Assembly (NCBI GenBank): GCA_031763025.1
Contig: JASSKH010000035.1
Location: forward strand, 4,252,320 to 4,316,319
Direction: 5' to 3'
From: Macrocystis pyrifera
Taxonomy: Eukaryota; Sar; Phaeophyceae; Laminariales; Laminariaceae
Length of the DNA stretch: 64,000 nucleotides
In this document: in pieces, positions 1 to 64,000 of the stretch
How the letters are laid out: each line of letters begins with the position of its first letter
How positions within the stretch are numbered: the stretch's first letter is position 1
Notes under the pieces: model-generated
What the model saw: the letters and a program-made list of their open reading frames with translations, nothing else
Told to the model about the DNA's origin: nothing
The model's database searches: none
Made by a program: the position numbers and the translations under genes

Positions 1-799
1 CGGACGTGGTACATAACGTGTATGTGTATGTACCAGCTGGTGTGGTGTGTGCAATATAACTCCTGTTAGCATGTATCAGGCGCGAGGATCCACGTGCAGC
101 GATCAAATACGTCCAACAAGCTACGGTAGGTACCGGTAGTATGGACGTAGACCGCCGTAGTGCTGGGGCGAGACATGGCTTACATTCCGTCCATCATATA
201 CTGGTACATATGCATATTTACTACCAGGTTCAGCATGCTTACACGGCAAAGGGAAGCGCCCCGCCTGCTGCCTGCCTGCCGTGTTGAAAGTTGGGACAAC
301 TCTCAAGTATTTGCGGCGTACATCAGCACATCAGCACACACTGCTGTCGCAAATCAGCAATGAATGGCACATCAGGTACACGAGAATGGTCAAGATTGTA
401 TCCACTTGTCTGGTGCCGTGTCATAAGGTTGGTACGATTGGTACGATATGATATCACAACGTGTTGACGACGAGATGAACCTCGCTGCGTATACCGTATA
501 CTGTGTATATGCTGGGTGCAACTTGTTTCGACAATGCAAGGCACAGCAGCATTCGTAGGAATTCATAGCGCCCACACCTTTGTGTTTCACCGACAGCTAT
601 TAATAGCTACCCGCGAAATATGTCGGAAGACATGTCAAGCAAGGCAAGCCGCAACACCGCGGTAACCCGTGTGAACCCGTTTGACTTGCTTCTGGAACCG
701 CGTCCTTGTAAGAAGCGACAGCTGCGTCTTGCCAACCTTACACACGTCAGGCATATCGCGATTTACTGCTGTAGATCATCTTCACTTGCAGTTGTGAGA
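1..799. other. Non-coding stretch, no gene recognised
   Basis: I see no supported gene, RNA or mobile element here. It holds scattered TA-core-TA micro-motifs, including TATTAATA at 598-605. An 86-codon open frame from the ATG at 620 has no recognisable domain, and its 3' part runs into a dispersed repeat. Confidence 0.5.
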
Positions 800-960
800 A
801 ATTGTGCAGGATCTGCACATTCAACCCAGGAAGCATATGCTAGACCGTGCGGATTTCACGACTCCCACCCTGCAACATGAGCTAGACCATACAGATCATA
901 CATATCATACATATCATACATATCATAGAGGATCGGCCTTAGAAGATCTACTGTAGACGA
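800..960 (-). repeat. Dispersed repeat family R1, copy 1
   Basis: This stretch shares blocks in the same order with 20741-20960: a GGATCTG core, an AACCCAGG block, then CTCCCACCCTGCAA and ATGAGCTAGA. The same blocks occur inverted at 31550-31712 and weakly at 27123-27240. The family is probably a short non-autonomous element about 200 bp long. No ends or target duplications are clear, and the class is unknown. Confidence 0.55.
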
Positions 961-1042
961 GCAAGGGGAAATCGACGATCGATCTGTCTGAGGTCTGAGG
1001 TGTGCAACCTTACTTTCTGCGAAGAGCGCGCAAAACAGTTGA

Positions 1043-1815
1043 GGGCGTGTCCAAACAGAATCGAAAATGGAAAATAGAAATGCTTTCGTTTTCGAGAGTA
1101 GTTGAGACGAGGTGTTCAAGTAGAATCGAAATGTCAAAATAGAAATGCAGGCGAAAAACAAGGGAGACCACAACCTACTTGGGCCGCAGATGTATATAGC
1201 GCTCGGCAACACAGATCCACGACAGAGGAGGGCAAACGCGACGACAATCCGATCCCGGAAGGTCGTTGGGCCTCCCATGGAGGTGGTGCCGCGTCTAACG
1301 TTGACGCCCCGGGATCAAAACTTGAAATATTACTGAGAGCGAACTTCCGGCCTCGTTGTGGAGGGCATCATCCTGAATTTCCTCAAACTAATAGCTATGT
1401 TCGCTTTGGCTCGAACGCCGGGAAACAAAGGCCCGAGAACGTCGGGGCCGGTATTGTGGTTCGCCTGCTGGCTGTTTACGGGGGGTCTGTGCGGCTGTGT
1501 TGCCGTGCTATGAATAGCTGTGGGTTGGATGCTGTGTACGGCGGTGCTGATGTTCAACTATGACGTGGCTACGCTGACCAGTAGGACGCGCTGAATTGTT
1601 GCTGTTCGTGTTTTTGATTTGCTTCAAGGTATTTTCAGCCGTCAAGTTTTTATTTGGAGTTGGGTTTTAAGTTTTATGTTTGTAAATCGTCCATTTTCTC
1701 GGAACCTAAAAAACGAAGAGGAACATGTTTGGGCTAGGGACTATAATAATAAGCGCGTTGTTTATTATCATTTCGATTTTTCGATTATGATCTTCGATTC
1801 TGTTTGGACACGCCC
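1043..1815. mobile_element. Non-autonomous DNA transposon with 21-bp perfect terminal inverted repeats
   Basis: The segment is bounded by a perfect inverted repeat at 1043-1063 and 1795-1815, beginning GGGCGTGTCCAAACAGAATC. The 773-bp interior has no long reading frame and carries diverged copies of the end sequence just inside the left end. Related fragments, without the full ends, lie at 39470-39560, 47440-47490 and 48085-48178. No target duplication is obvious (flanks TTGA and TTAC), so the superfamily is undecided. It ends 18 bp before a MITE. Confidence 0.7.
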
Positions 1816-1833
1816 TTACTAATAGTGCAACTA

Positions 1834-2747
1834 TTACGGGGGACCATAGTAAATAGGACCAAATATTGTTAATAAAAATCAGGTCTTTTCGCGGGTCACG
1901 GGCTGTTCAAAATGTCACGGGTCCGGTCGGGTCGGGTCAGGAAGTGTTCAAAATCTCACGGGTCGGGTCGGGTCAAGAGATTTTCAAATCTCACGGGTCG
2001 GGTCGGGTCGGGTCAAGAGTTTTTCAAATCTCACGGGTCGGGTCGGGTCGGGTCAACAGGTGATGAAAAGCTCACGGGTCGGGTCGGGTCAACAGGTGAT
2101 AAAAAGCTCACGGGTCGGGTCAGGTCTTGCCCGCGAGAAACGGGTCACTCGCGGGTCGTGCCAGCGTTACCCGCGAGTTCTTTTCTGCTGACCCGCGGGT
2201 CGGACCCGCGCATCCGGCCCGCGGATCCAACACTCAAAATACCTCCCGCTCTCTTACTCCAAAGCTTTTCTCGTACAAATATTCAATAATACTCCTTGGT
2301 GGTATCTTATTCAAACATTAAAACACCGCCAAATCCATATACTCATGCCGCGCATCCATTTATACCCACTACAGCCAGGCCACATATCGCTTGTGGGCAC
2401 AAAAATGAATATAAATTGTTTTCGAAGTGTCGATCCACGGGCCGGATCCGCAGGTCGGACCTGCGGGTCAAGATAAATAGTCTCGCGGGTCGAGGTGACC
2501 CGACCCGCATAAAACCCGTGTCTCACGGGTCAGTCCGAAGGTGGTGGGTCGGGTCGGGTCGGGTCAGTGGAATCTCGCAGGTCGGGTCGGGTCGGGTCAG
2601 GATATTTTCAAATCTCACGGGTCGGGCCGGGTCGACCCGACCCGACCCGTGAGATTTGACCTGACCCGCGAAAAGCCCTGATAAAAATAGGGAAATATAT
2701 AGGTTTTTGTGTGTACCGTGGGTCCTACACACTATGCACCCACGATA
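1834..2747. mobile_element. TTACGGGGG MITE copy A, split by a hAT-type insertion
   Basis: The left part (1834-1879) matches the consensus of this palindromic MITE. The right part resumes at 2681 and runs to about 2747 with a diverged right end. The middle is displaced by the 801-bp element at 1880-2680. The left flank carries the TA that borders most copies of the family. The order of events is clear: the MITE came first, then the insertion. Confidence 0.85.
1880..2680. mobile_element. Non-autonomous hAT-type transposon with 8-bp target duplication
   Basis: The left end reads CAGGTCTTTTCGCGGGTCA. The inverted right end reads CAGGGCTTTTCGCGGGTCA, so the 19-bp ends differ at one position. The element is flanked by an exact 8-bp direct repeat ATAAAAAT at 1872-1879 and 2681-2688. 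An 8-bp duplication with ends starting CAGG is typical of the hAT superfamily. Both subterminal regions carry many short repeats of the form TCACGGGTCGGGTCGGGTC, as expected for transposase-binding arrays. The core at about 2225-2430 is unique sequence. There is no transposase, so it would need one from elsewhere. It interrupts MITE copy A. Confidence 0.9.
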
Positions 2748-5009
2748 CAGCATAATATATCATCAACATACCTAAGTTACCAGTATATCATCATGCTGCT
2801 TGAACGTGTCGTTCGAGTATATACAGCAGTTCCTCACACGAACACACCAGTAGTACACTACCAGTACAGCACTATTAATAGTACAGCAGTATGAATAGTG
2901 TACTGCTTGTAGTGCACTCCGGACAACATCTCCTACCCTAAACGAGTATTCATACCTTGGTACAACAGCAGTCCTACTTATTAATAGCAGTCCGAGTCAG
3001 GGCTGGCTGCTTGGTTTGGCCCATGTTGAGGAAATCGTACCTTTTTTCTTTTTTCGACGCTTTGATTTTTTCATTTTTTCGCTCTGGACAAGTATTCGTA
3101 TTACAGTACGACGTAGTACTGTATTAGTATTAACAGTACGTTACGAAGAGGGAAGGCGTTGCCGGTACAGAATCGTGTACTTGTACCACGTACGTACCAG
3201 GTCTGAGGTCCACGAGAACGAACACAGCAACTTTTTTTTCCCGCAAGGTATTCTTCCACTCCAGAGTTGGTTCTTGGAGTCTGACCTGCGGCCACGGACT
3301 GCATGGTTTTGTTTGTTTTGTGGCGATAAGTTAATTAACGTGAGAACAACAACAACGAACAACACCAACACCAAGTATATGGCAGTATGGCGAAGTGCAA
3401 GCAGTATTAATATCAATATTAACAGCAGTATGATACGACGATTTTTATATGAGCTGATGCATACCAATGTATCATTTATTATCGTACAATAGCCGCTGAG
3501 CAATCGCAAGCGCGTCGATTACTTAGGCAACTATTAATATTATACACTGGTAAATCGTAGGGTATACCTTGGAAACACCTGGCTTGCATGATGGTCTTTC
3601 CATGGGACTACTGGTATGTACGTACATGTTAATAAACACAACCAGGAGACGTGATCATTGGTGGCGATACGAGATGCTCGTCGCTTAGAGCTTGCGAAGG
3701 ACTTCGGAAGTTGACTGCTGTAGGGGCGAAACGTCATGGACGGTTTGCTCGCATCGACGACACACTGATAATGAATCACACTGGTAAGGTTGATATGGTA
3801 CTTTGATACAATTTTATACTATTTTGCACTTGTATCGCTATTAAAAATAGACATAGCGCACTGAACAAGCTTCGCCGAGTATTATTAACATTCGGTATTA
3901 CCGGGTACGTACGAGCACGAGGCGCCTGGTCGCGTGTAAATGTGTAGAGCAGCAGCAGCAGTATCATACGATGTACCGGTGCTACTGCTGCTGTAACTGA
4001 TGTACAGCAGTTGGCACAGCAGCAGTGTTAAATTTACTACGCTCGTATTAACAGCAGTTCAGAGACGTCAGGACGGGTCGCAGGTTGCTCTGTCTTACGG
4101 CAACCGATCGATATCGATGATACTCAGACACCATAAATGCTCATATGTCAACCTTCATAGCGTACCAGGTAAGCTGTACGGGTGCGACAGGACATCATCT
4201 GAGTGCTGAGCTCAAATCCCTCGTGACCTCTGTGCCTCTGCGAGCTCTGTGTGACTGCTGTCAAGGTTTTGCCGGGAAATTGATACATTGATCGAAAGCG
4301 TCGTCGAAAGGATAGACAGCACGCACTATTTAATAATAATGCAAGCAGAAGACGCAATTCGACACAGAACATCATTACGTCGTAGTATTCGTTACGGCAA
4401 TACCAGGTACGTTTAATCGGATGTAGCTATAGCCGACAACCTCCCGTAGCCTTAGGGTCTGATCCTGACATGGCACCTGCCCTATGTGGTGCAGAGGCCG
4501 TGATATAGTAATCGATGCTCGTAGGTCCTCGCCGTACTACAGCGCAAGCGCGTGTCCTGCTGCTCAAATGATCGAGGTACCCATCGCCATTGCGTGTTCG
4601 GACATGTCTCGTCCGAGAGAAGAGGTTACAACTACGAATTAATACAAGGTTTATCATTGGGGCTGGGGCATGCAAAATTCGTGCCGGTTCAATGCCCGAA
4701 ATCAGGCAAGGGTAAAAAGCACCGCATGACCTCTGGGCTCACCTTTTGCCACAGCTGGGCTTTAGCGAAGACTCCCTCTCAGCTGGGTTCTCATCCCACG
4801 CGAACTGGCGAGTAGAACCGCAGCAGCGGTATTGGACTCAGACGCAAGTACGAACAAGGAACAACGAAGTGTGGCGAACGCGGAGAAAGGAGTTCCAAGC
4901 GTTTTTTTTAAACCTCAACAATCAGGGGATTGTTGGAGATTCGCTTCGAAAAAAAAACAACACGGCGGTGCCATATCAGCACACAAGGCTATTGCAGTTG
5001 TGGTTGGAG
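2748..5009. other. Non-coding stretch rich in micro-motifs
   Basis: No gene recognised. It is dense in TATTAATA (2873, 2979, 3405, 3532), TACAGCAGTA (2882) and TACCAGGTA (4163, 4401). A copy of repeat R2 lies at 3240-3370. Confidence 0.5.
3240..3370 (+). repeat. Dispersed repeat family R2, copy 1
   Basis: It shares with 18125-18245 a conserved block starting GTATTCTTCCACTC and AGAGTT, then a GCGACCACGGA-like block, TGTGGCGAT and AGTTAATGTGAGAA. Both copies end in an (AAC)n run. A shorter match lies at 26243-26290. The simple-repeat 3' tail is reminiscent of a SINE, but I see no clear pol III boxes. Confidence 0.55.
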
Positions 5010-5084
5010 ATGACCTCGGTCTTGTCGGTGGACGACGTGGAGGCGCAAATATCGGCGGATGAGGCGTTGGCGCGAAGACTCCAG
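5010..5084 (+). CDS. Possible first coding exon of the RING-H2 ligase gene
   Basis: An ATG at 5010 opens 25 codons ending DEALARRLQ just before a good donor (CAG, then GTCAGC at 5085). DEALARRLQ is a short helical motif often seen near the N terminus of ubiquitin-pathway and RING proteins. The stretch is GC-rich against AT-rich surroundings. It ends in phase 0. It lies on the same strand 1.8 kb upstream of the first firm exon of the RING gene, but I could not make a continuous phase-consistent path through the next candidate exon. It may therefore belong to that gene through an unseen exon, or be a separate or false exon. An acceptor at 4996-4997 would allow it to be an internal exon instead. 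Confidence 0.35.
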
Positions 5085-5310
5085 GTCAGCTTGGGATTCG
5101 CGATACGTCGTTAGCGCGCCGCCGATTGGGCATCCTAAATATGGAATACACAATACTGGGTGAATCGTACTGCCGTACTGGCTGAATACTGAATATATCA
5201 ACTCTAAAACCACGTTGTTTTTTTCGTGTTGCTTCATAGCTTGACATTGATTGATGTCGCAGTCGGAGCGATGACCTGCTCGGTGCGAGGAAACCGCTTT
5301 GTTTGTCCAG

Positions 5311-5493
5311 TTTTCGACTCACGTTGCGGGTGGCAGTGGGAATGCCTGCCGAGCGTAGAGAGCTGGTGCTTTTCGTCCCCGACTTCAGAAAGGGCGCGGG
5401 GCCGATGCTTGTGTGCCAGGGGGGGGTATTTTACGTGAATGCAGCGTTCGGGGCGAACCTGCTCTGCAGACCATCGGCCATACAAACGAGCAG
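5311..5493 (+). CDS. Possible second exon upstream of the RING-H2 ligase
   Basis: A GC-rich block is open from an acceptor at 5309-5310 (preceded by a T-rich tract) to a donor at 5494 (CAG, then GTACAG). It encodes a stretch containing LVLFVPDFRKGAGPMLVCQG. The VP-x-GxGxML-x(3)-GG pattern is loosely like the VPPGVxPGxxFxxxxGG modules that precede RING domains in some protists. This similarity is weak and by eye. The exon ends in phase 2. The reading frame and GC content argue that it is real; gene membership is inferred from strand and position only. Confidence 0.35.
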
Positions 5494-6856
5494 GTACAGA
5501 CCTTTTTTTGCATTTTACCTTGAGAATACGACAATAAATTCTACTTGTAGGTACGTTGTGGGCACTACAGCACTATGATACAGCCAGCTTACTGCTCAGT
5601 GCTTCGTATATACAGCAGCAGCTACGTACACTGGACGTGAAGGAGTGTGGCTTCCTGCGTTCCCTGTTCATGGTATACATCGTACAAGGTATACCCTAGC
5701 GCTGTTGATACATACCAGGTACCTGGTACGGTACATACACATCCCTCTCCCTGTTCATCGCCCATCGCGTCTGTGTACTGCATTGTTTTCTCTGGTACGA
5801 ACACGAGCAAAATCAATAAACGACGGCAACTACACAACAATAACAGCGACTGCAACATCCCACACATGACGGAAATATAAGAAACGTTTAGTATCAGCAC
5901 GAAGACACAACGGTCGTTATATTTCCGTCCAAACCGGTAACATTTTCTCGGCGTGATGAGCATGTATGCGTGCGTACTGCTGCCGCTGTACTGCTGCTGC
6001 TGCTGCTGTACTGCTGCTGCTGCTGGTGCACCTCTGGTGGTCCACGCGGCAGCATTATTATTAGATTATTAGTAGCATTTTCGGTGGCGTGGTAGAAGTA
6101 TTAGTATTATTAATAATATTAGTCTACGGCTGCTGCTGTCTCGTGCTCCCTGTGCTAATAATAATAAGCTGATGGTGTACCACTGCTGTATATATACCTT
6201 GGTTGATACCCGTTATACGCCCATCATATTCAATACCTCTGACCTGGTAGCAAGCACGTGCATCTACATCTGAGAAGTACCCACACTTTATCCTTAATAG
6301 TGATACTCCTAGTACTTGATCTATCCTACGAGTATACATGTGATGTATGCTACCATAACTACTAATAACGCGTACTGGTACTTGACTGCTTGATAGCACT
6401 GAACAGCACATGCTGTTGTTGTTGTTGTTGTTCATTGTGTTGTTCTTACATTACATTAACTCTCAAATCAAGGACTCCGTGGTCACAAATATCCACATCT
6501 GCATCTCAGGAGTGAGTACCCACACTTCATCCTACAGCAGTAGTACTGCTTAATATTTATAGTCTTTTTACACCAGTTTTTTCTTCCCCCCAACAATTCC
6601 CCGTAAGTCTCGGGAATCATAGGTTGGTGGGACTGCGCTGGTATATACTGCAGCAGTGATGGGTGCAAACCCGAAAGTGTAGCGGCAGTATTAGTGAGTA
6701 AGATTTTCAAAACAATATATCTGGTATACCACACACAGGTACCTGGTACCTGGTATCTCGTTTGCAGGAAGCTTATACCAGGTATGTTATTGCAAACTGC
6801 CACGAACGTTATTACTCAAAAGTCCGTTGTTGTTATTGTTGCTGCTGCTGTGTACG
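5494..6856. other. Non-coding stretch with CTG/CAG runs and micro-motifs
   Basis: No gene recognised. It contains (CTG)n stretches at 5970-6030, many TACCAGGTA and TACCTGGTA motifs (5713, 5720, 6740, 6747, 6776), TATTAATA at 6108 and TACAGCAGTA at 6533. Some of the motifs abut and share their TA. Confidence 0.5.
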
Positions 6857-7366
6857 ATGCGCGTGCCGCTTGGTGTATTTGGTGTGCTGTGTGCATTGGC
6901 AAAGGACGAGCAACAGCGGGTGGACTCCTCCACCCCTCTCATCAACAGCCTCATCACCAGCACCAGTGGACCTAGCAGCAGTGCTGGCTCCATGAGCACC
7001 AGCTTAAGCTTGAACGACACCGGTCCCCCCACCCAAAACGGCCGAGGAGGTCGCATCGGCCTAGCCGGACCGGGAACAAGCGGCCTAGTCCAGGCGGCCA
7101 GCGGCAATCTAGAACCCGAGGCCCCGGCAGCGCGGAGAAATGTCCGCTTCAACATCATGGATGATGGAGTGCGAGGGATGAATTTGAGCAGGCTTGGGTT
7201 GTTACTTTTGATGATGGTGAATCTGCCTTTGATCGCGGCGGGGATTGTGGTGCTCACGCTTCACTGGGGAGACAGTGACGTCTGTGACTCGGGGCACAGG
7301 CAGAAGTGGAGGTGGTGGGCGCTGCTGTCGGTAGTGCGGATGGTTCTCAGCACTCCAGTTACTGCG
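6857..7366 (+). CDS. RING-H2 ligase exon: N-terminal region and first two membrane spans
   Basis: This is 170 codons, ending phase 0 at a canonical donor (GCG, then GTGAGT at 7367). The first ~110 residues are polar and low in complexity (Ser, Thr, Gly, Pro). Then come a span near NLSRLGLLLLMMVNLPLIAA and another near WWALLSVVRMVLSTPV. The ATG at 6857 is the first in frame, but AG acceptors at 6903-6904, 6909-6910 and 6915-6916 would also open the frame in phase 0, so this may be an internal exon with the start further upstream. It is strongly GC-rich compared with the flanks. Confidence 0.75.
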
Positions 7367-10300
7367 GTGAGTGGAGTCCTATATATGAATATGAGCATTG
7401 ATACCTCGTACCTCGTACGGTATATACATGCTGCCCTAAGACGCAAGCGGCAAGCAGCGGCAATCAGTGCAAGGTGTGCTGAAGGATCTCTGATGTAGGC
7501 TGTAGGGCATGTTTCGACTGTGTGTGTGTTTGATCAATAAAATACAGCGGTATGAAATACAGCAGTATCGCATCGAACGTGCTTTGCCCATGTACGTGAA
7601 GATGGGCATGGGATACGTTGTAGCATTTTCGCAAAAGCGAAAACCGGACAGGAGGCAGTATTCTTGAAAACGAAAAACCGATTCAACCGGTTTTTGTTTG
7701 GCAGATATTGAAGCCTCCAAAACACTGGAAACCACAGTGTATTTTAGATTTTTGCTCGATTTACACCTACCTTGCTGTGTACTCAAGCAGGGAAGTATAC
7801 AAAAGAATTTTTTTCGGTCGCTGTTCATGTTATCGCTAGGGAAAAAATATCCATAAAATTCCACCAGAGGGGATACACGTGCGTTGCCCCCCCAGGGGAT
7901 ACACGTGTGCTGCCCCTGTTACCGGAGGGGGTGTTTTTACGGGGATGGACATCTGTTGCCCCCCCCCTGGGCCTATGCCTATGGTGAAATCGTCCATACG
8001 TAAATCGGACATACCAAAATCAAGCGTACACCAAAGTTGGTGAATAAAAAGTGTACCAGGTAACATATTATGTGCATATTATCCAGTGAAACCAATGTTA
8101 TTCGGTTGCGTTTGTCAAAAGATTTGTAGGCGTTTTCTTACCGAGGACGTTTCGCTACCTTCCATGTGTTACCGCAAAATAAACCCGGTTACCCACCGCC
8201 CACTTCAGTAACCTGCGTGGTACCGTAAGCGGTAACGTACGTCCCTGCTCCCAAGTCCGGACCGTATCACTCGGGTGACAAGCGAACACACCCACTGGGA
8301 CTATTCTCGGAACCGAGTAATTTCTTCAAACCATGCCTTAAGGGGGATGCCACCGAACGAAAATGGTCACGGTAGAAATATCTCGACGAGACTTTTAGAC
8401 GTAGACTGTTGTGTCGCTCGGCGTCTACACGTGCCCCACTGTCGAGAAATTAGGCTTGAAGTTTGTTATTTTACCACACCATGTGATACGGTCTAATTCT
8501 GGTGCTCATGGTTTCCTCGTTGGCCCGACTTTCACGCTGTCATGACCAGGTTATGCTGACGTTGTTCATTGCTGCAGACTCGTTTTTGTGTAGATGTAAG
8601 TGCACGGGATCAAACGAAAACGAACTGGAATTTAAACCGGTCTTGTATGTTGAAAACAGACTAATTGCAAACGCCCATCGGGTTTCCGGAAAACCGTGGT
8701 TAACCGGTTTTTATTTTGCCCGGTGCCTATGTCTAGTTTTGCCCTCCATCCTCTGGCATCCATTTTTTTTCAATTAGATACCTGGTGCTCCACGAAAGCT
8801 TGGATGTTTTAATATCCGATTACCTTTATTATCAATATATATATATATATTTCCGTTCGTCAGTTTATACCGTCTTATCCAGCTCGAGTATCGTTCGAAA
8901 TTACACACTGCTTGGGTTGGTCTTTGCGCGCAGAGCAGAGAGCGGTTTTGAAACCAAGTACGGTACGAGATAGTTTGTCTGGTCGGTCTGGTTGCTTGGC
9001 GTTGCGGAGAGATGGTTGATGATTGGGCGTCTGGTGGTTCGGTGGCGGTTGTGTTTGTGATGTCATCGCGTGACAAAAGGAGTGCCTCTACGATCGATCG
9101 CAGTTTGCAGACGTCTCTTTACCCATGAGGACCGTGCATCATTCAATAATTTCGTATTTTAATAGCACGAGCCGCACAAGGGCATCAAGCATAATTTCAT
9201 CGTGTCCACGAGGTAATGTGGGCTTTGCACGATGGAAAAGCTTGGGCCAATCAGATCAAAACGGGTTTTAACTATTTGCAACTTGACCATTGTATAGCCT
9301 TGAGATGGGAGATTGGAGATGCACCTTGCCCAGCTCGCAGTGCCGGTGGTTGAGGTGCGAGCAGAGCACTCAATGACTGATGAAGCAAAGTGAGCGCTAC
9401 GAAGGTTAGGGGGATGGAAGACTATCCACTATTAATACCTGGTATTTCAAAGAGATGGTGTACAAAACTGTCGCTACGTACGTAGGAACTCTATTAATGG
9501 ATTCACAGCAGCAGGATATTTTGTAACCGTCGTCAACTTGAGTGCGTTGGTGGATGAGTTCTGTGTTCTGTGTGAAAAAGCCAAAAGAACGGTATACCTA
9601 CTCTGTCGCGATCGGAAGTTGAATGGAAGTCCATTGGAAATGTACATTGATTTTCGAAGCGCCTCTGAACAAAAAAGGCTCCGGGTAAAATAAAAACTCG
9701 CATAGTATTTTTTTTCAGGGTTATGGCTACGTATGCAGCGTCAGCGCTGCTTAAACAATAGAATGGCTTAAACAGTACAATCGTACTTTGCTCAACGGAG
9801 GGACATTGATTGACGATTTCTCGTAAGATGCTGTGAGAGTATGAAGTATGACATGACAGAATGGTGACGATAGCTCTTTGTGGAAGGAAGGAAGGAGTTA
9901 GGCTGCACTGCAGCAGTAATTAATGTGGTACGTAGTCCTCGCATGTACGACACGACGAGTACTAACTGCTGTACCAGCAGCAGAAGTACATATTATACTG
10001 AGGTAGGAAGTTAGGTATTACAAGACGTGTCGCTCACAAGGAGTAACACAAAATGCGAGTGAAGTGGACAGAGAGGCCCACGGTTGTAGTAAGTAGATGC
10101 AATGACGACTTGAGCACTGGCCTATATGCTTGATGAAGATTTACATACAGAACACGCGCGTTCGGCTTGATATAACACTTGTCAAATAAAGTAAAAATTG
10201 AATATAGACGAGACGTATTGCGCGGCTTGCAAAGTTGAGTATCAACTACTTGATCAGTCGAACTCACAGCTGACGTATTTCTTATTTATATGAAAAGGCC

Positions 10301-11360
10301 AAGAGCTCCTATCAGTACAAGTACGTACGAAAACAGTTTTTTTTTGTTGGGCCCGAGAGATTTCGATGTCTTGGTTCGTGTGGAGAACACAGCGAGCTGT
10401 GTAAATGTTCGACGGCATGGTATCAATAGCTCTCTTGAACTCTGCCTACTGGCTTGCGTCGTCGCGCTCTGGTCGGCACGCGCTTGCTTTGCTGCTTTGT
10501 GCAGGGCTGGTGGGCTGGTGGGCTGTGCTGTGACGTGCTTGCGGTAGATTCTCTACGACAACATGCTCATTCTTATGTATTTATACAAACAAAAAATGAG
10601 ACGAAAAAAAAAAGTGAAAACGAATGGTCTCCTTCTAAAACAGAACGAAAAAGCGAATAGGCTCGCCAGCAGGTAATAGAAGGATGATATTCAAATCGGG
10701 ATTAAATAACTCGAGGACCGATCCTAAAAAAAAATAAGTTTGCTGTCGGCAATTATGGGTTGAAAGTGGCTGAGAAGTGGGAGAGCATACCGGGGGCGTC
10801 CTTAGGCAAGATCTCAGTAAATGTTTACAAGGCGCTTCGCATAGCGGGCGGTTGTGCTCTCTACGCTCGCTCACGGGGAGAACTGAACGGAACAAATGGT
10901 ACTTCATTTTAGGTGCTAACAGGGGCAACTTGCAAATGCTAAGAGCTCCATGTTCCACCCAGGAAAGTAGCCCGGGCGCCGCATGCACCTTCATACTTAC
11001 GAAAGAGAAGGCACAGCACGGCACAGCACGGCACAGCGCGGCACAGCACCGCAAAATTATGAAGATCAAAGGAAGACGAGTTTTTGAGTATACAAACAAT
11101 TCCCGTCCCCTTTGATCTAAGTATTTCCCGCCTGATCGGAACACCTTGCGCCGGAAACAGAAAAAAAAACTGAACAGCTGAGCTTTTGTCAGCCTTGTAC
11201 GCTGCCCGTCCCTCTCGCAACCACGTCGCCACCGATTCAGTTCTGGTAAAGCTTTCGTCCCTCTCTGTCACAGTGAACCTCGTCGCTCACCTCGCGTGAA
11301 GCCCGGTGCTCACCGTGGCCCTCGTTCGCTAGCCTGACGATGTTGATGCTCACACTGCGG

Positions 11361-11404
<44 letters not shown>

Positions 11405-14400
11405 TTCAGCCTGTTCGCAAAAATTAGCACCGCTTGAATATTTTTTGCACACCAACAAGACCCTTATAGACTCATGTTTTTTTTTTTTCCATCTTAGCAT
11501 CAGGACGCCTGACAGAGCCCATTCGTTCATGCTTCCCTGGTGTCTCGATGCACACGCGACGCCTAAAATGGCCACGAAAACGGCAGCCGCGCTCCTTCCA
11601 CCCCCCCTCTACCGGCCAGCTCCCGCTGACACTGGCGATGGCGCCGTGCTCGCCCGCGTTGCCGTGCTCTGGGCACACGCACGTATGATACACAAAAAAA
11701 AGGCTCTCGCCGGCAAGCAAGAGGCGGTATTGGGGTGGGAGGTTTGAGATGCCAGAGATGTACCAACTGTGCACGCTCAGGAAAAATATAATATGTATCA
11801 GGTATACGTATGTTTGTAGCGTAAGCGAGTGAGTCACGACGTCAGTACAAGTAGTCAGGCATGCATTGCCGCCTCCAAGGGTGAAACGTTGCCGGTATTG
11901 CGCCAAATCGGCCAACACGCCATTCCCGGTACCGAAAAACATGCAAAGCGTTATAAATAAAGACAGGAGATGGATCCTTGCGATCCCCTCTAGAGACATA
12001 GCTCAACGAGTAGCGGCGTCAGACATTTAATGGACTACCGCCGCTGCTCAAAAGCGACAGCAGTGTAATCTGCGTTGTACGAGCCCGGTGTGTTACAGAC
12101 TGCTTGCGTGTACCACGTATCCACCGGAAAAAAAAAAAAACGGCGGAGGGGTTTTCCTACATATGTTGAGGCGTTTTTTACCAGGGGCTGTTAGCCGGTA
12201 GCTACCGGTAGTGGGAGCTCATCTACCAGGAATGTTTACTGTGTTGTATATGAACACCAACGGAAATGCTTATACATACTGCTTACCAGGTATAGTAATA
12301 AACTCAGCCCGAACAGTACCGGTATAAGCACGAAGCTCTCTTTACGGTATTACTATTACGGGGGTCCATAGTTAATAGGACCTATGGTATACATAAAAAC
12401 CTATATATTTGCCTATTTTTACTAACAATATTTGGTCCTATTTACTATGGTCCCCCGTAATAGTAACCTTGGCTACTATTGAAAGTGGAAGTCTAAAATA
12501 ATACGGGGCAGTTGACGCCAGCTATCTTCCAATCAAATCGCTGAAATAACGCGAACGACGAGAGCCATCTTCCAACCAAATCGCTGCATTAACACGAACC
12601 ACGCGAAATCACGCCGCACACAAACGAGAAGAATCTCACACACCCGCAGTCACGCGACCATCGACCTTCGATCTCGACATGCAATCAACCCACGGTCAAC
12701 GAGCTTCGTACCGGGCAAGGCCAATGAGTGTAACTGATGGGCTTGAAGGTATTATCCGAATCCGTGGACTAGGGGGCGAGAGGTTGGCCGCGGTGTCCTA
12801 CGCTCTTCGTCCAAACATTTAAAGAAAAACTGTTTTGTGCCAACGGAGAGGAATCGAGAGTTTTTGTCGTCTGTTTTCTACACACCAGCTGCCATATATG
12901 TTACAGCTGTACGTCACATATCACCGACCGAGGTGTGAGCACTGTAACACGAGCGTGGGTCGGAGCCCCTAACCAGCGCGCTTCGTTCAGAGTTCGTGAC
13001 GCAGTCGTTTGGTTTGTCCGTCGATGTCCAACCTGAAAAATGGTCTATTTCTTGGCATCGGAGAGAGGGGTCCACAGAGATTCTTGTCGTCTGTCTTCTA
13101 CAGACCAGCGCCAAAATGTGTTTTTTATCAGGCGCCTGGTGGGCCCACGCCACAGATCACCGACCGATATGTGAGCGCTGTGACACTACGGTGGATCGGA
13201 GGCCCTCACCGGCGCGTTTCGTTCAGATTTCATGACGGCGTCGTTGGTTTTGTCGAGGATTATCATAAAAATTGGCTCTAGTCAATGGGAATCACTATAC
13301 ATTGCTCCAGACCCTGCCAGAACAGGAGTTTTATATACATTGCGCGGCGCGCAATTAAAGCCCTCGAAAACTTCCTCGCGACGTTTAAAATTTGCCGTTG
13401 AAAGTCTACTGCCGTAACTGCGACGTGCTTGTTTTACCCGAAATGTGATGCTGCAGGTGCTGCTTGTATATATGATTCGTACCTGGTGCATATGCCCGTT
13501 GTTCCCTGGTACGTATCACGGCGTGGTTTCGATAACCGTCACTAGTCTGTCGGTGTTGTGCTTTTGGCTCGGTCTGCTGTAAGTACTGCTGCTTGCTGTT
13601 GTTGACGGAAGCGGTATGTAGTGCGCCCTTTGGGTGACGCGCCCGGTACTACTGTTTACTACTGTTTACAGGTAAAATTTTGATAATAGTTCGAGCAGTC
13701 TCACTACGAGGACCGGTAGTGCATCAGCAGCACAGCAGCATGATAAAGGAAGCGTGCAATTTGATACCGTTCGAGGATGCTGCTAATATCATTGCCTGGC
13801 GCATGAAGGTGAAGGAGATTGAATTAACACGCAACAGCAGGGTACCAGGTATCTGTATTCGGCCGTGTAAGGTAGACCACAGCTATGATACTGCTGTTGT
13901 AGGACTTGTAGGGACCGGATATACTCTAAATTCTCAGGTTATGGACTCTCCCCGGGGTTTCCATCGTTCCATTTTCAAGCCTATAGCCCCAACCTTGACC
14001 CCAACCCCAGCCCCGACCCATGGGCGTATAATATCACAGCAGTAGAGTCCGAGCGCCAGGGAATTTTTCGTAAAAATTCAGCTACAACCTTCAACCTCAA
14101 TCCTCGCAAGAGCAGTATGATGCAGATGTTGGCGGTCATTTCCTAACCAGCTTCCCATGCTCTGCCGTTTAAGCTTTGCTTGCCTATTGCCGTCGTCCTG
14201 TTCTCTCCCGGATGCGAGTTCAACCTCAACCAAACTCGCTCTTTCTCGTACTCGTATTATATGTATCCCCTCCCCAAACATGCCTTCCGGGTATGTCGAA
14301 AAGCAGGCCCGCTCCAAATGCCCCCAACAGAATTCCTTGTACTGGTATGCGTTTAATCTTCCACACTTCTTATTTTTAGCGGATTGAAAAATGTCCTGGA

Positions 14401-14587
14401 ACAGCGGTCCTTTAGTTTTTCTGCGGCCGGAGAGTCTGTCCGTCCCTCGACGAAAGATTATGGAGAATCTATCCGCCACCTATCACTGCTGTAATCACGC
14501 CCCTTGTACTATTTTATATATACATTGTATACAGTATTATTAACAATAGTATGTACATTTTTACTGGGGACCATAGTAAATACCGGT

Positions 14588-14622
<35 letters not shown>

Positions 14623-17600
14623 CATCACTTTTACTTTCCAGCCCACTCGTAGGAGGTTTTACCCTCGACGATCTTCTGGACAAGCCGTGGTCACAGGTGT
14701 CGTCCCTTCTCCCCCCCGGTACGTGCCTTTAGTTTTTATCGCGCGTAGGGTTCAGCATTCCCACTGCTCGTCGATTTTCATCGAATGTAGCCAACTCACG
14801 CTTTCGCGCTTTCCGCTTATCAATTTTTTATGCAAGAAAAAGTCCCTATGAGCATGCACTCGGTGAGACTCGAACTCACGAAATTGATCTTGACAGGCTC
14901 GCGGACCACCTACCAAGCCACCGGGGATATAGGAGAGTTCCTTACACACACAAAAACCTGTATATTTCCCTATTTTTTTCTGATAATATTTGGTTCCATT
15001 TACTGTGGTCCGCCGTAATAGTACATGTGGAATTCAAGGCAGCGGGGCGGACATATTTCTTCACCCGCTCCCTTTTTTGTGGTATACTGGTACTCATACA
15101 CCCTGTATTTTTTTCTACGTTCAGCAGATTTTAGAGCGGAATTTATTTATGGTTTCCGCCCAAAATCCTGAGGGGTGCACGGCAAGAAAAGCCGAAACGA
15201 CATCACGCTTCCATATCTTGATATAAAGCCGTTTATGACCTGTGAGATTTTTTTTCCAGAAGTTCCAGGATTTTTTTTCACGCACTTTTTTTTACTGGCA
15301 GATTTTTGCTGATTTTTTTTTCTAATGCTTTTCCGAAGATGAGAAATTTAACATCTGCTTTTCATCTCTGAAGAAGTTCACAACTCGCGACAAAACGCCT
15401 CCTCCGTATCTTGATGAAAATTTCAGCATTCCCGAAATTTCGGCGCTAACAAGGTCATAATGATCGTACCGGTATTGAAAATCAAAATGGAAAAATTTGT
15501 GGACGGAGGTACTAAAGCGACTTATATTTCATTTTATTTACTTGGATTGAGTATACCCGCCCTTCCCCCTGAGATTAGTATTACGGGGGACCATAGACCA
15601 TAGTAAATAGGACCAAATGTTGCTAGTAAAAATAGGTGAACGTATAGGTTTTTATGTATACCATAGGTCCTATTAACTATGGACCCCCGCAATAGTAAAC
15701 TTACTCAAGAAGGATATAAGCCCAACCCGGGGAACGATACCTGTAGAGGGATATATCTATTAAGCACAGCAGGCGAAACATTTTGTGTAAGATTTTGAAC
15801 GATAGAATGGGAACAATGATGGAGAAGCAAGACTAAACAAGCCGAGGGCAAGCAGGGTTTAGGCCAAACCGTTTCTGCGTGGAAGATGTGTCCACAATAG
15901 GTATGATGATGCAAGGTAGGAAAGACGCGGGGCTAACAACGTACCATGGTGCTGTTTATTTCTAGATGTACAGAAGGTCTACGAGATAGGATGGAGAAAT
16001 GGATCGTGGAAAGAGCTGTGGGAAATGGGGGTCAGAGGAAAGATGCGGAGAATGGCGAAACATGTTACGGAACGTGCGAGAAGTGCTGTGATGCTGGACG
16101 TGGAAAAATCTCGAAATATGTTGCTATTTTTGGAGGAGTGGCACAGGGATGTTCGCTATTAATATACCTGTTGTATTCAAGATATATATTGACGACCTGA
16201 TAGTACAAGAGATATATATTGACGACATGATAGTAGCAGTCGAAGCAGTAAAGCAGGGAGTCACGGCGGAGGGAGATACGGTGTCGGGATTGATGTTTGC
16301 GGATGACTTCGGGTTGTTATCAGAAACACCCGAAAGATTGCAGAAACAAATAGAGAAGGCGCTAGAATACACTAGGAAATGGAGGGTGACGGCGAACGTC
16401 AAGAAGTGCGCAGTAGTTGTATGTAACGAAGATACAATGAAGCCGGTAAACTTCATTTGGAAGTGGGGAGATGTCTTGCCGATCGTAGACCGGCATACGT
16501 ACCTTGGCGTAGAGCTCTCAAAGACTGCTGCTGGGATACACACACAGCAAAAGTTATAGGAAAGGGTGACGCACACGTATATAGGCAAGATGAAAGCGAT
16601 CCTAACAGGCTCACACCTTGACAGTAGGATCAAGAGGTGTATCCTGATTAATGTGATATTAATATTAATAGTACCAAAACTAGAATATGCAGGAGAAGCA
16701 TACATGGAAAGGGAACGCAAAGTTCGTAAAACAATTGGAAACAGCATTGTAGATGAAAGCCAAAAAAATGACTAAGATGGTTAAGTATGACTAATAATAC
16801 AGCAGGTTTAAGAGCAGAACTGATAATGTACCCGCTCAAGACAAATAAGGACATGATGAAGTTGAAATGTAATGTTGTACCCCCAGAGTCTTTGGCGGAT
16901 TGCGTATCTCCCGATAGCTATCTCCCGAGGACGGGTCAACACGGTCAATGACGTGAGACCGCTCGTGACTCGAGATTTGATATTGCTTGACAGGTCACGT
17001 GTCCTTCGCGCGTGAGTGTTACGAGATCTACGATATCTCCGACCCTGGCTTCCACAGAAATGGCAATATAAAGTAAGGAAGATATCAAATAAAGAGGTTG
17101 CCAGTCATGGTTGGTAGAGCTGTACGGGACAAAGTAACAAAAGGGCGAGGAGCTGGAATAAGGTGGGATAGCGTAGTGGAGAAAGTATGGAAGGGTGTAC
17201 GAGGAAACCAAGAAGACCTTTATGTCCGCAGAGAAGTTTGGGAGGTACAAGGCAGAAGTAGAAGAAAGGATAGAAAGAGGGGAAAGGCTAGCGCTAATAA
17301 ACAAAGTGAAATCGGAGATATACGAAGGATTATGTGAAGGGATGAAAATGAAAACGTATTTGCACGGCCTAATGGACTTCGCGAAAACGCTGAAACTGCG
17401 ATTTCGTGTAGGGGACCTGGACCTGCCAGAAAGAAGAAAGAGGTACACCAGTAGCCGGGAGGAGGAAGAAGTAGATGCACAGATGCGCCCGTGTGGCAAA
17501 GCAATAGAGAGTAGAAGTCACGTAGTAGGAGAATGTGAAATGCACAGGGAGGAACGGGATGTATTAGAAGAGATGAGGGAAATAGGTGATGATGACATGG

Positions 17601-20600
17601 AGGAATTTGGTGCACTAGATAGCAGCGAGAAAACGATCGCTGCCCTAGGAGGTAAGATGGTGGCCACAGGCGGCGAAACAGGAAGGAGACAAGATTAACA
17701 AATTTTCTACGTAACATATGGACACAACGTTGTGAACTCCCAACTGTCGGAGGTGTCTCAATTTGGAGCAGGAACGGTTATCCGTCTAGAAAGGGATGCG
17801 TGGTCAATGGTCAAATGACTACCGCAAGCAGCAAATGGGTACGCCCCCCGCTCCCCCCCCCCTGCATGGTTCTCGAATATGGGTGTCCGACGTACTGTGG
17901 TAGAGTGTCGGATGTTATTTTTCTATTTGCACCTTTCCAATCCCCGCTATTTATTTTTGATTGTGTTGCGTTGTGTGGGGTCGTCCCTTGTGCGGCAAGA
18001 AGGGGGGAGTTTTGGGCCTCGTGTGGCCTGTCCTGTTTTACCTCACTTTTTAGTTTTGTCCGAGGTGTAGATGTGCTATTAATAGGGTTACGTATCAGGT
18101 GTATTATTCTTTGCTTGTTTTTTATTTCTACCGAGGTATTCTTCCACTCTAGAGTTAGTGGTTCCTACCTGTCCTGCGACCACAGAAAGCATTGCATTGC
18201 ATTGTGGCGATGAGTTAATGTGAGAAGAACAACAACAACAACTCGACCGCGCGTCACGGTTGGCCTGTTTGGCGTATACATATAGCATGTACACAACTGT
18301 GGTATGTATAAACATGAATTCCAGTGCTTTTCAGTACTCCATGTGACGTGTGACGTGTGACGTGTATCGTAAGGGGGATGACAAACTGGTATCATTCACA
18401 GCTTTCAAAGTTGAGGTTCAAGGGATCTTTTTTTCCGATGTTTATTGGGCTGAGGTGTCTTTCTTTAGTTTTAGTTTTCTTTTGTCGATACGAGGTGTCC
18501 AGGTGTCAAGTCGAGCTATGTGGCCCGAGGTCGTTACTTGGCAAAAACAAAATCCAGAAGCCGAGGAACGGGGTAACTCAGAAACAAGTCAGACCCGTAA
18601 GAAAACGACGTGTAAGTCACACTGAAGATAGCCCACACCCCGTCGGACGTTTTTCCGAGCCGATTTGTCTAGAATAGAACGGGGAGGGAAAGTATGAATG
18701 CCGAACGATGCGTTTACGGAAAGATCTTGGACCAGACATTTTCCACAGTCGCCGTTTCGGTTGTGCACTGACTGACTGACTGACTGACTGCGTGTGCTCC
18801 CTTTGTTTCGGAGAATCTTGGCTCAGAAAATTATCCCGGGGGTGTGAATTATTCCGCCTGTTTCAGTACTCCAGTAGTATAGGATACACCAGTCTGCACC
18901 GAAAAAGGGGGACAGTTAGACAAACCATGGCGGGAAATACTTTTGGGCTCCAGGAGCTGAGTTTTTTGTGCCGAAAATTCGCGTTTTACTCAGCGGGATG
19001 GTCAAAAATACCGACCGGTACACTCCTCAGGATGCTCATCGGGGTTTTCCGAGAGTTTTCAGGAGCAGTGTTCGGTTTCTGCAGGGTCTCAGTTTGATTT
19101 TTTGGCGTAGCCAATCAGTGCTCTGTGGAGGGTCAACAATACGATCATTTGTCGGAACTTGGGCAAAAAGAAAAATGGGTCTTGGCATATTTTTTATGAA
19201 AAATCAGGATGTCCTCAAAACTGGCGAAACGGACGAACAGTCAAGCTACAACTCTGGAGAAACGGAAAAACTGCTCAAGAAAGCTCTCGGAAAAACTAGG
19301 GGGAGCATCCTGAAGAGTCTACCGGCGTTTTGACCGTCCCGCCGAGTAAATGGCGGTTTTTTTTTCGGCAAGAAGCCCCAGCTCTTAAAAGCCCTTCATT
19401 TTTTCCCCGTGACAAAGCAGTTGGTGTTCGCATCTGAAGATGTAATACAAACGGTCCATATATTTTGTGTCGGAGTGGTTTTGTATACCGCTATGCCAGT
19501 GTACCAGGGGACAGCAGTGAGGTCATGGATGAGTTGCCCATAAACTGGAGTTACAACAGCTGCCGAAAACAGCGCAACTGGGCAACGCCATGCACTTTTA
19601 TCGTACGGTATGATACGAAGTACTGAATGTGTGTATATGATAGCGCTACGCTGAAGTCGGCGGTCGTCCGCAGCGGGCAGAAACCATCGAGAATCGCTGT
19701 CTTTGTTCGTGGTTGTACATAAAGGATTTTTTTTTTTTTTCTGGTCAGAGAGCCGAAATCAACGCCGCCCAACTCTTTTAGCGATTTATTTTTCCTTGAA
19801 GCGCCGTTCGAGAGACCGGCAGTTAGTTCATACGGTAGAGATACAGACCGGGGGACTTCCTGGCGGGCGCGATGGTGTAGGAGATGAGGAGATTATATCA
19901 GTGACACCTAAACTAAAACATGTCGAGTTATATGTCCGTTACAGGTGAACTCGCTTCTAACTTGGCCTGAAAGACTGTCGTACGTGTCAAAAGCTGTACG
20001 TTCCCTGTTTCACTGCGCGTGTTTAGGGACGTGGGGCTGTAACCTAAAACGTCTTGTTTCGGAAACTCGCGCCTCGAGTATCCCTTTCAAGCCGGTGGAA
20101 GTTCCTCGATTAAAAAACACGCCGAACTCTTACAAAACTTGCCCGTTTCGCCCTCTGGCGTCAACCACCCAGCAGTAAACGTCTGTTTACTTCTCTATTT
20201 CCACACAATACATGGTACAAAGTACAACACAATCCAGGCGCCGACCCCGGTGCGGCGAGGGCAAGTTTTTACTCTTACGGGGGTCCATAGTTAAAAGGGA
20301 CCTATTATGGTGTACATAAAAAACATATACGTATATTTACGTTTTTTATTAACAATATTTGGTCTTTTTACTACTGTATGGTCCCCCGTAATAACAATGT
20401 TTGGCCGACTGGTACGAGTATTGTATGAAAACAAAACAGCAAAACAGCATATTGTATTTTCCAAACAGTAAAACAAGCATGCCCACTCTGACCGTGAATA
20501 TTAGCTCCGTTTGATACCCCTATCATGTGTCCAAATGGGGCTTAAATTCCTGTTCACTCTGACCGGGAATACAGTCTGCGTTTTGTGTGCATATCGGGGT

Positions 20601-23600
20601 CGAAAGGAGGCTTATATTTCCGTCCAGAGCAGTCTAAATTATTCCACACATGGGAGAGATCACGATCTACAATTACTAATAGTATTCATAGTATTAATAG
20701 TAGTATATGATCTACTGCTGTCGTCATGAACTGCGGCGCGGGATCTGTACGCGCAAATCCAACCCAGGGAACACATGCGCTGTTAATACTACAGTAGTAG
20801 TACTGCTACTGTATGTGCAGTAGATCATGGAGATACGACAGCTCCCACCCTGCAAGATGAGCTAGATCAGACAGATGAGGAAAACACCTTGCCTGAAAGA
20901 TGTGCCAGGTAGACCATATGATGGTGGGAATGATGTGTTATTGACGGATCATCTGCCTGACGTGTCAACTATTGATGGTAACATTTTTTACTTGATTATA
21001 GTGTAGCGACCGTAGAATTGATATTTTATGTTGAAGTGCGGTGGCATCAATTTCGGGGAAAACGTGCAACAGCAGCAGCTTGCACCAACAGCAGTGCCAT
21101 GGTATGTATGCAACAGCAGCTGACTAGCGGTATGCTAGGGCAGTACAGGCATGCCACAGTAGAATGCAACGCCACTATGCAACAGCGGTACGTACGCAAC
21201 AGCAGTACGCGCGCCATCGTGCTTCGTGAGTCTCGTACGTGTCCCTTTCCGTTGCACTCCGGACACATCCATCCCCTACCCTAAAAAAAAACGCCTCTTA
21301 GGAAACCGTGCAAGGCTAAAAAAAAAACGCACTCCACCCATGAGAAAATAGGTGTGCTTGAGAGACCCGATAATAACATACCAGGCATGCTAAACGTCTC
21401 GGGGTGATTATTTACGCTTACATACATGGCGACAATTAGGCTTCGGCAACCGTCCAGGCTCCCTCCGGGGGGCTCTCCAGGGACCTCTGCGGGGCGTGCG
21501 GCATGCAGCACCTGTCCCCGCCCTTTCTAGACGGAAATGGGAGGACCATTCGGGCTTTCTGCTCTTGCATGCCATGCATGGTGCCTCGTATATTTCTCTG
21601 GGCAGAAGTGTAAATGGGAGCGACTACAGGAGACCTTCAAATATTTGGAGCGTTTAGACATGAAGATGAAGATCAAGAGGAAGCGTTCCTTTCGTTTCCG
21701 ACTAGGGTAGTGTATACGTTTCCAAAATATTCACGTGGCGGTCTTCCTCGGCGGGAGTGTCCAACGCCCATGTACACCAGAAGCAGTTCACTAACTGTTG
21801 GTACCTGCTGTGGGAGCAGTAAGTAAGTACACTGTGGAACCGCACAGCAACGTTTATCGTTGGGTCTGCTCTACCGTACACAACACTGACATTATGTTGC
21901 TACGGGCGCAACTCGGCGCTGTTGCTAGCACTATTACGGGGGACCGAAGTAAAGAGGACCAGATATTGCAAGTAAAAATATGGAAATATATAGGTTTTTG
22001 TGTATACCGTAGGTCCTCTTTACTATGGCCGTCCGTAATAGTTGGCAGTGGCTAAACGCAATGCCGGATACAACAGTAGTAATGTATTAACAACAGTAGT
22101 AATGTATTATTACTGTAGTATTACGGGGGTCCATAGTTAGTAAGACCTATGGTATACATAAAAACCAGTATATTTACCTGTGTTTCCTAACAATATTTGG
22201 TCCTATTTACTATGGCCCCCCGTAGTGGTATGAATTCAGTAGACGAGTATAGGACTGCAGGAACCGGGGTAAGCCAGCAGGCCAGGGGGCGCAGTTATGG
22301 TTATATTGGAGCGGGGTACCGGTCTGTAGTATTAGTATCAGCATTAAGTACAAGGCGCTTCGCTCCGCGGGCGACTTTCACCTGCTACGCTCGCTCACAA
22401 GAAATAATGTAGCAAACTAAAGTGAATAAAGCGGACAGAGGTTCATCAGGTGAAAAGTGGCGACTTGCGAAGGAAAAAACTCGAACGCCGTGCGAAAGAT
22501 GAAGGTCGGAGAGCAAGAGTGCCGTGTAAATAGTTTTGTATCGTACTGAGACTGCGAGTGTGGCAGGCTCTTGGCGCATCGCCAACTATTAATAGCTGCT
22601 GTTGTTGGTGTTTTCTTTGGACCGGCAGATTCCGATTTGTGCGTCCGCTTTGCCAACACAAGATGTAGATAGACATATGCCCGACGGCATGATGTTGCGC
22701 TCGCCAATCTGTCTGCTTACTCGCGTTGTCGCGCTCTGATCGGCACACACCCACGTGCTTTCGTGCGTACGCGCTTCACTCCTTTGAGAAGGGCTAATTG
22801 CGCTGCGCTGCGCTTGCAGTAGATGGTGCTCGACCACAGCATGCTAAATACGTACGTAGCTCTACGTAGTGTGCACGCTGGGGTGCAAGAGCTGGGCGTG
22901 CTTTTTTTGTGGTTTGAGCAGAAGAATGCAGATCCAAAAGTAAACATGTTCGGACCTGCATGTGTGTAGTGTCCTCTGTAGTTCTCTTGTGATTGCTTCG
23001 TTTTTTTCAACACATCTAAGGCCGTCCGGACACGTTAGTCGAGCGAGGTCTGGGCGTGTTCCGTGCAGTATGTCGCCGCTTGGTTAGCGCTCAAACTTTT
23101 TTTTTTTCCGGCGGGAGCGGTTAAGACGATTTTCCCGGGGATTAGGTGCGAAGCGCTATAATTCGGACCCGGGTACATGTATTTTTCGGTTTTTTTTTCT
23201 GTCTCCGACATATTTTCAGGCACACCGCATGGCTCGCCGAAGCACTGCTGCTGGCTCCCTGTATATATATGGGTTGTCGATTTTGCCGCCAAAGTTCAGG
23301 TGCCCTGTGCACCTTTGTGCCATGCGTACGCTGCCTGTATTCAGCTCTTATGTCGCGCGCGCGCCGTCCGTGCTCTGTCCCCGGGTTCGTACGCGTGCGT
23401 TGTCCACCTTGCATGACATTTTATCTCTATTAATGGTGGGTGGTCGAAATGGTCATCGACCCCACAAGCCACAACACCGAAATCAACGTCCGGCACTCTC
23501 GGCACTTTCTCCCCCGACACGCACAAGTTTTTCTCCCTTCTCCCCCGCTCGACCGAACGTGGCCGAAGCTCCTGGCACACCTCCTATCAGCGACGGCACC

Positions 23601-26600
23601 GCCCTGGACGAGGAGTGCCACCGGGAAGACCGGCAGCTGGGGCTGCTCGAGAACAACAACCCCGGCTGGGCCGACTTCCCCGGCTGCCCGGGATTCCCAA
23701 ACTGTTGTGCTTTGGCAGGCATTCAGCCGATTGCTGATGGGAAGTTGTGCCAGGAGCTTCGGCCATATTCAGTCGTGTGGGGCGCCAAACGCGTCGGGGG
23801 GGGAGGGTGTCGATGTGCGCTTTTGTGAGTTCAGCAGAAGAAGAAGGTCCCAAAAATGAATGTGTAGGCATGAACCTCGTGTTAGCGGTACGCACTATTA
23901 ATAAGAAAGGGTGAAAAAAAACACGGCGGGGAATCGGGAACAAGCTCGAAAGAATCGAACAAACGTCGGAACAGAATTGAAAGAAGGAGCGGAAAATAAG
24001 AAAATCATCGAAATGTGCCATGCAACAAGAAAATGCCCCTTCTGATAGCTGGTATTAATAGTTGATAGCTAAATTGACACACGACACGAAATTGGAACGT
24101 GGAAGTGTGGTGAGCTTAAGCCATATTTTTACCAATCCGCCGGAGGATGTAAGAAAAAAAGGTAGTTGATAGAGCGTTCGGGGTTGGAGGTCCCGTGTTT
24201 AAATAAAAGTCCCTTATCGGAGTTGGTGCCTGTTCCTTACCATCCAAATTGACCGAAAATAGTGCACATAATTTTGAGGTCCTATGTACCTGGTATACCG
24301 TTTTCCCTATTACGGGGGTCCATAGTAAATAGGACCTATGATATACATAAAAACCTATACCTTTCAGTATTTTTACTAACAATATTTGGTCATATTTACT
24401 ATGGTCCCCCGTAATAGTCGCATGTTCCGTTAAAAGGGGCAATATTCCTCAAACCGAGCTATCTTCGACTCTGTCAGTCTATTTCTATTGAAAAGTTGGG
24501 TACGATATATGCGGCAGGACTCGATACTATGTTCTTCGGGGTTAGGGTTGGGCTGAAATTCTTGTGTAAGGCAGGGTGTGACCTATTATAATCTCAGCAT
24601 GAACATGACCACGTATTGTCTTCGTTCAGAAGTCGACCCTGAGATTCTTAACTCCTAAATTCTTGAGTACTGGCACGTACTGTACTTGTGCTGGACGAGG
24701 GGGTGGGGGTCGATGTCGAAGCTTGCACAACTCAGAAGTGTGTTGGAGTTAGTATGTGATAGTAACAGCAGTATTGATGTATTGCTTTTTTTTTTTTTTT
24801 TTTTTAAGTCATCCCTTTCACTTTCCAGCTTAACTCGTAGGACGTTTCATTCTCAGCGGTCTTCCTCCGAACAAGCCGTGGTCACAGGTGTATTCACTTC
24901 CCCCCGGTACGTGCCTTCATTTTTTATCGCGCGCAGGGTTCAGCCTTCCCACTGCTCGTCGATCTTCATCGAATGAATGAATGTAGCTATTACGGGGGTA
25001 CATAGTTAACATGACCTATGGTATACATAAAAACCTATATACTTACGTGTTTTTACTAACAAAATTTGGTCCTGTTAACTATGGACCCCCGTAATCGCTC
25101 ACGCTTTCGCGCTTTCCGCTTATCAATTTGTATGAAATAAGTCCTTACGAGTATGCACTCGGTGAGACTTGATTGAACCCACGAAATTGATCTTTGTAGT
25201 CACGCGGACCACCTCGTACCAAGCCACCGGGGGTACTATTAATGATGTGTCGTACCTACTGATATACTGCGTGTGGTCTCTTGTTTGACTGATTCCATCC
25301 GAACCAAACCGAACCCAACTAAACCCGACTCAGCCCAACCCAACCCAGCCCAGCCCAACCCAGTGCAGCCCCGCTAAGCCTAGCCCAACCCAACCCAATC
25401 CAAGCTAGCGTACAGTAGCCCACTCCAAAGGCAGAAGCTGTAGATAAGTAGGTATTAATGCAGTATATGTTATAGTAGATAGACGTCCTTCTGGGACCCG
25501 GATAGAGATTATGGTACCAGGTGCCTGGTATCGACGAAGGCAATGGGTTCGGGTTAGAGCACAGCGCCCATAACGATGACGGGCTCGGTCGGCCTCACCA
25601 TGCTATCATCCGTTTGGAGCCAGCGCGCAGCAGTGCGAGTATCGCCCCGCTTTCTACCACCATGGTAGACACTACGGTATACATGACCGTTCTGTCTGCA
25701 TGCTGCTGTCACCTAACTCAGCATGCTACACGCGTGTTGTACACTTAGCACTCGACCAGTCCTTACAGCACTTCGTAGCAATTCGGACTATTGGTAGGGT
25801 ACAGTGGCAGCCTATTAGAAGGCTATTATTACGGGGGTCCATAGTTAATAGGACCTATGGCATAAATAAAAACATGTATGTTTACCTATTTTTTCTAACA
25901 ATATTTGGTCCTATTTACTATGGTCCTCGGTAATAGTAGGCTATCAACATGCTGTTTTGATTCGTGGTGCGGATGTTGTAAACGGCATTTATTCCCCTAT
26001 GCTACAATCAAGTCGCAAAGGCGTTCTTGCCAGCAATTCCGGTACAGTAGTTAATTAGACACCCAGCGGTAACCGGTGCACCTCATTAATCGGTAACTAT
26101 TTATGGTGCGTGCTGCTGTGTACTAGTGCTGCGCAGCAGCTATTGACAGACGACAAACAGGCCTCGGGCTGCAGGGCTCCAGACTCAAGACACGCCAATA
26201 GCGCCGATAGTGGCTTGGTCGGTACCGCTTTTTTTTTTTTCCATCAGGTGTTATTCCGCTCCAGAGTTACCGGAGCCTGCCTACCTGTTTTATGAATTGT
26301 TCGGAAGGGCGAATAGGCATCGCGAAAAGTATGGTGCTCTCCACCAGGCTTGACTCCAGTGGGTGCGTGTTATGGCCCGCGTCGGTTGCGCCACGACCTC
26401 GCACCCAGTAGAATGTCTAGAGCAGTTGAGTGGCGTTTAACAAGCTGGGGTGTTCGTTCGCTGTAAGGTAGTGCTCCGGCTGGAGCAGTCTCTGCGCGAT
26501 CAGCCTTAGTACGAAAAGGATGTATTGGTATGTCGTGTTCATAGTAATAGCTGGGAAGTAGTCCTGGTGTAGTGCACCTGGGCGAGGTGCGGTAGCCCCG

Positions 26601-29600
26601 GCCTTGCGGGCCACTGCAGCAGTTCACCACTCTGGTGTAAGAGTATAACTGGTAGCTGGCATGAAGCTGGAGAGCTGAATACAATTTTTTGGCAGTGTTT
26701 GCTTCCTTCCTGCCGAGCGGACTTGTCAAGGCGTGAGAGTTGTTGAAGTATATCAACGTGTGGGGTGTTGCATGCAGTACAGTGGTATCAACGTGTGGGG
26801 TGGTGAGAGGTGTAGTTACTCGTGGGGTGTTGGAGTGTACGAAGGTGTTGGGTGTTTTAACTACTGCAGATTAAGCCGTTGGGTTTTGAATTTTGTTGCA
26901 GTGTGAGATGTTGAGATGTGTAAATATCCCTAACCGGCTCGGCGTTCGCGGTAAATGCCGAGACGTGCCCAAAGGTCAACATGCAACCTCGAGCAATTCA
27001 CTGGCGCGACCACGGAATCTTTTATTGCCCAAGACACATTTGTAAGTATTTGACACATCAGACAGACCACCGATTCGCACTTGACAATCTCATAAATCTT
27101 CCAGCGCAGGTGTATTCCTGGTCGATATGATATCGTAGCTGGTGTTGCCGGCTGGCAGCGGTATGGTCTGCATGATTTTGGGACACCTGTTCTTGTTGGA
27201 TATGTGCTGTGCAGATCCCGCGTGAGAGCTCATGATTGCAGATATTAATATAGATATATACAGATGATGTAGATTTTCTCCCGGTAGATCGTGAGCTATC
27301 TGGTTTGTGAACTACGTTTTGAATATTGGGCGTGAAGGCATTTCATGAACATTTAGTTAAAATTATTGTCCCTTGTTTTGGTGACCCGTGAACAGGTGAG
27401 GTGGAAGCTGGAAGGCCAGCGAGAAGGGGAGCGTAACCAGGCGGTTGATCAGCTTTCGAACAACATGCGCAACTCCCTGGATATCATGGGGCTCGTGTGG
27501 TTCGTGATCGGCCACATGTGGCTCCTGCAGAACCACAAGTGAGAATCTCCAGTAAAGCTTACCTGACGTGCCTACCACTTGTTCGAGAAGGTGACGGTAC
27601 CACCTACGCCCGAAGAGTGTTGAGTTTGCACAGCGGTAGGGGTGACCGTTTTTCAGCGCTCGTCTTTCCCAGAATAAGGGAGGCGTTTTCGGAACAAGGG
27701 AGACGTTTTCGGAAAGACGCTGGTCGACGTTTTTCCGAAAATAGAATGTTCGACTTGGGGCACCCTTGCGTACTGAAGTCGAGAAAAGTACCAGGTATGA
27801 GTATGATCATAGCGCTCAAAAACTATCGTAGCACGCCTGCTCGAACCCATCGGTCTTTTATCTCCTTGCGGTATACCAGGGTAGTTAGTACCACTCATCT
27901 GAGAAAATGGCGGTGCTTCTACACGAGGGGTAGATGACTGTAGTTATTCTGAGGCTCCTGACTTGCCTCACTCGAAGACTCTTGCACCTCATTCAACAAC
28001 CGGCTTGACAAAATCGAGCAAGTATGCAGAACCCAATTCGCAATAAATACACGATCCTAAGTTAGGGTTAGGTACTTGCTATTACGGGGGACCATAGTAA
28101 ATAGGAAAAAATATTGTTAGTAAAAATAGGTAAATATATAGGTTTTTTATGTATACCATAGGTCCTATTAACTATGGACCCCCGTAATAATAACGAAAAG
28201 TAACGTTGCAAGACACTAACGGGATCTGGTTGGTGTGATGGTATTGGGTCAGTCTTGAGCTGGGGAGGCCCGTCCGTCAGGTATTTTTTAATATTTCTTT
28301 GCCGAAAAATGCTCTGTACTACTGTTGAAAACACACTGCTGTACTCCTGTCGTTGCTTGACTGCCAAATCACCTTACTTGTCACAATGGTTGACTGTGTG
28401 AGGCGGAGAGGTCTATCCCTCAACGTTGGTTGATTCGTCATTGGGGTGTGGGGCAGGGTGTCTGTTGAATATTCGTATCGTAGCGTCTGCCGACCATTTC
28501 TTCGAGCAAGTGGTAAGCTGCCCTGAAGGGCCTTGTGTGACGGAGATGCCGTGATAGGAGACCGCGGTTTGGCCCCTTGACTCAACATTCCCTTCCCTAA
28601 ACCCAGTACCCGGTAGCAGGTGGCACTCTGGACGGAAACATAAGGACCGCTTGGTATTCATATCAATGCCTAAATGCTCCTTATATTTTCGTCCAGCGTG
28701 GTATGTTATTTGTTTGCCGGGGGGTTTTTCTACCTTCGTCGGCGAAATACATTGCCTCGTCTTGACCCCGTTTAGAATTGCACCCCCGGTTTTGGGTTGG
28801 AGCCAGATAGTACTCTGAGTACACCTGGTCATTTGCACCAGGTACGTATATAGCGCTTGATTTTCTTTTTCATTCCAACGAAGTTTTGGCCTGCCCTATT
28901 ATTGCGTCTGCGATAATGTAATTGGCACGCACGGCCTCCGGTTACAGGTTTACCTAACCTGGTACGTTTACTGCGGTTTGTATGCCGCCTGCGGGGACAA
29001 GCTAGAGGTATATATAGGGCAGTGTTGGATGCGTATGCATTGCGCCATGTAGGCGAGAAGAAACAGGGTCCGCACGATGCTCCTCGCTCCTCTTGCTTCT
29101 ATAGTACCAGGTCGCGAACAGCGAGTGCTGATACGATGGCGTGCGCCATTAAGAACGGCAGCACTGTAGTGCCTTCCGTCCTCCACATCATTTACCGACG
29201 TTTCAACACGGGGGGTGTGCTGGCGTTGGCTCGCTACTGGCGCCGCTCGGCTATTTGCCAGAACGACAACATCCGAACGCATACACCTGCGGCTAGCTAT
29301 TAATAGATCCAGGGTAGGTCTAGGCTAACTTTCAGCTAACTCAGCTCAGAAGCCATTCTCGCAAACGAGGAGAGCATGGGATAAAGCCACAGAAAGAGGC
29401 GACGCTGAATCTTTCCTGCGGCTTCTTCTGGATCTGCCTCACGGCGGCAATCGCGGTTGCGGGTTGGAGGGAAGGAAGGAAGGAAGGAAAGAAGGAAGGG
29501 AGTTGAGGGCGGGAGAGAAGAAGGGGGGACGGGTGGCCGTAGGCACGTACTGTGTGGTGTCGCGCTTCATGACAGTGCGCTCGATACTTGCTCACTATTC

Positions 29601-32600
29601 AGCTACGCGGTCCAATCAAGATCCTCCCTGCTGTCTGCTGTCTTACCGTGGTGGAGAGTTTTTGTTGGTTTGTTTGTTTGTTTTTTTTTAGGTATGGTCT
29701 GGACGGCGTGGGTACATCCTCCTGACTATGCCCCTTTGCGCGCTCTTCGTTGTTGCCATGTTGTCGCGTGTTGCTGCCTCCTCTGCGTATTTGCCGTGGT
29801 TGGGCCGGGGTAACGACGACGCACTGCGATGCCACTACCGTCACGCCACAACGCCCGCGTCTCGTGGTGGCTATGCAGCTGCGATAGCCCGTCGAGCTCC
29901 CCCATCTACCAGGTGATTGCTGTCGACCTTGCGCGACATGGACAGGAGCAGTTGTGGTTGCTTTTGTTTTGCGGTTTGATGGTGACGCTGTGCCCACTCT
30001 TTGAAGGTTTCACGGTTTGGATGGAGTCTTGCGTGAAATTCCGGACGTGGGCGGAATTTTCCTGGCGTGCGATGGATTGAGCTGTGGCTGTTTTCTCCTA
30101 CCACAACGATTCTGAAAGGTGCATAAACGCGGTTTTATTGGATTAGGATTCTTTACAGCCCTCTCGCTAGGCAGCAGCGGAGAAATTACACGTACGTACA
30201 TGCAAGGTTCTTAGCTTTGCACGTATTTTTTATACCACCTGGGAGCCTGTTCCCGTTCGATACTTTGACCCCGCAAGTGGGTCCATCCCATTTGCCACTC
30301 TGCTCTCAATTATTGTTGCAGAAATATACATACATATTCCGCCTTCCGCAGGAGCCGCCAGAGGCCCACCTGGCACCCTGATCCCATCCGGTACCGCGAA
30401 GGCCATAGATATCTACCACAACTTCTGCTACCCATACAACCTTATGGAATTTACGTGCAATCTGTATACCAGGTGTTATACTTGCAGAGTGTGGTCACGA
30501 CGTGGCATACGGGCATGTGGTAACGGGCAAGGGTGAACGGGGGCAATGAATGCACCGGGGCCGAATTTGTGCGCTATAATATGCCACTCTCTCTCCTTAT
30601 ATGTGAGGAATGTTTAGACATCTATATGATCACCAAGCTGCCCTCAGTAGTAGTAGTCCGCCCAGAGTCGTAGGAGGTATGCGTTGCGAGGCACCTGGTA
30701 CTGCATGCCATTTTACGCTGTCGCGTGGAACCATAGGGGTTGCGATTGGGGTAGCACTATTCGCCCGAAATTGTTGTGAGTGCTTGTTGATACACTCCTC
30801 AACTCGAGATGTGTACGGTAGCCCAGTTGTGTTGCCGAATCTTCAGTTCATGGATCGGTTCACATCGGTTTTCGTTCGCACCTCGGCCGTGGGAGTTTGT
30901 TCATCGGTTTCAACTCTTTTTAGCACTTCAGTCCCGTTCTCGGGTCAAGCTACCTGAAAATTGAGTGGTTTTTCCCCCCGAACGGGACTGCGATACAAAA
31001 GGGGTCAAGCCGGCGTGGTACATTATTTATCACAACTAGACTTACTGGTGGTACGGAGCGAGCTCTCAAGCGAGGACCCTCAGAAAATTGCAAAGGTGCA
31101 CCCACCTCTACCTCTACGATAGCATGCTTCCTCTCCTGCTCTCCTAACACGGACGGGTCCCTCTCCCCGCTGGGCATTCCTTCGTACCCCCTTGGTGTCC
31201 CCTTCGCCCTTGCCCCTCGCTTGCACCGTACCGAACGGACAGCTCTGCCTGGTGTACATCATCATCACCTATATACACATCTGCCTGCCGTGTATCCTGC
31301 TCATGATGCTGGTGCCGGTGATCTGCTTTTGCCTCCCTTGCGTCATCCGAGTGCTGGGGATGCTGCAAGGCCCGCAGCGACGGAAGGGTGCTCGACAAGA
31401 CCAAATCGAGAAGCTCCCCACCGGTGCGTGATGCCGTACGTGTTCATGATATAGGGTTAGGGTTCAAGGGAACGAAGCGCCCATCTGACAGATGCACGAT
31501 CGAGACCACTGATCCCCACGTAATGGTCTAGATCCTTCAGAGAAGATGCATTCCTGATCTGTCTGATCTAACTGTTGTTGCCAGGTAGAAGCGGTATAAT
31601 CTGCATGATGTAGAAGAAGCTCCCTGGGTTGGATCTGTGCTTTAACAGATCCTGCATTGGATCTGTGCTTTAACAGATCCTGCATTGGATCTGTGCTTTT
31701 AACAGATCGTGCACAAGCGGTTTGGACATGGGGTGGAGGATGAGATGGTGTGAGGGAAACTATATTGCAGTGTTTATCTGGGTTTTAGATAGCATGTTGC
31801 TGCTCGCACCGTGGCATGCTTTACTGCTCACCGGTTGGCCCCACGTAATGTTTTTGTCGAGCAGTGAAGTACTACGATATGGACAACATGGAAGACAATT
31901 CGTGTGCCATCTGCCTGGTGGACTACGACGCCGAGGACGAGCTGAGGAAGCTTCCGTGCAACCACGCCTTCCACAAGGAGGCGAGTGGGCGGGTTGTGCC
32001 GTGCCGGGGTTTCCTTTTCGCTCAAATTCTTCTTGTTATTGTCATGTCTTGGCATGAAACCGTTTCTTCCACCAAACGGCAGCAGCACACCCAGTGTCCG
32101 TTTTACTCGTGGGCGGTATCGTGGTGTTGTTAGGCCTTCATGGGGCGCTGAGAGTGTGGCGTGGCATCAGCTGCAAGAGTTGAGGGAGGCCTGGACCATT
32201 TTGACTGGGAGCTACTGGTTGATGGATTGGGGGGGCGGGGGCGGGGTACGAGGTAACTACCTGGTATCAAAGGAGAAGGCTTATGGTAGTTGTCTCGTGT
32301 CTGATGCCATAATAAACGTACTGCTACATATACAGCGTGTCTGCGCGCAGCGTTTTGAAGACAACAATTGGACCTAACCCCTTCGAATGCCCCGTGATAT
32401 GGACCGAAACAGTTGTTGGTAAGTTTGGTGATATTATCGGTCTACGGACAGCGTTAACGCCCAGCGGCAGTATGTAGGGGTAGGATCGACCATGTTGCGC
32501 CCGTGCAGTACAACTCCTTGCATTCAACCATTGTAACTCGGGACACCGAATCGAATCATCCCCCAATCACAACCGCGCAGTGACCGTTGCTGTGTAATCG

Positions 32601-32896
32601 CTTTTTTTCAGTCAGTGTCCCCCTCTACGGTCCTAGGAGGGTCAAGGTTCCTGATGCACTCGCGGACATCTCTGCACTTGCCACCCGACACCTTCCCCTA
32701 ACTGCCGCTCCCTCCCTCCTTCCCTCCATCTCTCCGACCCCGTCTCCTCTTGCCCCTCCCCCCCACGCAGTGCTTGGACAGTTGGTTGACCGTGAACGCA
32801 AGCTGCCCGAATTGCCGGGCTCGCTGCTTCGAGTCCGAAGAAGAAGGGGAAGAAAAGAACGCGGAAGCCGAATCTATCGTGGATAGCCTTGCATGA
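6857..32896 (+). CDS. Membrane-anchored RING-H2 E3 ubiquitin ligase gene, at least five exons
   Basis: The product is a multi-pass membrane protein with a C-terminal RING-H2 finger, predicted to recruit a ubiquitin-loaded E2 and ubiquitinate substrates at an endomembrane. Firm exons are 6857-7366, 27396-27538, 31243-31423, 31865-31980 and 32771-32896, with a likely extra one near 30362-30488. The order is: a low-complexity Ser/Thr/Gly-rich N terminus; hydrophobic spans around MNLSRLGLLLLMM, WWALLSVVRMVL, MGLVWFVIGHMW and YIIITYIHICLPCIL; an IEKLPT linker; then CAIC, LPCNHAFHKEC and CPNC, the full C3H2C3 ligand set. This order matches plant-type four-span RING-H2 proteins such as Arabidopsis At4g11680 and At1g12760. 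Introns are about 20 kb, 3.7 kb (with the candidate exon inside), 441 bp and 790 bp; the last uses a GC donor. The true start is uncertain, since upstream exons may exist at 5010 and 5311. Confidence 0.85.
7864..7976. repeat. Short degenerate GC-rich tandem repeat
   Basis: About three to four imperfect units contain GGGGATACACGTG followed by a run of C. The unit is about 30 bp and the last copies are diverged. There is no coding potential. Confidence 0.6.
10140..10272. repeat. Dispersed repeat R3a, copy 1
   Basis: It matches 49750-49880 over about 120 bp, including ATAGACGAGACGTATT, AAAGTTGAGTATCAACTACT and a terminal CTCACAGCTGACGTATTTC. A diverged inverted copy lies at 53285-53360. The shared end sequence GAAATACGTCAGC suggests the terminus of a DNA transposon. 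Confidence 0.6.
10820..11690. repeat. Large dispersed repeat R3b, copy 1
   Basis: Matched in order to 50005-50770. Landmarks: a GCTTCGC...CGCGGGCGG palindrome ending CTACGCTCGCTCAC, then CGAAAGAGAA and a GCACAGCAC run, a CTCTGTCACAG block, GGTGCTCACCGTG, and a final block with GGCCACGAAAACGGC and CCGCTGACAC. Copy 1 also carries a (CT)n run at 11361-11401. Partial copies of the leading palindrome lie at 22350-22400 and 49607-49655. The class is unknown. I see no conserved reading frame between the copies, so it is likely non-coding. Confidence 0.65.
12356..12460. mobile_element. TTACGGGGG MITE copy B, intact
   Basis: A near-perfect 105-bp palindrome starting TTACGGGGGTCCATAG and ending with its inverted repeat, flanked by TA on both sides (12354-12355 and 12461-12462). 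This is one of the best-preserved copies. The family has a long arm of about 27 bp, then an AT-rich spacer with AACAATATTTGG. It has no coding capacity. Confidence 0.93.
12843..13262. repeat. Tandem duplication of about 210 bp
   Basis: Two diverged head-to-tail copies (about 12843-13045 and 13059-13262) share GTCGTCTG, TCTACA, ACCAGC, ATCACCGACCGA, GTGAGC, CTGT, GATCGGAG-like, CGTTTCGTTCAGA and ACGGCGTCGTT blocks. Similarity looks like roughly 70-75% by eye. Short open frames in each copy are not conserved. Confidence 0.6.
14561..15018. mobile_element. TTACGGGGG MITE copy C, split by a SINE
   Basis: The left arm (TTACTGGGGACCATAGTAAA at 14561-14580) and the right part (about 14946-15018, ending CCGCCGTAA, then TA) are the two parts of one MITE. 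Between them lies an antisense tRNA-derived SINE. A few MITE bases are missing at the left junction, where TACCGGTA precedes the poly-T run. Confidence 0.8.
14590..14945 (-). mobile_element. tRNA-derived SINE, copy 1 (inside a MITE)
   Basis: On the minus strand a tRNA-like head comes first: an A-box-like TGGCTTGGTAGGTGG (complement of 14906-14920) and a B-box-like GAGTTCGAGTCTC (complement of 14865-14877). A body of about 240 bp follows, then a poly-A tail (the 30-T run at 14590-14619 on the + strand). A second copy lies at 24787-25235. It was probably transcribed by RNA polymerase III and mobilised by a LINE. It sits in a MITE, so it is younger than that MITE copy. Confidence 0.85.
15581..15692. 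mobile_element. TTACGGGGG MITE copy D
   Basis: It starts TTACGGGGGACCATAG and ends GGACCCCCGCAA, with TA on both flanks. A 7-bp internal duplication (CCATAGACCATAG) makes it slightly longer than consensus. It abuts the 5' edge of the LINE remnant. Confidence 0.92.
15700..17840 (+). pseudogene. LINE remnant 1: reverse transcriptase and C-terminal region, many frameshifts
   Basis: Three-frame reading gives a non-LTR reverse transcriptase in the expected order: GNYRGISLL-like residues near 15740, AGFRPNR (about 15860), a GVAQGC motif at 16135-16152, IYIDDMIV near 16215, then FADDFGLLSETPERLQKQIE (16300-16360, holding the catalytic ADD) and YLGVELS (about 16500). Downstream are the connection region, and a Cys/His motif (PCGKAIESRSHVVGEC, about 17490-17540) typical of LINE C termini. 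The first cysteine of that motif is lost. Several stops and frameshifts, a duplicated YIDDxIV block and three TTAATA-type insertions show that it is dead. It is 5'-truncated or cut by the abutting MITE. It lies inside the large RING-gene intron. Confidence 0.85.
18125..18245 (+). repeat. Dispersed repeat family R2, copy 2
   Basis: Same block order as at 3240-3370, starting GTATTCTTCCACTC and ending AGAACAACAACAACAAC. Confidence 0.55.
20275..20391. mobile_element. TTACGGGGG MITE copy E, carrying an inserted CTGTA
   Basis: Ends TTACGGGGGTCC and GTCCCCCGTAA. In the right arm the consensus TTTACTATGG reads TTTACTACTGTATGG. That is an extra CTG plus a duplicated TA, making TACTGTA at 20372-20378. 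This is the form left by Tc1/mariner excision. The flanks are otherwise normal for the family, although the left TA is mutated. Confidence 0.9.
20741..20960 (-). repeat. Dispersed repeat family R1, copy 2, with an inserted micro-motif cluster
   Basis: Same blocks as 800-960. Between the AACCCAGGGAACACATGC block and TAGATCATGG it carries about 40 bp made of TTAATA, TACAGTAGTAGTA and TACTGCTACTGTA units that copy 1 lacks. Confidence 0.55.
21934..22038. mobile_element. TTACGGGGG MITE copy F
   Basis: Starts TTACGGGGGACCGAAG and ends GGCCGTCCGTAA, with TA on both sides. It has a few substitutions in the arms. It lies only 82 bp from copy G. Confidence 0.9.
22121..22225. mobile_element. TTACGGGGG MITE copy G
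   Basis: Starts TTACGGGGGTCCATAG after TA and ends GGCCCCCCGTAG. The right terminal base and flank are mutated. Full consensus length. Confidence 0.9.
23560..23768. repeat. Inverted repeat with a GC-rich centre
   Basis: GGCCGAAGCTCCTGGCACA (about 23561-23579) is matched in inverse by TGTGCCAGGAGCTTCGGCC (about 23746-23764), and the similarity continues inward to TATCAGC against GCTGATG. The ~150-bp interior is GC-rich and open in one frame. It may be a small palindromic transposon or a captured exon fragment. No target duplication was found. Confidence 0.6.
24310..24414. mobile_element. TTACGGGGG MITE copy H, intact
   Basis: Starts TTACGGGGGTCCATAG and ends GGTCCCCCGTAA, flanked by TA on both sides. 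Near-consensus. Confidence 0.93.
24787..25235 (-). mobile_element. tRNA-derived SINE, copy 2, interrupted by a MITE
   Basis: Same family as 14590-14945: poly-T at its + strand left edge, a shared body with ACAAGCCGTGGTCACAGGTG and CGCTTTCCGCTTATCAAT, and the tRNA-like head at its right (ACCTCGTACCAAGCCACC on the + strand). A MITE (24990-25094) is inserted where copy 1 is uninterrupted, so copy 1 serves as the natural empty site. Confidence 0.85.
24990..25094. mobile_element. TTACGGGGG MITE copy I, inserted in a SINE
   Basis: Starts TTACGGGGGTACATAG and ends GGACCCCCGTAA. The left flank is TA; the right flank is TC, a likely later change. The uninterrupted SINE copy at 14590-14945 shows where the MITE entered, between GAATGTAGC and CTCACGCTTTCGC. 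Confidence 0.92.
25318..25412. repeat. CCCAA/CCCAG simple repeat tract
   Basis: A low-complexity tract of AACCC and AGCCC units, resembling a degenerate telomere-like minisatellite. Confidence 0.6.
25829..25933. mobile_element. TTACGGGGG MITE copy J, intact
   Basis: Starts TTACGGGGGTCCATAG, ends GGTCCTCGGTAA, with TA on both sides. Confidence 0.92.
27123..27240 (+). repeat. Dispersed repeat family R1, diverged copy
   Basis: Shares GTGTTGCCGG, CAGCGGTAT, GTCTGCATGAT and TTGGAT-x(4)-GTGCT blocks with 31567-31712. The match is weak. Confidence 0.4.
27396..27538 (+). CDS. RING-H2 ligase exon: third membrane span
   Basis: The acceptor AACAG at 27391-27395 is in phase 0 with the previous exon, and the donor GTGAGA at 27539 leaves phase 2. 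It encodes a charged loop with WKLEGQREGERNQ and a span around DIMGLVWFVIGHMWLL. The WFVIGHMW core is close to the WFVVGNVW signature of four-span plant RING-H2 proteins, which supports exon order and frame. Confidence 0.8.
28082..28187. mobile_element. TTACGGGGG MITE copy K, intact
   Basis: Starts TTACGGGGGACCATAG and ends ACCCCCGTAA, with a TA duplication on both flanks. It lies in the RING-gene intron between the 27396 exon and the 31243 exon. The remainder of 27539-30361 shows only simple repeats (a GGAA run near 29468) and no convincing gene. Confidence 0.93.
30362..30488 (+). CDS. Candidate small exon of the RING-H2 ligase (boundaries uncertain)
   Basis: The phases of the flanking firm exons (phase 2 out of 27538, phase 0 into 31243) require at least one more exon with a length of 3n+1. 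This block, from an AG at 30360-30361 to a GT at 30489, is 127 bp, fits that phase, and reads through AKAIDIYHNFCYPYNLMEFT. That stretch would lie in the loop before the fourth span, where related proteins often have a cysteine-containing segment. The acceptor lacks a strong pyrimidine tract and the donor (AGA, then GTGTGG) is weak, so the edges may be wrong. Confidence 0.4.
31243..31423 (+). CDS. RING-H2 ligase exon: last membrane spans and linker
   Basis: Acceptor GGACAG at 31237-31242; donor GTGCGT at 31424; ends phase 1. It encodes a long hydrophobic stretch (LVYIIITYIHICLPCILLMM, then VPVICFCLPCVIRVLGM) and a linker ending QIEKLPT. The CLPC motif followed by a short basic segment and a KLP box is the usual lead-in to the RING finger in this family. 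Confidence 0.85.
31550..31712 (+). repeat. Repeat R1 copy with three tandem hairpin units
   Basis: After an R1-type body come three head-to-tail copies of a 28-bp unit (about 31624-31707). Each contains GGATCTGT and its inverse ACAGATC around a 6-7-nt loop. It lies in the 441-bp intron between two RING-gene exons. Confidence 0.7.
31865..31980 (+). CDS. RING-H2 ligase exon: first half of the RING finger
   Basis: The acceptor GAGCAG at 31859-31864 fits the incoming phase 1. It encodes KYYDMDNMEDNS, then CAICLVDYDAEDELRKLPCN and HAFHKE, giving ligands Cys1, Cys2, Cys3, His4 and His5. It ends exactly at a codon boundary before GCGAGT, so the intron starts with GC rather than GT. The next exon restores the sixth ligand immediately, which strongly supports this junction. 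Confidence 0.9.
31981..32770 (+). other. GC-AG intron
   Basis: The donor is GAG followed by GCGAGT. No in-frame GT near the exon end gives a RING finger. The acceptor CCCACGCAG has a very strong C/T tract. GC-AG is the known minor variant handled by the major spliceosome, usually with an otherwise strong donor, as here. I see no other feature inside the 790 bp. Confidence 0.8.
32771..32896 (+). CDS. RING-H2 ligase last exon: second half of the RING finger and C terminus
   Basis: 41 codons plus stop (TGA at 32894-32896). It begins CLDSWLTVNASCPNCRARC, giving Cys6, Cys7 and Cys8 plus the conserved Trp between Cys6 and Cys7 that contacts the E2. It ends in an acidic Glu-rich tail. Phase 0 with the preceding exon. 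Confidence 0.9.
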   Translation, partial: CLDSWLTVNASCPNCRARCFESEEEGEEKNAEAESIVDSLA

Positions 32897-35800
32897 GAGA
32901 ACACCGCACATAGTATACCGTACGCATACACCTTTCGGAGCAGTCAGCGCCTCGGTAATATTTTTGCGGCTTGCACGCTTGCATTACAATGGGTTTCCTT
33001 GCAAGGGCGGAGGCGTCGGCGAACGGCACCGCTCTTGGGGAACGCGCTGCACCGGTAAGGAGAGCCGGCGTAGCCACGGCGGGGGGGGGTGGATCAGGCT
33101 GGTAGGTGGTGTATAGCACGATTGATTTGGACTACCGCCGCGAGGCTGCTCCAAGTCTGACTCGATGGAAAACTGGGAGTATTGCTGGCTGTTCGATTCC
33201 CCCCTCGTTTGGGGCACCTTGCGCCGCTATGGAGGCGTTTTGGTGTTGGGATTGGTTTCCGTGCTTGTTTTTGTTGGTCTGTGTTCGGTCTGAGGCGTGG
33301 CGGCCTGCGTGAGTTGCTGGAGACTGAGTTTATCTTAGAGCAAGATGATTATTTATGCGGTTACTTCGATTGCATTTGATGGAAGTTACGGTGCGGTTTT
33401 CCACCTCTGGTCTTCTGGCTGTGTCGCTGCGGTGCCCGCGCGCGCGAGCGTCGGGAGCGTATGCACGCGAAGTGCCACCTCTACGCCAGCACAGTATTGC
33501 GACTTTTTTTCTTGTGTGTGTTCCTGAATTCGCGATAAGTGTGCTCCAAACGTTGCTGCCCTAGGCATGTGGAGGTGCGGCGGTGGGCCCTCTGGTGTTT
33601 CGCTGGTCGACGTTGGTGGCCTAATTTTCTCTTTTTTTTGCTGCCCACCCTCGCCAAGCGCGTCTTTCGGACTGTATTGAAGCAAATCCAGTGAGAACGG
33701 TCGGCACTGTAAGAGTAAGTCGCCGCTTAGGTACCGTAGGCCCTTAAGGCTAGAGACGCTGTACGTAGTTCACGAGCATCACGAATGTCATGCATCCTGG
33801 CAGTCTGTTGTGATGTTGTACTGTAGTAAGTATCCATTCCGTGGTGCGCTTTGTACGAAGTGTATACTTAGATGCCCCAGATACACACGCTGACTGGGTT
33901 TTGTCGGATCTCTTCGCGCGGGCAAAAATATAAAACTATATTATATTACATATTATATGGTGCGTCTTTTTTCAGTATTTTTTAGCTGCAAATCATGGCA
34001 CCCCCATCGAGGAAGTGGGATGCATGGCTGACAGAACGTTCGAGACGGCGTTCTCGATCTCGATATCGATAGTGCGAAGTTTTGCTATTTTTTTAATATC
34101 TCTTGGCCGCGAAGACGCACGCTTTGATGCTATGTATGTGGCCACTGTTTGCATCTGCATCACGCTCGACGTTTGTTTCTGGTTCACGAAGAGTCGGCGA
34201 TGTTTACCTCGTAAATACGCAAGAGTAGTATCTATCCGCGATCGGCGAAATACTCAGGATTTGAATGTGTCTACTCCTACGATAATCTAGTTGTTTTGCC
34301 AGGTATGCATGCCCCCTCCCCCCAGCCAGAGCCCACCCTCACGATAACGGCGTACTTAGAGTTTGTCTGTAACGGTTGATATTGCACTGCCTTGCCACAA
34401 CATTGCAAGCCAAGTCGTTACTCCGGCGTATGTGATCTGATCTGATGATCTGATGATCTGATGAACGGTACAAGTATAAACGTAGACCCTTTACTGTTTA
34501 TGTGATGAGGCCCACATACGAACCAGTAGGGAGCAGGCACTTATCAATACTGGTGTATGTATGTCGTCGGCACTTGTAGCGGGCGGTGTAGACGTCAAGA
34601 TGGTGACGATGACCGTCCGGGAAAAGAAGACGGCACGAGAGCATGGAATGAAAAAAATTAATGTCATGATCGAAAACAACGCTGTTTTATACAGTGGGGC
34701 ATGGTGTTGGATTGGTGCGTGTCGAGGCTGTCACTGCACCACTGCACAACAGCAGCGAACGTTACTAACCCTTCACTATTAATAATAATAATGCAAGACG
34801 ACACTAAAAAAAGTGGCATTGCCAGCATTGACAACTCTGACCACTGTTGATGCACTGCTTGGGTTTTGGATACAAGGATAGTCGAAACGAATTTTGGCAC
34901 ATCCGGGTTGGAATGCAAGTAGACGTACCACGCGGATGAATCGTGATTAGACCCCAACACTTACACGTACTACTACTGCTTTGCGCTCATACTATCATCG
35001 AATTGTAAGACCAAAGCTATCATCGGTCTATGGTGCCCCCTCCATGGCCTCCGCCGCCAACGTAGCCGCGCCCGAGAGCAAACCTTCCACGCTCGGGCCA
35101 TGAGCTCGAGCAGCGCGATCGCGCCAAGGAAGGAATTGAACTCATGCTAGCACTGCGCCCCCCCCCGCGAGACGTCGTCGTCACTCCGCATTCCCACCCC
35201 GCGTACGTAAAACCTTTAGCGTGTGGAGAAGGGGGATCGTCGGGACAGCATCACGTGGTAAACGCACACGGGAGAATACACGTGCCTCGAGGGTGCTTGG
35301 CTTTTTTTTAATGTTTGGCCACGTTCCTCAGTTCCCTCTTGGCAAGTAAAAATGTGTCCGGGCTGGTCCGACTGGCAAAAAAACGTAAGTACGAAGTTAA
35401 GCGTTTTTTTTTTTTTTGTGGCCGTCACTAGTTGAGGGTATATGTAAACGCCGAGAGAAGAAACTTTCCACGTTCAGAGTGAATGCTGTGATGGCAGCTC
35501 AAGACACAACGAACCTCAAGGTTCACCGACTCCTCCCTCGGTGGTGTCTACTAAGAGTCGTAGTTCGAAATATTATGCCTAATGGTTGGTTTTAGGAGTC
35601 GTAGTTCGAAATCTTACGCCAAAAGGTTGGTTTCAACCGTCGCACAGCGATGCCTTGGCCACACTGAGCGCTCTGTCACGGGGAGGTGCATCCTGCGGCA
35701 GATTTCCCGTACATCAACACAGCCCCGAGAGGCAAAGTTATCGCTCTTCCTGTTTCCCGTGCGGGATAATGAAAGACAGCAGGTAAGGTGTATGCCTGGC

Positions 35801-36775
35801 AGGAGAGTAGCACCCCGGACTCAAAATTTGGAACCCGCGGGCACCCGATCGGGTGGGGGGGGTTGAACCAGAACCGGAACCAGGTATACCCGGGTCCCGG
35901 CAGACACGGGTACCCGGGTGACCACATACATTGTTCTTGCTCCCCTTATTGCGTTTGAGCGGCGGCTTGATAAGGTGGAAGGTGGGAAGGTATGACTTGA
36001 TTTCTTGCCTCTCTCAATGAATCATGCCAACGAAAGAAGGCAGAAGGCAAGTAGGTAGGGATATTCTCTGTGGGATCGAGTAGAGAGGTGGGGAGTGGGG
36101 AGTTGAAAAAAAAAAAAACACTTATTATCATGGAAATTCATAATGTAGTTTGCCTTCTACCCTACTCATTTCGCTCGTCAAGTCATGAGGCAAGAAGATC
36201 CTTCAAAAATAGTTGGTTGCATCTAACTAACAAGGTGACCAAAACCCACACACACCCCGAAACAACGAAGAAATGCTGGGGAAACGTTCTCTCACCCATA
36301 CTGCTGCAACAAAAAAACACATAACATCAGATATCGAAACTGACCTCGCCGTAATAATCCCAAAATCAACATAATAAGATCCCAGACGGACGCACCCGTC
36401 CAATCATCTCATCAAACATCCGGCATCAACCTCTCGGGGAAACCATAATTTACTGTTGTGTGGTGTTCCATCTCTTCTTGTGAATGAATTTGGTTTATAT
36501 CTATCTCCTGGTTTATTATGGTAATTTAAAGTAGGGCCGCTACGATGATTGTAGTAGGGGTATCGTTCACGGTAAAGTAGGGCCGCTTGCGATGTGGTAG
36601 GGTTATCGTGTGTGTAGGGTGTTGTGCCTACGCAGGTATGGCCTGGATATGAAAGGGTATATAATATTCTCTATTCTCGGTCTGTGGTCTGCCGGGGTGG
36701 GAGGTGAGAGTCTTGGGGCACAGCTGCTGTACTGTATGCATATACCAGGTACAAACGGACGTTTTCGACAGTTAA
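32897..36775. other. Intergenic stretch, no convincing gene
   Basis: After the RING gene I find no supported gene. Open frames at 33106-33527 and 34015-34290 lack recognisable domains. Notable only: a tandem duplication of about 47 bp at 35560-35640, a GGGTACCCGGG-rich patch at 35830-35930, a GATCT repeat at 34435-34465, and poly-T/poly-A tracts. Confidence 0.5.
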
Positions 36776-38300
36776 TTATTATGGTTCAACTCGGTGATGC
36801 TGAAGTAGTAGTCGGAGCAGAGGAGCAGGAACCGTTGGCGTGCGTGCGAAGGGGTGTATGGGGCATGTTGTACGCCGACGACGCAGGAAGTAAATGACCC
36901 TAAGTCGGCTGAAGGGCTCGCGAAAAGGATGACAGTCATCGTGACTGTCTTCGAAGCAGCAGAGGCCTCAAACGGTGCCGGAAAAAAAGAAGACAGAGAC
37001 AATGCTTCTCCAAACACCAGACCAGAAAACCCTCGCACCACCGCTCGTCATCTAAGCAGCAGGCCAGAGATACAAACAGACGGCCCACTTCTTACACCTA
37101 GACTACATTATTATCCACGAAAACGCTGCCTTCTCGCTCGAAATCGACCGACGGATCCGTCTCTTGCGGGCATGCCTCAAACGGTTCGACCCGGAGTTGT
37201 ATGATAGGACGACCGCCCCCATTAGCCTGAAAGTATGCATGAAAAATTCAATGCTGAAGACCGAGGTGATGAGGTGCCATTAGAATCTGGGAGGTAGGAT
37301 CTTCAGGTTGGTAGGCTGTTCAGGTATTTTGGTTCCTGTAGGGATCAAGGTACGGGCGAAGACCCAACCCAACCCCTGACTCCAACCCTAACCCTAACCA
37401 TAACCCCAAACCACAGACGAAACGGACCAAAGTTGGCCGTAAACGCGGCCGGCTGTGCAGCGTTTGCATCGGACCAGTGAATTGCTCAACTGCGGACGAC
37501 GATTCCGAGGTGCAGACCGCGCTACGCAATTCTCAAGTCAAAAAACGCCCCTACAAGGTCCTACCTCCCAGATTGCAAGACCTACTCGAGGTTATTGAGA
37601 CCCTACTGTACGAGTGTGTGACGTGGGCCCTCAGAGCGGGAACACTTTGCCAAGCTTCGAACGGCTCACTACCAAGTCCGTTTGCGAGTCATTGGCCTCG
37701 AGCGCCGACTTCGTACTGACCACGCCACCCTTTCGTGCGCGAACCCCCCCAAGATTACACATTGCGAGAGCATCGAAACGACCATCCGTAAACAGCGGCT
37801 CTTCTTCTTCGCGGGGGGCGTGGCACGGCAAAGCAAGGAGCGATTACCCGGTCGGGTAATGTCCGGGGCGATGGCTGGAGAGGAGAATCCAAGACCTGGC
37901 GAACAGTTTAAGACTTGGCATAGATGCATACGTAGTCGAAGACCTTAGGGAGTTCCGAGCCATCGCAGGCTCAACGGAACTTGCCCCCTTATAGCGTTTG
38001 GAGTTGAGACCGCACTGTGGTACACTGCAGCAACAAAGGCGGGGAAGTGGTACCGGGGCGTCCTCGAAGCAGCCGAACGGTTCACGGTGAGGTGACACGA
38101 GGATGAGGCACAGCTGAGTAGGCAGCGCCGCGCATACACCGTGGGTGGTGTCCAAGGGGATGGAGGGAGAGGGGGTAACAGAGGAGGAGTGCAAGGAAAC
38201 CCGTCCAGGGGAATGCGGTGAGGGGGGGGAACAGGAGGAGGAGTCGAAGGGGAACCGCGGTGGGCGAACGTAGGAAGGAAGGAGATGGCAGACAGGGTAG
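36776..38300 (+). pseudogene. LINE remnant 2: 3' half of a reverse transcriptase ORF, with a DNA-transposon insertion
   Basis: The reading starts with GVWGMLYADDAG (36860-36890, catalytic YADD box) and continues SAEGLAKRMTVIVTVFEAA, then the thumb and connection region (SLEIDRRIRL near 37130, LYDRTTAPISLKV near 37200). It is then interrupted at 37268-37587 and resumes with VIETLLYECVTWALRAG at about 37590 and KWYRGVLEAAERF (about 38045). Frameshifts are frequent, and about the first half of the element is missing. It differs clearly from LINE remnant 1 and so is a second family. Its 3' tail (a CAGGGTAGCAAGG block) is repeated about 300 bp further on. Confidence 0.8.
37268..37587. mobile_element. 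320-bp inverted-repeat element inserted in LINE remnant 2
   Basis: AATCTGGGAGGTAGGA at 37284-37299 is perfectly inverted at 37559-37574. The LINE frame breaks off at GAGGTG on the left and resumes after GAGGTT on the right, which suggests a short GAGGT target duplication. The interior holds telomere-like CCCTAA units (37385-37400). It is a DNA transposon of unknown superfamily. Confidence 0.65.
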
Positions 38301-39590
38301 CAAGGCACCAGGTCGACTAGGAAGTACAACATGCCTATGCTACTCGTGCCGCCAACTGTGTGGTGCAGCAGCTGGTTCGAACGTGGTCATCCTTTGTCTT
38401 CTTTTTTCTTTTTGCGCTTGATCCTCTGTGATTTTTATTTTATTTCTTTCTCGTCCTTCTTCTTCTGTTGATAAACCTTAAGAAAGGAATCGTGTGGCGT
38501 GGGTGGATGATGAATGACGAACCTGCTTTCAATTTTCTTGTTTCGTATTGTCTGCCGCGCATAGTTGACGAATGCCGGGCGGAGACGGTAGACAGGGTAG
38601 CAAGGTCCCACGCGAACTATGGTAGTAGGGAGAACCTAGCCATATATATGTGCTACTCGTACCACAAAAAATGCTGCGTGCGACTACCTGGGGGGTGCTT
38701 TGTGCTTCAGTTTCTCTGTATATATGTTTTCCCTTGGTTCTTAGTCTCTCCCACTGTTCATAAGTAGAGTGGTGTTCTTGTTTGTTTTTTCTTCAGCACG
38801 CTTTTGCAAGTGTCTGCCACATCTCCTGCGGGGAGGCATGACAGTTTTTTCTTTTCATTTTCTTTTCTTCTTTCTTTTTTTCTCTTTCGATTTTTTTTCT
38901 GTTGCTTTTGTGTTTCTTTGTTTTCTTTGGTTTTCTCTCTTTTTTCGTAGAATGTGTGTGTGTCGTGCCTGTTATACCCAGTATGATGACATGGCATCAC
39001 ATTGTCTACTGCTGTGTTTACTGCATATACATACGCAGTTTTGTGACCACAGAACTTGTATTTCGCTCTATAATAGGATTAGTTGAAGAATCGGCGCGGA
39101 CACTGTGTTGTTGTGCTGGATGTCGAAGGGTAGAAAGAACGGATTGGATCAATCACACACGCCAGTCCTGGGGGCTCCGCGTGTAGAATAATTGACGGGT
39201 ATACTAATACTACCCGGATACCCGGGGTACATATACCAGAGATCCCGTGAATTGGGCTGGGACGGTCCCGGTTCCGACGGTTCCGGGTACCCGCCACCGG
39301 GGGTACCCGGTTCTCAGTCAGACGGCGTGCAACTACTGTCATGTCTGTGGATATTATTATATGTATTCTCTATCGACTACCAGGTATGTATCATTAATAT
39401 AATATTAATAGTACACCAACGGAGTGCGCCAGACCAACGATTACTGGTATATACCACGGTAACTTTTTAGAACGCGCTGAATTGTGTTGTTGCTGTTCGT
39501 GTCTTCGATTCGCTTTTCGATTTCCAGTCGTTAACTTTGTGATTTTTGCAGAATAACAAATAGATTTTTATACAATTATGACTTTAGTCT
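38301..39590. other. Non-coding stretch with duplicated LINE tail and pyrimidine tract
   Basis: The CAGGGTAGCAAGG...TGCTACTCGT block from the LINE tail recurs at 38590-38670. A T-rich tract runs 38845-38960. A GGTACCCGG-rich patch lies at 39210-39320 and resembles the one at 35830-35930. A fragment related to the 1043-1815 element lies at 39470-39560. No gene recognised. Confidence 0.5.
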
Positions 39591-39593
39591 GTT

Positions 39594-39720
39594 ATAAGGA
39601 TTATCCTGGGCTGGGTAATAGATCGATCTTTGACCCCTATAGCTCAGTAGGCAATTAATGCCTTCACATTTGACGTCGTCCAGGTCATCACTGGTTCGAG
39701 CCTCTACTTCTAACGTTTCT
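39594..39720 (+). mobile_element. tRNA-derived SINE-like repeat, family 2, copy 1
   Basis: CCTGGGCTGGGTAA is followed by an A-box-like TAGCTCAGTAGG (about 39648-39659) and a B-box-like GGTTCGAGCCT (about 39693-39703). The same string of blocks occurs at 47345-47420, 61195-61300 and 61345-61400. The spacing of the boxes is tRNA-like, but no cloverleaf folds well, so I do not call a tRNA gene. Confidence 0.6.
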
Positions 39721-39813
39721 TTTACAGAAATGCTTGCGCGTGCGTGCCTATAAAAAGAACACATAACATCTCCCTGGTTCCCCAGGTAATGCAAAACGAA
39801 GCAGGTAGGTCAG

Positions 39814-40091
39814 TGTTAAGATATGGTCTTGTATGAGATTGAAAGCCCGGTAACTACCTGGGTTCAGTCACTGGGATCGTATTTGTAGTACTTGGAAGGC
39901 GTATCTTAGATGGAAAACCAGGGGTTTTCCAGAGGAGCACGAGCTTGGTCTCAGTCTCCGCGTGCACGAAAGGAATAAAACTACTCTTCTTCTATAGCTA
40001 AGCAAACAACACATGTGAGTACAATGTTTACCGACTTAAAAGGCAGACCTGTCCAGGGATACAAAGTGTCCCGCAACTCTTGATCGTAACA
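39814..40091 (+). repeat. 5' LTR of the Ty3/gypsy element
   Basis: 278 bp, starting TGTTAAGATATGG and ending TAACA. Nearly identical to 46986-47263. A putative primer-binding site begins two bases inside (40094). Confidence 0.93.
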
Positions 40092-43000
40092 AGTGGCGTC
40101 TTCGGCTTAGGACTTTCTGCTTTTTTGTCGGTTTGCGTTGTTTGTCACTGTTTTTTTTTTTTGTTTGCTTTCCTATTGTTGTTGAGTAAGTTTGTTCCGG
40201 CCACTGCATGATGGAGACTCAAGAGGTGGAAGGGTCTGCTTCCCCTCACGGTGGCCGAGCCGCTGAGGCCCAGGGCCCCTCAGTGCCCCACCGCCCAAGG
40301 CCCGTCGATGTGGATCGGGCGCCTTGTACAACAGACCAACAAGTGGAGCACGACTCTAGGCAGGAGCCCCATCAGAACGACGTGGATCGAGCGCCTTGTG
40401 CAACAAACCATGAGGAGAAAGAGCTTCGACGGGAGCCCGCGCCTCAAACGCCGCTCCCCTCAACCTGGGCACGAGAGCAGGCGTGATTAACCCAAAACCA
40501 CGCACCGCGCAACACGACGGGTGTCGCGCCGTCGCGTCGTTTTTTTTTTTCAGCGAGGGTGTCCCCCTCCTAAACCTCCCGGCCATGCGGTGGCGGTCGG
40601 TTTGAGATGCGGGAAGGCAAACACCGAAACCCCGAGATCTCGGTTGAAGCTCGACTCGGCGTTACCTCGCAATAACGGTGGCCGCTCCACCCTTTTTCCT
40701 ATTAAGGAGGAGTCGACAAGATTAGCTACCTCGTCCCCCTTCCCCACCAGGTCTACAGGACGGAAGCTCTCTCCGGTGAACCCTTTGTTGCCCCCCACCC
40801 GAGCACCGTTCGTGAAGACGTCTACAGGGTCTGCAGGCCCTCTTTCGTCTTCGCGCACGCCACTCCACGTGCGAAGCGCTCCTTCGGCTCCAGTGGAACA
40901 GGAAAAACCTGGCACTGTCCGTCGAGCCAGTGGTGACTCCACGGCTTCCGGTCAGATCAACCGGACAGCATACCCGTTAAATTCGGAAGAATCGCAGCTC
41001 TCGTCAAGCAGAAAAGGCTCAGAGCCCCCTGCCCCCTTTGGTCCAGGAGAGAGATCATCGGGCGCAGCAAGAGAACTTTCTGGCGATTTTTTGCCTACGG
41101 GCAATGGTGACACAGAGCCAGTATACGTGGAACCGGACTCGCCTCGTGCACCAGGGGCTCAGTGTTCTCAGAGAAGCACACTCCCCCCCCCACACGCCGC
41201 AACTGCGGCCACCGACGACTCGGCTTGCTACCGCTCTCTGCCACCTCGGCCGTCTGATCAACGCGTTTTTGGCGAGCTGGAGTTAGTTCACCACGCCCCG
41301 ACAGGCATGTCCGTGTACGCCATCGACTCCGCCGCTTCGGGTGGAGGCTTCCATCTACGCTACGAGGGCGCAGCAGGCGTCACCCTGTCAGACGATCCCC
41401 AGCTGCTTGCTGTTAATTTGGTTCAGAGCGATGGCTCCCCGGCCCTCACTGGACACTACTTGGTCGACATGATGCCCCAGCCCGACCTACCCTCGGTCGA
41501 GGAGCACTTCGTCTCCTCCGGACGACAGGCTCTTCCCCTCGTTGGAGTGGCGGCTCTCGAGCCGGGGAATGTCCTCGGCGTCGCCCACGCCCCACTGCTG
41601 AGCGTTCCGCTGGACGTTTTGCAGCAGGACAACCGAGCCCCCCAGCCCTCCCTCCGGACTAGGTGAGGTGTGTCCGGTTTCAGCAGTTACTCGCCCCCCC
41701 CTCGCAGCTCCAGCCTCGCCCCCGCCTGCACTGCTTGAGCGTTTGACCTCAGAACAGCGCGCTTCGTTCCTGCGCGTCTGGGCATGCTTGCCGACACATC
41801 TGTGGGAGGTGGCTTTTGATCTCCACGGCACAGCTGGACCCCTGCCGTCATTGAACAGCTGGGGGACGTTCTCTGCGAATTTCCTGACGTTTTCTCGAAG
41901 TCCAAGTCGGATTTTGGTTCCTGCTCGTTGATGCCTTTCGTGATCTCGGTCCCGGAAGGAAGCGCTCCTGTCACGTCCAGGCCGCACCGCATCAACCCCA
42001 TCCTGGCTAAGGAAGTGGAGGCCACGTTGGATCAGTACCTAGCGGCTGGTCTGATCCAGCACTCGACTTCTCCGTACTCGAGCCCGCTGGTGGTCATCCC
42101 GAAGAAGTCTGGATGCGTTCGGATCACCGTGAACTACAAAAAACTCAACCAGATCAGCAAACTCAGCCAGCTGCCTATCCCTCGCGTGGACCAAGTCCTC
42201 GACTCCCTGGGAAAGGGACGGGTATTTTCCCTCTTCGATTTGGTCTCCTCGTTTCACCAGATTACCGCGCACAAGGACACCGTCCCTCTTACGGCGTTCT
42301 GCACCCCCATGGGCCTTTACGAGTGGCTCGTCATGCCCCAAGGCAGCAGTGCTTCGCCCGGCTGGTTCGTCAAAGTGATTAACGAAGTCATTAAAGGCCT
42401 GGCACAGGTGGCGGCCTACCTTGATGATGTGATCGTTTTCGACTCTGACCCGACGGCCCACGTCAGGACGATACGAGCCCTCTTCGAACGCCTGCGCAAA
42501 CACAACCTCAAGCTCTCCCCCTCGAAGGCTCGCCTCGGCGCCACGGACGCAAATTTTCGCGGCCCCACCGATTTTGGTCTTCCCTGACTGGGATGCCGTA
42601 GCCGACGGCTCCCGACCCTTCCACGTGTACTGCGACGCCTGCATCGACGGTTTCGGTGCCGCGCTCGAACAAGAACAACCGGACGGCTCGGTACGGCCCA
42701 TTGCTTATATCAGCCGCGCTACCCTCGATTCCGAAAGGCACTGGACAGCGTTGGACCTGGAAGCTGGCAGCATTGTCTGGGCATCAAACGACTCCGAGGT
42801 TACCTGTGGGGCACGAAGTTTCGAATATTTTCGGACCACAAAGCACTTGAGAGTATCGCCAAAGTAGGGGACCACAACGCACGAGTCCAGCGGTGGCTCT
42901 AGTTCCTCACCGCGTTCGACTACACCCTCGAGTACCGCAAGGGCAGCGCCAACGGAAATGCTGACTTCCTCTCCCGCTTGCCAGAGCCCGCCACAGAACA

Positions 43001-43360
43001 CGACCGCAGTGGGTCTAGCTGCCTCAACCCCGTCGAGGACGGTGGTATCTTCCTCATCCGAGCCGGGCTTCACACTCGCTCTTCGCCGACCCCTGGTGTC
43101 GGTTTGGGTGGGCTGGTGTCCCGCAGTGAAAGTGCCGTCTTGGGTGGGCTACCTGTCGCCCCTTCGGATTCTCGCGATTTTCGCACACACGGGCCACGTA
43201 TGAGGATTGACGACCTCTCTGCTCCTTCGGGTAGATTCGTCGCTCGTGTATCTGCCTCCGTCGCCACCGTCGACCGCCGTCCTGGCTTGGGGGATTTTTC
43301 ACCCCCCGCCACCGCCGCTTTCGCTTCGGTTTTTGTCGTACCCTCCGGGGGCGACCAGGA

Positions 43361-43864
43361 CTCTGCAGAAGCCCCCGCTGCAGCGACGATTGTCGCCCAG
43401 CGCGCTCCTCCCCCGACGAGCACTTTACAGGCCGAAGATTCCGTCGTGAGCACTGCTCCGGCCGCGTCTTCCCTCTCAGGCCAGGGCTCTGCAGAAGCCC
43501 CCGCTGCAGCGACGATTGTCGCCCAGTGCGCTCCTCCCCCGACGAGCACTTTACAGGCCGAAGATTCCGTCGTGAGCACTGCTCCGGCCGCGTCTTCCCT
43601 CTCAGGCCAGGGCTTTGCAAAAGCCCCCGCTGCAGCGATGATTGTCGCGCAGCGCGCTCCTCCCCCGACGAGCACTTTACAGGTCGAAGATTCCGTCGTG
43701 AGCACTGCTCCGGCCGCGTCTTCCCTTCCAGGCCAGGGCTCCGCAGAAGCCCCCGATGCAGCGACGATTGTCGCCCAGCATGCTCCTCCGCCGACGAGCA
43801 CTTTACAGGTCGAAGATTCCGCCGTGATCACTGATCCGGCCGCGTCTACCCCATCGCCGCCTGG
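43361..43864 (+). repeat. Four 126-bp tandem repeats in the Ty3/gypsy element
   Basis: Units begin at 43361, 43487, 43613 and 43739. Each is 126 bp (42 codons) and rich in Ala, Pro, Ser and Thr. The spacing is exactly a multiple of three, so the array keeps one frame. It lies between the RNase H and integrase parts, where Ty3 elements normally have a short linker. Confidence 0.9.
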
Positions 43865-46800
43865 CAACCCGGCGCCTCCGAACGTTTTGCCGTCTTCAGG
43901 CCGCATCTCATCGCGGACGCGCCGACGAACAGCCGCCGCCTCTGGCGCCGTGCCGCCTGCTGTTGATTATGGCTTCGGGCCCGGCGGGACCCCTAGACCA
44001 TCAGTCCGGCGTGCTACCACCCCGTTGCGAGCCCCACGGCCACGACCGCCCGCACCCGTCGTTTTGGCCCCGACTCCTGCCGCCTCGTCCGTCCCGACGG
44101 TACCCATCCCGTCCGGCCGCGACCGCACCAAGCCCGTGGGAACTCCTCTTTTACGACTTCCGCCGCCAACTGACGCACCTCTCGTCACCTCGACCGACTT
44201 GGACGCACTCGGCGCAGCTGCCGAGTTTCAGTTCGGTGATTCCGCAGCGCGCTATTCGCACGCCGACTGGGCTCGGGAACAACAGGCTGAGCCGGCGTGC
44301 AATGCCGCCATGCGCTACATAGCCCTTGGCCGACCGGAAGTTTTGCCAGACGACTTCTTATCAGGTTTCCCTTCCCACCAGCGCCCTCCCCTTTTGGAAG
44401 TTCAAGAGCTGGCCGCCAAAGGCCGCTTGCACACCACTGACGCGGGCATCGTTCTACTTGTCCGACAGCCGTCTCCCCCTCCTGCGTTGGATACGCCACG
44501 CCCGGTAGGCCGTACGGCCTGCTTATTGAACGACGAGCCTATTCGCATTTATGTTCCGCTGCTCATGCGCCCCTGGGTCATGCAGGCTTGCCATTCTACG
44601 GCTTCCTGCCACCTAGGAACCGCGCGCACCCTACGTATGCTTGAACGTTTCTACTGGTGGATCGGCATGAGCATCTGCACCCGGTGATGGCTACGCAACT
44701 GCTTAAAGTGCCAGGCACGGAAAACGTCGCGGCAGACGGTCCGGTGGCCCTCCATCACGTTGCCCTTGCCAGAAGGGCCCGGCATCGCCGTCAGCATCGA
44801 CTATTTCGGCCCCCTCCCGGTGACGCCTCGAGGTAATACCTACATCTTGCTTTTCACTGATCGTTTCAGCCGCCGAGCCGACATGTACGCCGTCACAGCG
44901 GCAGAGTTCACCGCTGAGGGCACGGCTAACATTCTCATCAACCGGTACATCCCTCTTTGGGGGTGCCCGCGCAGCATCCTCTCGGACAACGGCCTCCAGT
45001 TCTGCTCCAAGCTTTCGCACGCCGTGTATCAGCTTCTCGGGGTTCGAAAAATTGCCACCAGCTCCTACCACCCAAACGGCAACGGTGGGGTGGAACGTGT
45101 AAACCACACGATGGCCCAGATGTTGGCAATGGTCGTCAACGAGCTCCAAAACAACTGGGATGAACAGCTCCCTCACGTCGAATTTGCGTACAACAATTCT
45201 GTCAGTGCCGCCACGGGTCTGGCTCCCAACGAGGTACATATGGGTCGGCTCCCACGCCTCCCACTCACGATTTTCGAACGTGCAGGAGTCGCCGGCCACC
45301 AGAGCTTGGCCCGCGACCATCTCACCTACTGCGACTTGGCGACGGACCGCGAGCAGCGCGCGTACGACATCCTTCGAGCACACCACGCCCTCACTGTCGC
45401 TCGCGTGAACCGCCGCAACTCCGCCCTCTCCGACGCTCTGCGTCCGGTCCCCAAATTTGACGTTGGTGGTTGGGTGTGGGTGTACAATACGGCGGCCACC
45501 ATCCGCCAGGGCGCGAAAACCAGACACGGACGCCAAGGTCCTCAAGGCCAAACTCTCCCTCAACTGGACGGGCCCCTACAAAGTTCTCGCAGTTGGCCCC
45601 TGCTCCTCTGCAGACACCCCGGATGGATCTCCTCTCGGAGCAAAGCTCCTGTATTTGGATCTTCCTTCCGATATGCCCGGCGCCGAGGCTCGCCGGCGCG
45701 TATCTGTTCAACGCTGCAAGCCCTGTGCCAACCCCCACGACTGTGGCGACATGCCGAAGTATCTGCCGGCGGGGTTGACGCAATACGTGCTCAACAATTT
45801 CTCCAAGAAATCCCCTCCGTACCACGTCACCGAGGACGACGTTTCGACCCCTCTTGAACGACTCGAAGTGGAAAAGATTACTGGACATCAATCGGTTAGA
45901 GGTCGAGGTGGCGTCATCGCGGTGATGTACGAGACGCACTGGAAGGGACTTTCCCGGCCATCCTGGGAACGGGAAATGGACCTTCAGCTTTCTCGCCACG
46001 CAATTTTGCGCTACTGGGCCGGCAATCCGAACCAACACCGCCAAACCAACCGCCTGTATCGCCGAATGAGAATTGGCGCGGCACAACGGGAGCTTTCCCG
46101 GAGTAACGGCGAGCGGTTTCTAGCACCCGGCTATGCTGGCGTATCGCACGCCGATTGGCTCCGCCGATGCAGCAAGACTGTACTTCCCAACGGGGCCCAC
46201 TTTTGGTACAAGGGCGACGACGGTCTGTGGTGGCTCGGGAAAATCAGCGCCACTACACCGACGGATGGAGTATATTTGGTTCGATTTTTGGACGACCCGG
46301 GACCAATCAAGCTTCCTCTTTCTCCGGCGCGCTACACGACTTCGACGAGAGCTGTACGAGGTTCTTGGTGTCTGCAAATTCACTTGGCTAGCGCGTTTAC
46401 ACGGGGGGTCCAGCGTAACGTAGATGAATCTCGAGGTGCCGCCGCGGATAGCTGAATTTCACGTCTTGACTGCACTCGTTATTTAGTTATTTTTTGTCGT
46501 CTTCCTAGGCCTTGGGAGATGAATTTTTGTCTGCCCGATATGTTTCTGGTGTCCTTTTTTTTTTTTTTTTTTTTTTTGAACTGGGTCGGGGATGTGTTTT
46601 TGCGTATTATGTCCTGCCCCCCCCCGCTCGGTGTTGGGACGCGCTTCCAGAGCGGTGGACTGGGTATAGGTGGTTCTTGTCGTCCTCCGTGTTATTTTTC
46701 TTTTTGTTCCCGTACGCACTTTTCGCTTTTCCGTGCATCTTCCTCGCCCCCCCCGTGCGGGCGGTATGGCGATGGCTTTCACCGACGTTTTTCTTCCTGC

Positions 46801-46985
46801 CGCTTAAGGCTAAGTCTTCCCTTTATTTTTTTTTACGTACTTTGCCGGCTTCGTTGCCTCGCCGTTCAGAGGTGTGGGAGTGGGTTTTGAGGGGCCGCAT
46901 CTTCGACTCATGTTCTAGCTCGTGGAATCGGGGTTTCCACGAATTTCCCATAATTCTGCATATACGGCTCATCAGAGTGGGCTAG

Positions 46986-47263
46986 TGTTAAGATATGGTC
47001 TTGTATGAGATTGAAAGCCCGGTAACTACCTGGGTTCAGTCACTGGGATCGTATTTGTAGTACTTGGAAGGCGTATCTTAGATGGAAAACCAGGGGTTTT
47101 CCAGAGGAGCACGAGCTTGGTCTCAGTCTCCGCGTGCACGAAAGGAATAAAACTACGCTTCTTCTATAGCTAAGCAAACAACACATGTGAGTACAATGTT
47201 TACCGACTTAAAAGGCAGACCTGTCCAGGGATACAAAGTGTCCCGCAACCCTTGATCTTAACA
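46986..47263 (+). repeat. 3' LTR of the Ty3/gypsy element
   Basis: 278 bp, matches the 5' LTR with about three differences; followed by TCAG at 47264-47267, the same four bases that precede the 5' LTR. Confidence 0.93.
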
Positions 47264-47344
47264 TCAGCGTACAGACGACGTATGTATACGGTTCTGACGC
47301 CCCAAAGATCTCGCATTTCAGAGGGGGGGAGAGCGTTACAAGGA

Positions 47345-47420
47345 TCGCCCTGGGCTGGGTAACAACTGATCGATCTTTTATCCCTATGTAGCTCAGTAGG
47401 TAACACCTTCACAAGTCGTA
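47345..47420 (+). mobile_element. SINE-like repeat, family 2, truncated copy
   Basis: CCCTGGGCTGGGTAA, GATCGATCTTT and TAGCTCAGTAGGTAACACCT blocks as at 39594-39720. It stops before the B box and runs into an AT-rich tract. Confidence 0.55.
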
Positions 47421-47494
47421 ATTTTTTTATATATTTTATTAAAAAATGTAATCGTTCATTTTAATTTTCTCGAAACCTAAAAAACGAAGGGGAA

Positions 47495-48090
47495 TGTTAT
47501 GATACTGCCTTGAATGAGGTTGAAAGCCCGGTAATTACTTGGGTTCAGGCACTGGGATCGTACTTTGTATTACTTGGAAGGCGTATCTTAGGTGTAAAAC
47601 CAGGGGTTTTCCAGAGGGGCACGAGCTTGTGGTCTCAGTTTCCGCGTGCACGAAAGGAATAATAAAGCAGCAGCTGAGCTGCTCTTCTTCTATATCTCTA
47701 AGCAACCAAGACACGTAACACTGCTGTGTTTGGTGAGAACCAACGAGTACCGACTTCATCCGCAAACCTGTCCAGGTATACAAAGTGTCCCGCCTGCATG
47801 GCCTTAACAAGTGGCGTCGTTGCCTTGCCGTTCAGAGGTGTGGGAGTGGGTTTTGAGGAGCCGCGCATCTTCGACTCATGTGCTATAATACAGTTAACTG
47901 TTCGCGGAATCGAGATTTCCATGAACTTTCCATATTTCTGCTTAAATAATATACGGCTCATTAGAGCTGCTGCTCTTCTATATATATCTCTTAAGCAACC
48001 AAGACAGGTGGTGAGTACCAACGAGTACCTACCGACTTAATAGGCAAACCTGTCCAGGGACAGTGTCCCACCTGCATGAAACTGGAACAT
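47495..48090 (+). mobile_element. Older, internally deleted relative of the Ty3/gypsy element
   Basis: An LTR of about 315 bp (47495-47809, TGTTA...TAACA) resembles the 278-bp LTR of the neighbouring element but is clearly diverged. It is followed by a ~150-bp internal piece matching the 3' non-coding end of that element, then by part of a second LTR (to about 48090). It has lost all coding parts and is much older than the neighbour. Confidence 0.8.
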
Positions 48091-48641
48091 GTTTGGGCCA
48101 GGGAAAAGAGTCAGCGCCTTGTTTTTTTATTATCATTTCGATTTTCGATTTCGATTTTCGATTCTGTTTGGACAGGCAAGCCGTCTCACACATCACACAT
48201 CATCCACTAAATTTTTCTTTGATTTACCTTGGGTGTACGTTTTCCTGAAAATCGACAAAAAACGCGGGGTGTTTTCCTGGTGCGTTCGGCCAATCAGAGC
48301 TGTTGTGCGACCGTCTCGCGCAGCATATACTCATATACTCATATATTCCCTCCACGTCTCACCCTCTCTACTAACACTGCTAAATCTACATGCACCCCTT
48401 GTCGCTGCTGTCCTGACCGTCAATTGCCACTGCTTCCTTCTTCCCTTTACCCATTGGTTGCCCACTCCCTATACCGTCCGCGGCGGCACAAGGAAAGCCA
48501 TACCATCGGTGTGTGACCTATTAATGGTGAACTCCTGACCTGACTGGTTCAACTACGTACTGCGTACAACAGCAGCAGCCCAGGAAGCGAGGAGAAGCTG
48601 CTCTGGCTTTTGCTGCTGTACAGCTAGCAGTAGCTTAAAAC
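48091..48641. other. Region upstream of the GTP cyclohydrolase gene
   Basis: Holds a fragment related to the 1043-1815 element up to about 48180, then about 460 bp with no recognised repeat. No TATA box or other promoter element is clear. The start codon context at 48642 (AAAACATGG) is favourable. Confidence 0.4.
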
Positions 48642-49085
48642 ATGGCCTCTCCTCAAGCCGACGGGGCCCTTCCCTCGCCACCCGCAAGTGTATCCAACTC
48701 AGTCACCAAGTGCGTCGGGCTTGGCATGAAGCGCAAGCTGAGCGTGACAAGCTTGGCTGCAGAAGAGGCACGACGGGCTATGCCAGACGACGACGAAACT
48801 CGACTCGACAAGATGCAGAAAGCCTGCACAACGTTGCTGGAGTGCTTGGGAGAGGATGTTGGCAGGGAGGGGCTGGTCAAGACCCCCGGGAGGATGGCGA
48901 AGGCTCTGCTGGCGTGCACGCGGGGGTACAGCCAGAGCGTGGAGGACATTGTGAACGGGGCGGTGTTTGAAGAGGACCACCATGAGATGATTCTTGTCAA
49001 GGACATCGAGATTCACAGCTTGTGCGAGCACCACATGGTGCCGTTCACCGGAAAGGTCCACATCGCCTACATTCCAAGATCGAAG
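48642..49085 (+). CDS. GCH1: GCH1 exon 1
   Basis: 148 codons from ATG at 48642 to AAG, then donor GTGGGT at 49086. Contains the variable N terminus, the helical region with RMAKALL and the CEHH zinc/active-site motif. Confidence 0.96.
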
Positions 49086-52000
49086 GTGGGTGGGTCTTGT
49101 TGTCGCGCGTCACGTCACCCCACTGCTGTCATCTTCGCGTGCTGTTGCTGCTGGACGGATAATACTTTCTTGTAGTCGTCAGTCGTGAGAGGGGTCCTCA
49201 GCGATGGCAGCGTGCATTAGACATTAGATGGTGATGGCCATTTTGAATTTCGGTAACGCTACGTACGTTGTTGTTTGTTCTCGTCGCAACAGCAGTGTAT
49301 ACAATGTACTCGTACAGCAGTAGTATAACGGGGGACCATAGTAAATAGGACCAAATATTGTTAGTAAGAAAATGTAAATATATAGGTTTTGTATATACCG
49401 TGGGTCCTATTTACTATGGTCCCCCGTAATCGTAGGATACAAGCACAACCATTACGTACATGAAGTCCTGCTCTCCAGGACTGACTGATGTCTTGCTTGT
49501 TTCACACCAGGTACCATGGTAATTTAATTCCCTTGCCAAGTCTTTTTTTCCCCCCCCATGGTAATCTGGGCATGGCTTTCGTGTTTTCTGTACTCGTACG
49601 TATATACAAGGCGCTTCGATCCGCGGACGGCCTACGCCGCCCGCTACGCTCGCTCAGGAAGGAAAAGTATAACACGTACCAGGTATCCAATTATTATGGG
49701 AAGCGGACAGAAGGTCGATGATTGAATGTAGCTTTTTGTGATTGTTGCAGTTGCAAACTGGCGGCTTATTGTAACACTTGTAAAATTCAGTAAAAATGAA
49801 ATATAGACGAGACGTATTACGCAGCTTACAAAGTTGAGTATCAACTACTCAATCAGTCGAACTCACAGCGCTGACGTATTTCATATATTTTTTATTTATT
49901 TTTTTTAAATTTTGAAATACGTCAGCTTATAAAAACTGGCGACTTGGTAGTGCCAAGAGTCAGAGTCCCGCCGCCAAGCTTGAGGAGGAAACAGCTCGGA
50001 CGCCACATACGCTTCGCGTCGCGGGCGGTTCCGCCCGCTACGCTCGCTCACATGCCGTGCGTACGTACATACCCCAGGCAGGGCACGTATTTTCTTCTTT
50101 TTTATATATGCTCTATGTGCCTGGTACGTACGAAAGAGAAAGCACAGCATGGCACAGCAGCAGCACCGCAAGAACCATGAAAATGACACCGAAAATTTCG
50201 GAAATAAAAAAAAATCCCAGTCCCCTCTCATGTACTATTTTTCTGCCTGGTCGGAATACCTTGCACCAGTCAAAAAAGAAAAAACTCGCACAGCAGAGCT
50301 TCTCTCTCAGCCTCGTACGCCGCCCGCCCCTCTCGCGACCACCTCGCCACCGATTCGGTCCGGGTAAAGTTTTCCTCCCTCTCTGTCACAGCGACCCCCG
50401 TCGCCCGCCCCCGGTGCTCACCGTGACCCTCGTTCGCCAGCTCGAGGGCGTTGGTGCTCAGACTGCTTACGTCTGTTGGTGAACTTCAGCTTGGTACGCA
50501 AAAATAAGCACCGCTTGAATATTATCTTGCAATCCCGAACGAAACTTATGGACTCGTACATACCAAGTGTAACTTTTCAGATGGAGGCCAGACAGAGCCC
50601 ATTCATGCTTCCCTCGTGTCTCTAGGCACACACGACGCCTAGCCACGAAAACGGCGACCGTGCTCCTTGCAGCCCCCTCTCTACCCGCCAGCATCCGCTG
50701 ACACCCGCGACGGCGCCGGGCTCGCCCGTGGTGCCGTGCTCCGAGTAAACGCATGCACACGAAACGAACGAAGAAAAAGTGAAAAATAACTTAAAGTGCA
50801 AAAGAAATTTCAACGCGCCGGTGAAAAAAAGCGAAAGAGAGCCTGCCAAACCGCTGAAAAAAACAAAATCGACTTCTTTTTCCGAGATTGTTTTTTTTTT
50901 TCTTTTTCGGAGAAAAAAGGTGTTTCACGATAAGCAAGCACGCAAAGAAACCAAAGACGCGAAGAAAACAAAGATCGTAGAAGCGACAAAAAATTGTGGT
51001 AGACTCGCTGAGCGCGAGGCAGGTTATTACAATCAAGTAATTTTAAGAAAAGTACAAACGTACGTTAGTTTATTTACTGCTGTACTACTTTTAGTACTAT
51101 TGTATTCTGAAGGAAACCGAACACCAGCCGTCAACCGAAGACGTAGCATCTCCGTGCGCGATTATTAGCCGCCCGTCCTGGCCCGCCCGCGATCAAAGCC
51201 TGCACCCGTTCTACGTACTGTACGAAGCACAACAACGGCTGTCGGCATAACGTCGATGGTCAGGGGTTTTAATGCCGGTTGAACCTCAATAACAAACTCT
51301 ATAAAAACCCAAGACACCACCAACCTTGGTGCAGGTGTAGCAAGTAACTCACTCCCCGGAATGTTGTCCAGGGTCAACAACCAAATACAAGGGAGAATGT
51401 CCAACTAACCTGTGTGCCGAACTATCATTTTCTTGTTACGTTCGGTAGGGCACACCTGCACCCCCGGGAGTTTTGGTAGGCGTACCGAACTTATCGAAGT
51501 GTCGGGTACCAGTTTCGGTTAAATGCCGAACTTACCGAAGTGTCGGGTACCGTTATCGAAAAAGTACCGAACTTACAAAAGTGTCAAGTACCGGTATTGA
51601 AACAATACCGAACTTACCGATGTGTCGGGTACCGGTATCGAGGTTGTAGCTGTATATGCCGGTACCCCCGGTATTGTGGTCGAGGGCATACCTGTACCCC
51701 GGGTATTTTGGGGTGGGCGTACCGAACTTAACGAAGTGTCGGGTACCTGTATTGAAAGTACCGAACTCACAGAAGTGTCCGGTCCCGGTATTATAAAATT
51801 ACTGAAGTTACCGAATTTTCTACAGTACTGGTATCGAAAAATGTCGAGCTTACCCAAGTGTAGGGTACCGGTGTTGAAAAAATACCGAACAAACACCGGT
51901 GCCCAGGGTATTATGGTTGAGGGTATACCGGTACCCGGGGTATTTTGGGGTGGACGTACCGAACTTACTGCCACCCGCCTCCTTGACAACATAACACAGC

Positions 52001-55000
52001 ATCGACTTCAAGTCTCGGGCACCGGTATCGAGTTGATATAAAACCTTACCGAAGTGTCGGGTACCGGTATTGTTGAGGCCATGCCGAACATATCTCGATA
52101 CGAGTACGTAGCACGAACTACATGATACATACACTCGCAGCACTATGAAACTTGAGTTATACATGTGTAGCAACATCAAACAGAAGGCGGCGGCAACGAC
52201 AGAGAAAACAGCAGTGCCGCCGCCGGCATCCCAAGCACGTAAGCACGTAGCAAGCGACAGAACAATCGGCAGAAACACCAGCTATAATAGCAGCACCGCC
52301 AAGAACAACAACGACAGAAAACGAAGGCAGAGAGGCAGAAGTAACAGCTCGAACTTGGACAATGTGCCGCTTCTGTGGGCTGCACTGCACACTCCACGCG
52401 TGCCACCGCCACCGAGTGCTGCGCTCGAAGCCCGTTCTATACCCCAACTTCGAAGCTCGGCATACAGCAGTCTGGCTCATCGGCGACCTCGCGTTGCTGT
52501 TGCTACTGCTGTTGCTGTTGCTACTGCTGTTGCTACTGCTGCTGCTGCTGCCGGTACAGCAGTGTTGGAATATAATAGAGCAGCGATGGATGCGAGATGC
52601 CGCGCTCGAGTCGTTTCACCGTTACAAGGATGACGTCATAATGTGTGTCTGTAGTACGCCACTGAATACGCGTATCGAGGCCGTAATGAACAAGGTACTC
52701 GCGGCATTGTGGTCGAGGGTATACCGGTACCCGGGGTACACGTGGATGGGCGTACCGGACTCACCAATGTGTCTGATACCGATATTGAAAAAATATCGAA
52801 CTTACGGAAGGATCGAGTACCGGTATGGAAAAAGTGCCGAACTTGCCGAAGTGTCGAGTACCGTTGTTTGAAATACCTAACCTACCGAAGTGCCGGGTAC
52901 CGCTATTTACAGAGCAATTGTCCCTGGTTTACTTTGGTCCGCATCCTACCGAGCATCCCTTTGCTTTCTTGAGTTGTTGTCTTGAGTCGTTGTCTTGAGT
53001 CGTTGTCTTGAGCCGTTGTCTTGAGTCGTTGTACTGACGTTACTGTAGTGCAGAACGCTTCATCTTCACATACGAAACCCAGCCTGAACTGCTCGTTTTA
53101 GCTTCCTTATTTGTTACCAGTATTAAGTAATCCTGTACTACTGTCTGCACGAGGAGCAAAACAGACACCGTCAGACAGACGCGGACAGAGAACCAAACAT
53201 GTTTTACGGTTTATGCTGACCGGGTACGTTTCATAGAATAATGGTACCATTATTGCTAAATTATTCAATTTTGTTATGTAATAATGTACGAATACGTCAG
53301 CTGTGAGTACGATCGATTGAACGTTCGAAAGTCAACTTTGCAAGCTGCGTGATACGTGATGGTGATCGTCATCGTCAGACACGCTCATCGGGAGTGCTCG
53401 TCGTGTAAAGTATTTCATTTGTATTACGGTGTTTGTGAATTAGACCTATGATACACCGTAGCAATTGATTGATAGTCAGTAGTTCCGTCACTTGAAGGTG
53501 AGTTGTTCGCGCGTACTTTTGTATTCAATCCTCATTGAGAACATAGTTATTTTATTTTTCACGGGCCGCGGAATTTCTACTCCCCAAAACGCGAAAAAAC
53601 TGCGGTAGGTTCTATTATCTTCTGGCACAATGTTTCATGAGATTGCAACGCTCGTCCATCCGATCGAATCTTTAAAACCAGTACCGCGCACGGAGGGCAC
53701 GCGCTTGTCCGTGCCGCTGGGAGTGCCCCGACTCCCAGAGGGACGACCGTCGCGAGCGTAGCTATCATCAAGTTCTGGCGCGACGAGGCCGTTCACTACA
53801 AAAAAAATGTCGGTGAGTCGGCTCTGTCGGCTGGGCAAATAGAGCTCTCGTGATGCACGGCGCTTTCTGCGACCAACCAGGGCCTCGGAATGACCCTGGG
53901 GTTGACCCTAGTCTATCGTCAAGGCTCACACCGTGCGCCTGCCCCGACCTCTGCGATGATGCGATGTTTTTCTGCGATCCTTTACATCTTTTTGTTTTTG
54001 TTTTGTTTTGCCGAAGAGGATAACTTTCCGCGAAGCTCGAAAACACATGCTGTGATGTGTGAGTTTTCCGCGAAACCATAAGAAAAAGTCTGCGGGGTAA
54101 TACCTGGCACGGGTAGTTGATAACGACCCTTGAATGTTCTGCCTTCGGAAAATAGTTGTCACCCAGCCACTCGAACGAGTCCCGTGCTATTAATAGCATG
54201 CATTGGGGGCGTTTATAACAGGTCACAGGTCACGCTGGTGTGTATGTGAGGATGACGGGCTCTCGCTTCTTGATGACCAGGTAAGACATAGCCCAGTTTA
54301 TTTCGATGAGGCTAACGTTCAGTCAGTATTGAAACACGTTGACTAAAATATCATACCGTGTGTGTGTTCTTCACATGATTACCGTTCTTTCTACCCGTCG
54401 ACATCCAGCACAACCATTGTCCTCTGTGGTCACAACACTACGACACAGAGCTACGACATTGTATTTGTATTGTAGCAACAGGAGAGTACGGTAGACACCA
54501 TAATGCAATGTCATCGTACTCAATACGAAAAACACATTTTACACGTGCCAGCAATCCCGATACATGAGAAACATAAACGATAGACGAACATACAGAAATC
54601 ATCTGAGAAAATAAAACTAAACGGAGTGTCGCCCCGCCCGGGAGAGGATGCTGAAATGCGACAGACATACGATTCCAAACAGGAAGCGAAACGAAGCATG
54701 ACCAGAAAGCACTACCAGGAGCAGGTGCGCCACCAACCAAGGCAAATATTAAAGAACTGCCTTCGTAAGCCTGCCAAAGAATTGGGCCAATCATAGTTGG
54801 TTCGAACCAATGAGAAAGACCCGCCTCGGACCTCTTGAACGGCTGAGATGATACCGAACTCAAGGTTTTTGGCAGCCTATACACTCGAGGTCAGAACGGT
54901 CAGCACCGTAAGCGCACGAGGGAGAGCGCGCGGCGGCGTGGCAACGTACCGAGACCGTAGGCTGTATACGTGCGAGCGAAGCAATCGGCGTGATCGGACG

Positions 55001-58000
55001 CCCTGAGCCTTCTATTGAGCCCGCCGAATAAATGGACAGATTAGTTGGTTCCCAGTAGAACGAGAAAGTCCGGGTTGGGCCTGCTGGAACCAGAATTGCT
55101 GATACATGAACCACCACAACCACCATTGGTAATCTCTACGATTACGCACCCACCTCGACCCGGCGAGCAGGAGAAGATATAGAGTTTACGGCGCGGTGTG
55201 CATGCAGCGAATGTAGGGACACTCTCTAGGTGCCGTCCAAGACTGGCTTGCGCCACGTGCCGAGCCGTCCGTGTGCCACCTGCACTGTAGGTCTGGGCTC
55301 AAAGATCGCTCGTACAGCAGCACCAGTTACTAGCTTACTTGCATTCTGTTTGGGGTTCTGATTTATGACGAAACTGAGCGTTCGCGCGTTCGCAGTGTGT
55401 GTACCCGAGATCAAAAGCACTTCGTACCCGCGCGTGCACGAGAGGGAGAGTACGCCACGGGGCGGCAACTCTTCGATCCGGGAATCGGTCCCACAAGTAA
55501 GTATGCATGGTTGAAGTGGGGTACCCGACTTGAGAGCTCCCGACTTGAGAGAATACGGAGTTAAGAGCGGTTTTTATGGCTTGGCATGGAAATTGTACGG
55601 ATAAGAATGATTTGGCTTGTTCTAGCCCGTTTGCTGTTACCTCGGGTACATAACGCCTCCGCAATAGTGAGGAGACCCCGATTATAAACAAATGGCGCCA
55701 GCTGCCTGTACCGTGATCTCGACCCACAAAACATGCCAGACAAAGCACCAAACATATTGCCTGTTCTGTTCTTGTCCACACGTTTTTTTCAGACTGTTTA
55801 AAACGCGCGGCGAAGCCGCGCTCGGGTCGAGGGTTAGCCTTAGTCTGGACTAGGGTGAGGGTTAGGGTTGGGCTAACGGGTTGGGCTGGATCGACGCCTT
55901 CTCGTGATTAAAAAAAAAAAAAAAACCAAGAGCACGTAAAACCAGCATAAAATATAATGTTTGGAAATTTATTTGGTACCAGTGGTACCAGTATGACTTG
56001 TGTCGGTAAAGGCGCGGCGATGGCGCGGCAATCGTTCTCACAGCACGACAAAATGCGTTTTTGTTGGTATGTAGGGGGTAGAAAGAGTCGGCGATCCGTA
56101 GCAATGAATGATTCGGGTTAACTTGGACATAGCCGGGCACGTTCGCACGTGTCTTGACTGGCTACAGTAAGATCGGAAACGACTTAACCGCAGTTGAATC
56201 GGTCTGCTTGTGTTTCTACGCTATTCGCGCAGGACAGCCGTACACCACCCTGCGTGCGACACAACATAAATTTCTGACGTCCAGCAGTGCATAACCCTGG
56301 TAAGAGGTACAGCTGTGTTTTGTTTTTTGTTACTCTCGAAATATTCGTGTTGTTTCTGTCTCTTTATTCTATGTGCAATAGGTTTTTTTAGGACTGCTGT
56401 CTCGTTTTCGAGACAAAACCACTCTAAGTCAAACACTTTGCCGCCAAAACGGGACTGCAAGCCTAACCCTAACCCTAATGGGACCAAAACCATGGCGGGT
56501 AGCTTTGGTGTTATCAACCATCTACGAGCTACAGAGCACCGCCCAGCAGTAGTAAGGGTAGGGTCATGTTGCGCGCCCGTGCCGTGCGACTCCATTCAAC
56601 CATTGTAACCGTCGCTGTAACCGTCACTTTTTGAAGGGGTTTAGAAGCGGTGTTGGTATATATTGGGATATTTTTTACTGAGGAGGGTTGTGGTTAGTTC
56701 ATTTTGCAAAAAGAGAGACACTTTTATCGTTCTACGGAGGCAAAAAGAGGAGCCTGAAACCAAGAAAGTAAAAGTATTTATCGAAAATAAAATCTAGCGC
56801 GTAAGAGTCACCCGGAGCCCCCTGGATAGGGACGGCGTTGCTTCCTGTTATTGCGACTGCTTGCTTGCCTACTTATGCTTACTGGTACTTGGTATGATAG
56901 TTTCACGAGTCAGTGGGTCTACACGTGTATGCATATACTTCGAAGTACTACAGAGTATGCCCACAAGCCAACCTGCGGTTGACCAATGTTAGCGGAGGGT
57001 CAGTATGTGACGTTGTGGCGGACGTGCTAGTCCAGAGGCTTGGCGCGAGCCGCTAGTAGGCGGGTTAATGAGCTTCGCTCTGGAGAAATCTATGGTGTTG
57101 GAATGTGGCTCTCTCTGGGCCAAGATGACAAAGAGGAAATAAAAAAAGTCATGCTAAACTGAACTGGACCAAGCTTGGCTCGATACACGCTCTACAAGTA
57201 CAGCAGTACCACGTGCCTTTTAAGACAGGCACCCTACGTGGTCGTTGTTGTGACCGACCTACAGCAATGTTCCTTGATGCTTGCCCGTGGAGCCCGTGGA
57301 GGTTGATAAACCACCTACGGGCACCTACATACCAGGTATACCATATCATACTCCTTGTTTTTGTATTGCTATTGCTCCTACGATCGAGGATGCGAGTCTT
57401 TTTTTTGTGAATGTATTACCGCTGCAGTTTCGCCGCAAGACACCTACTGTTGTCTCACATATGTATATATATATGATACAGGGTACCAATCCCGGTTCAT
57501 TCGTAGTTAGACTTCGCTACAGCGGTAAGCTGTCAGCTGTGCTTTACGCACCAATTATGCGTATACCCATACTTCATCACATAGTATGCGACAACACTCA
57601 CTGTGAGAAACCCCGATTTTGTCAGGTAGGGCGTGTCCTGGTCTAATTTTAGTACATAAATGACCAAGTTATTGTCTTCTCCCAGAACTGGAGCCTGGAA
57701 TGATGAAAGTAGCGAGCCTTCTAAGTTTGACGCCTCTTTTTTTGAGGGACCCGAAGCGAATCGCCCGAGAAAAAGACGTCCCGCCAAAGTAAAATAGGAA
57801 ATAGACCGAACACTAATCAGCGTAAATTACAGCAGCAATAAGACACCGTCGACGGGCCGCGGGAAGGTATAGCGCCAGCCAGTGATGAGGCACAGCAGGA
57901 GAGGAGAGGAGTCGACTACAGAGACAGGCTACAGACGCGAAGTCTGGTGGTGGTGGTGGTGGTGGTTGGTCGGGATGCTGCTGTATGTACCTCTTTTTTC

Positions 58001-58175
58001 AGCAGCAGCCAGCAGCGAAAAAATAAGTACTTATCGGTACGATGACATCGCAGCAGGACCCCAACGACGAGCCGAAGGAAGGTATAGCGCCAGCAAGCGA
58101 CAAGCCGAGGCAGGAAGGGAGAGAGGTCGACTGTGAAAACGAGCTAGACGCCAAGACTGGTGGTGGTAGCGCTGG

Positions 58176-58208
<33 letters not shown>

Positions 58209-61200
58209 TCGCCGTCATCGTACCATTTTTTTCTCTCTTTTACCTTCTGCCACAAACGGCAGTTATTAATATTACGGGGGTCCATAGTTAACAGGACCAA
58301 ATACTGTTAGTCAAAATAGGGAAATATATAGGTTTTTATGTATACCATAGGTCCTATTAACTATGGACCCCCGTAATAGTGATGATGCCGGCACTTTTTC
58401 CCTTTTTTTCGATGTTATCTTATTTTTCACCCGTCTTTGCAGCACATATACTATAGTACTCTGTACTATTAATAGCATATACAGCAGTACCTGGTACCTC
58501 GTATATACGCTAAGGATAACATGATAATAAGCATACCTGGTACTGCTGTACGTCACACATGCCTGGTATCAGGGTACAGCAGTGTCATCAGCCCAATATT
58601 GGAGGCTGTCTTCTATTTATAGGACTTAACATTTTTAGAACTGCAGACCCGTTTTGGGGACAAACCACTCTAATTGTAAGTAGTTTATCCCCAAAACGGG
58701 ACTGTAGTCCTTAAAGGTCCTGCCGTGAGCCAGCCACAGTTACGACGTACCAACTCGGTATTGTTTTGTCCACTACATATAACTGTCCACCATCCACCAG
58801 CGCACACGAGTTGACGACAGTTTCAAACATGCTGCGTCGAGAGTTTCTAGCGACAGTTGTACTATCTTCAACGCCCTTACCTGGTATTGTTGAGTGCGAA
58901 AGTGTTGTAGCGGAGTGCAGTGTTGACTACCGCATGCTAATGCGTACTGTATTCAATAGATGAGCTGCTTGATGCACCTCTCTGTTGTAGATACTTTTTT
59001 GTTCTCGTTTAGCGACTTGTTAGGCTACTGGTTGTTGCTGCTGCTGTTAACCAAAATATCAACATGAACTAGCAACCCGTCGGCCACCGTCCCCTCCCTT
59101 TTTTTTTGCGCCTCGGCAGGTAATCGGATTGAGCAAGCTCGCGCGTATCGCGGATATGTTCTCACGGCGGTTGCAGGTGCAGGAACGACTCACGCGCCAG
59201 ATCGCTGAGGCCATACGGGAGGCGGTCGACCCGCTTGGGGTCGGGGTGGTCATCGAGGCCACGTGAGCGACGCGACACAAGCTTCATCGTCTTTCGCAAG
59301 CCGTTTGAGGAAGCCTAAGCCTTGCAACTGCTACGCCCGCTGTTCATAGTACCGCTTCTCCTTGCTTGTTCGTATCGAAGAGTAGTTTTTTTATATTTCG
59401 GTTGAGTGCTACCGGTATTAATGTGTTGCTTCAGCTGTATCAGGTGTAGGGCTTGGGTGCGTAGCTCAGCCCCGCGGTGGGTTTATGACCGTCCAACAAA
59501 CGTGACTAGTTTATAATTTTATCATCACTACGACGGAGAACTACATGTTTTGTATTACGTCTTACTTGTCTGGTCTGGTCTGTTTTGGTATGCTTTTTTG
59601 TACCCAGTACGCTGGGCACTTGTTTGCCTACCTACCTCTGTTCATGTGAGGTTATTTTCTATTTTGGTTGTCTGCCTCACATCTGTATTCACAGAACTTG
59701 TAACTCTACGAGTAGGATGGCAATGGCATTGAGTGTGCTGCATCTTGTATCTTGTCGCGTAGAGATAGCGGTTTCATGTGAAAACAACACGCGCATCATC
59801 TGCTGCGCGTTCCATCAAACTGGTCCACGCGCAGCTTATCCAGCTGTGTGAAACAGTAGTACATAATGTACAGCAGTGTGATTGCACGCTATGATTTTGA
59901 GGTTATCGCGGCCGAGCGCAGGGTGAACAGTTAACGGCCCTTGTTAAATCTTCCACGTCCTATCCGCAATCTATCCACCCACGCTCCACACAACCGCAGC
60001 TGCCTACGTACCGGTATGTTTTATGAGTAGTGCTGGAGAAAGGTAACACGCGAATATCATGATACCGGGTACTGCTGTACTGGTATACAATGCTACTGTA
60101 GTACCAGGTACCAGGTAAATGTTCGCATGCTAGTAACAGTGAGATAGATCTACGAGTAGATCTATCTCACTGTTAGTTTTTTTTTTCCCCCCTCGAATAG
60201 TCTTAAGGCCAGATTTCGTTTTTGGTTTCTCGAGGCGTGCTATTACGATAGGGGTGCACCTACTGTACCTGGTATTATTTTTCTGAGAATCCTCACTTGA
60301 GAAATTCAAATGTCACTCATAACGCACTTAAGAAGCTCAAATATCACTCACAACGGTTTCAATATATGTGTACGCTTCACCCGCCGAGCACTTCTATGGC
60401 CTATACACGAGGTTTACACCGAAAGAAAATGAAATATTAAGAGAGTCAGTTATGGAGCCATCAGTCAGAATTGTGTTTGCCAAAAAGCAAGGGTACACGA
60501 GAAAAAAAACGACACCCCCTTTTTTTCGTCCCAGACAGCGGGGGGGGGGGGGGGGGGGGGGGTAACTAAAATCAGGTAAAACAAACATGACAAAAAAATG
60601 GTCTGTTTAAACTCTGACAATAATCCCAACCCGCTGCTCGTACTCGTACTTTGTTTTCAATTCCGACACGGTGCCGAGTGTGACTCCGTTCGCTCTTTTT
60701 TTGGCTTGCCCTGGTGTATCATATCATACGCATCGTATGCCCGAAATCGTAGACTTCGTTTTTCGTTCGCGACATCTCTTTGCGCGTTTGCGTGCGAAGG
60801 CAGCATTCGTTCACCAGTCTACACCTTACACCTCGAGCGAGACGAGCAGCTGCTCATTGTGGGGTTCTCAGCTTTTGGCACGTTCGAGGTTGTTTTTTGT
60901 CCATCACCCCCCATCATCCCTGTCTCTCGCATTTTCGTATTTCGTGTTTCGGTATTGGGCACTTCAGCAGCAGCCATAGAGAGGTCCGCGCCTCTTACGG
61001 GTGACAGTTCAGTTGTCAGACTCTGTGCATTCGACATTGTCGTGTGTCAGTCCGATACCGGTGCTTTGTACGAATGTGTCTTTTGCCTTGGGCATTCTCG
61101 AACGACTTGTACTGAGAGGTCCATCCGACATCAAACAGGTCGCTCCTTCTAACCCAGCAGCCCGCATTACTAGAATGGGGCTGGTGTCACAGGGATTGCC

Positions 61201-61720
61201 CTGGACTACTGTAGGTAATCGACCGATCTGTTACCAAGATAGCTCAGTAGGTAACACCTCCACATTTTGCGCCGTCGGCACGACTTGAACCTGCGCCTGA
61301 AATCACACACTAGCTTTCTTGGTTGAGGGGAGATTACAATTAGAATTACCCTGGGCTGGGTAATCAGGATGACATTTTGGCCCTGTAGCTACACTTTCAC
61401 ACTGATGCTGTACGTTGTCTTCATAATTTTCGTCCTTTTCCCCCACTGAAGTCCGAAAAAAAGTACTATTAATGTGAGTGTTCATTCAAAACTTGTCACG
61501 CCATTGTTTCACCTCCGTTTCCCTGCCGCTTACCAGCTCTTCCCCTCTCCTTTGCTGCTCGATTTTTTTCAACTTGTGTCTGATCAGGCATATGTGCATG
61601 ATCATGCGAGGCGTGCAGAAACAGGGGGCGATTACCATGACGAGCAGCGTTAACGGTTGCTTCCAGGCGGACTCTAGGACGAGGGCAGAATTTTTCAGCT
61701 TGATCGGCCTCAACCGTTAG
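48642..61720 (+). CDS. GCH1: GTP cyclohydrolase I, complete in three exons
   Basis: The enzyme converts GTP to 7,8-dihydroneopterin triphosphate, the first step of folate and tetrahydrobiopterin synthesis; the family works as a homodecamer in the cytosol. Exons 48642-49085, 59120-59262 and 61588-61720 join to a 239-residue protein in phases 0 and 2. Signatures include [12 protein letters not shown], the zinc motif CEHH (Cys128, His131), [43 protein letters not shown] (third zinc ligand Cys199) and MRGVQK. The 71-residue spacing between the zinc cysteines equals that of the human enzyme (Cys141, Cys212). The N-terminal ~50 residues are variable, with no obvious targeting signal. The introns are 10,034 and 2,325 bp, both filled with repeats. 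All key residues are present, so the gene should be functional. Confidence 0.96.
49326..49429. mobile_element. TTACGGGGG MITE copy L
   Basis: Starts TAACGGGGGACCATAG (one change in the terminus) and ends GGTCCCCCGTAA. Left flank TA, right flank TC. It is the first element inside GCH1 intron 1. Confidence 0.92.
49750..50770. repeat. Dispersed repeats R3a and R3b, copy 2
   Basis: Collinear with 10140-10272 and 10820-11690, but the gap between the two parts is shorter. The R3a part ends with GCTGACGTATTTC and is followed by an inverted GAAATACGTCAGC at 49914-49926, which may mark element ends. R3b blocks run from the GCTTCGCGTCGCGGGCGG palindrome to the CACGAAAACGGC block. Confidence 0.6.
51440..52090 (+). 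repeat. Degenerate ~40-bp tandem repeats, block 1
   Basis: Repeated units combine ACCGAACTTACCGAAGTGTC with a GGTACCGGTAT core, in a loose head-to-tail array. A longer insert with GTATTTTGGGGTGGGCGTAC occurs two or three times. The block continues at 52680-52915 after about 590 bp of unrelated sequence. Confidence 0.7.
52680..52915 (+). repeat. Degenerate ~40-bp tandem repeats, block 2
   Basis: Same unit as 51440-52090 (CCGAACTT, CCGAAGTGTCG, GTACCG). The separation suggests an insertion into a once continuous array. The intervening 52090-52680 holds CTG/CAG-rich low-complexity DNA. Confidence 0.65.
52970..53036 (+). repeat. 13-bp minisatellite
   Basis: About five head-to-tail copies of TTGAGTCGTTGTC with single-base variants. 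Confidence 0.85.
57863..58210 (+). repeat. Tandem duplication of about 215 bp with TGG runs
   Basis: GAAGGTATAGCGCCAGC starts both copies (57864 and 58078). Both continue through a CGACTG/CGACTACAG block to (TGG)n runs at about 57946-57965 and 58158-58200. Non-coding, in GCH1 intron 1. Confidence 0.75.
58272..58376. mobile_element. TTACGGGGG MITE copy M, inserted at a TATTAATA motif
   Basis: Starts TTACGGGGGTCCATAG and ends GGACCCCCGTAA, with TA on both flanks. The left TA is the last two bases of TATTAATA (58264-58271), so the copy appears to have landed in an existing micro-motif. Confidence 0.93.
59120..59262 (+). CDS. GCH1: GCH1 exon 2
   Basis: 143 bp from [10 protein letters not shown] through the [11 protein letters not shown] motif to VVIEA plus the first two bases of the Thr codon (phase 2). 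Donor GTGAGC at 59263. The match to GTP cyclohydrolase I is contiguous with exon 1 despite the 10-kb gap. Confidence 0.96.
60134..60175. repeat. Perfect 19-bp hairpin
   Basis: TAACAGTGAGATAGATCTA at 60134-60152 is perfectly inverted at 60157-60175 with a 4-nt loop (CGAG). It is followed by a T run. Located in GCH1 intron 2. Confidence 0.85.
60540..60562 (+). repeat. Run of 23 G
   Basis: An uninterrupted poly-G tract in GCH1 intron 2. It could form a G-quadruplex and is an assembly or slippage hot spot. The 184-codon open frame that follows (60598-61152) has no recognisable domain. Confidence 0.9.
61195..61400 (+). mobile_element. SINE-like repeat, family 2, two partial copies
   Basis: Blocks TAGCTCAGTAGGTAACACCT (61242-61261) and GACTTGAACC, then a second start CCCTGGGCTGGGTAA at 61350. 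They match 39594-39720. They lie just upstream of GCH1 exon 3. Confidence 0.55.
61588..61720 (+). CDS. GCH1: GCH1 exon 3
   Basis: Acceptor CTGATCAG at 61580-61587. The first base completes the Thr codon, then [11 protein letters not shown] supplies the third zinc ligand. It ends FFSLIGLNR with TAG at 61718-61720, the usual C terminus for the family. Confidence 0.96.
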
Positions 61721-63394
61721 ACGCCCATCAATATGAACAGGGAGCGTTTTGACCTGTCGATGCTCTTCCTGCCGTTGACCGAATTTTTTTGCGGGACCTC
61801 AACCGTTGAAAGTTAAATACCCACCACATGCATAGGGGCCTTTTTTTTGGCATCTCGTCGCTTTTATAGCCGTTGAGTCTCGCTTCGGGAATAGAAATTA
61901 ATGAGTTTGCAGATTGGGATTGCACGCATATGGGGCTTCAAACTTATTCGGGGTCTCAAACGAAAACGAGGTGTGGCGACTACAGCGTAGGCCTCACGCA
62001 GTAGTCTATTAGCAGCTTATTCATAGGCCGCTGGGGTACAATAGGAGTAATAAACTGCAAGGACGCATGCTATATACGATAGATGTACTACTGCTGTGGC
62101 ACTTTTCGCCGGAAGCATTTTTGACTGAAGGAGCTTCTCAACAATGGAACTACCGATATCTCGAGGATATCCCATTTGTGTGGCACAGCATTATGGTTGT
62201 ACACCCGGCCCACGGGATTTTCGCCCCTGGGTTAACCCTACATATTTTTTCATTGCCAGTTTTGGGTGAGATATGAGGCTCCAGGTGTGGAAGCTGAGAA
62301 CGAAAAAAATCCACCCGTACCGCAGCACGCGTGAAACACAAGCGTTCAGCACAAGCGTCTAGCACAAGACACCCGCGCAGATTGATCATACTTGCACTGC
62401 TGCACGTTCGATAGTTCCCACGGGAACCCTGTTTTGTCGCTTTTTTGTTTGGGAGGTTGGGATACGTGCGTTCCGGGAGGGGCAAGACCCGACAGGCCGC
62501 TGGGTGTGTGTCGGCTATCGGTTTCAGCTGTTCACTGTTGGTAGCAGCGGCGGTCAGTATGCACGTGAATCGTTAAGGGCGAGTTTGAGTGACTGGAACA
62601 AACGAGAGTTACGCATGAAGCGAGATCGAGGGGGGTCAGATAGAAATAGAAGCGCAGACAACTATAATAATTACTGAAACAGAGACCCCAGCTGACGCCG
62701 GAAATTTTCGATACGTTCAAAGCAGCACCGGTACATCTTTTATTCCATTATCAAACCGAAGTATAGATTCAGGTACGCCAGTCGATGGCGCCATCACGCT
62801 GCTGTGCCGTACACTTGCGCTATTTGTACGCACAACAAGCGAAAACATACCGTGAAACGTACCTCTGTGGCTATAGTAGTTGCTGCATCCGAAAAACATT
62901 CCGTGAGAGTGCCCGTGATGGGCGGACAACTACTCTGGTTTCAAAGTGAAGCTCGACCGGACGGTTACCCTGGTTTAGACTGAAATTCGATCTGGCAAAT
63001 ATCCTTGTCTTGAGGAGAAAAAAGCGATCGGACACGAAAACTTTCCCCCCACAGTGGTGAACTACTGGGGAAGTACTCCCGTAATTCCACACACACGATA
63101 CAAAATATTTCTTCGGCGCCTCCGTTCCGTAACAGCGATGAACGATGTGTTTGTGAGAAGTCAGCGCACAACGTCTGCACGAACACCTTTGACGTCTCGT
63201 ATTATTCCTAAGAGTTTACTCTTAGGTTTTCCGTCGCCACTAAATTAACACCGCTAAATAATTCTGAAGACGGGGATTCTTGAGGCCCGGGATCTGTCGC
63301 GTACCTGGTACATACATACTGGGACTGGTACGATTTTGTCACCAGCCAGTCCCTACTCACAAATGCCCGGTGCCACAGAGTGCGAGCAATCCTG
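61721..63394. other. Intergenic stretch downstream of GCH1
   Basis: A short block around the stop codon (CCTCAACCGTT) is repeated about 90 bp downstream in the presumed 3' UTR. I see no gene, mobile element or RNA in the remaining 1.5 kb. Confidence 0.5.
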
Positions 63395-63506
63395 TTACGG
63401 GGGACCATAGTAAATAGGACCAAATATTGTCAGTAAAAATGGGTAAATATATAGGTTTTGGTCTGTACCGTAGGCCCTATTTACTACCAGGTATGCTCCC
63501 CCGTAA
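63395..63506. mobile_element. TTACGGGGG MITE copy N, carrying an inserted CCAGGTA
   Basis: Starts TTACGGGGGACCATAG and ends CTCCCCCGTAA, then TA. In the right arm the consensus TTTACTATGG reads TTTACTACCAGGTATG. That is an added CCAGG plus a duplicated TA, making TACCAGGTA at 63485-63493. The insertion is at the same TA where copy E carries CTGTA. Confidence 0.92.
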
Positions 63507-63575
63507 TACGTGAAAACGACACCGCCACTACACATATCTGGTATTAATAGTACGTAAAAAGTAAAAAGAGTAAAA

Positions 63576-63735
63576 ATGAAACCACAAAAACCCAGCAGTC
63601 AGAACACCCAATCCCCAGTAGAGCCCCACGAGCGAGCGAGCCCTCGCCTTCAACGCCATCGAAGACTGACACGAATACAAGCGATGAAGGGCTTGTTGGT
63701 TTTGCTCGGCTTCGCCTCCGTGGTGTGTCTTGTAT
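63576..63735 (+). CDS. Possible first exon of a membrane protein (incomplete at window edge)
   Basis: From ATG at 63576 (AAAAATGAAA context) the frame gives a polar, basic N terminus of about 36 residues and then MKGLLVLLGFASVVCL, a good single membrane anchor or signal anchor. A donor-like GT follows near 63732. This is the layout of a type II (Golgi-type) protein, but no domain is visible and the window ends 270 bp later. It could be spurious. Confidence 0.3.
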
Positions 63736-64000
63736 CTGTGTATGGTACCTGGTATAGTACTTTCAGGGTATCTGTTTGGGATGATTACCTGTACCATTCG
63801 ACTATTTCATGAGTAACGTTTTTGTATCAACGTGAATACCAAACGTTTCTTGCACTTTCGGACTGAGTGGTAAGGTCTTACGTTGACACCGACACATGGT
63901 CCTCTCCTCCTGCTGCTGTACCTGGGGTATGGTATGTACCAGCATGCCCTTTTAAGTTATACATTAAGGCATCCATGCGTACACTACACTCCATTTCTTC

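Follow-up and report, generated by a model that had tools for sequence, protein, structure and literature searches.

The 64-kb stretch of DNA analyzed here, referred to throughout as the window, has a G+C content of 49.7% and encodes open reading frames resembling GTP cyclohydrolase I, reverse transcriptase and integrase (Table 1). By these matches the window is eukaryotic. No Rfam match at the gathering threshold was found in the window. Scattered through it are many short words in which a core of a few bases stands between two TA dinucleotides, and several copies of a MITE family. The MITE is 111 bp long with terminal inverted repeats, its ends being CTATTACGGGGG...CCCCCGTAATAG (also given as CTATTACGG...), and the window contains 12 near-full copies and a truncated one. 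Among the 12 near-full copies, five have TA on both sides, three have TA and CA, and four have other flanks. This family has the features of a TA-inserting MITE: a TA target-site duplication, short length, inverted ends and several copies.

Table 1. Features of the window, with the evidence for each
Feature	Position	Strand	Evidence
ORF, partial GTP cyclohydrolase I match	48642		
ORF, reverse transcriptase match	41928		
ORF, integrase match	44760		just under curated cut-off
All 27 TACCAGGTA/TACCTGGTA words, first to last base	4163..63754	.	exact-word positions
All 23 TATTAATA words, first to last base	598..63549	.	exact-word positions, flanks
Two CCAGG words, common TA (TACCAGGTACCTGGTA)	5713..5728	.	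word positions
Two CCTGG words, common TA	6740..6755	.	word positions
Two CCAGG words, common TA	60102..60117	.	word positions
Two classes with common TA, TATTAATACCTGGTA	9430..9444	.	word positions
Best-kept MITE copy with its two flanking TAs	12351..12465	+	110/111 identical to consensus
MITE copy with three extra TA-type insertions	20265..20398	+	copy alignment, joined-flank test
MITE copy, right end running into TATTAATA at 58264	58264..58383	-	copy alignment
MITE copy containing CCAGG scar	63390..63512	-	copy alignment
TACCAGGTA scar within MITE copy; plain TA in other copies	63485..63493	.	empty 67.8 vs filled 52.5 bits
TACTGTA, CTGTA inserted at MITE-copy TA	20372..20378	.	empty 64.7 vs filled 54.0 bits
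TACGTA, CGTA inserted at TA of MITE copy 20265-20398	20328..20333	.	empty 76.9 vs filled 66.2 bits
Decayed scar TGCCAGGTA in non-MITE repeat	20903..20911	.	partner 31484-31612 has TA
Palindrome, 18-bp arms, perfect minus CGAGTA at TACGAGTA (60151-60158)	60134..60175	.	

The foremost of the TA-flanked words, TACCAGGTA, occurs 15 times in the 64-kb window and its other-strand form TACCTGGTA 12 times, giving 27 exact copies; TATTAATA has 23 exact copies, and TACAGCAGTA and its reverse complement TACTGCTGTA have six and four. The mean numbers expected from an order-3 Markov model (20 simulations) are 1.3 for TACCAGGTA/TACCTGGTA, 1.9 for TATTAATA and 0.6 for the ten TACAGCAGTA/TACTGCTGTA words. A preliminary description of this DNA had claimed an excess of this kind, which is confirmed, and its positions are correct for 19 of 19 TATTAATA and 15 of 15 CCAGG/CCTGG words, with the abutting examples at 60261 and 9430 also present. 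Expectations from an order-4 model were obtained for the 51,950 bases left after removal of the MITEs, the retroelement region and the tandem arrays. When all words of the form D-core-rc(D) with at least five occurrences were ranked, D being any of the 16 dinucleotides and the core 2-7 nt long, TACCAGGTA came first, with 26 copies against 1.79 expected (Poisson 1.6e-21). In the same masked sequence there are 22 copies of TATTAATA against an expectation of 6.1 (5.5e-7), from a model that partly learns an 8-mer, nine CAGCAG words against 1.12 (2.8e-6), and ten words with a CTCG/CGAG core against 2.0. Around CCAGG in the window, the flank pair TA..TA is found 27 times and the runner-up pair four times.

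The TA flanks contribute little to the CAGCAG class (10 observed, 6.2 predicted from single flanks), which may therefore be plain CAG microsatellite. The word TACCGGTA is present 13 times, six of them at 51.6-52.8 kb inside or near tandem arrays, and the CCGG core is absent among the 30 words listed after repeat masking. We regard CAGCAG and CCGG as weak classes, and CAGCAG as unproven as a scar, so the earlier suggestion of at least three or four transposon families is not supported, and the enriched CTCG/CGAG core was not among its examples. The words are not simply the well-known CAG/CTG footprint to which they had been likened: CAG and CTG cores are only mildly enriched (22 against 13.9 expected), and the dominant core is 5 nt long. 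After removal of the four top cores, TA-flanked palindromic cores of 3-7 nt still exceed expectation (4 nt, 28 against 10.8; 5 nt, 24 against 10.8, among others). Palindromic cores flanked by AT are likewise over-represented (24 against 10.4 at 4 nt, 18 against 11.0 at 5 nt), so the TA-specific share of this general excess is only partial.

A sequence for comparison came from a MITE pattern search of the GTDB collection, which returned one contig, JALZWD010000061.1, of 12,215 bp and titled MAG: Flavimaricola sp. isolate g3_MAG_00016. This comparison contig looks chimeric, with about 3.6 kb of algal sequence and bacterial genes that by eye include ATP-synthase subunits. Two repeat families are common to its algal part and the window: the MITE, with four copies in the contig (17 altogether) and up to 86% identity between the two sequences, and a palindromic repeat starting TTAA, with 80% identity over 92 bases. 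The window is thus very probably nuclear DNA of a kelp or some other brown alga. The contig also acts as a control: there are nine CCAGG, TTAA, CAGCAG and CGAG words in the 3,646-bp algal part and none in the 8,569-bp bacterial part, which have 221 and 199 TAs, respectively. Two of the nine (1419 and 1685) lie in a local duplication and hence are not independent. The four classes reach 2.5 words per kb in the algal part and 1.1 per kb in the window. The MAG as a whole has five copies of TACCAGGTA, three of them in this contig, and eight of the reversed pattern, indicating that the bacterium does not commonly carry the word. Three DNA patterns gave no match to further algal sequence in viral contigs, and a search of viral contigs with one protein gave four pattern matches, none of them a relative. 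Searches of genomes related to the MAG at three ranks (394 in its family, 3 in its genus and 398 in its phylum, with the MAG counted in each set) recovered only the MAG and one other sequence, whose single 21-base match looks like chance.

The MITE copies descend from one sequence, and so the differences between them show later events in each copy. Across the 17 copies there are nine insertion gaps 3 nt or longer, and six of the nine fit the addition of a core plus TA at a TA: two of CCTGGTA (63485, and 2762 of the comparison contig), CTGTA, CGTA and TTA in the copy at 20265-20398, and CTATGGT at 15572. Since CTATGGT is a tandem duplication and the TTA at 20303 may be slippage, four remain. 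One gap fits only partly, a near-clean insertion of CCAGGTA plus 4 bases at 2824 of the comparison contig, and two do not fit, at 418-545 of that contig and at the ragged edge of the truncated copy at 14943. A random inserted k-mer would have the TA-type look in about 4% of cases, and a tandem duplication in 50-85% in this TA-rich MITE. Outside the MITE, a pair of repeats differs by a 7-base gap at 20903, one member having TG-CCAGG-TA and its partner TA. The palindrome at 60134, restored by removal of a core plus TA, is the only case of its kind found in the window.

A joined-flank test was applied to 3,514 TA-N(1-12)-TA sites, of which 394 had an empty-type match. The scar at 63485 had ten such matches. 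Among the matches listed, most sites fall inside or border on MITE copies and other repeats, a setting in which the test tells little, and neither TATTAATA nor CAGCAG has a clean empty site. No single site in the window or the comparison contig was found as plain TA, as full element and as scar. The CCAGG word behaves as a net insertion of a core plus TA at a preexisting TA, as had been proposed, with clean empty counterparts for 63485 and 2762, a near-clean one for 2824 and a decayed one for 20903. The CTG, CG and CGAG cores are each represented by one clear case of insertion. At several places, copies of the MITE in both the window and the unrelated contig among them, a TA has become TA-core-TA, and the gain of a core plus one TA at a TA is the pattern of a Tc1/mariner-type footprint.

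The bases outward of the words differ from core to core, as expected if the cores come from different families. Of the 54 sides of TACCAGGTA, 46 have C or T as the next base outward (background 0.617, p = 1.5e-4), giving the extended form R-TACCAGGTA-Y. Outward of TATTAATA, the first base is G on 54% of sides, the second C or T on 87% and the third A on 54%, which points to a longer scar, TA-CTATTAATAG-TA. In the repeat-masked sequence CTATTAATAG is present seven times against 0.28 expected, and on the G-flanked sides of TATTAATA the following bases are TA, CA or TG in 15 of 25 cases against a background of 24%. Simulations give 0.9 words with at most two mismatches to TACTATTAATAGTA, and the window has 12, a number of which sit in simple TA/TTA repeats; the exact TACTATTAATAGTA is found nowhere in the window and once in the comparison contig. 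Joining CTATTA and TAATAG, the two ends of the MITE, over a common TA would give CTATTAATAG. Alternative products of repair at these ends are scarce, with 0 to 2 of each. We put the odds at slightly better than even that TATTAATA is part of a CTATTAATAG scar of the resident MITE, and no higher, because the G that this idea predicts is missing from 21 of the 46 sides of TATTAATA and no clean empty site was seen.

The CCAGG words are concentrated at 4-8 kb (seven words) and 56-64 kb (ten words), and there are none at 40-48 kb, where the retroelement is located. A TA common to the word and another motif is seen in ten of the 27, of which six make up three CCAGG pairs and four adjoin other classes; the frequency with which CCAGG adjoins a different scar class is at chance level (4 against 3.8 expected). 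When six classes were considered with repeats unmasked, 25 motif pairs lay within 40 bp of each other; when the motifs were placed at random on TAs 2000 times, such pairs averaged 10.3 and never exceeded 21.

We consider it probable, at about 80%, that the excess of TA-core-TA words, chiefly TACCAGGTA, represents the repaired donor sites of TA-inserting cut-and-paste DNA transposons. An element would insert at a TA and duplicate it; the transposase would then excise it by staggered cuts a few bases inside the element ends, leaving end bases on the flanks, and end joining would seal the gap, converting TA to TA-core-TA. A whole element would have come and gone between the two states. For TACCAGGTA, the cut in the donor would lie about 5 nt inside its ends, and a CCAGG overhang would self-pair at four of five bases, which could explain the single dominant product. 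The preliminary description, which had already interpreted the words as excision scars, is largely right for TACCAGGTA and partly supported overall. Its evidence for mismatch repair falls away, since CCAGG and CCTGG are the same double-stranded word on two strands and give no evidence of repair in both directions. The cores are not all palindromic except for a central A/T, as it had stated, TTAA and CCGG being true palindromes. Had CAGCAG arisen from a 6-nt overhang whose two mismatches were repaired independently of one another, TACAGCTGTA and TACTGCAGTA combined would be about as frequent as TACAGCAGTA; the counts are 1, 0 and 10, so repair of that kind is not seen.

The donor of the CCAGG scars was sought through TA-flanked inverted ends (at least 15/20 bases, up to 8 kb) and through ends starting CCAGG, CAGCAG or CTCG up to 9 kb apart in the window and the algal part of the comparison contig. 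No intact element with CCAGG ends, such as the earlier account would lead one to look for, was found in the 64-kb window or the comparison contig. The end-word search gave five matches in the window, three of which are scar clusters matching one another. The candidates at 22718-25641 (CTCG) and 25515-30700 (CCAGG) agree at 9/14 bases each and look like chance.

A different explanation is that the words are functional motifs under selection, for example palindromic protein-binding sites, and their uniformity, their palindromic or nearly palindromic form and their clustering at 4-8 and 56-64 kb would suit it. We think this very improbable: several words arose as exact core-plus-TA insertions at different places in MITE copies, most word positions have single-base variants, and the flanks vary by core. 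Slippage, tandem duplication or microsatellite growth in TA- and CAG-rich DNA could also make such words: CAG repeats are common in the window, the TA flanks of CAGCAG are near expectation, and tandem duplications in the MITE often look TA-type, the insertion at 15572 being one. It likely accounts for part of the CAGCAG and TCA classes. As an explanation of the words in general, it is just as improbable as selection, since the CCAGG, CTG and CG inserted into MITE copies do not duplicate the sequence next to them.

It is also conceivable that the tip of a transposon was inserted directly, through aborted transposition, and that a full element never occupied the site. The net product would be identical, and the fact that a CCAGG-ended element was not seen would be readily accommodated. 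We know of no process that makes such micro-insertions in number. Excision footprints, by comparison, are an established source of this product in the passages compared (PMC1925063, PMC9632168), and of the three alternatives we give direct tip insertion the smallest chance.

Excision of TA-inserting transposons remains the preferred reading of TACCAGGTA. In the footprint passages compared, Tc1/mariner footprints are 2-4 bp (PMC7913693; ZB), those of Ppmar2 are 1-4 (PMC9632168), and Triticeae Stowaway elements in beta-amylase intron 4 leave 2-4 bp on one side and 1-2 on the other (PMC1925063). The 5-nt CCAGG core is above the first two ranges and inside the roughly 6 nt between TAs for Stowaway, and the 10 nt of CTATTAATAG between TAs is longer than all three published ranges. 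The likeness to the Tc1/mariner and Stowaway footprints described in those passages extends to the TA target, the few bases, probably from element ends, between TAs and the reuse of one site. The difference is that the passages describe varied footprints at single sites or in assays, whereas the window has a uniform 5-nt core 27 times in 64 kb. The type of event is known; its abundance and uniformity are unusual and are undescribed in the footprint passages compared. In the brown alga Ectocarpus, Mariner-Tc1 elements and MITEs are reported as 17 families with almost 12,000 copies, mostly non-autonomous (PMC12477816). These elements, from an organism of the same class, are likely donors of the kind proposed here; the words "footprint" and "excision" are never used in the main text of that paper. 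No title reporting mass excision scars in brown algae was found in the literature searched, in which coverage of subscription papers was thin.

Insertions of transposons are widely counted, and excisions are far harder to count, leaving so little behind. If a uniform footprint is the most over-represented flanked word of a genome, then the past rate of excision, the choice of target and the outcome of repair become measurable from sequence. Each scar leaves two TAs in an RTAC/GTAY context, which would favor further insertion, and self-seeding by scars is an idea that may follow from this. We tentatively suggest, with the balance of probability somewhat against it, that kelp genomes contain at least about 100,000 recognizable excision scars of one TA-targeting family with a constant 5-nt core, that these outnumber the surviving elements, that their new TAs in the favored RTAY context allow scars to seed scars, and that together they form a readable record of excision separate from that of insertions. 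The Saccharina latissima assembly is reported as 615.5 Mb with a G+C content of 49.84% (PMC12116465). By extrapolation from one window, and if its 27 words per 64 kb are typical, a kelp genome of 615.5 Mb would contain about 260,000 CCAGG scars.

Contig JALZWD010000061.1 (L013), which comes from a bacterial MAG, looks chimeric, with algal DNA fused to bacterial genes. A second family of palindromic repeats, distinct from the 111-bp MITE and starting with TTAA (TTAACCCTTTTAGAACCGCAG...), is common to the window and L013, and is possibly a TTAA-inserting MITE.

Direct repeats of 287 bp in the Ty3-like retroelement region (39805-40091 and 46977-47263, 97.9% alike) are probably portions of its LTRs. 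The 41-bp unit of the diverged tandem arrays contains many TACCGGTA-like words, and the CGGGTCGGGTC-type repeats have a copy in inverted orientation close by. The ORF at 48642-49175 is probably an exon that continues into an intron: it matches GTP cyclohydrolase I (PF01227) over the first half of that domain, with E 1.1e-31.

Repeats and segments in the window and in L013
Feature	Window	L013
TTAA palindromic repeat	58626-58717; 30886-31003	2954-3045
Ty3-like retroelement region	39805-47263	
126-bp tandem repeat within that region	43355-43851	
Diverged tandem arrays, 41-bp unit	51447-51967; 52777-52863	
CGGGTCGGGTC-type repeats	1904-2126; 2426-2636	
Algal segment, with MITEs		about 1-3646
Bacterial segment, with bacterial genes		about 3647-12215
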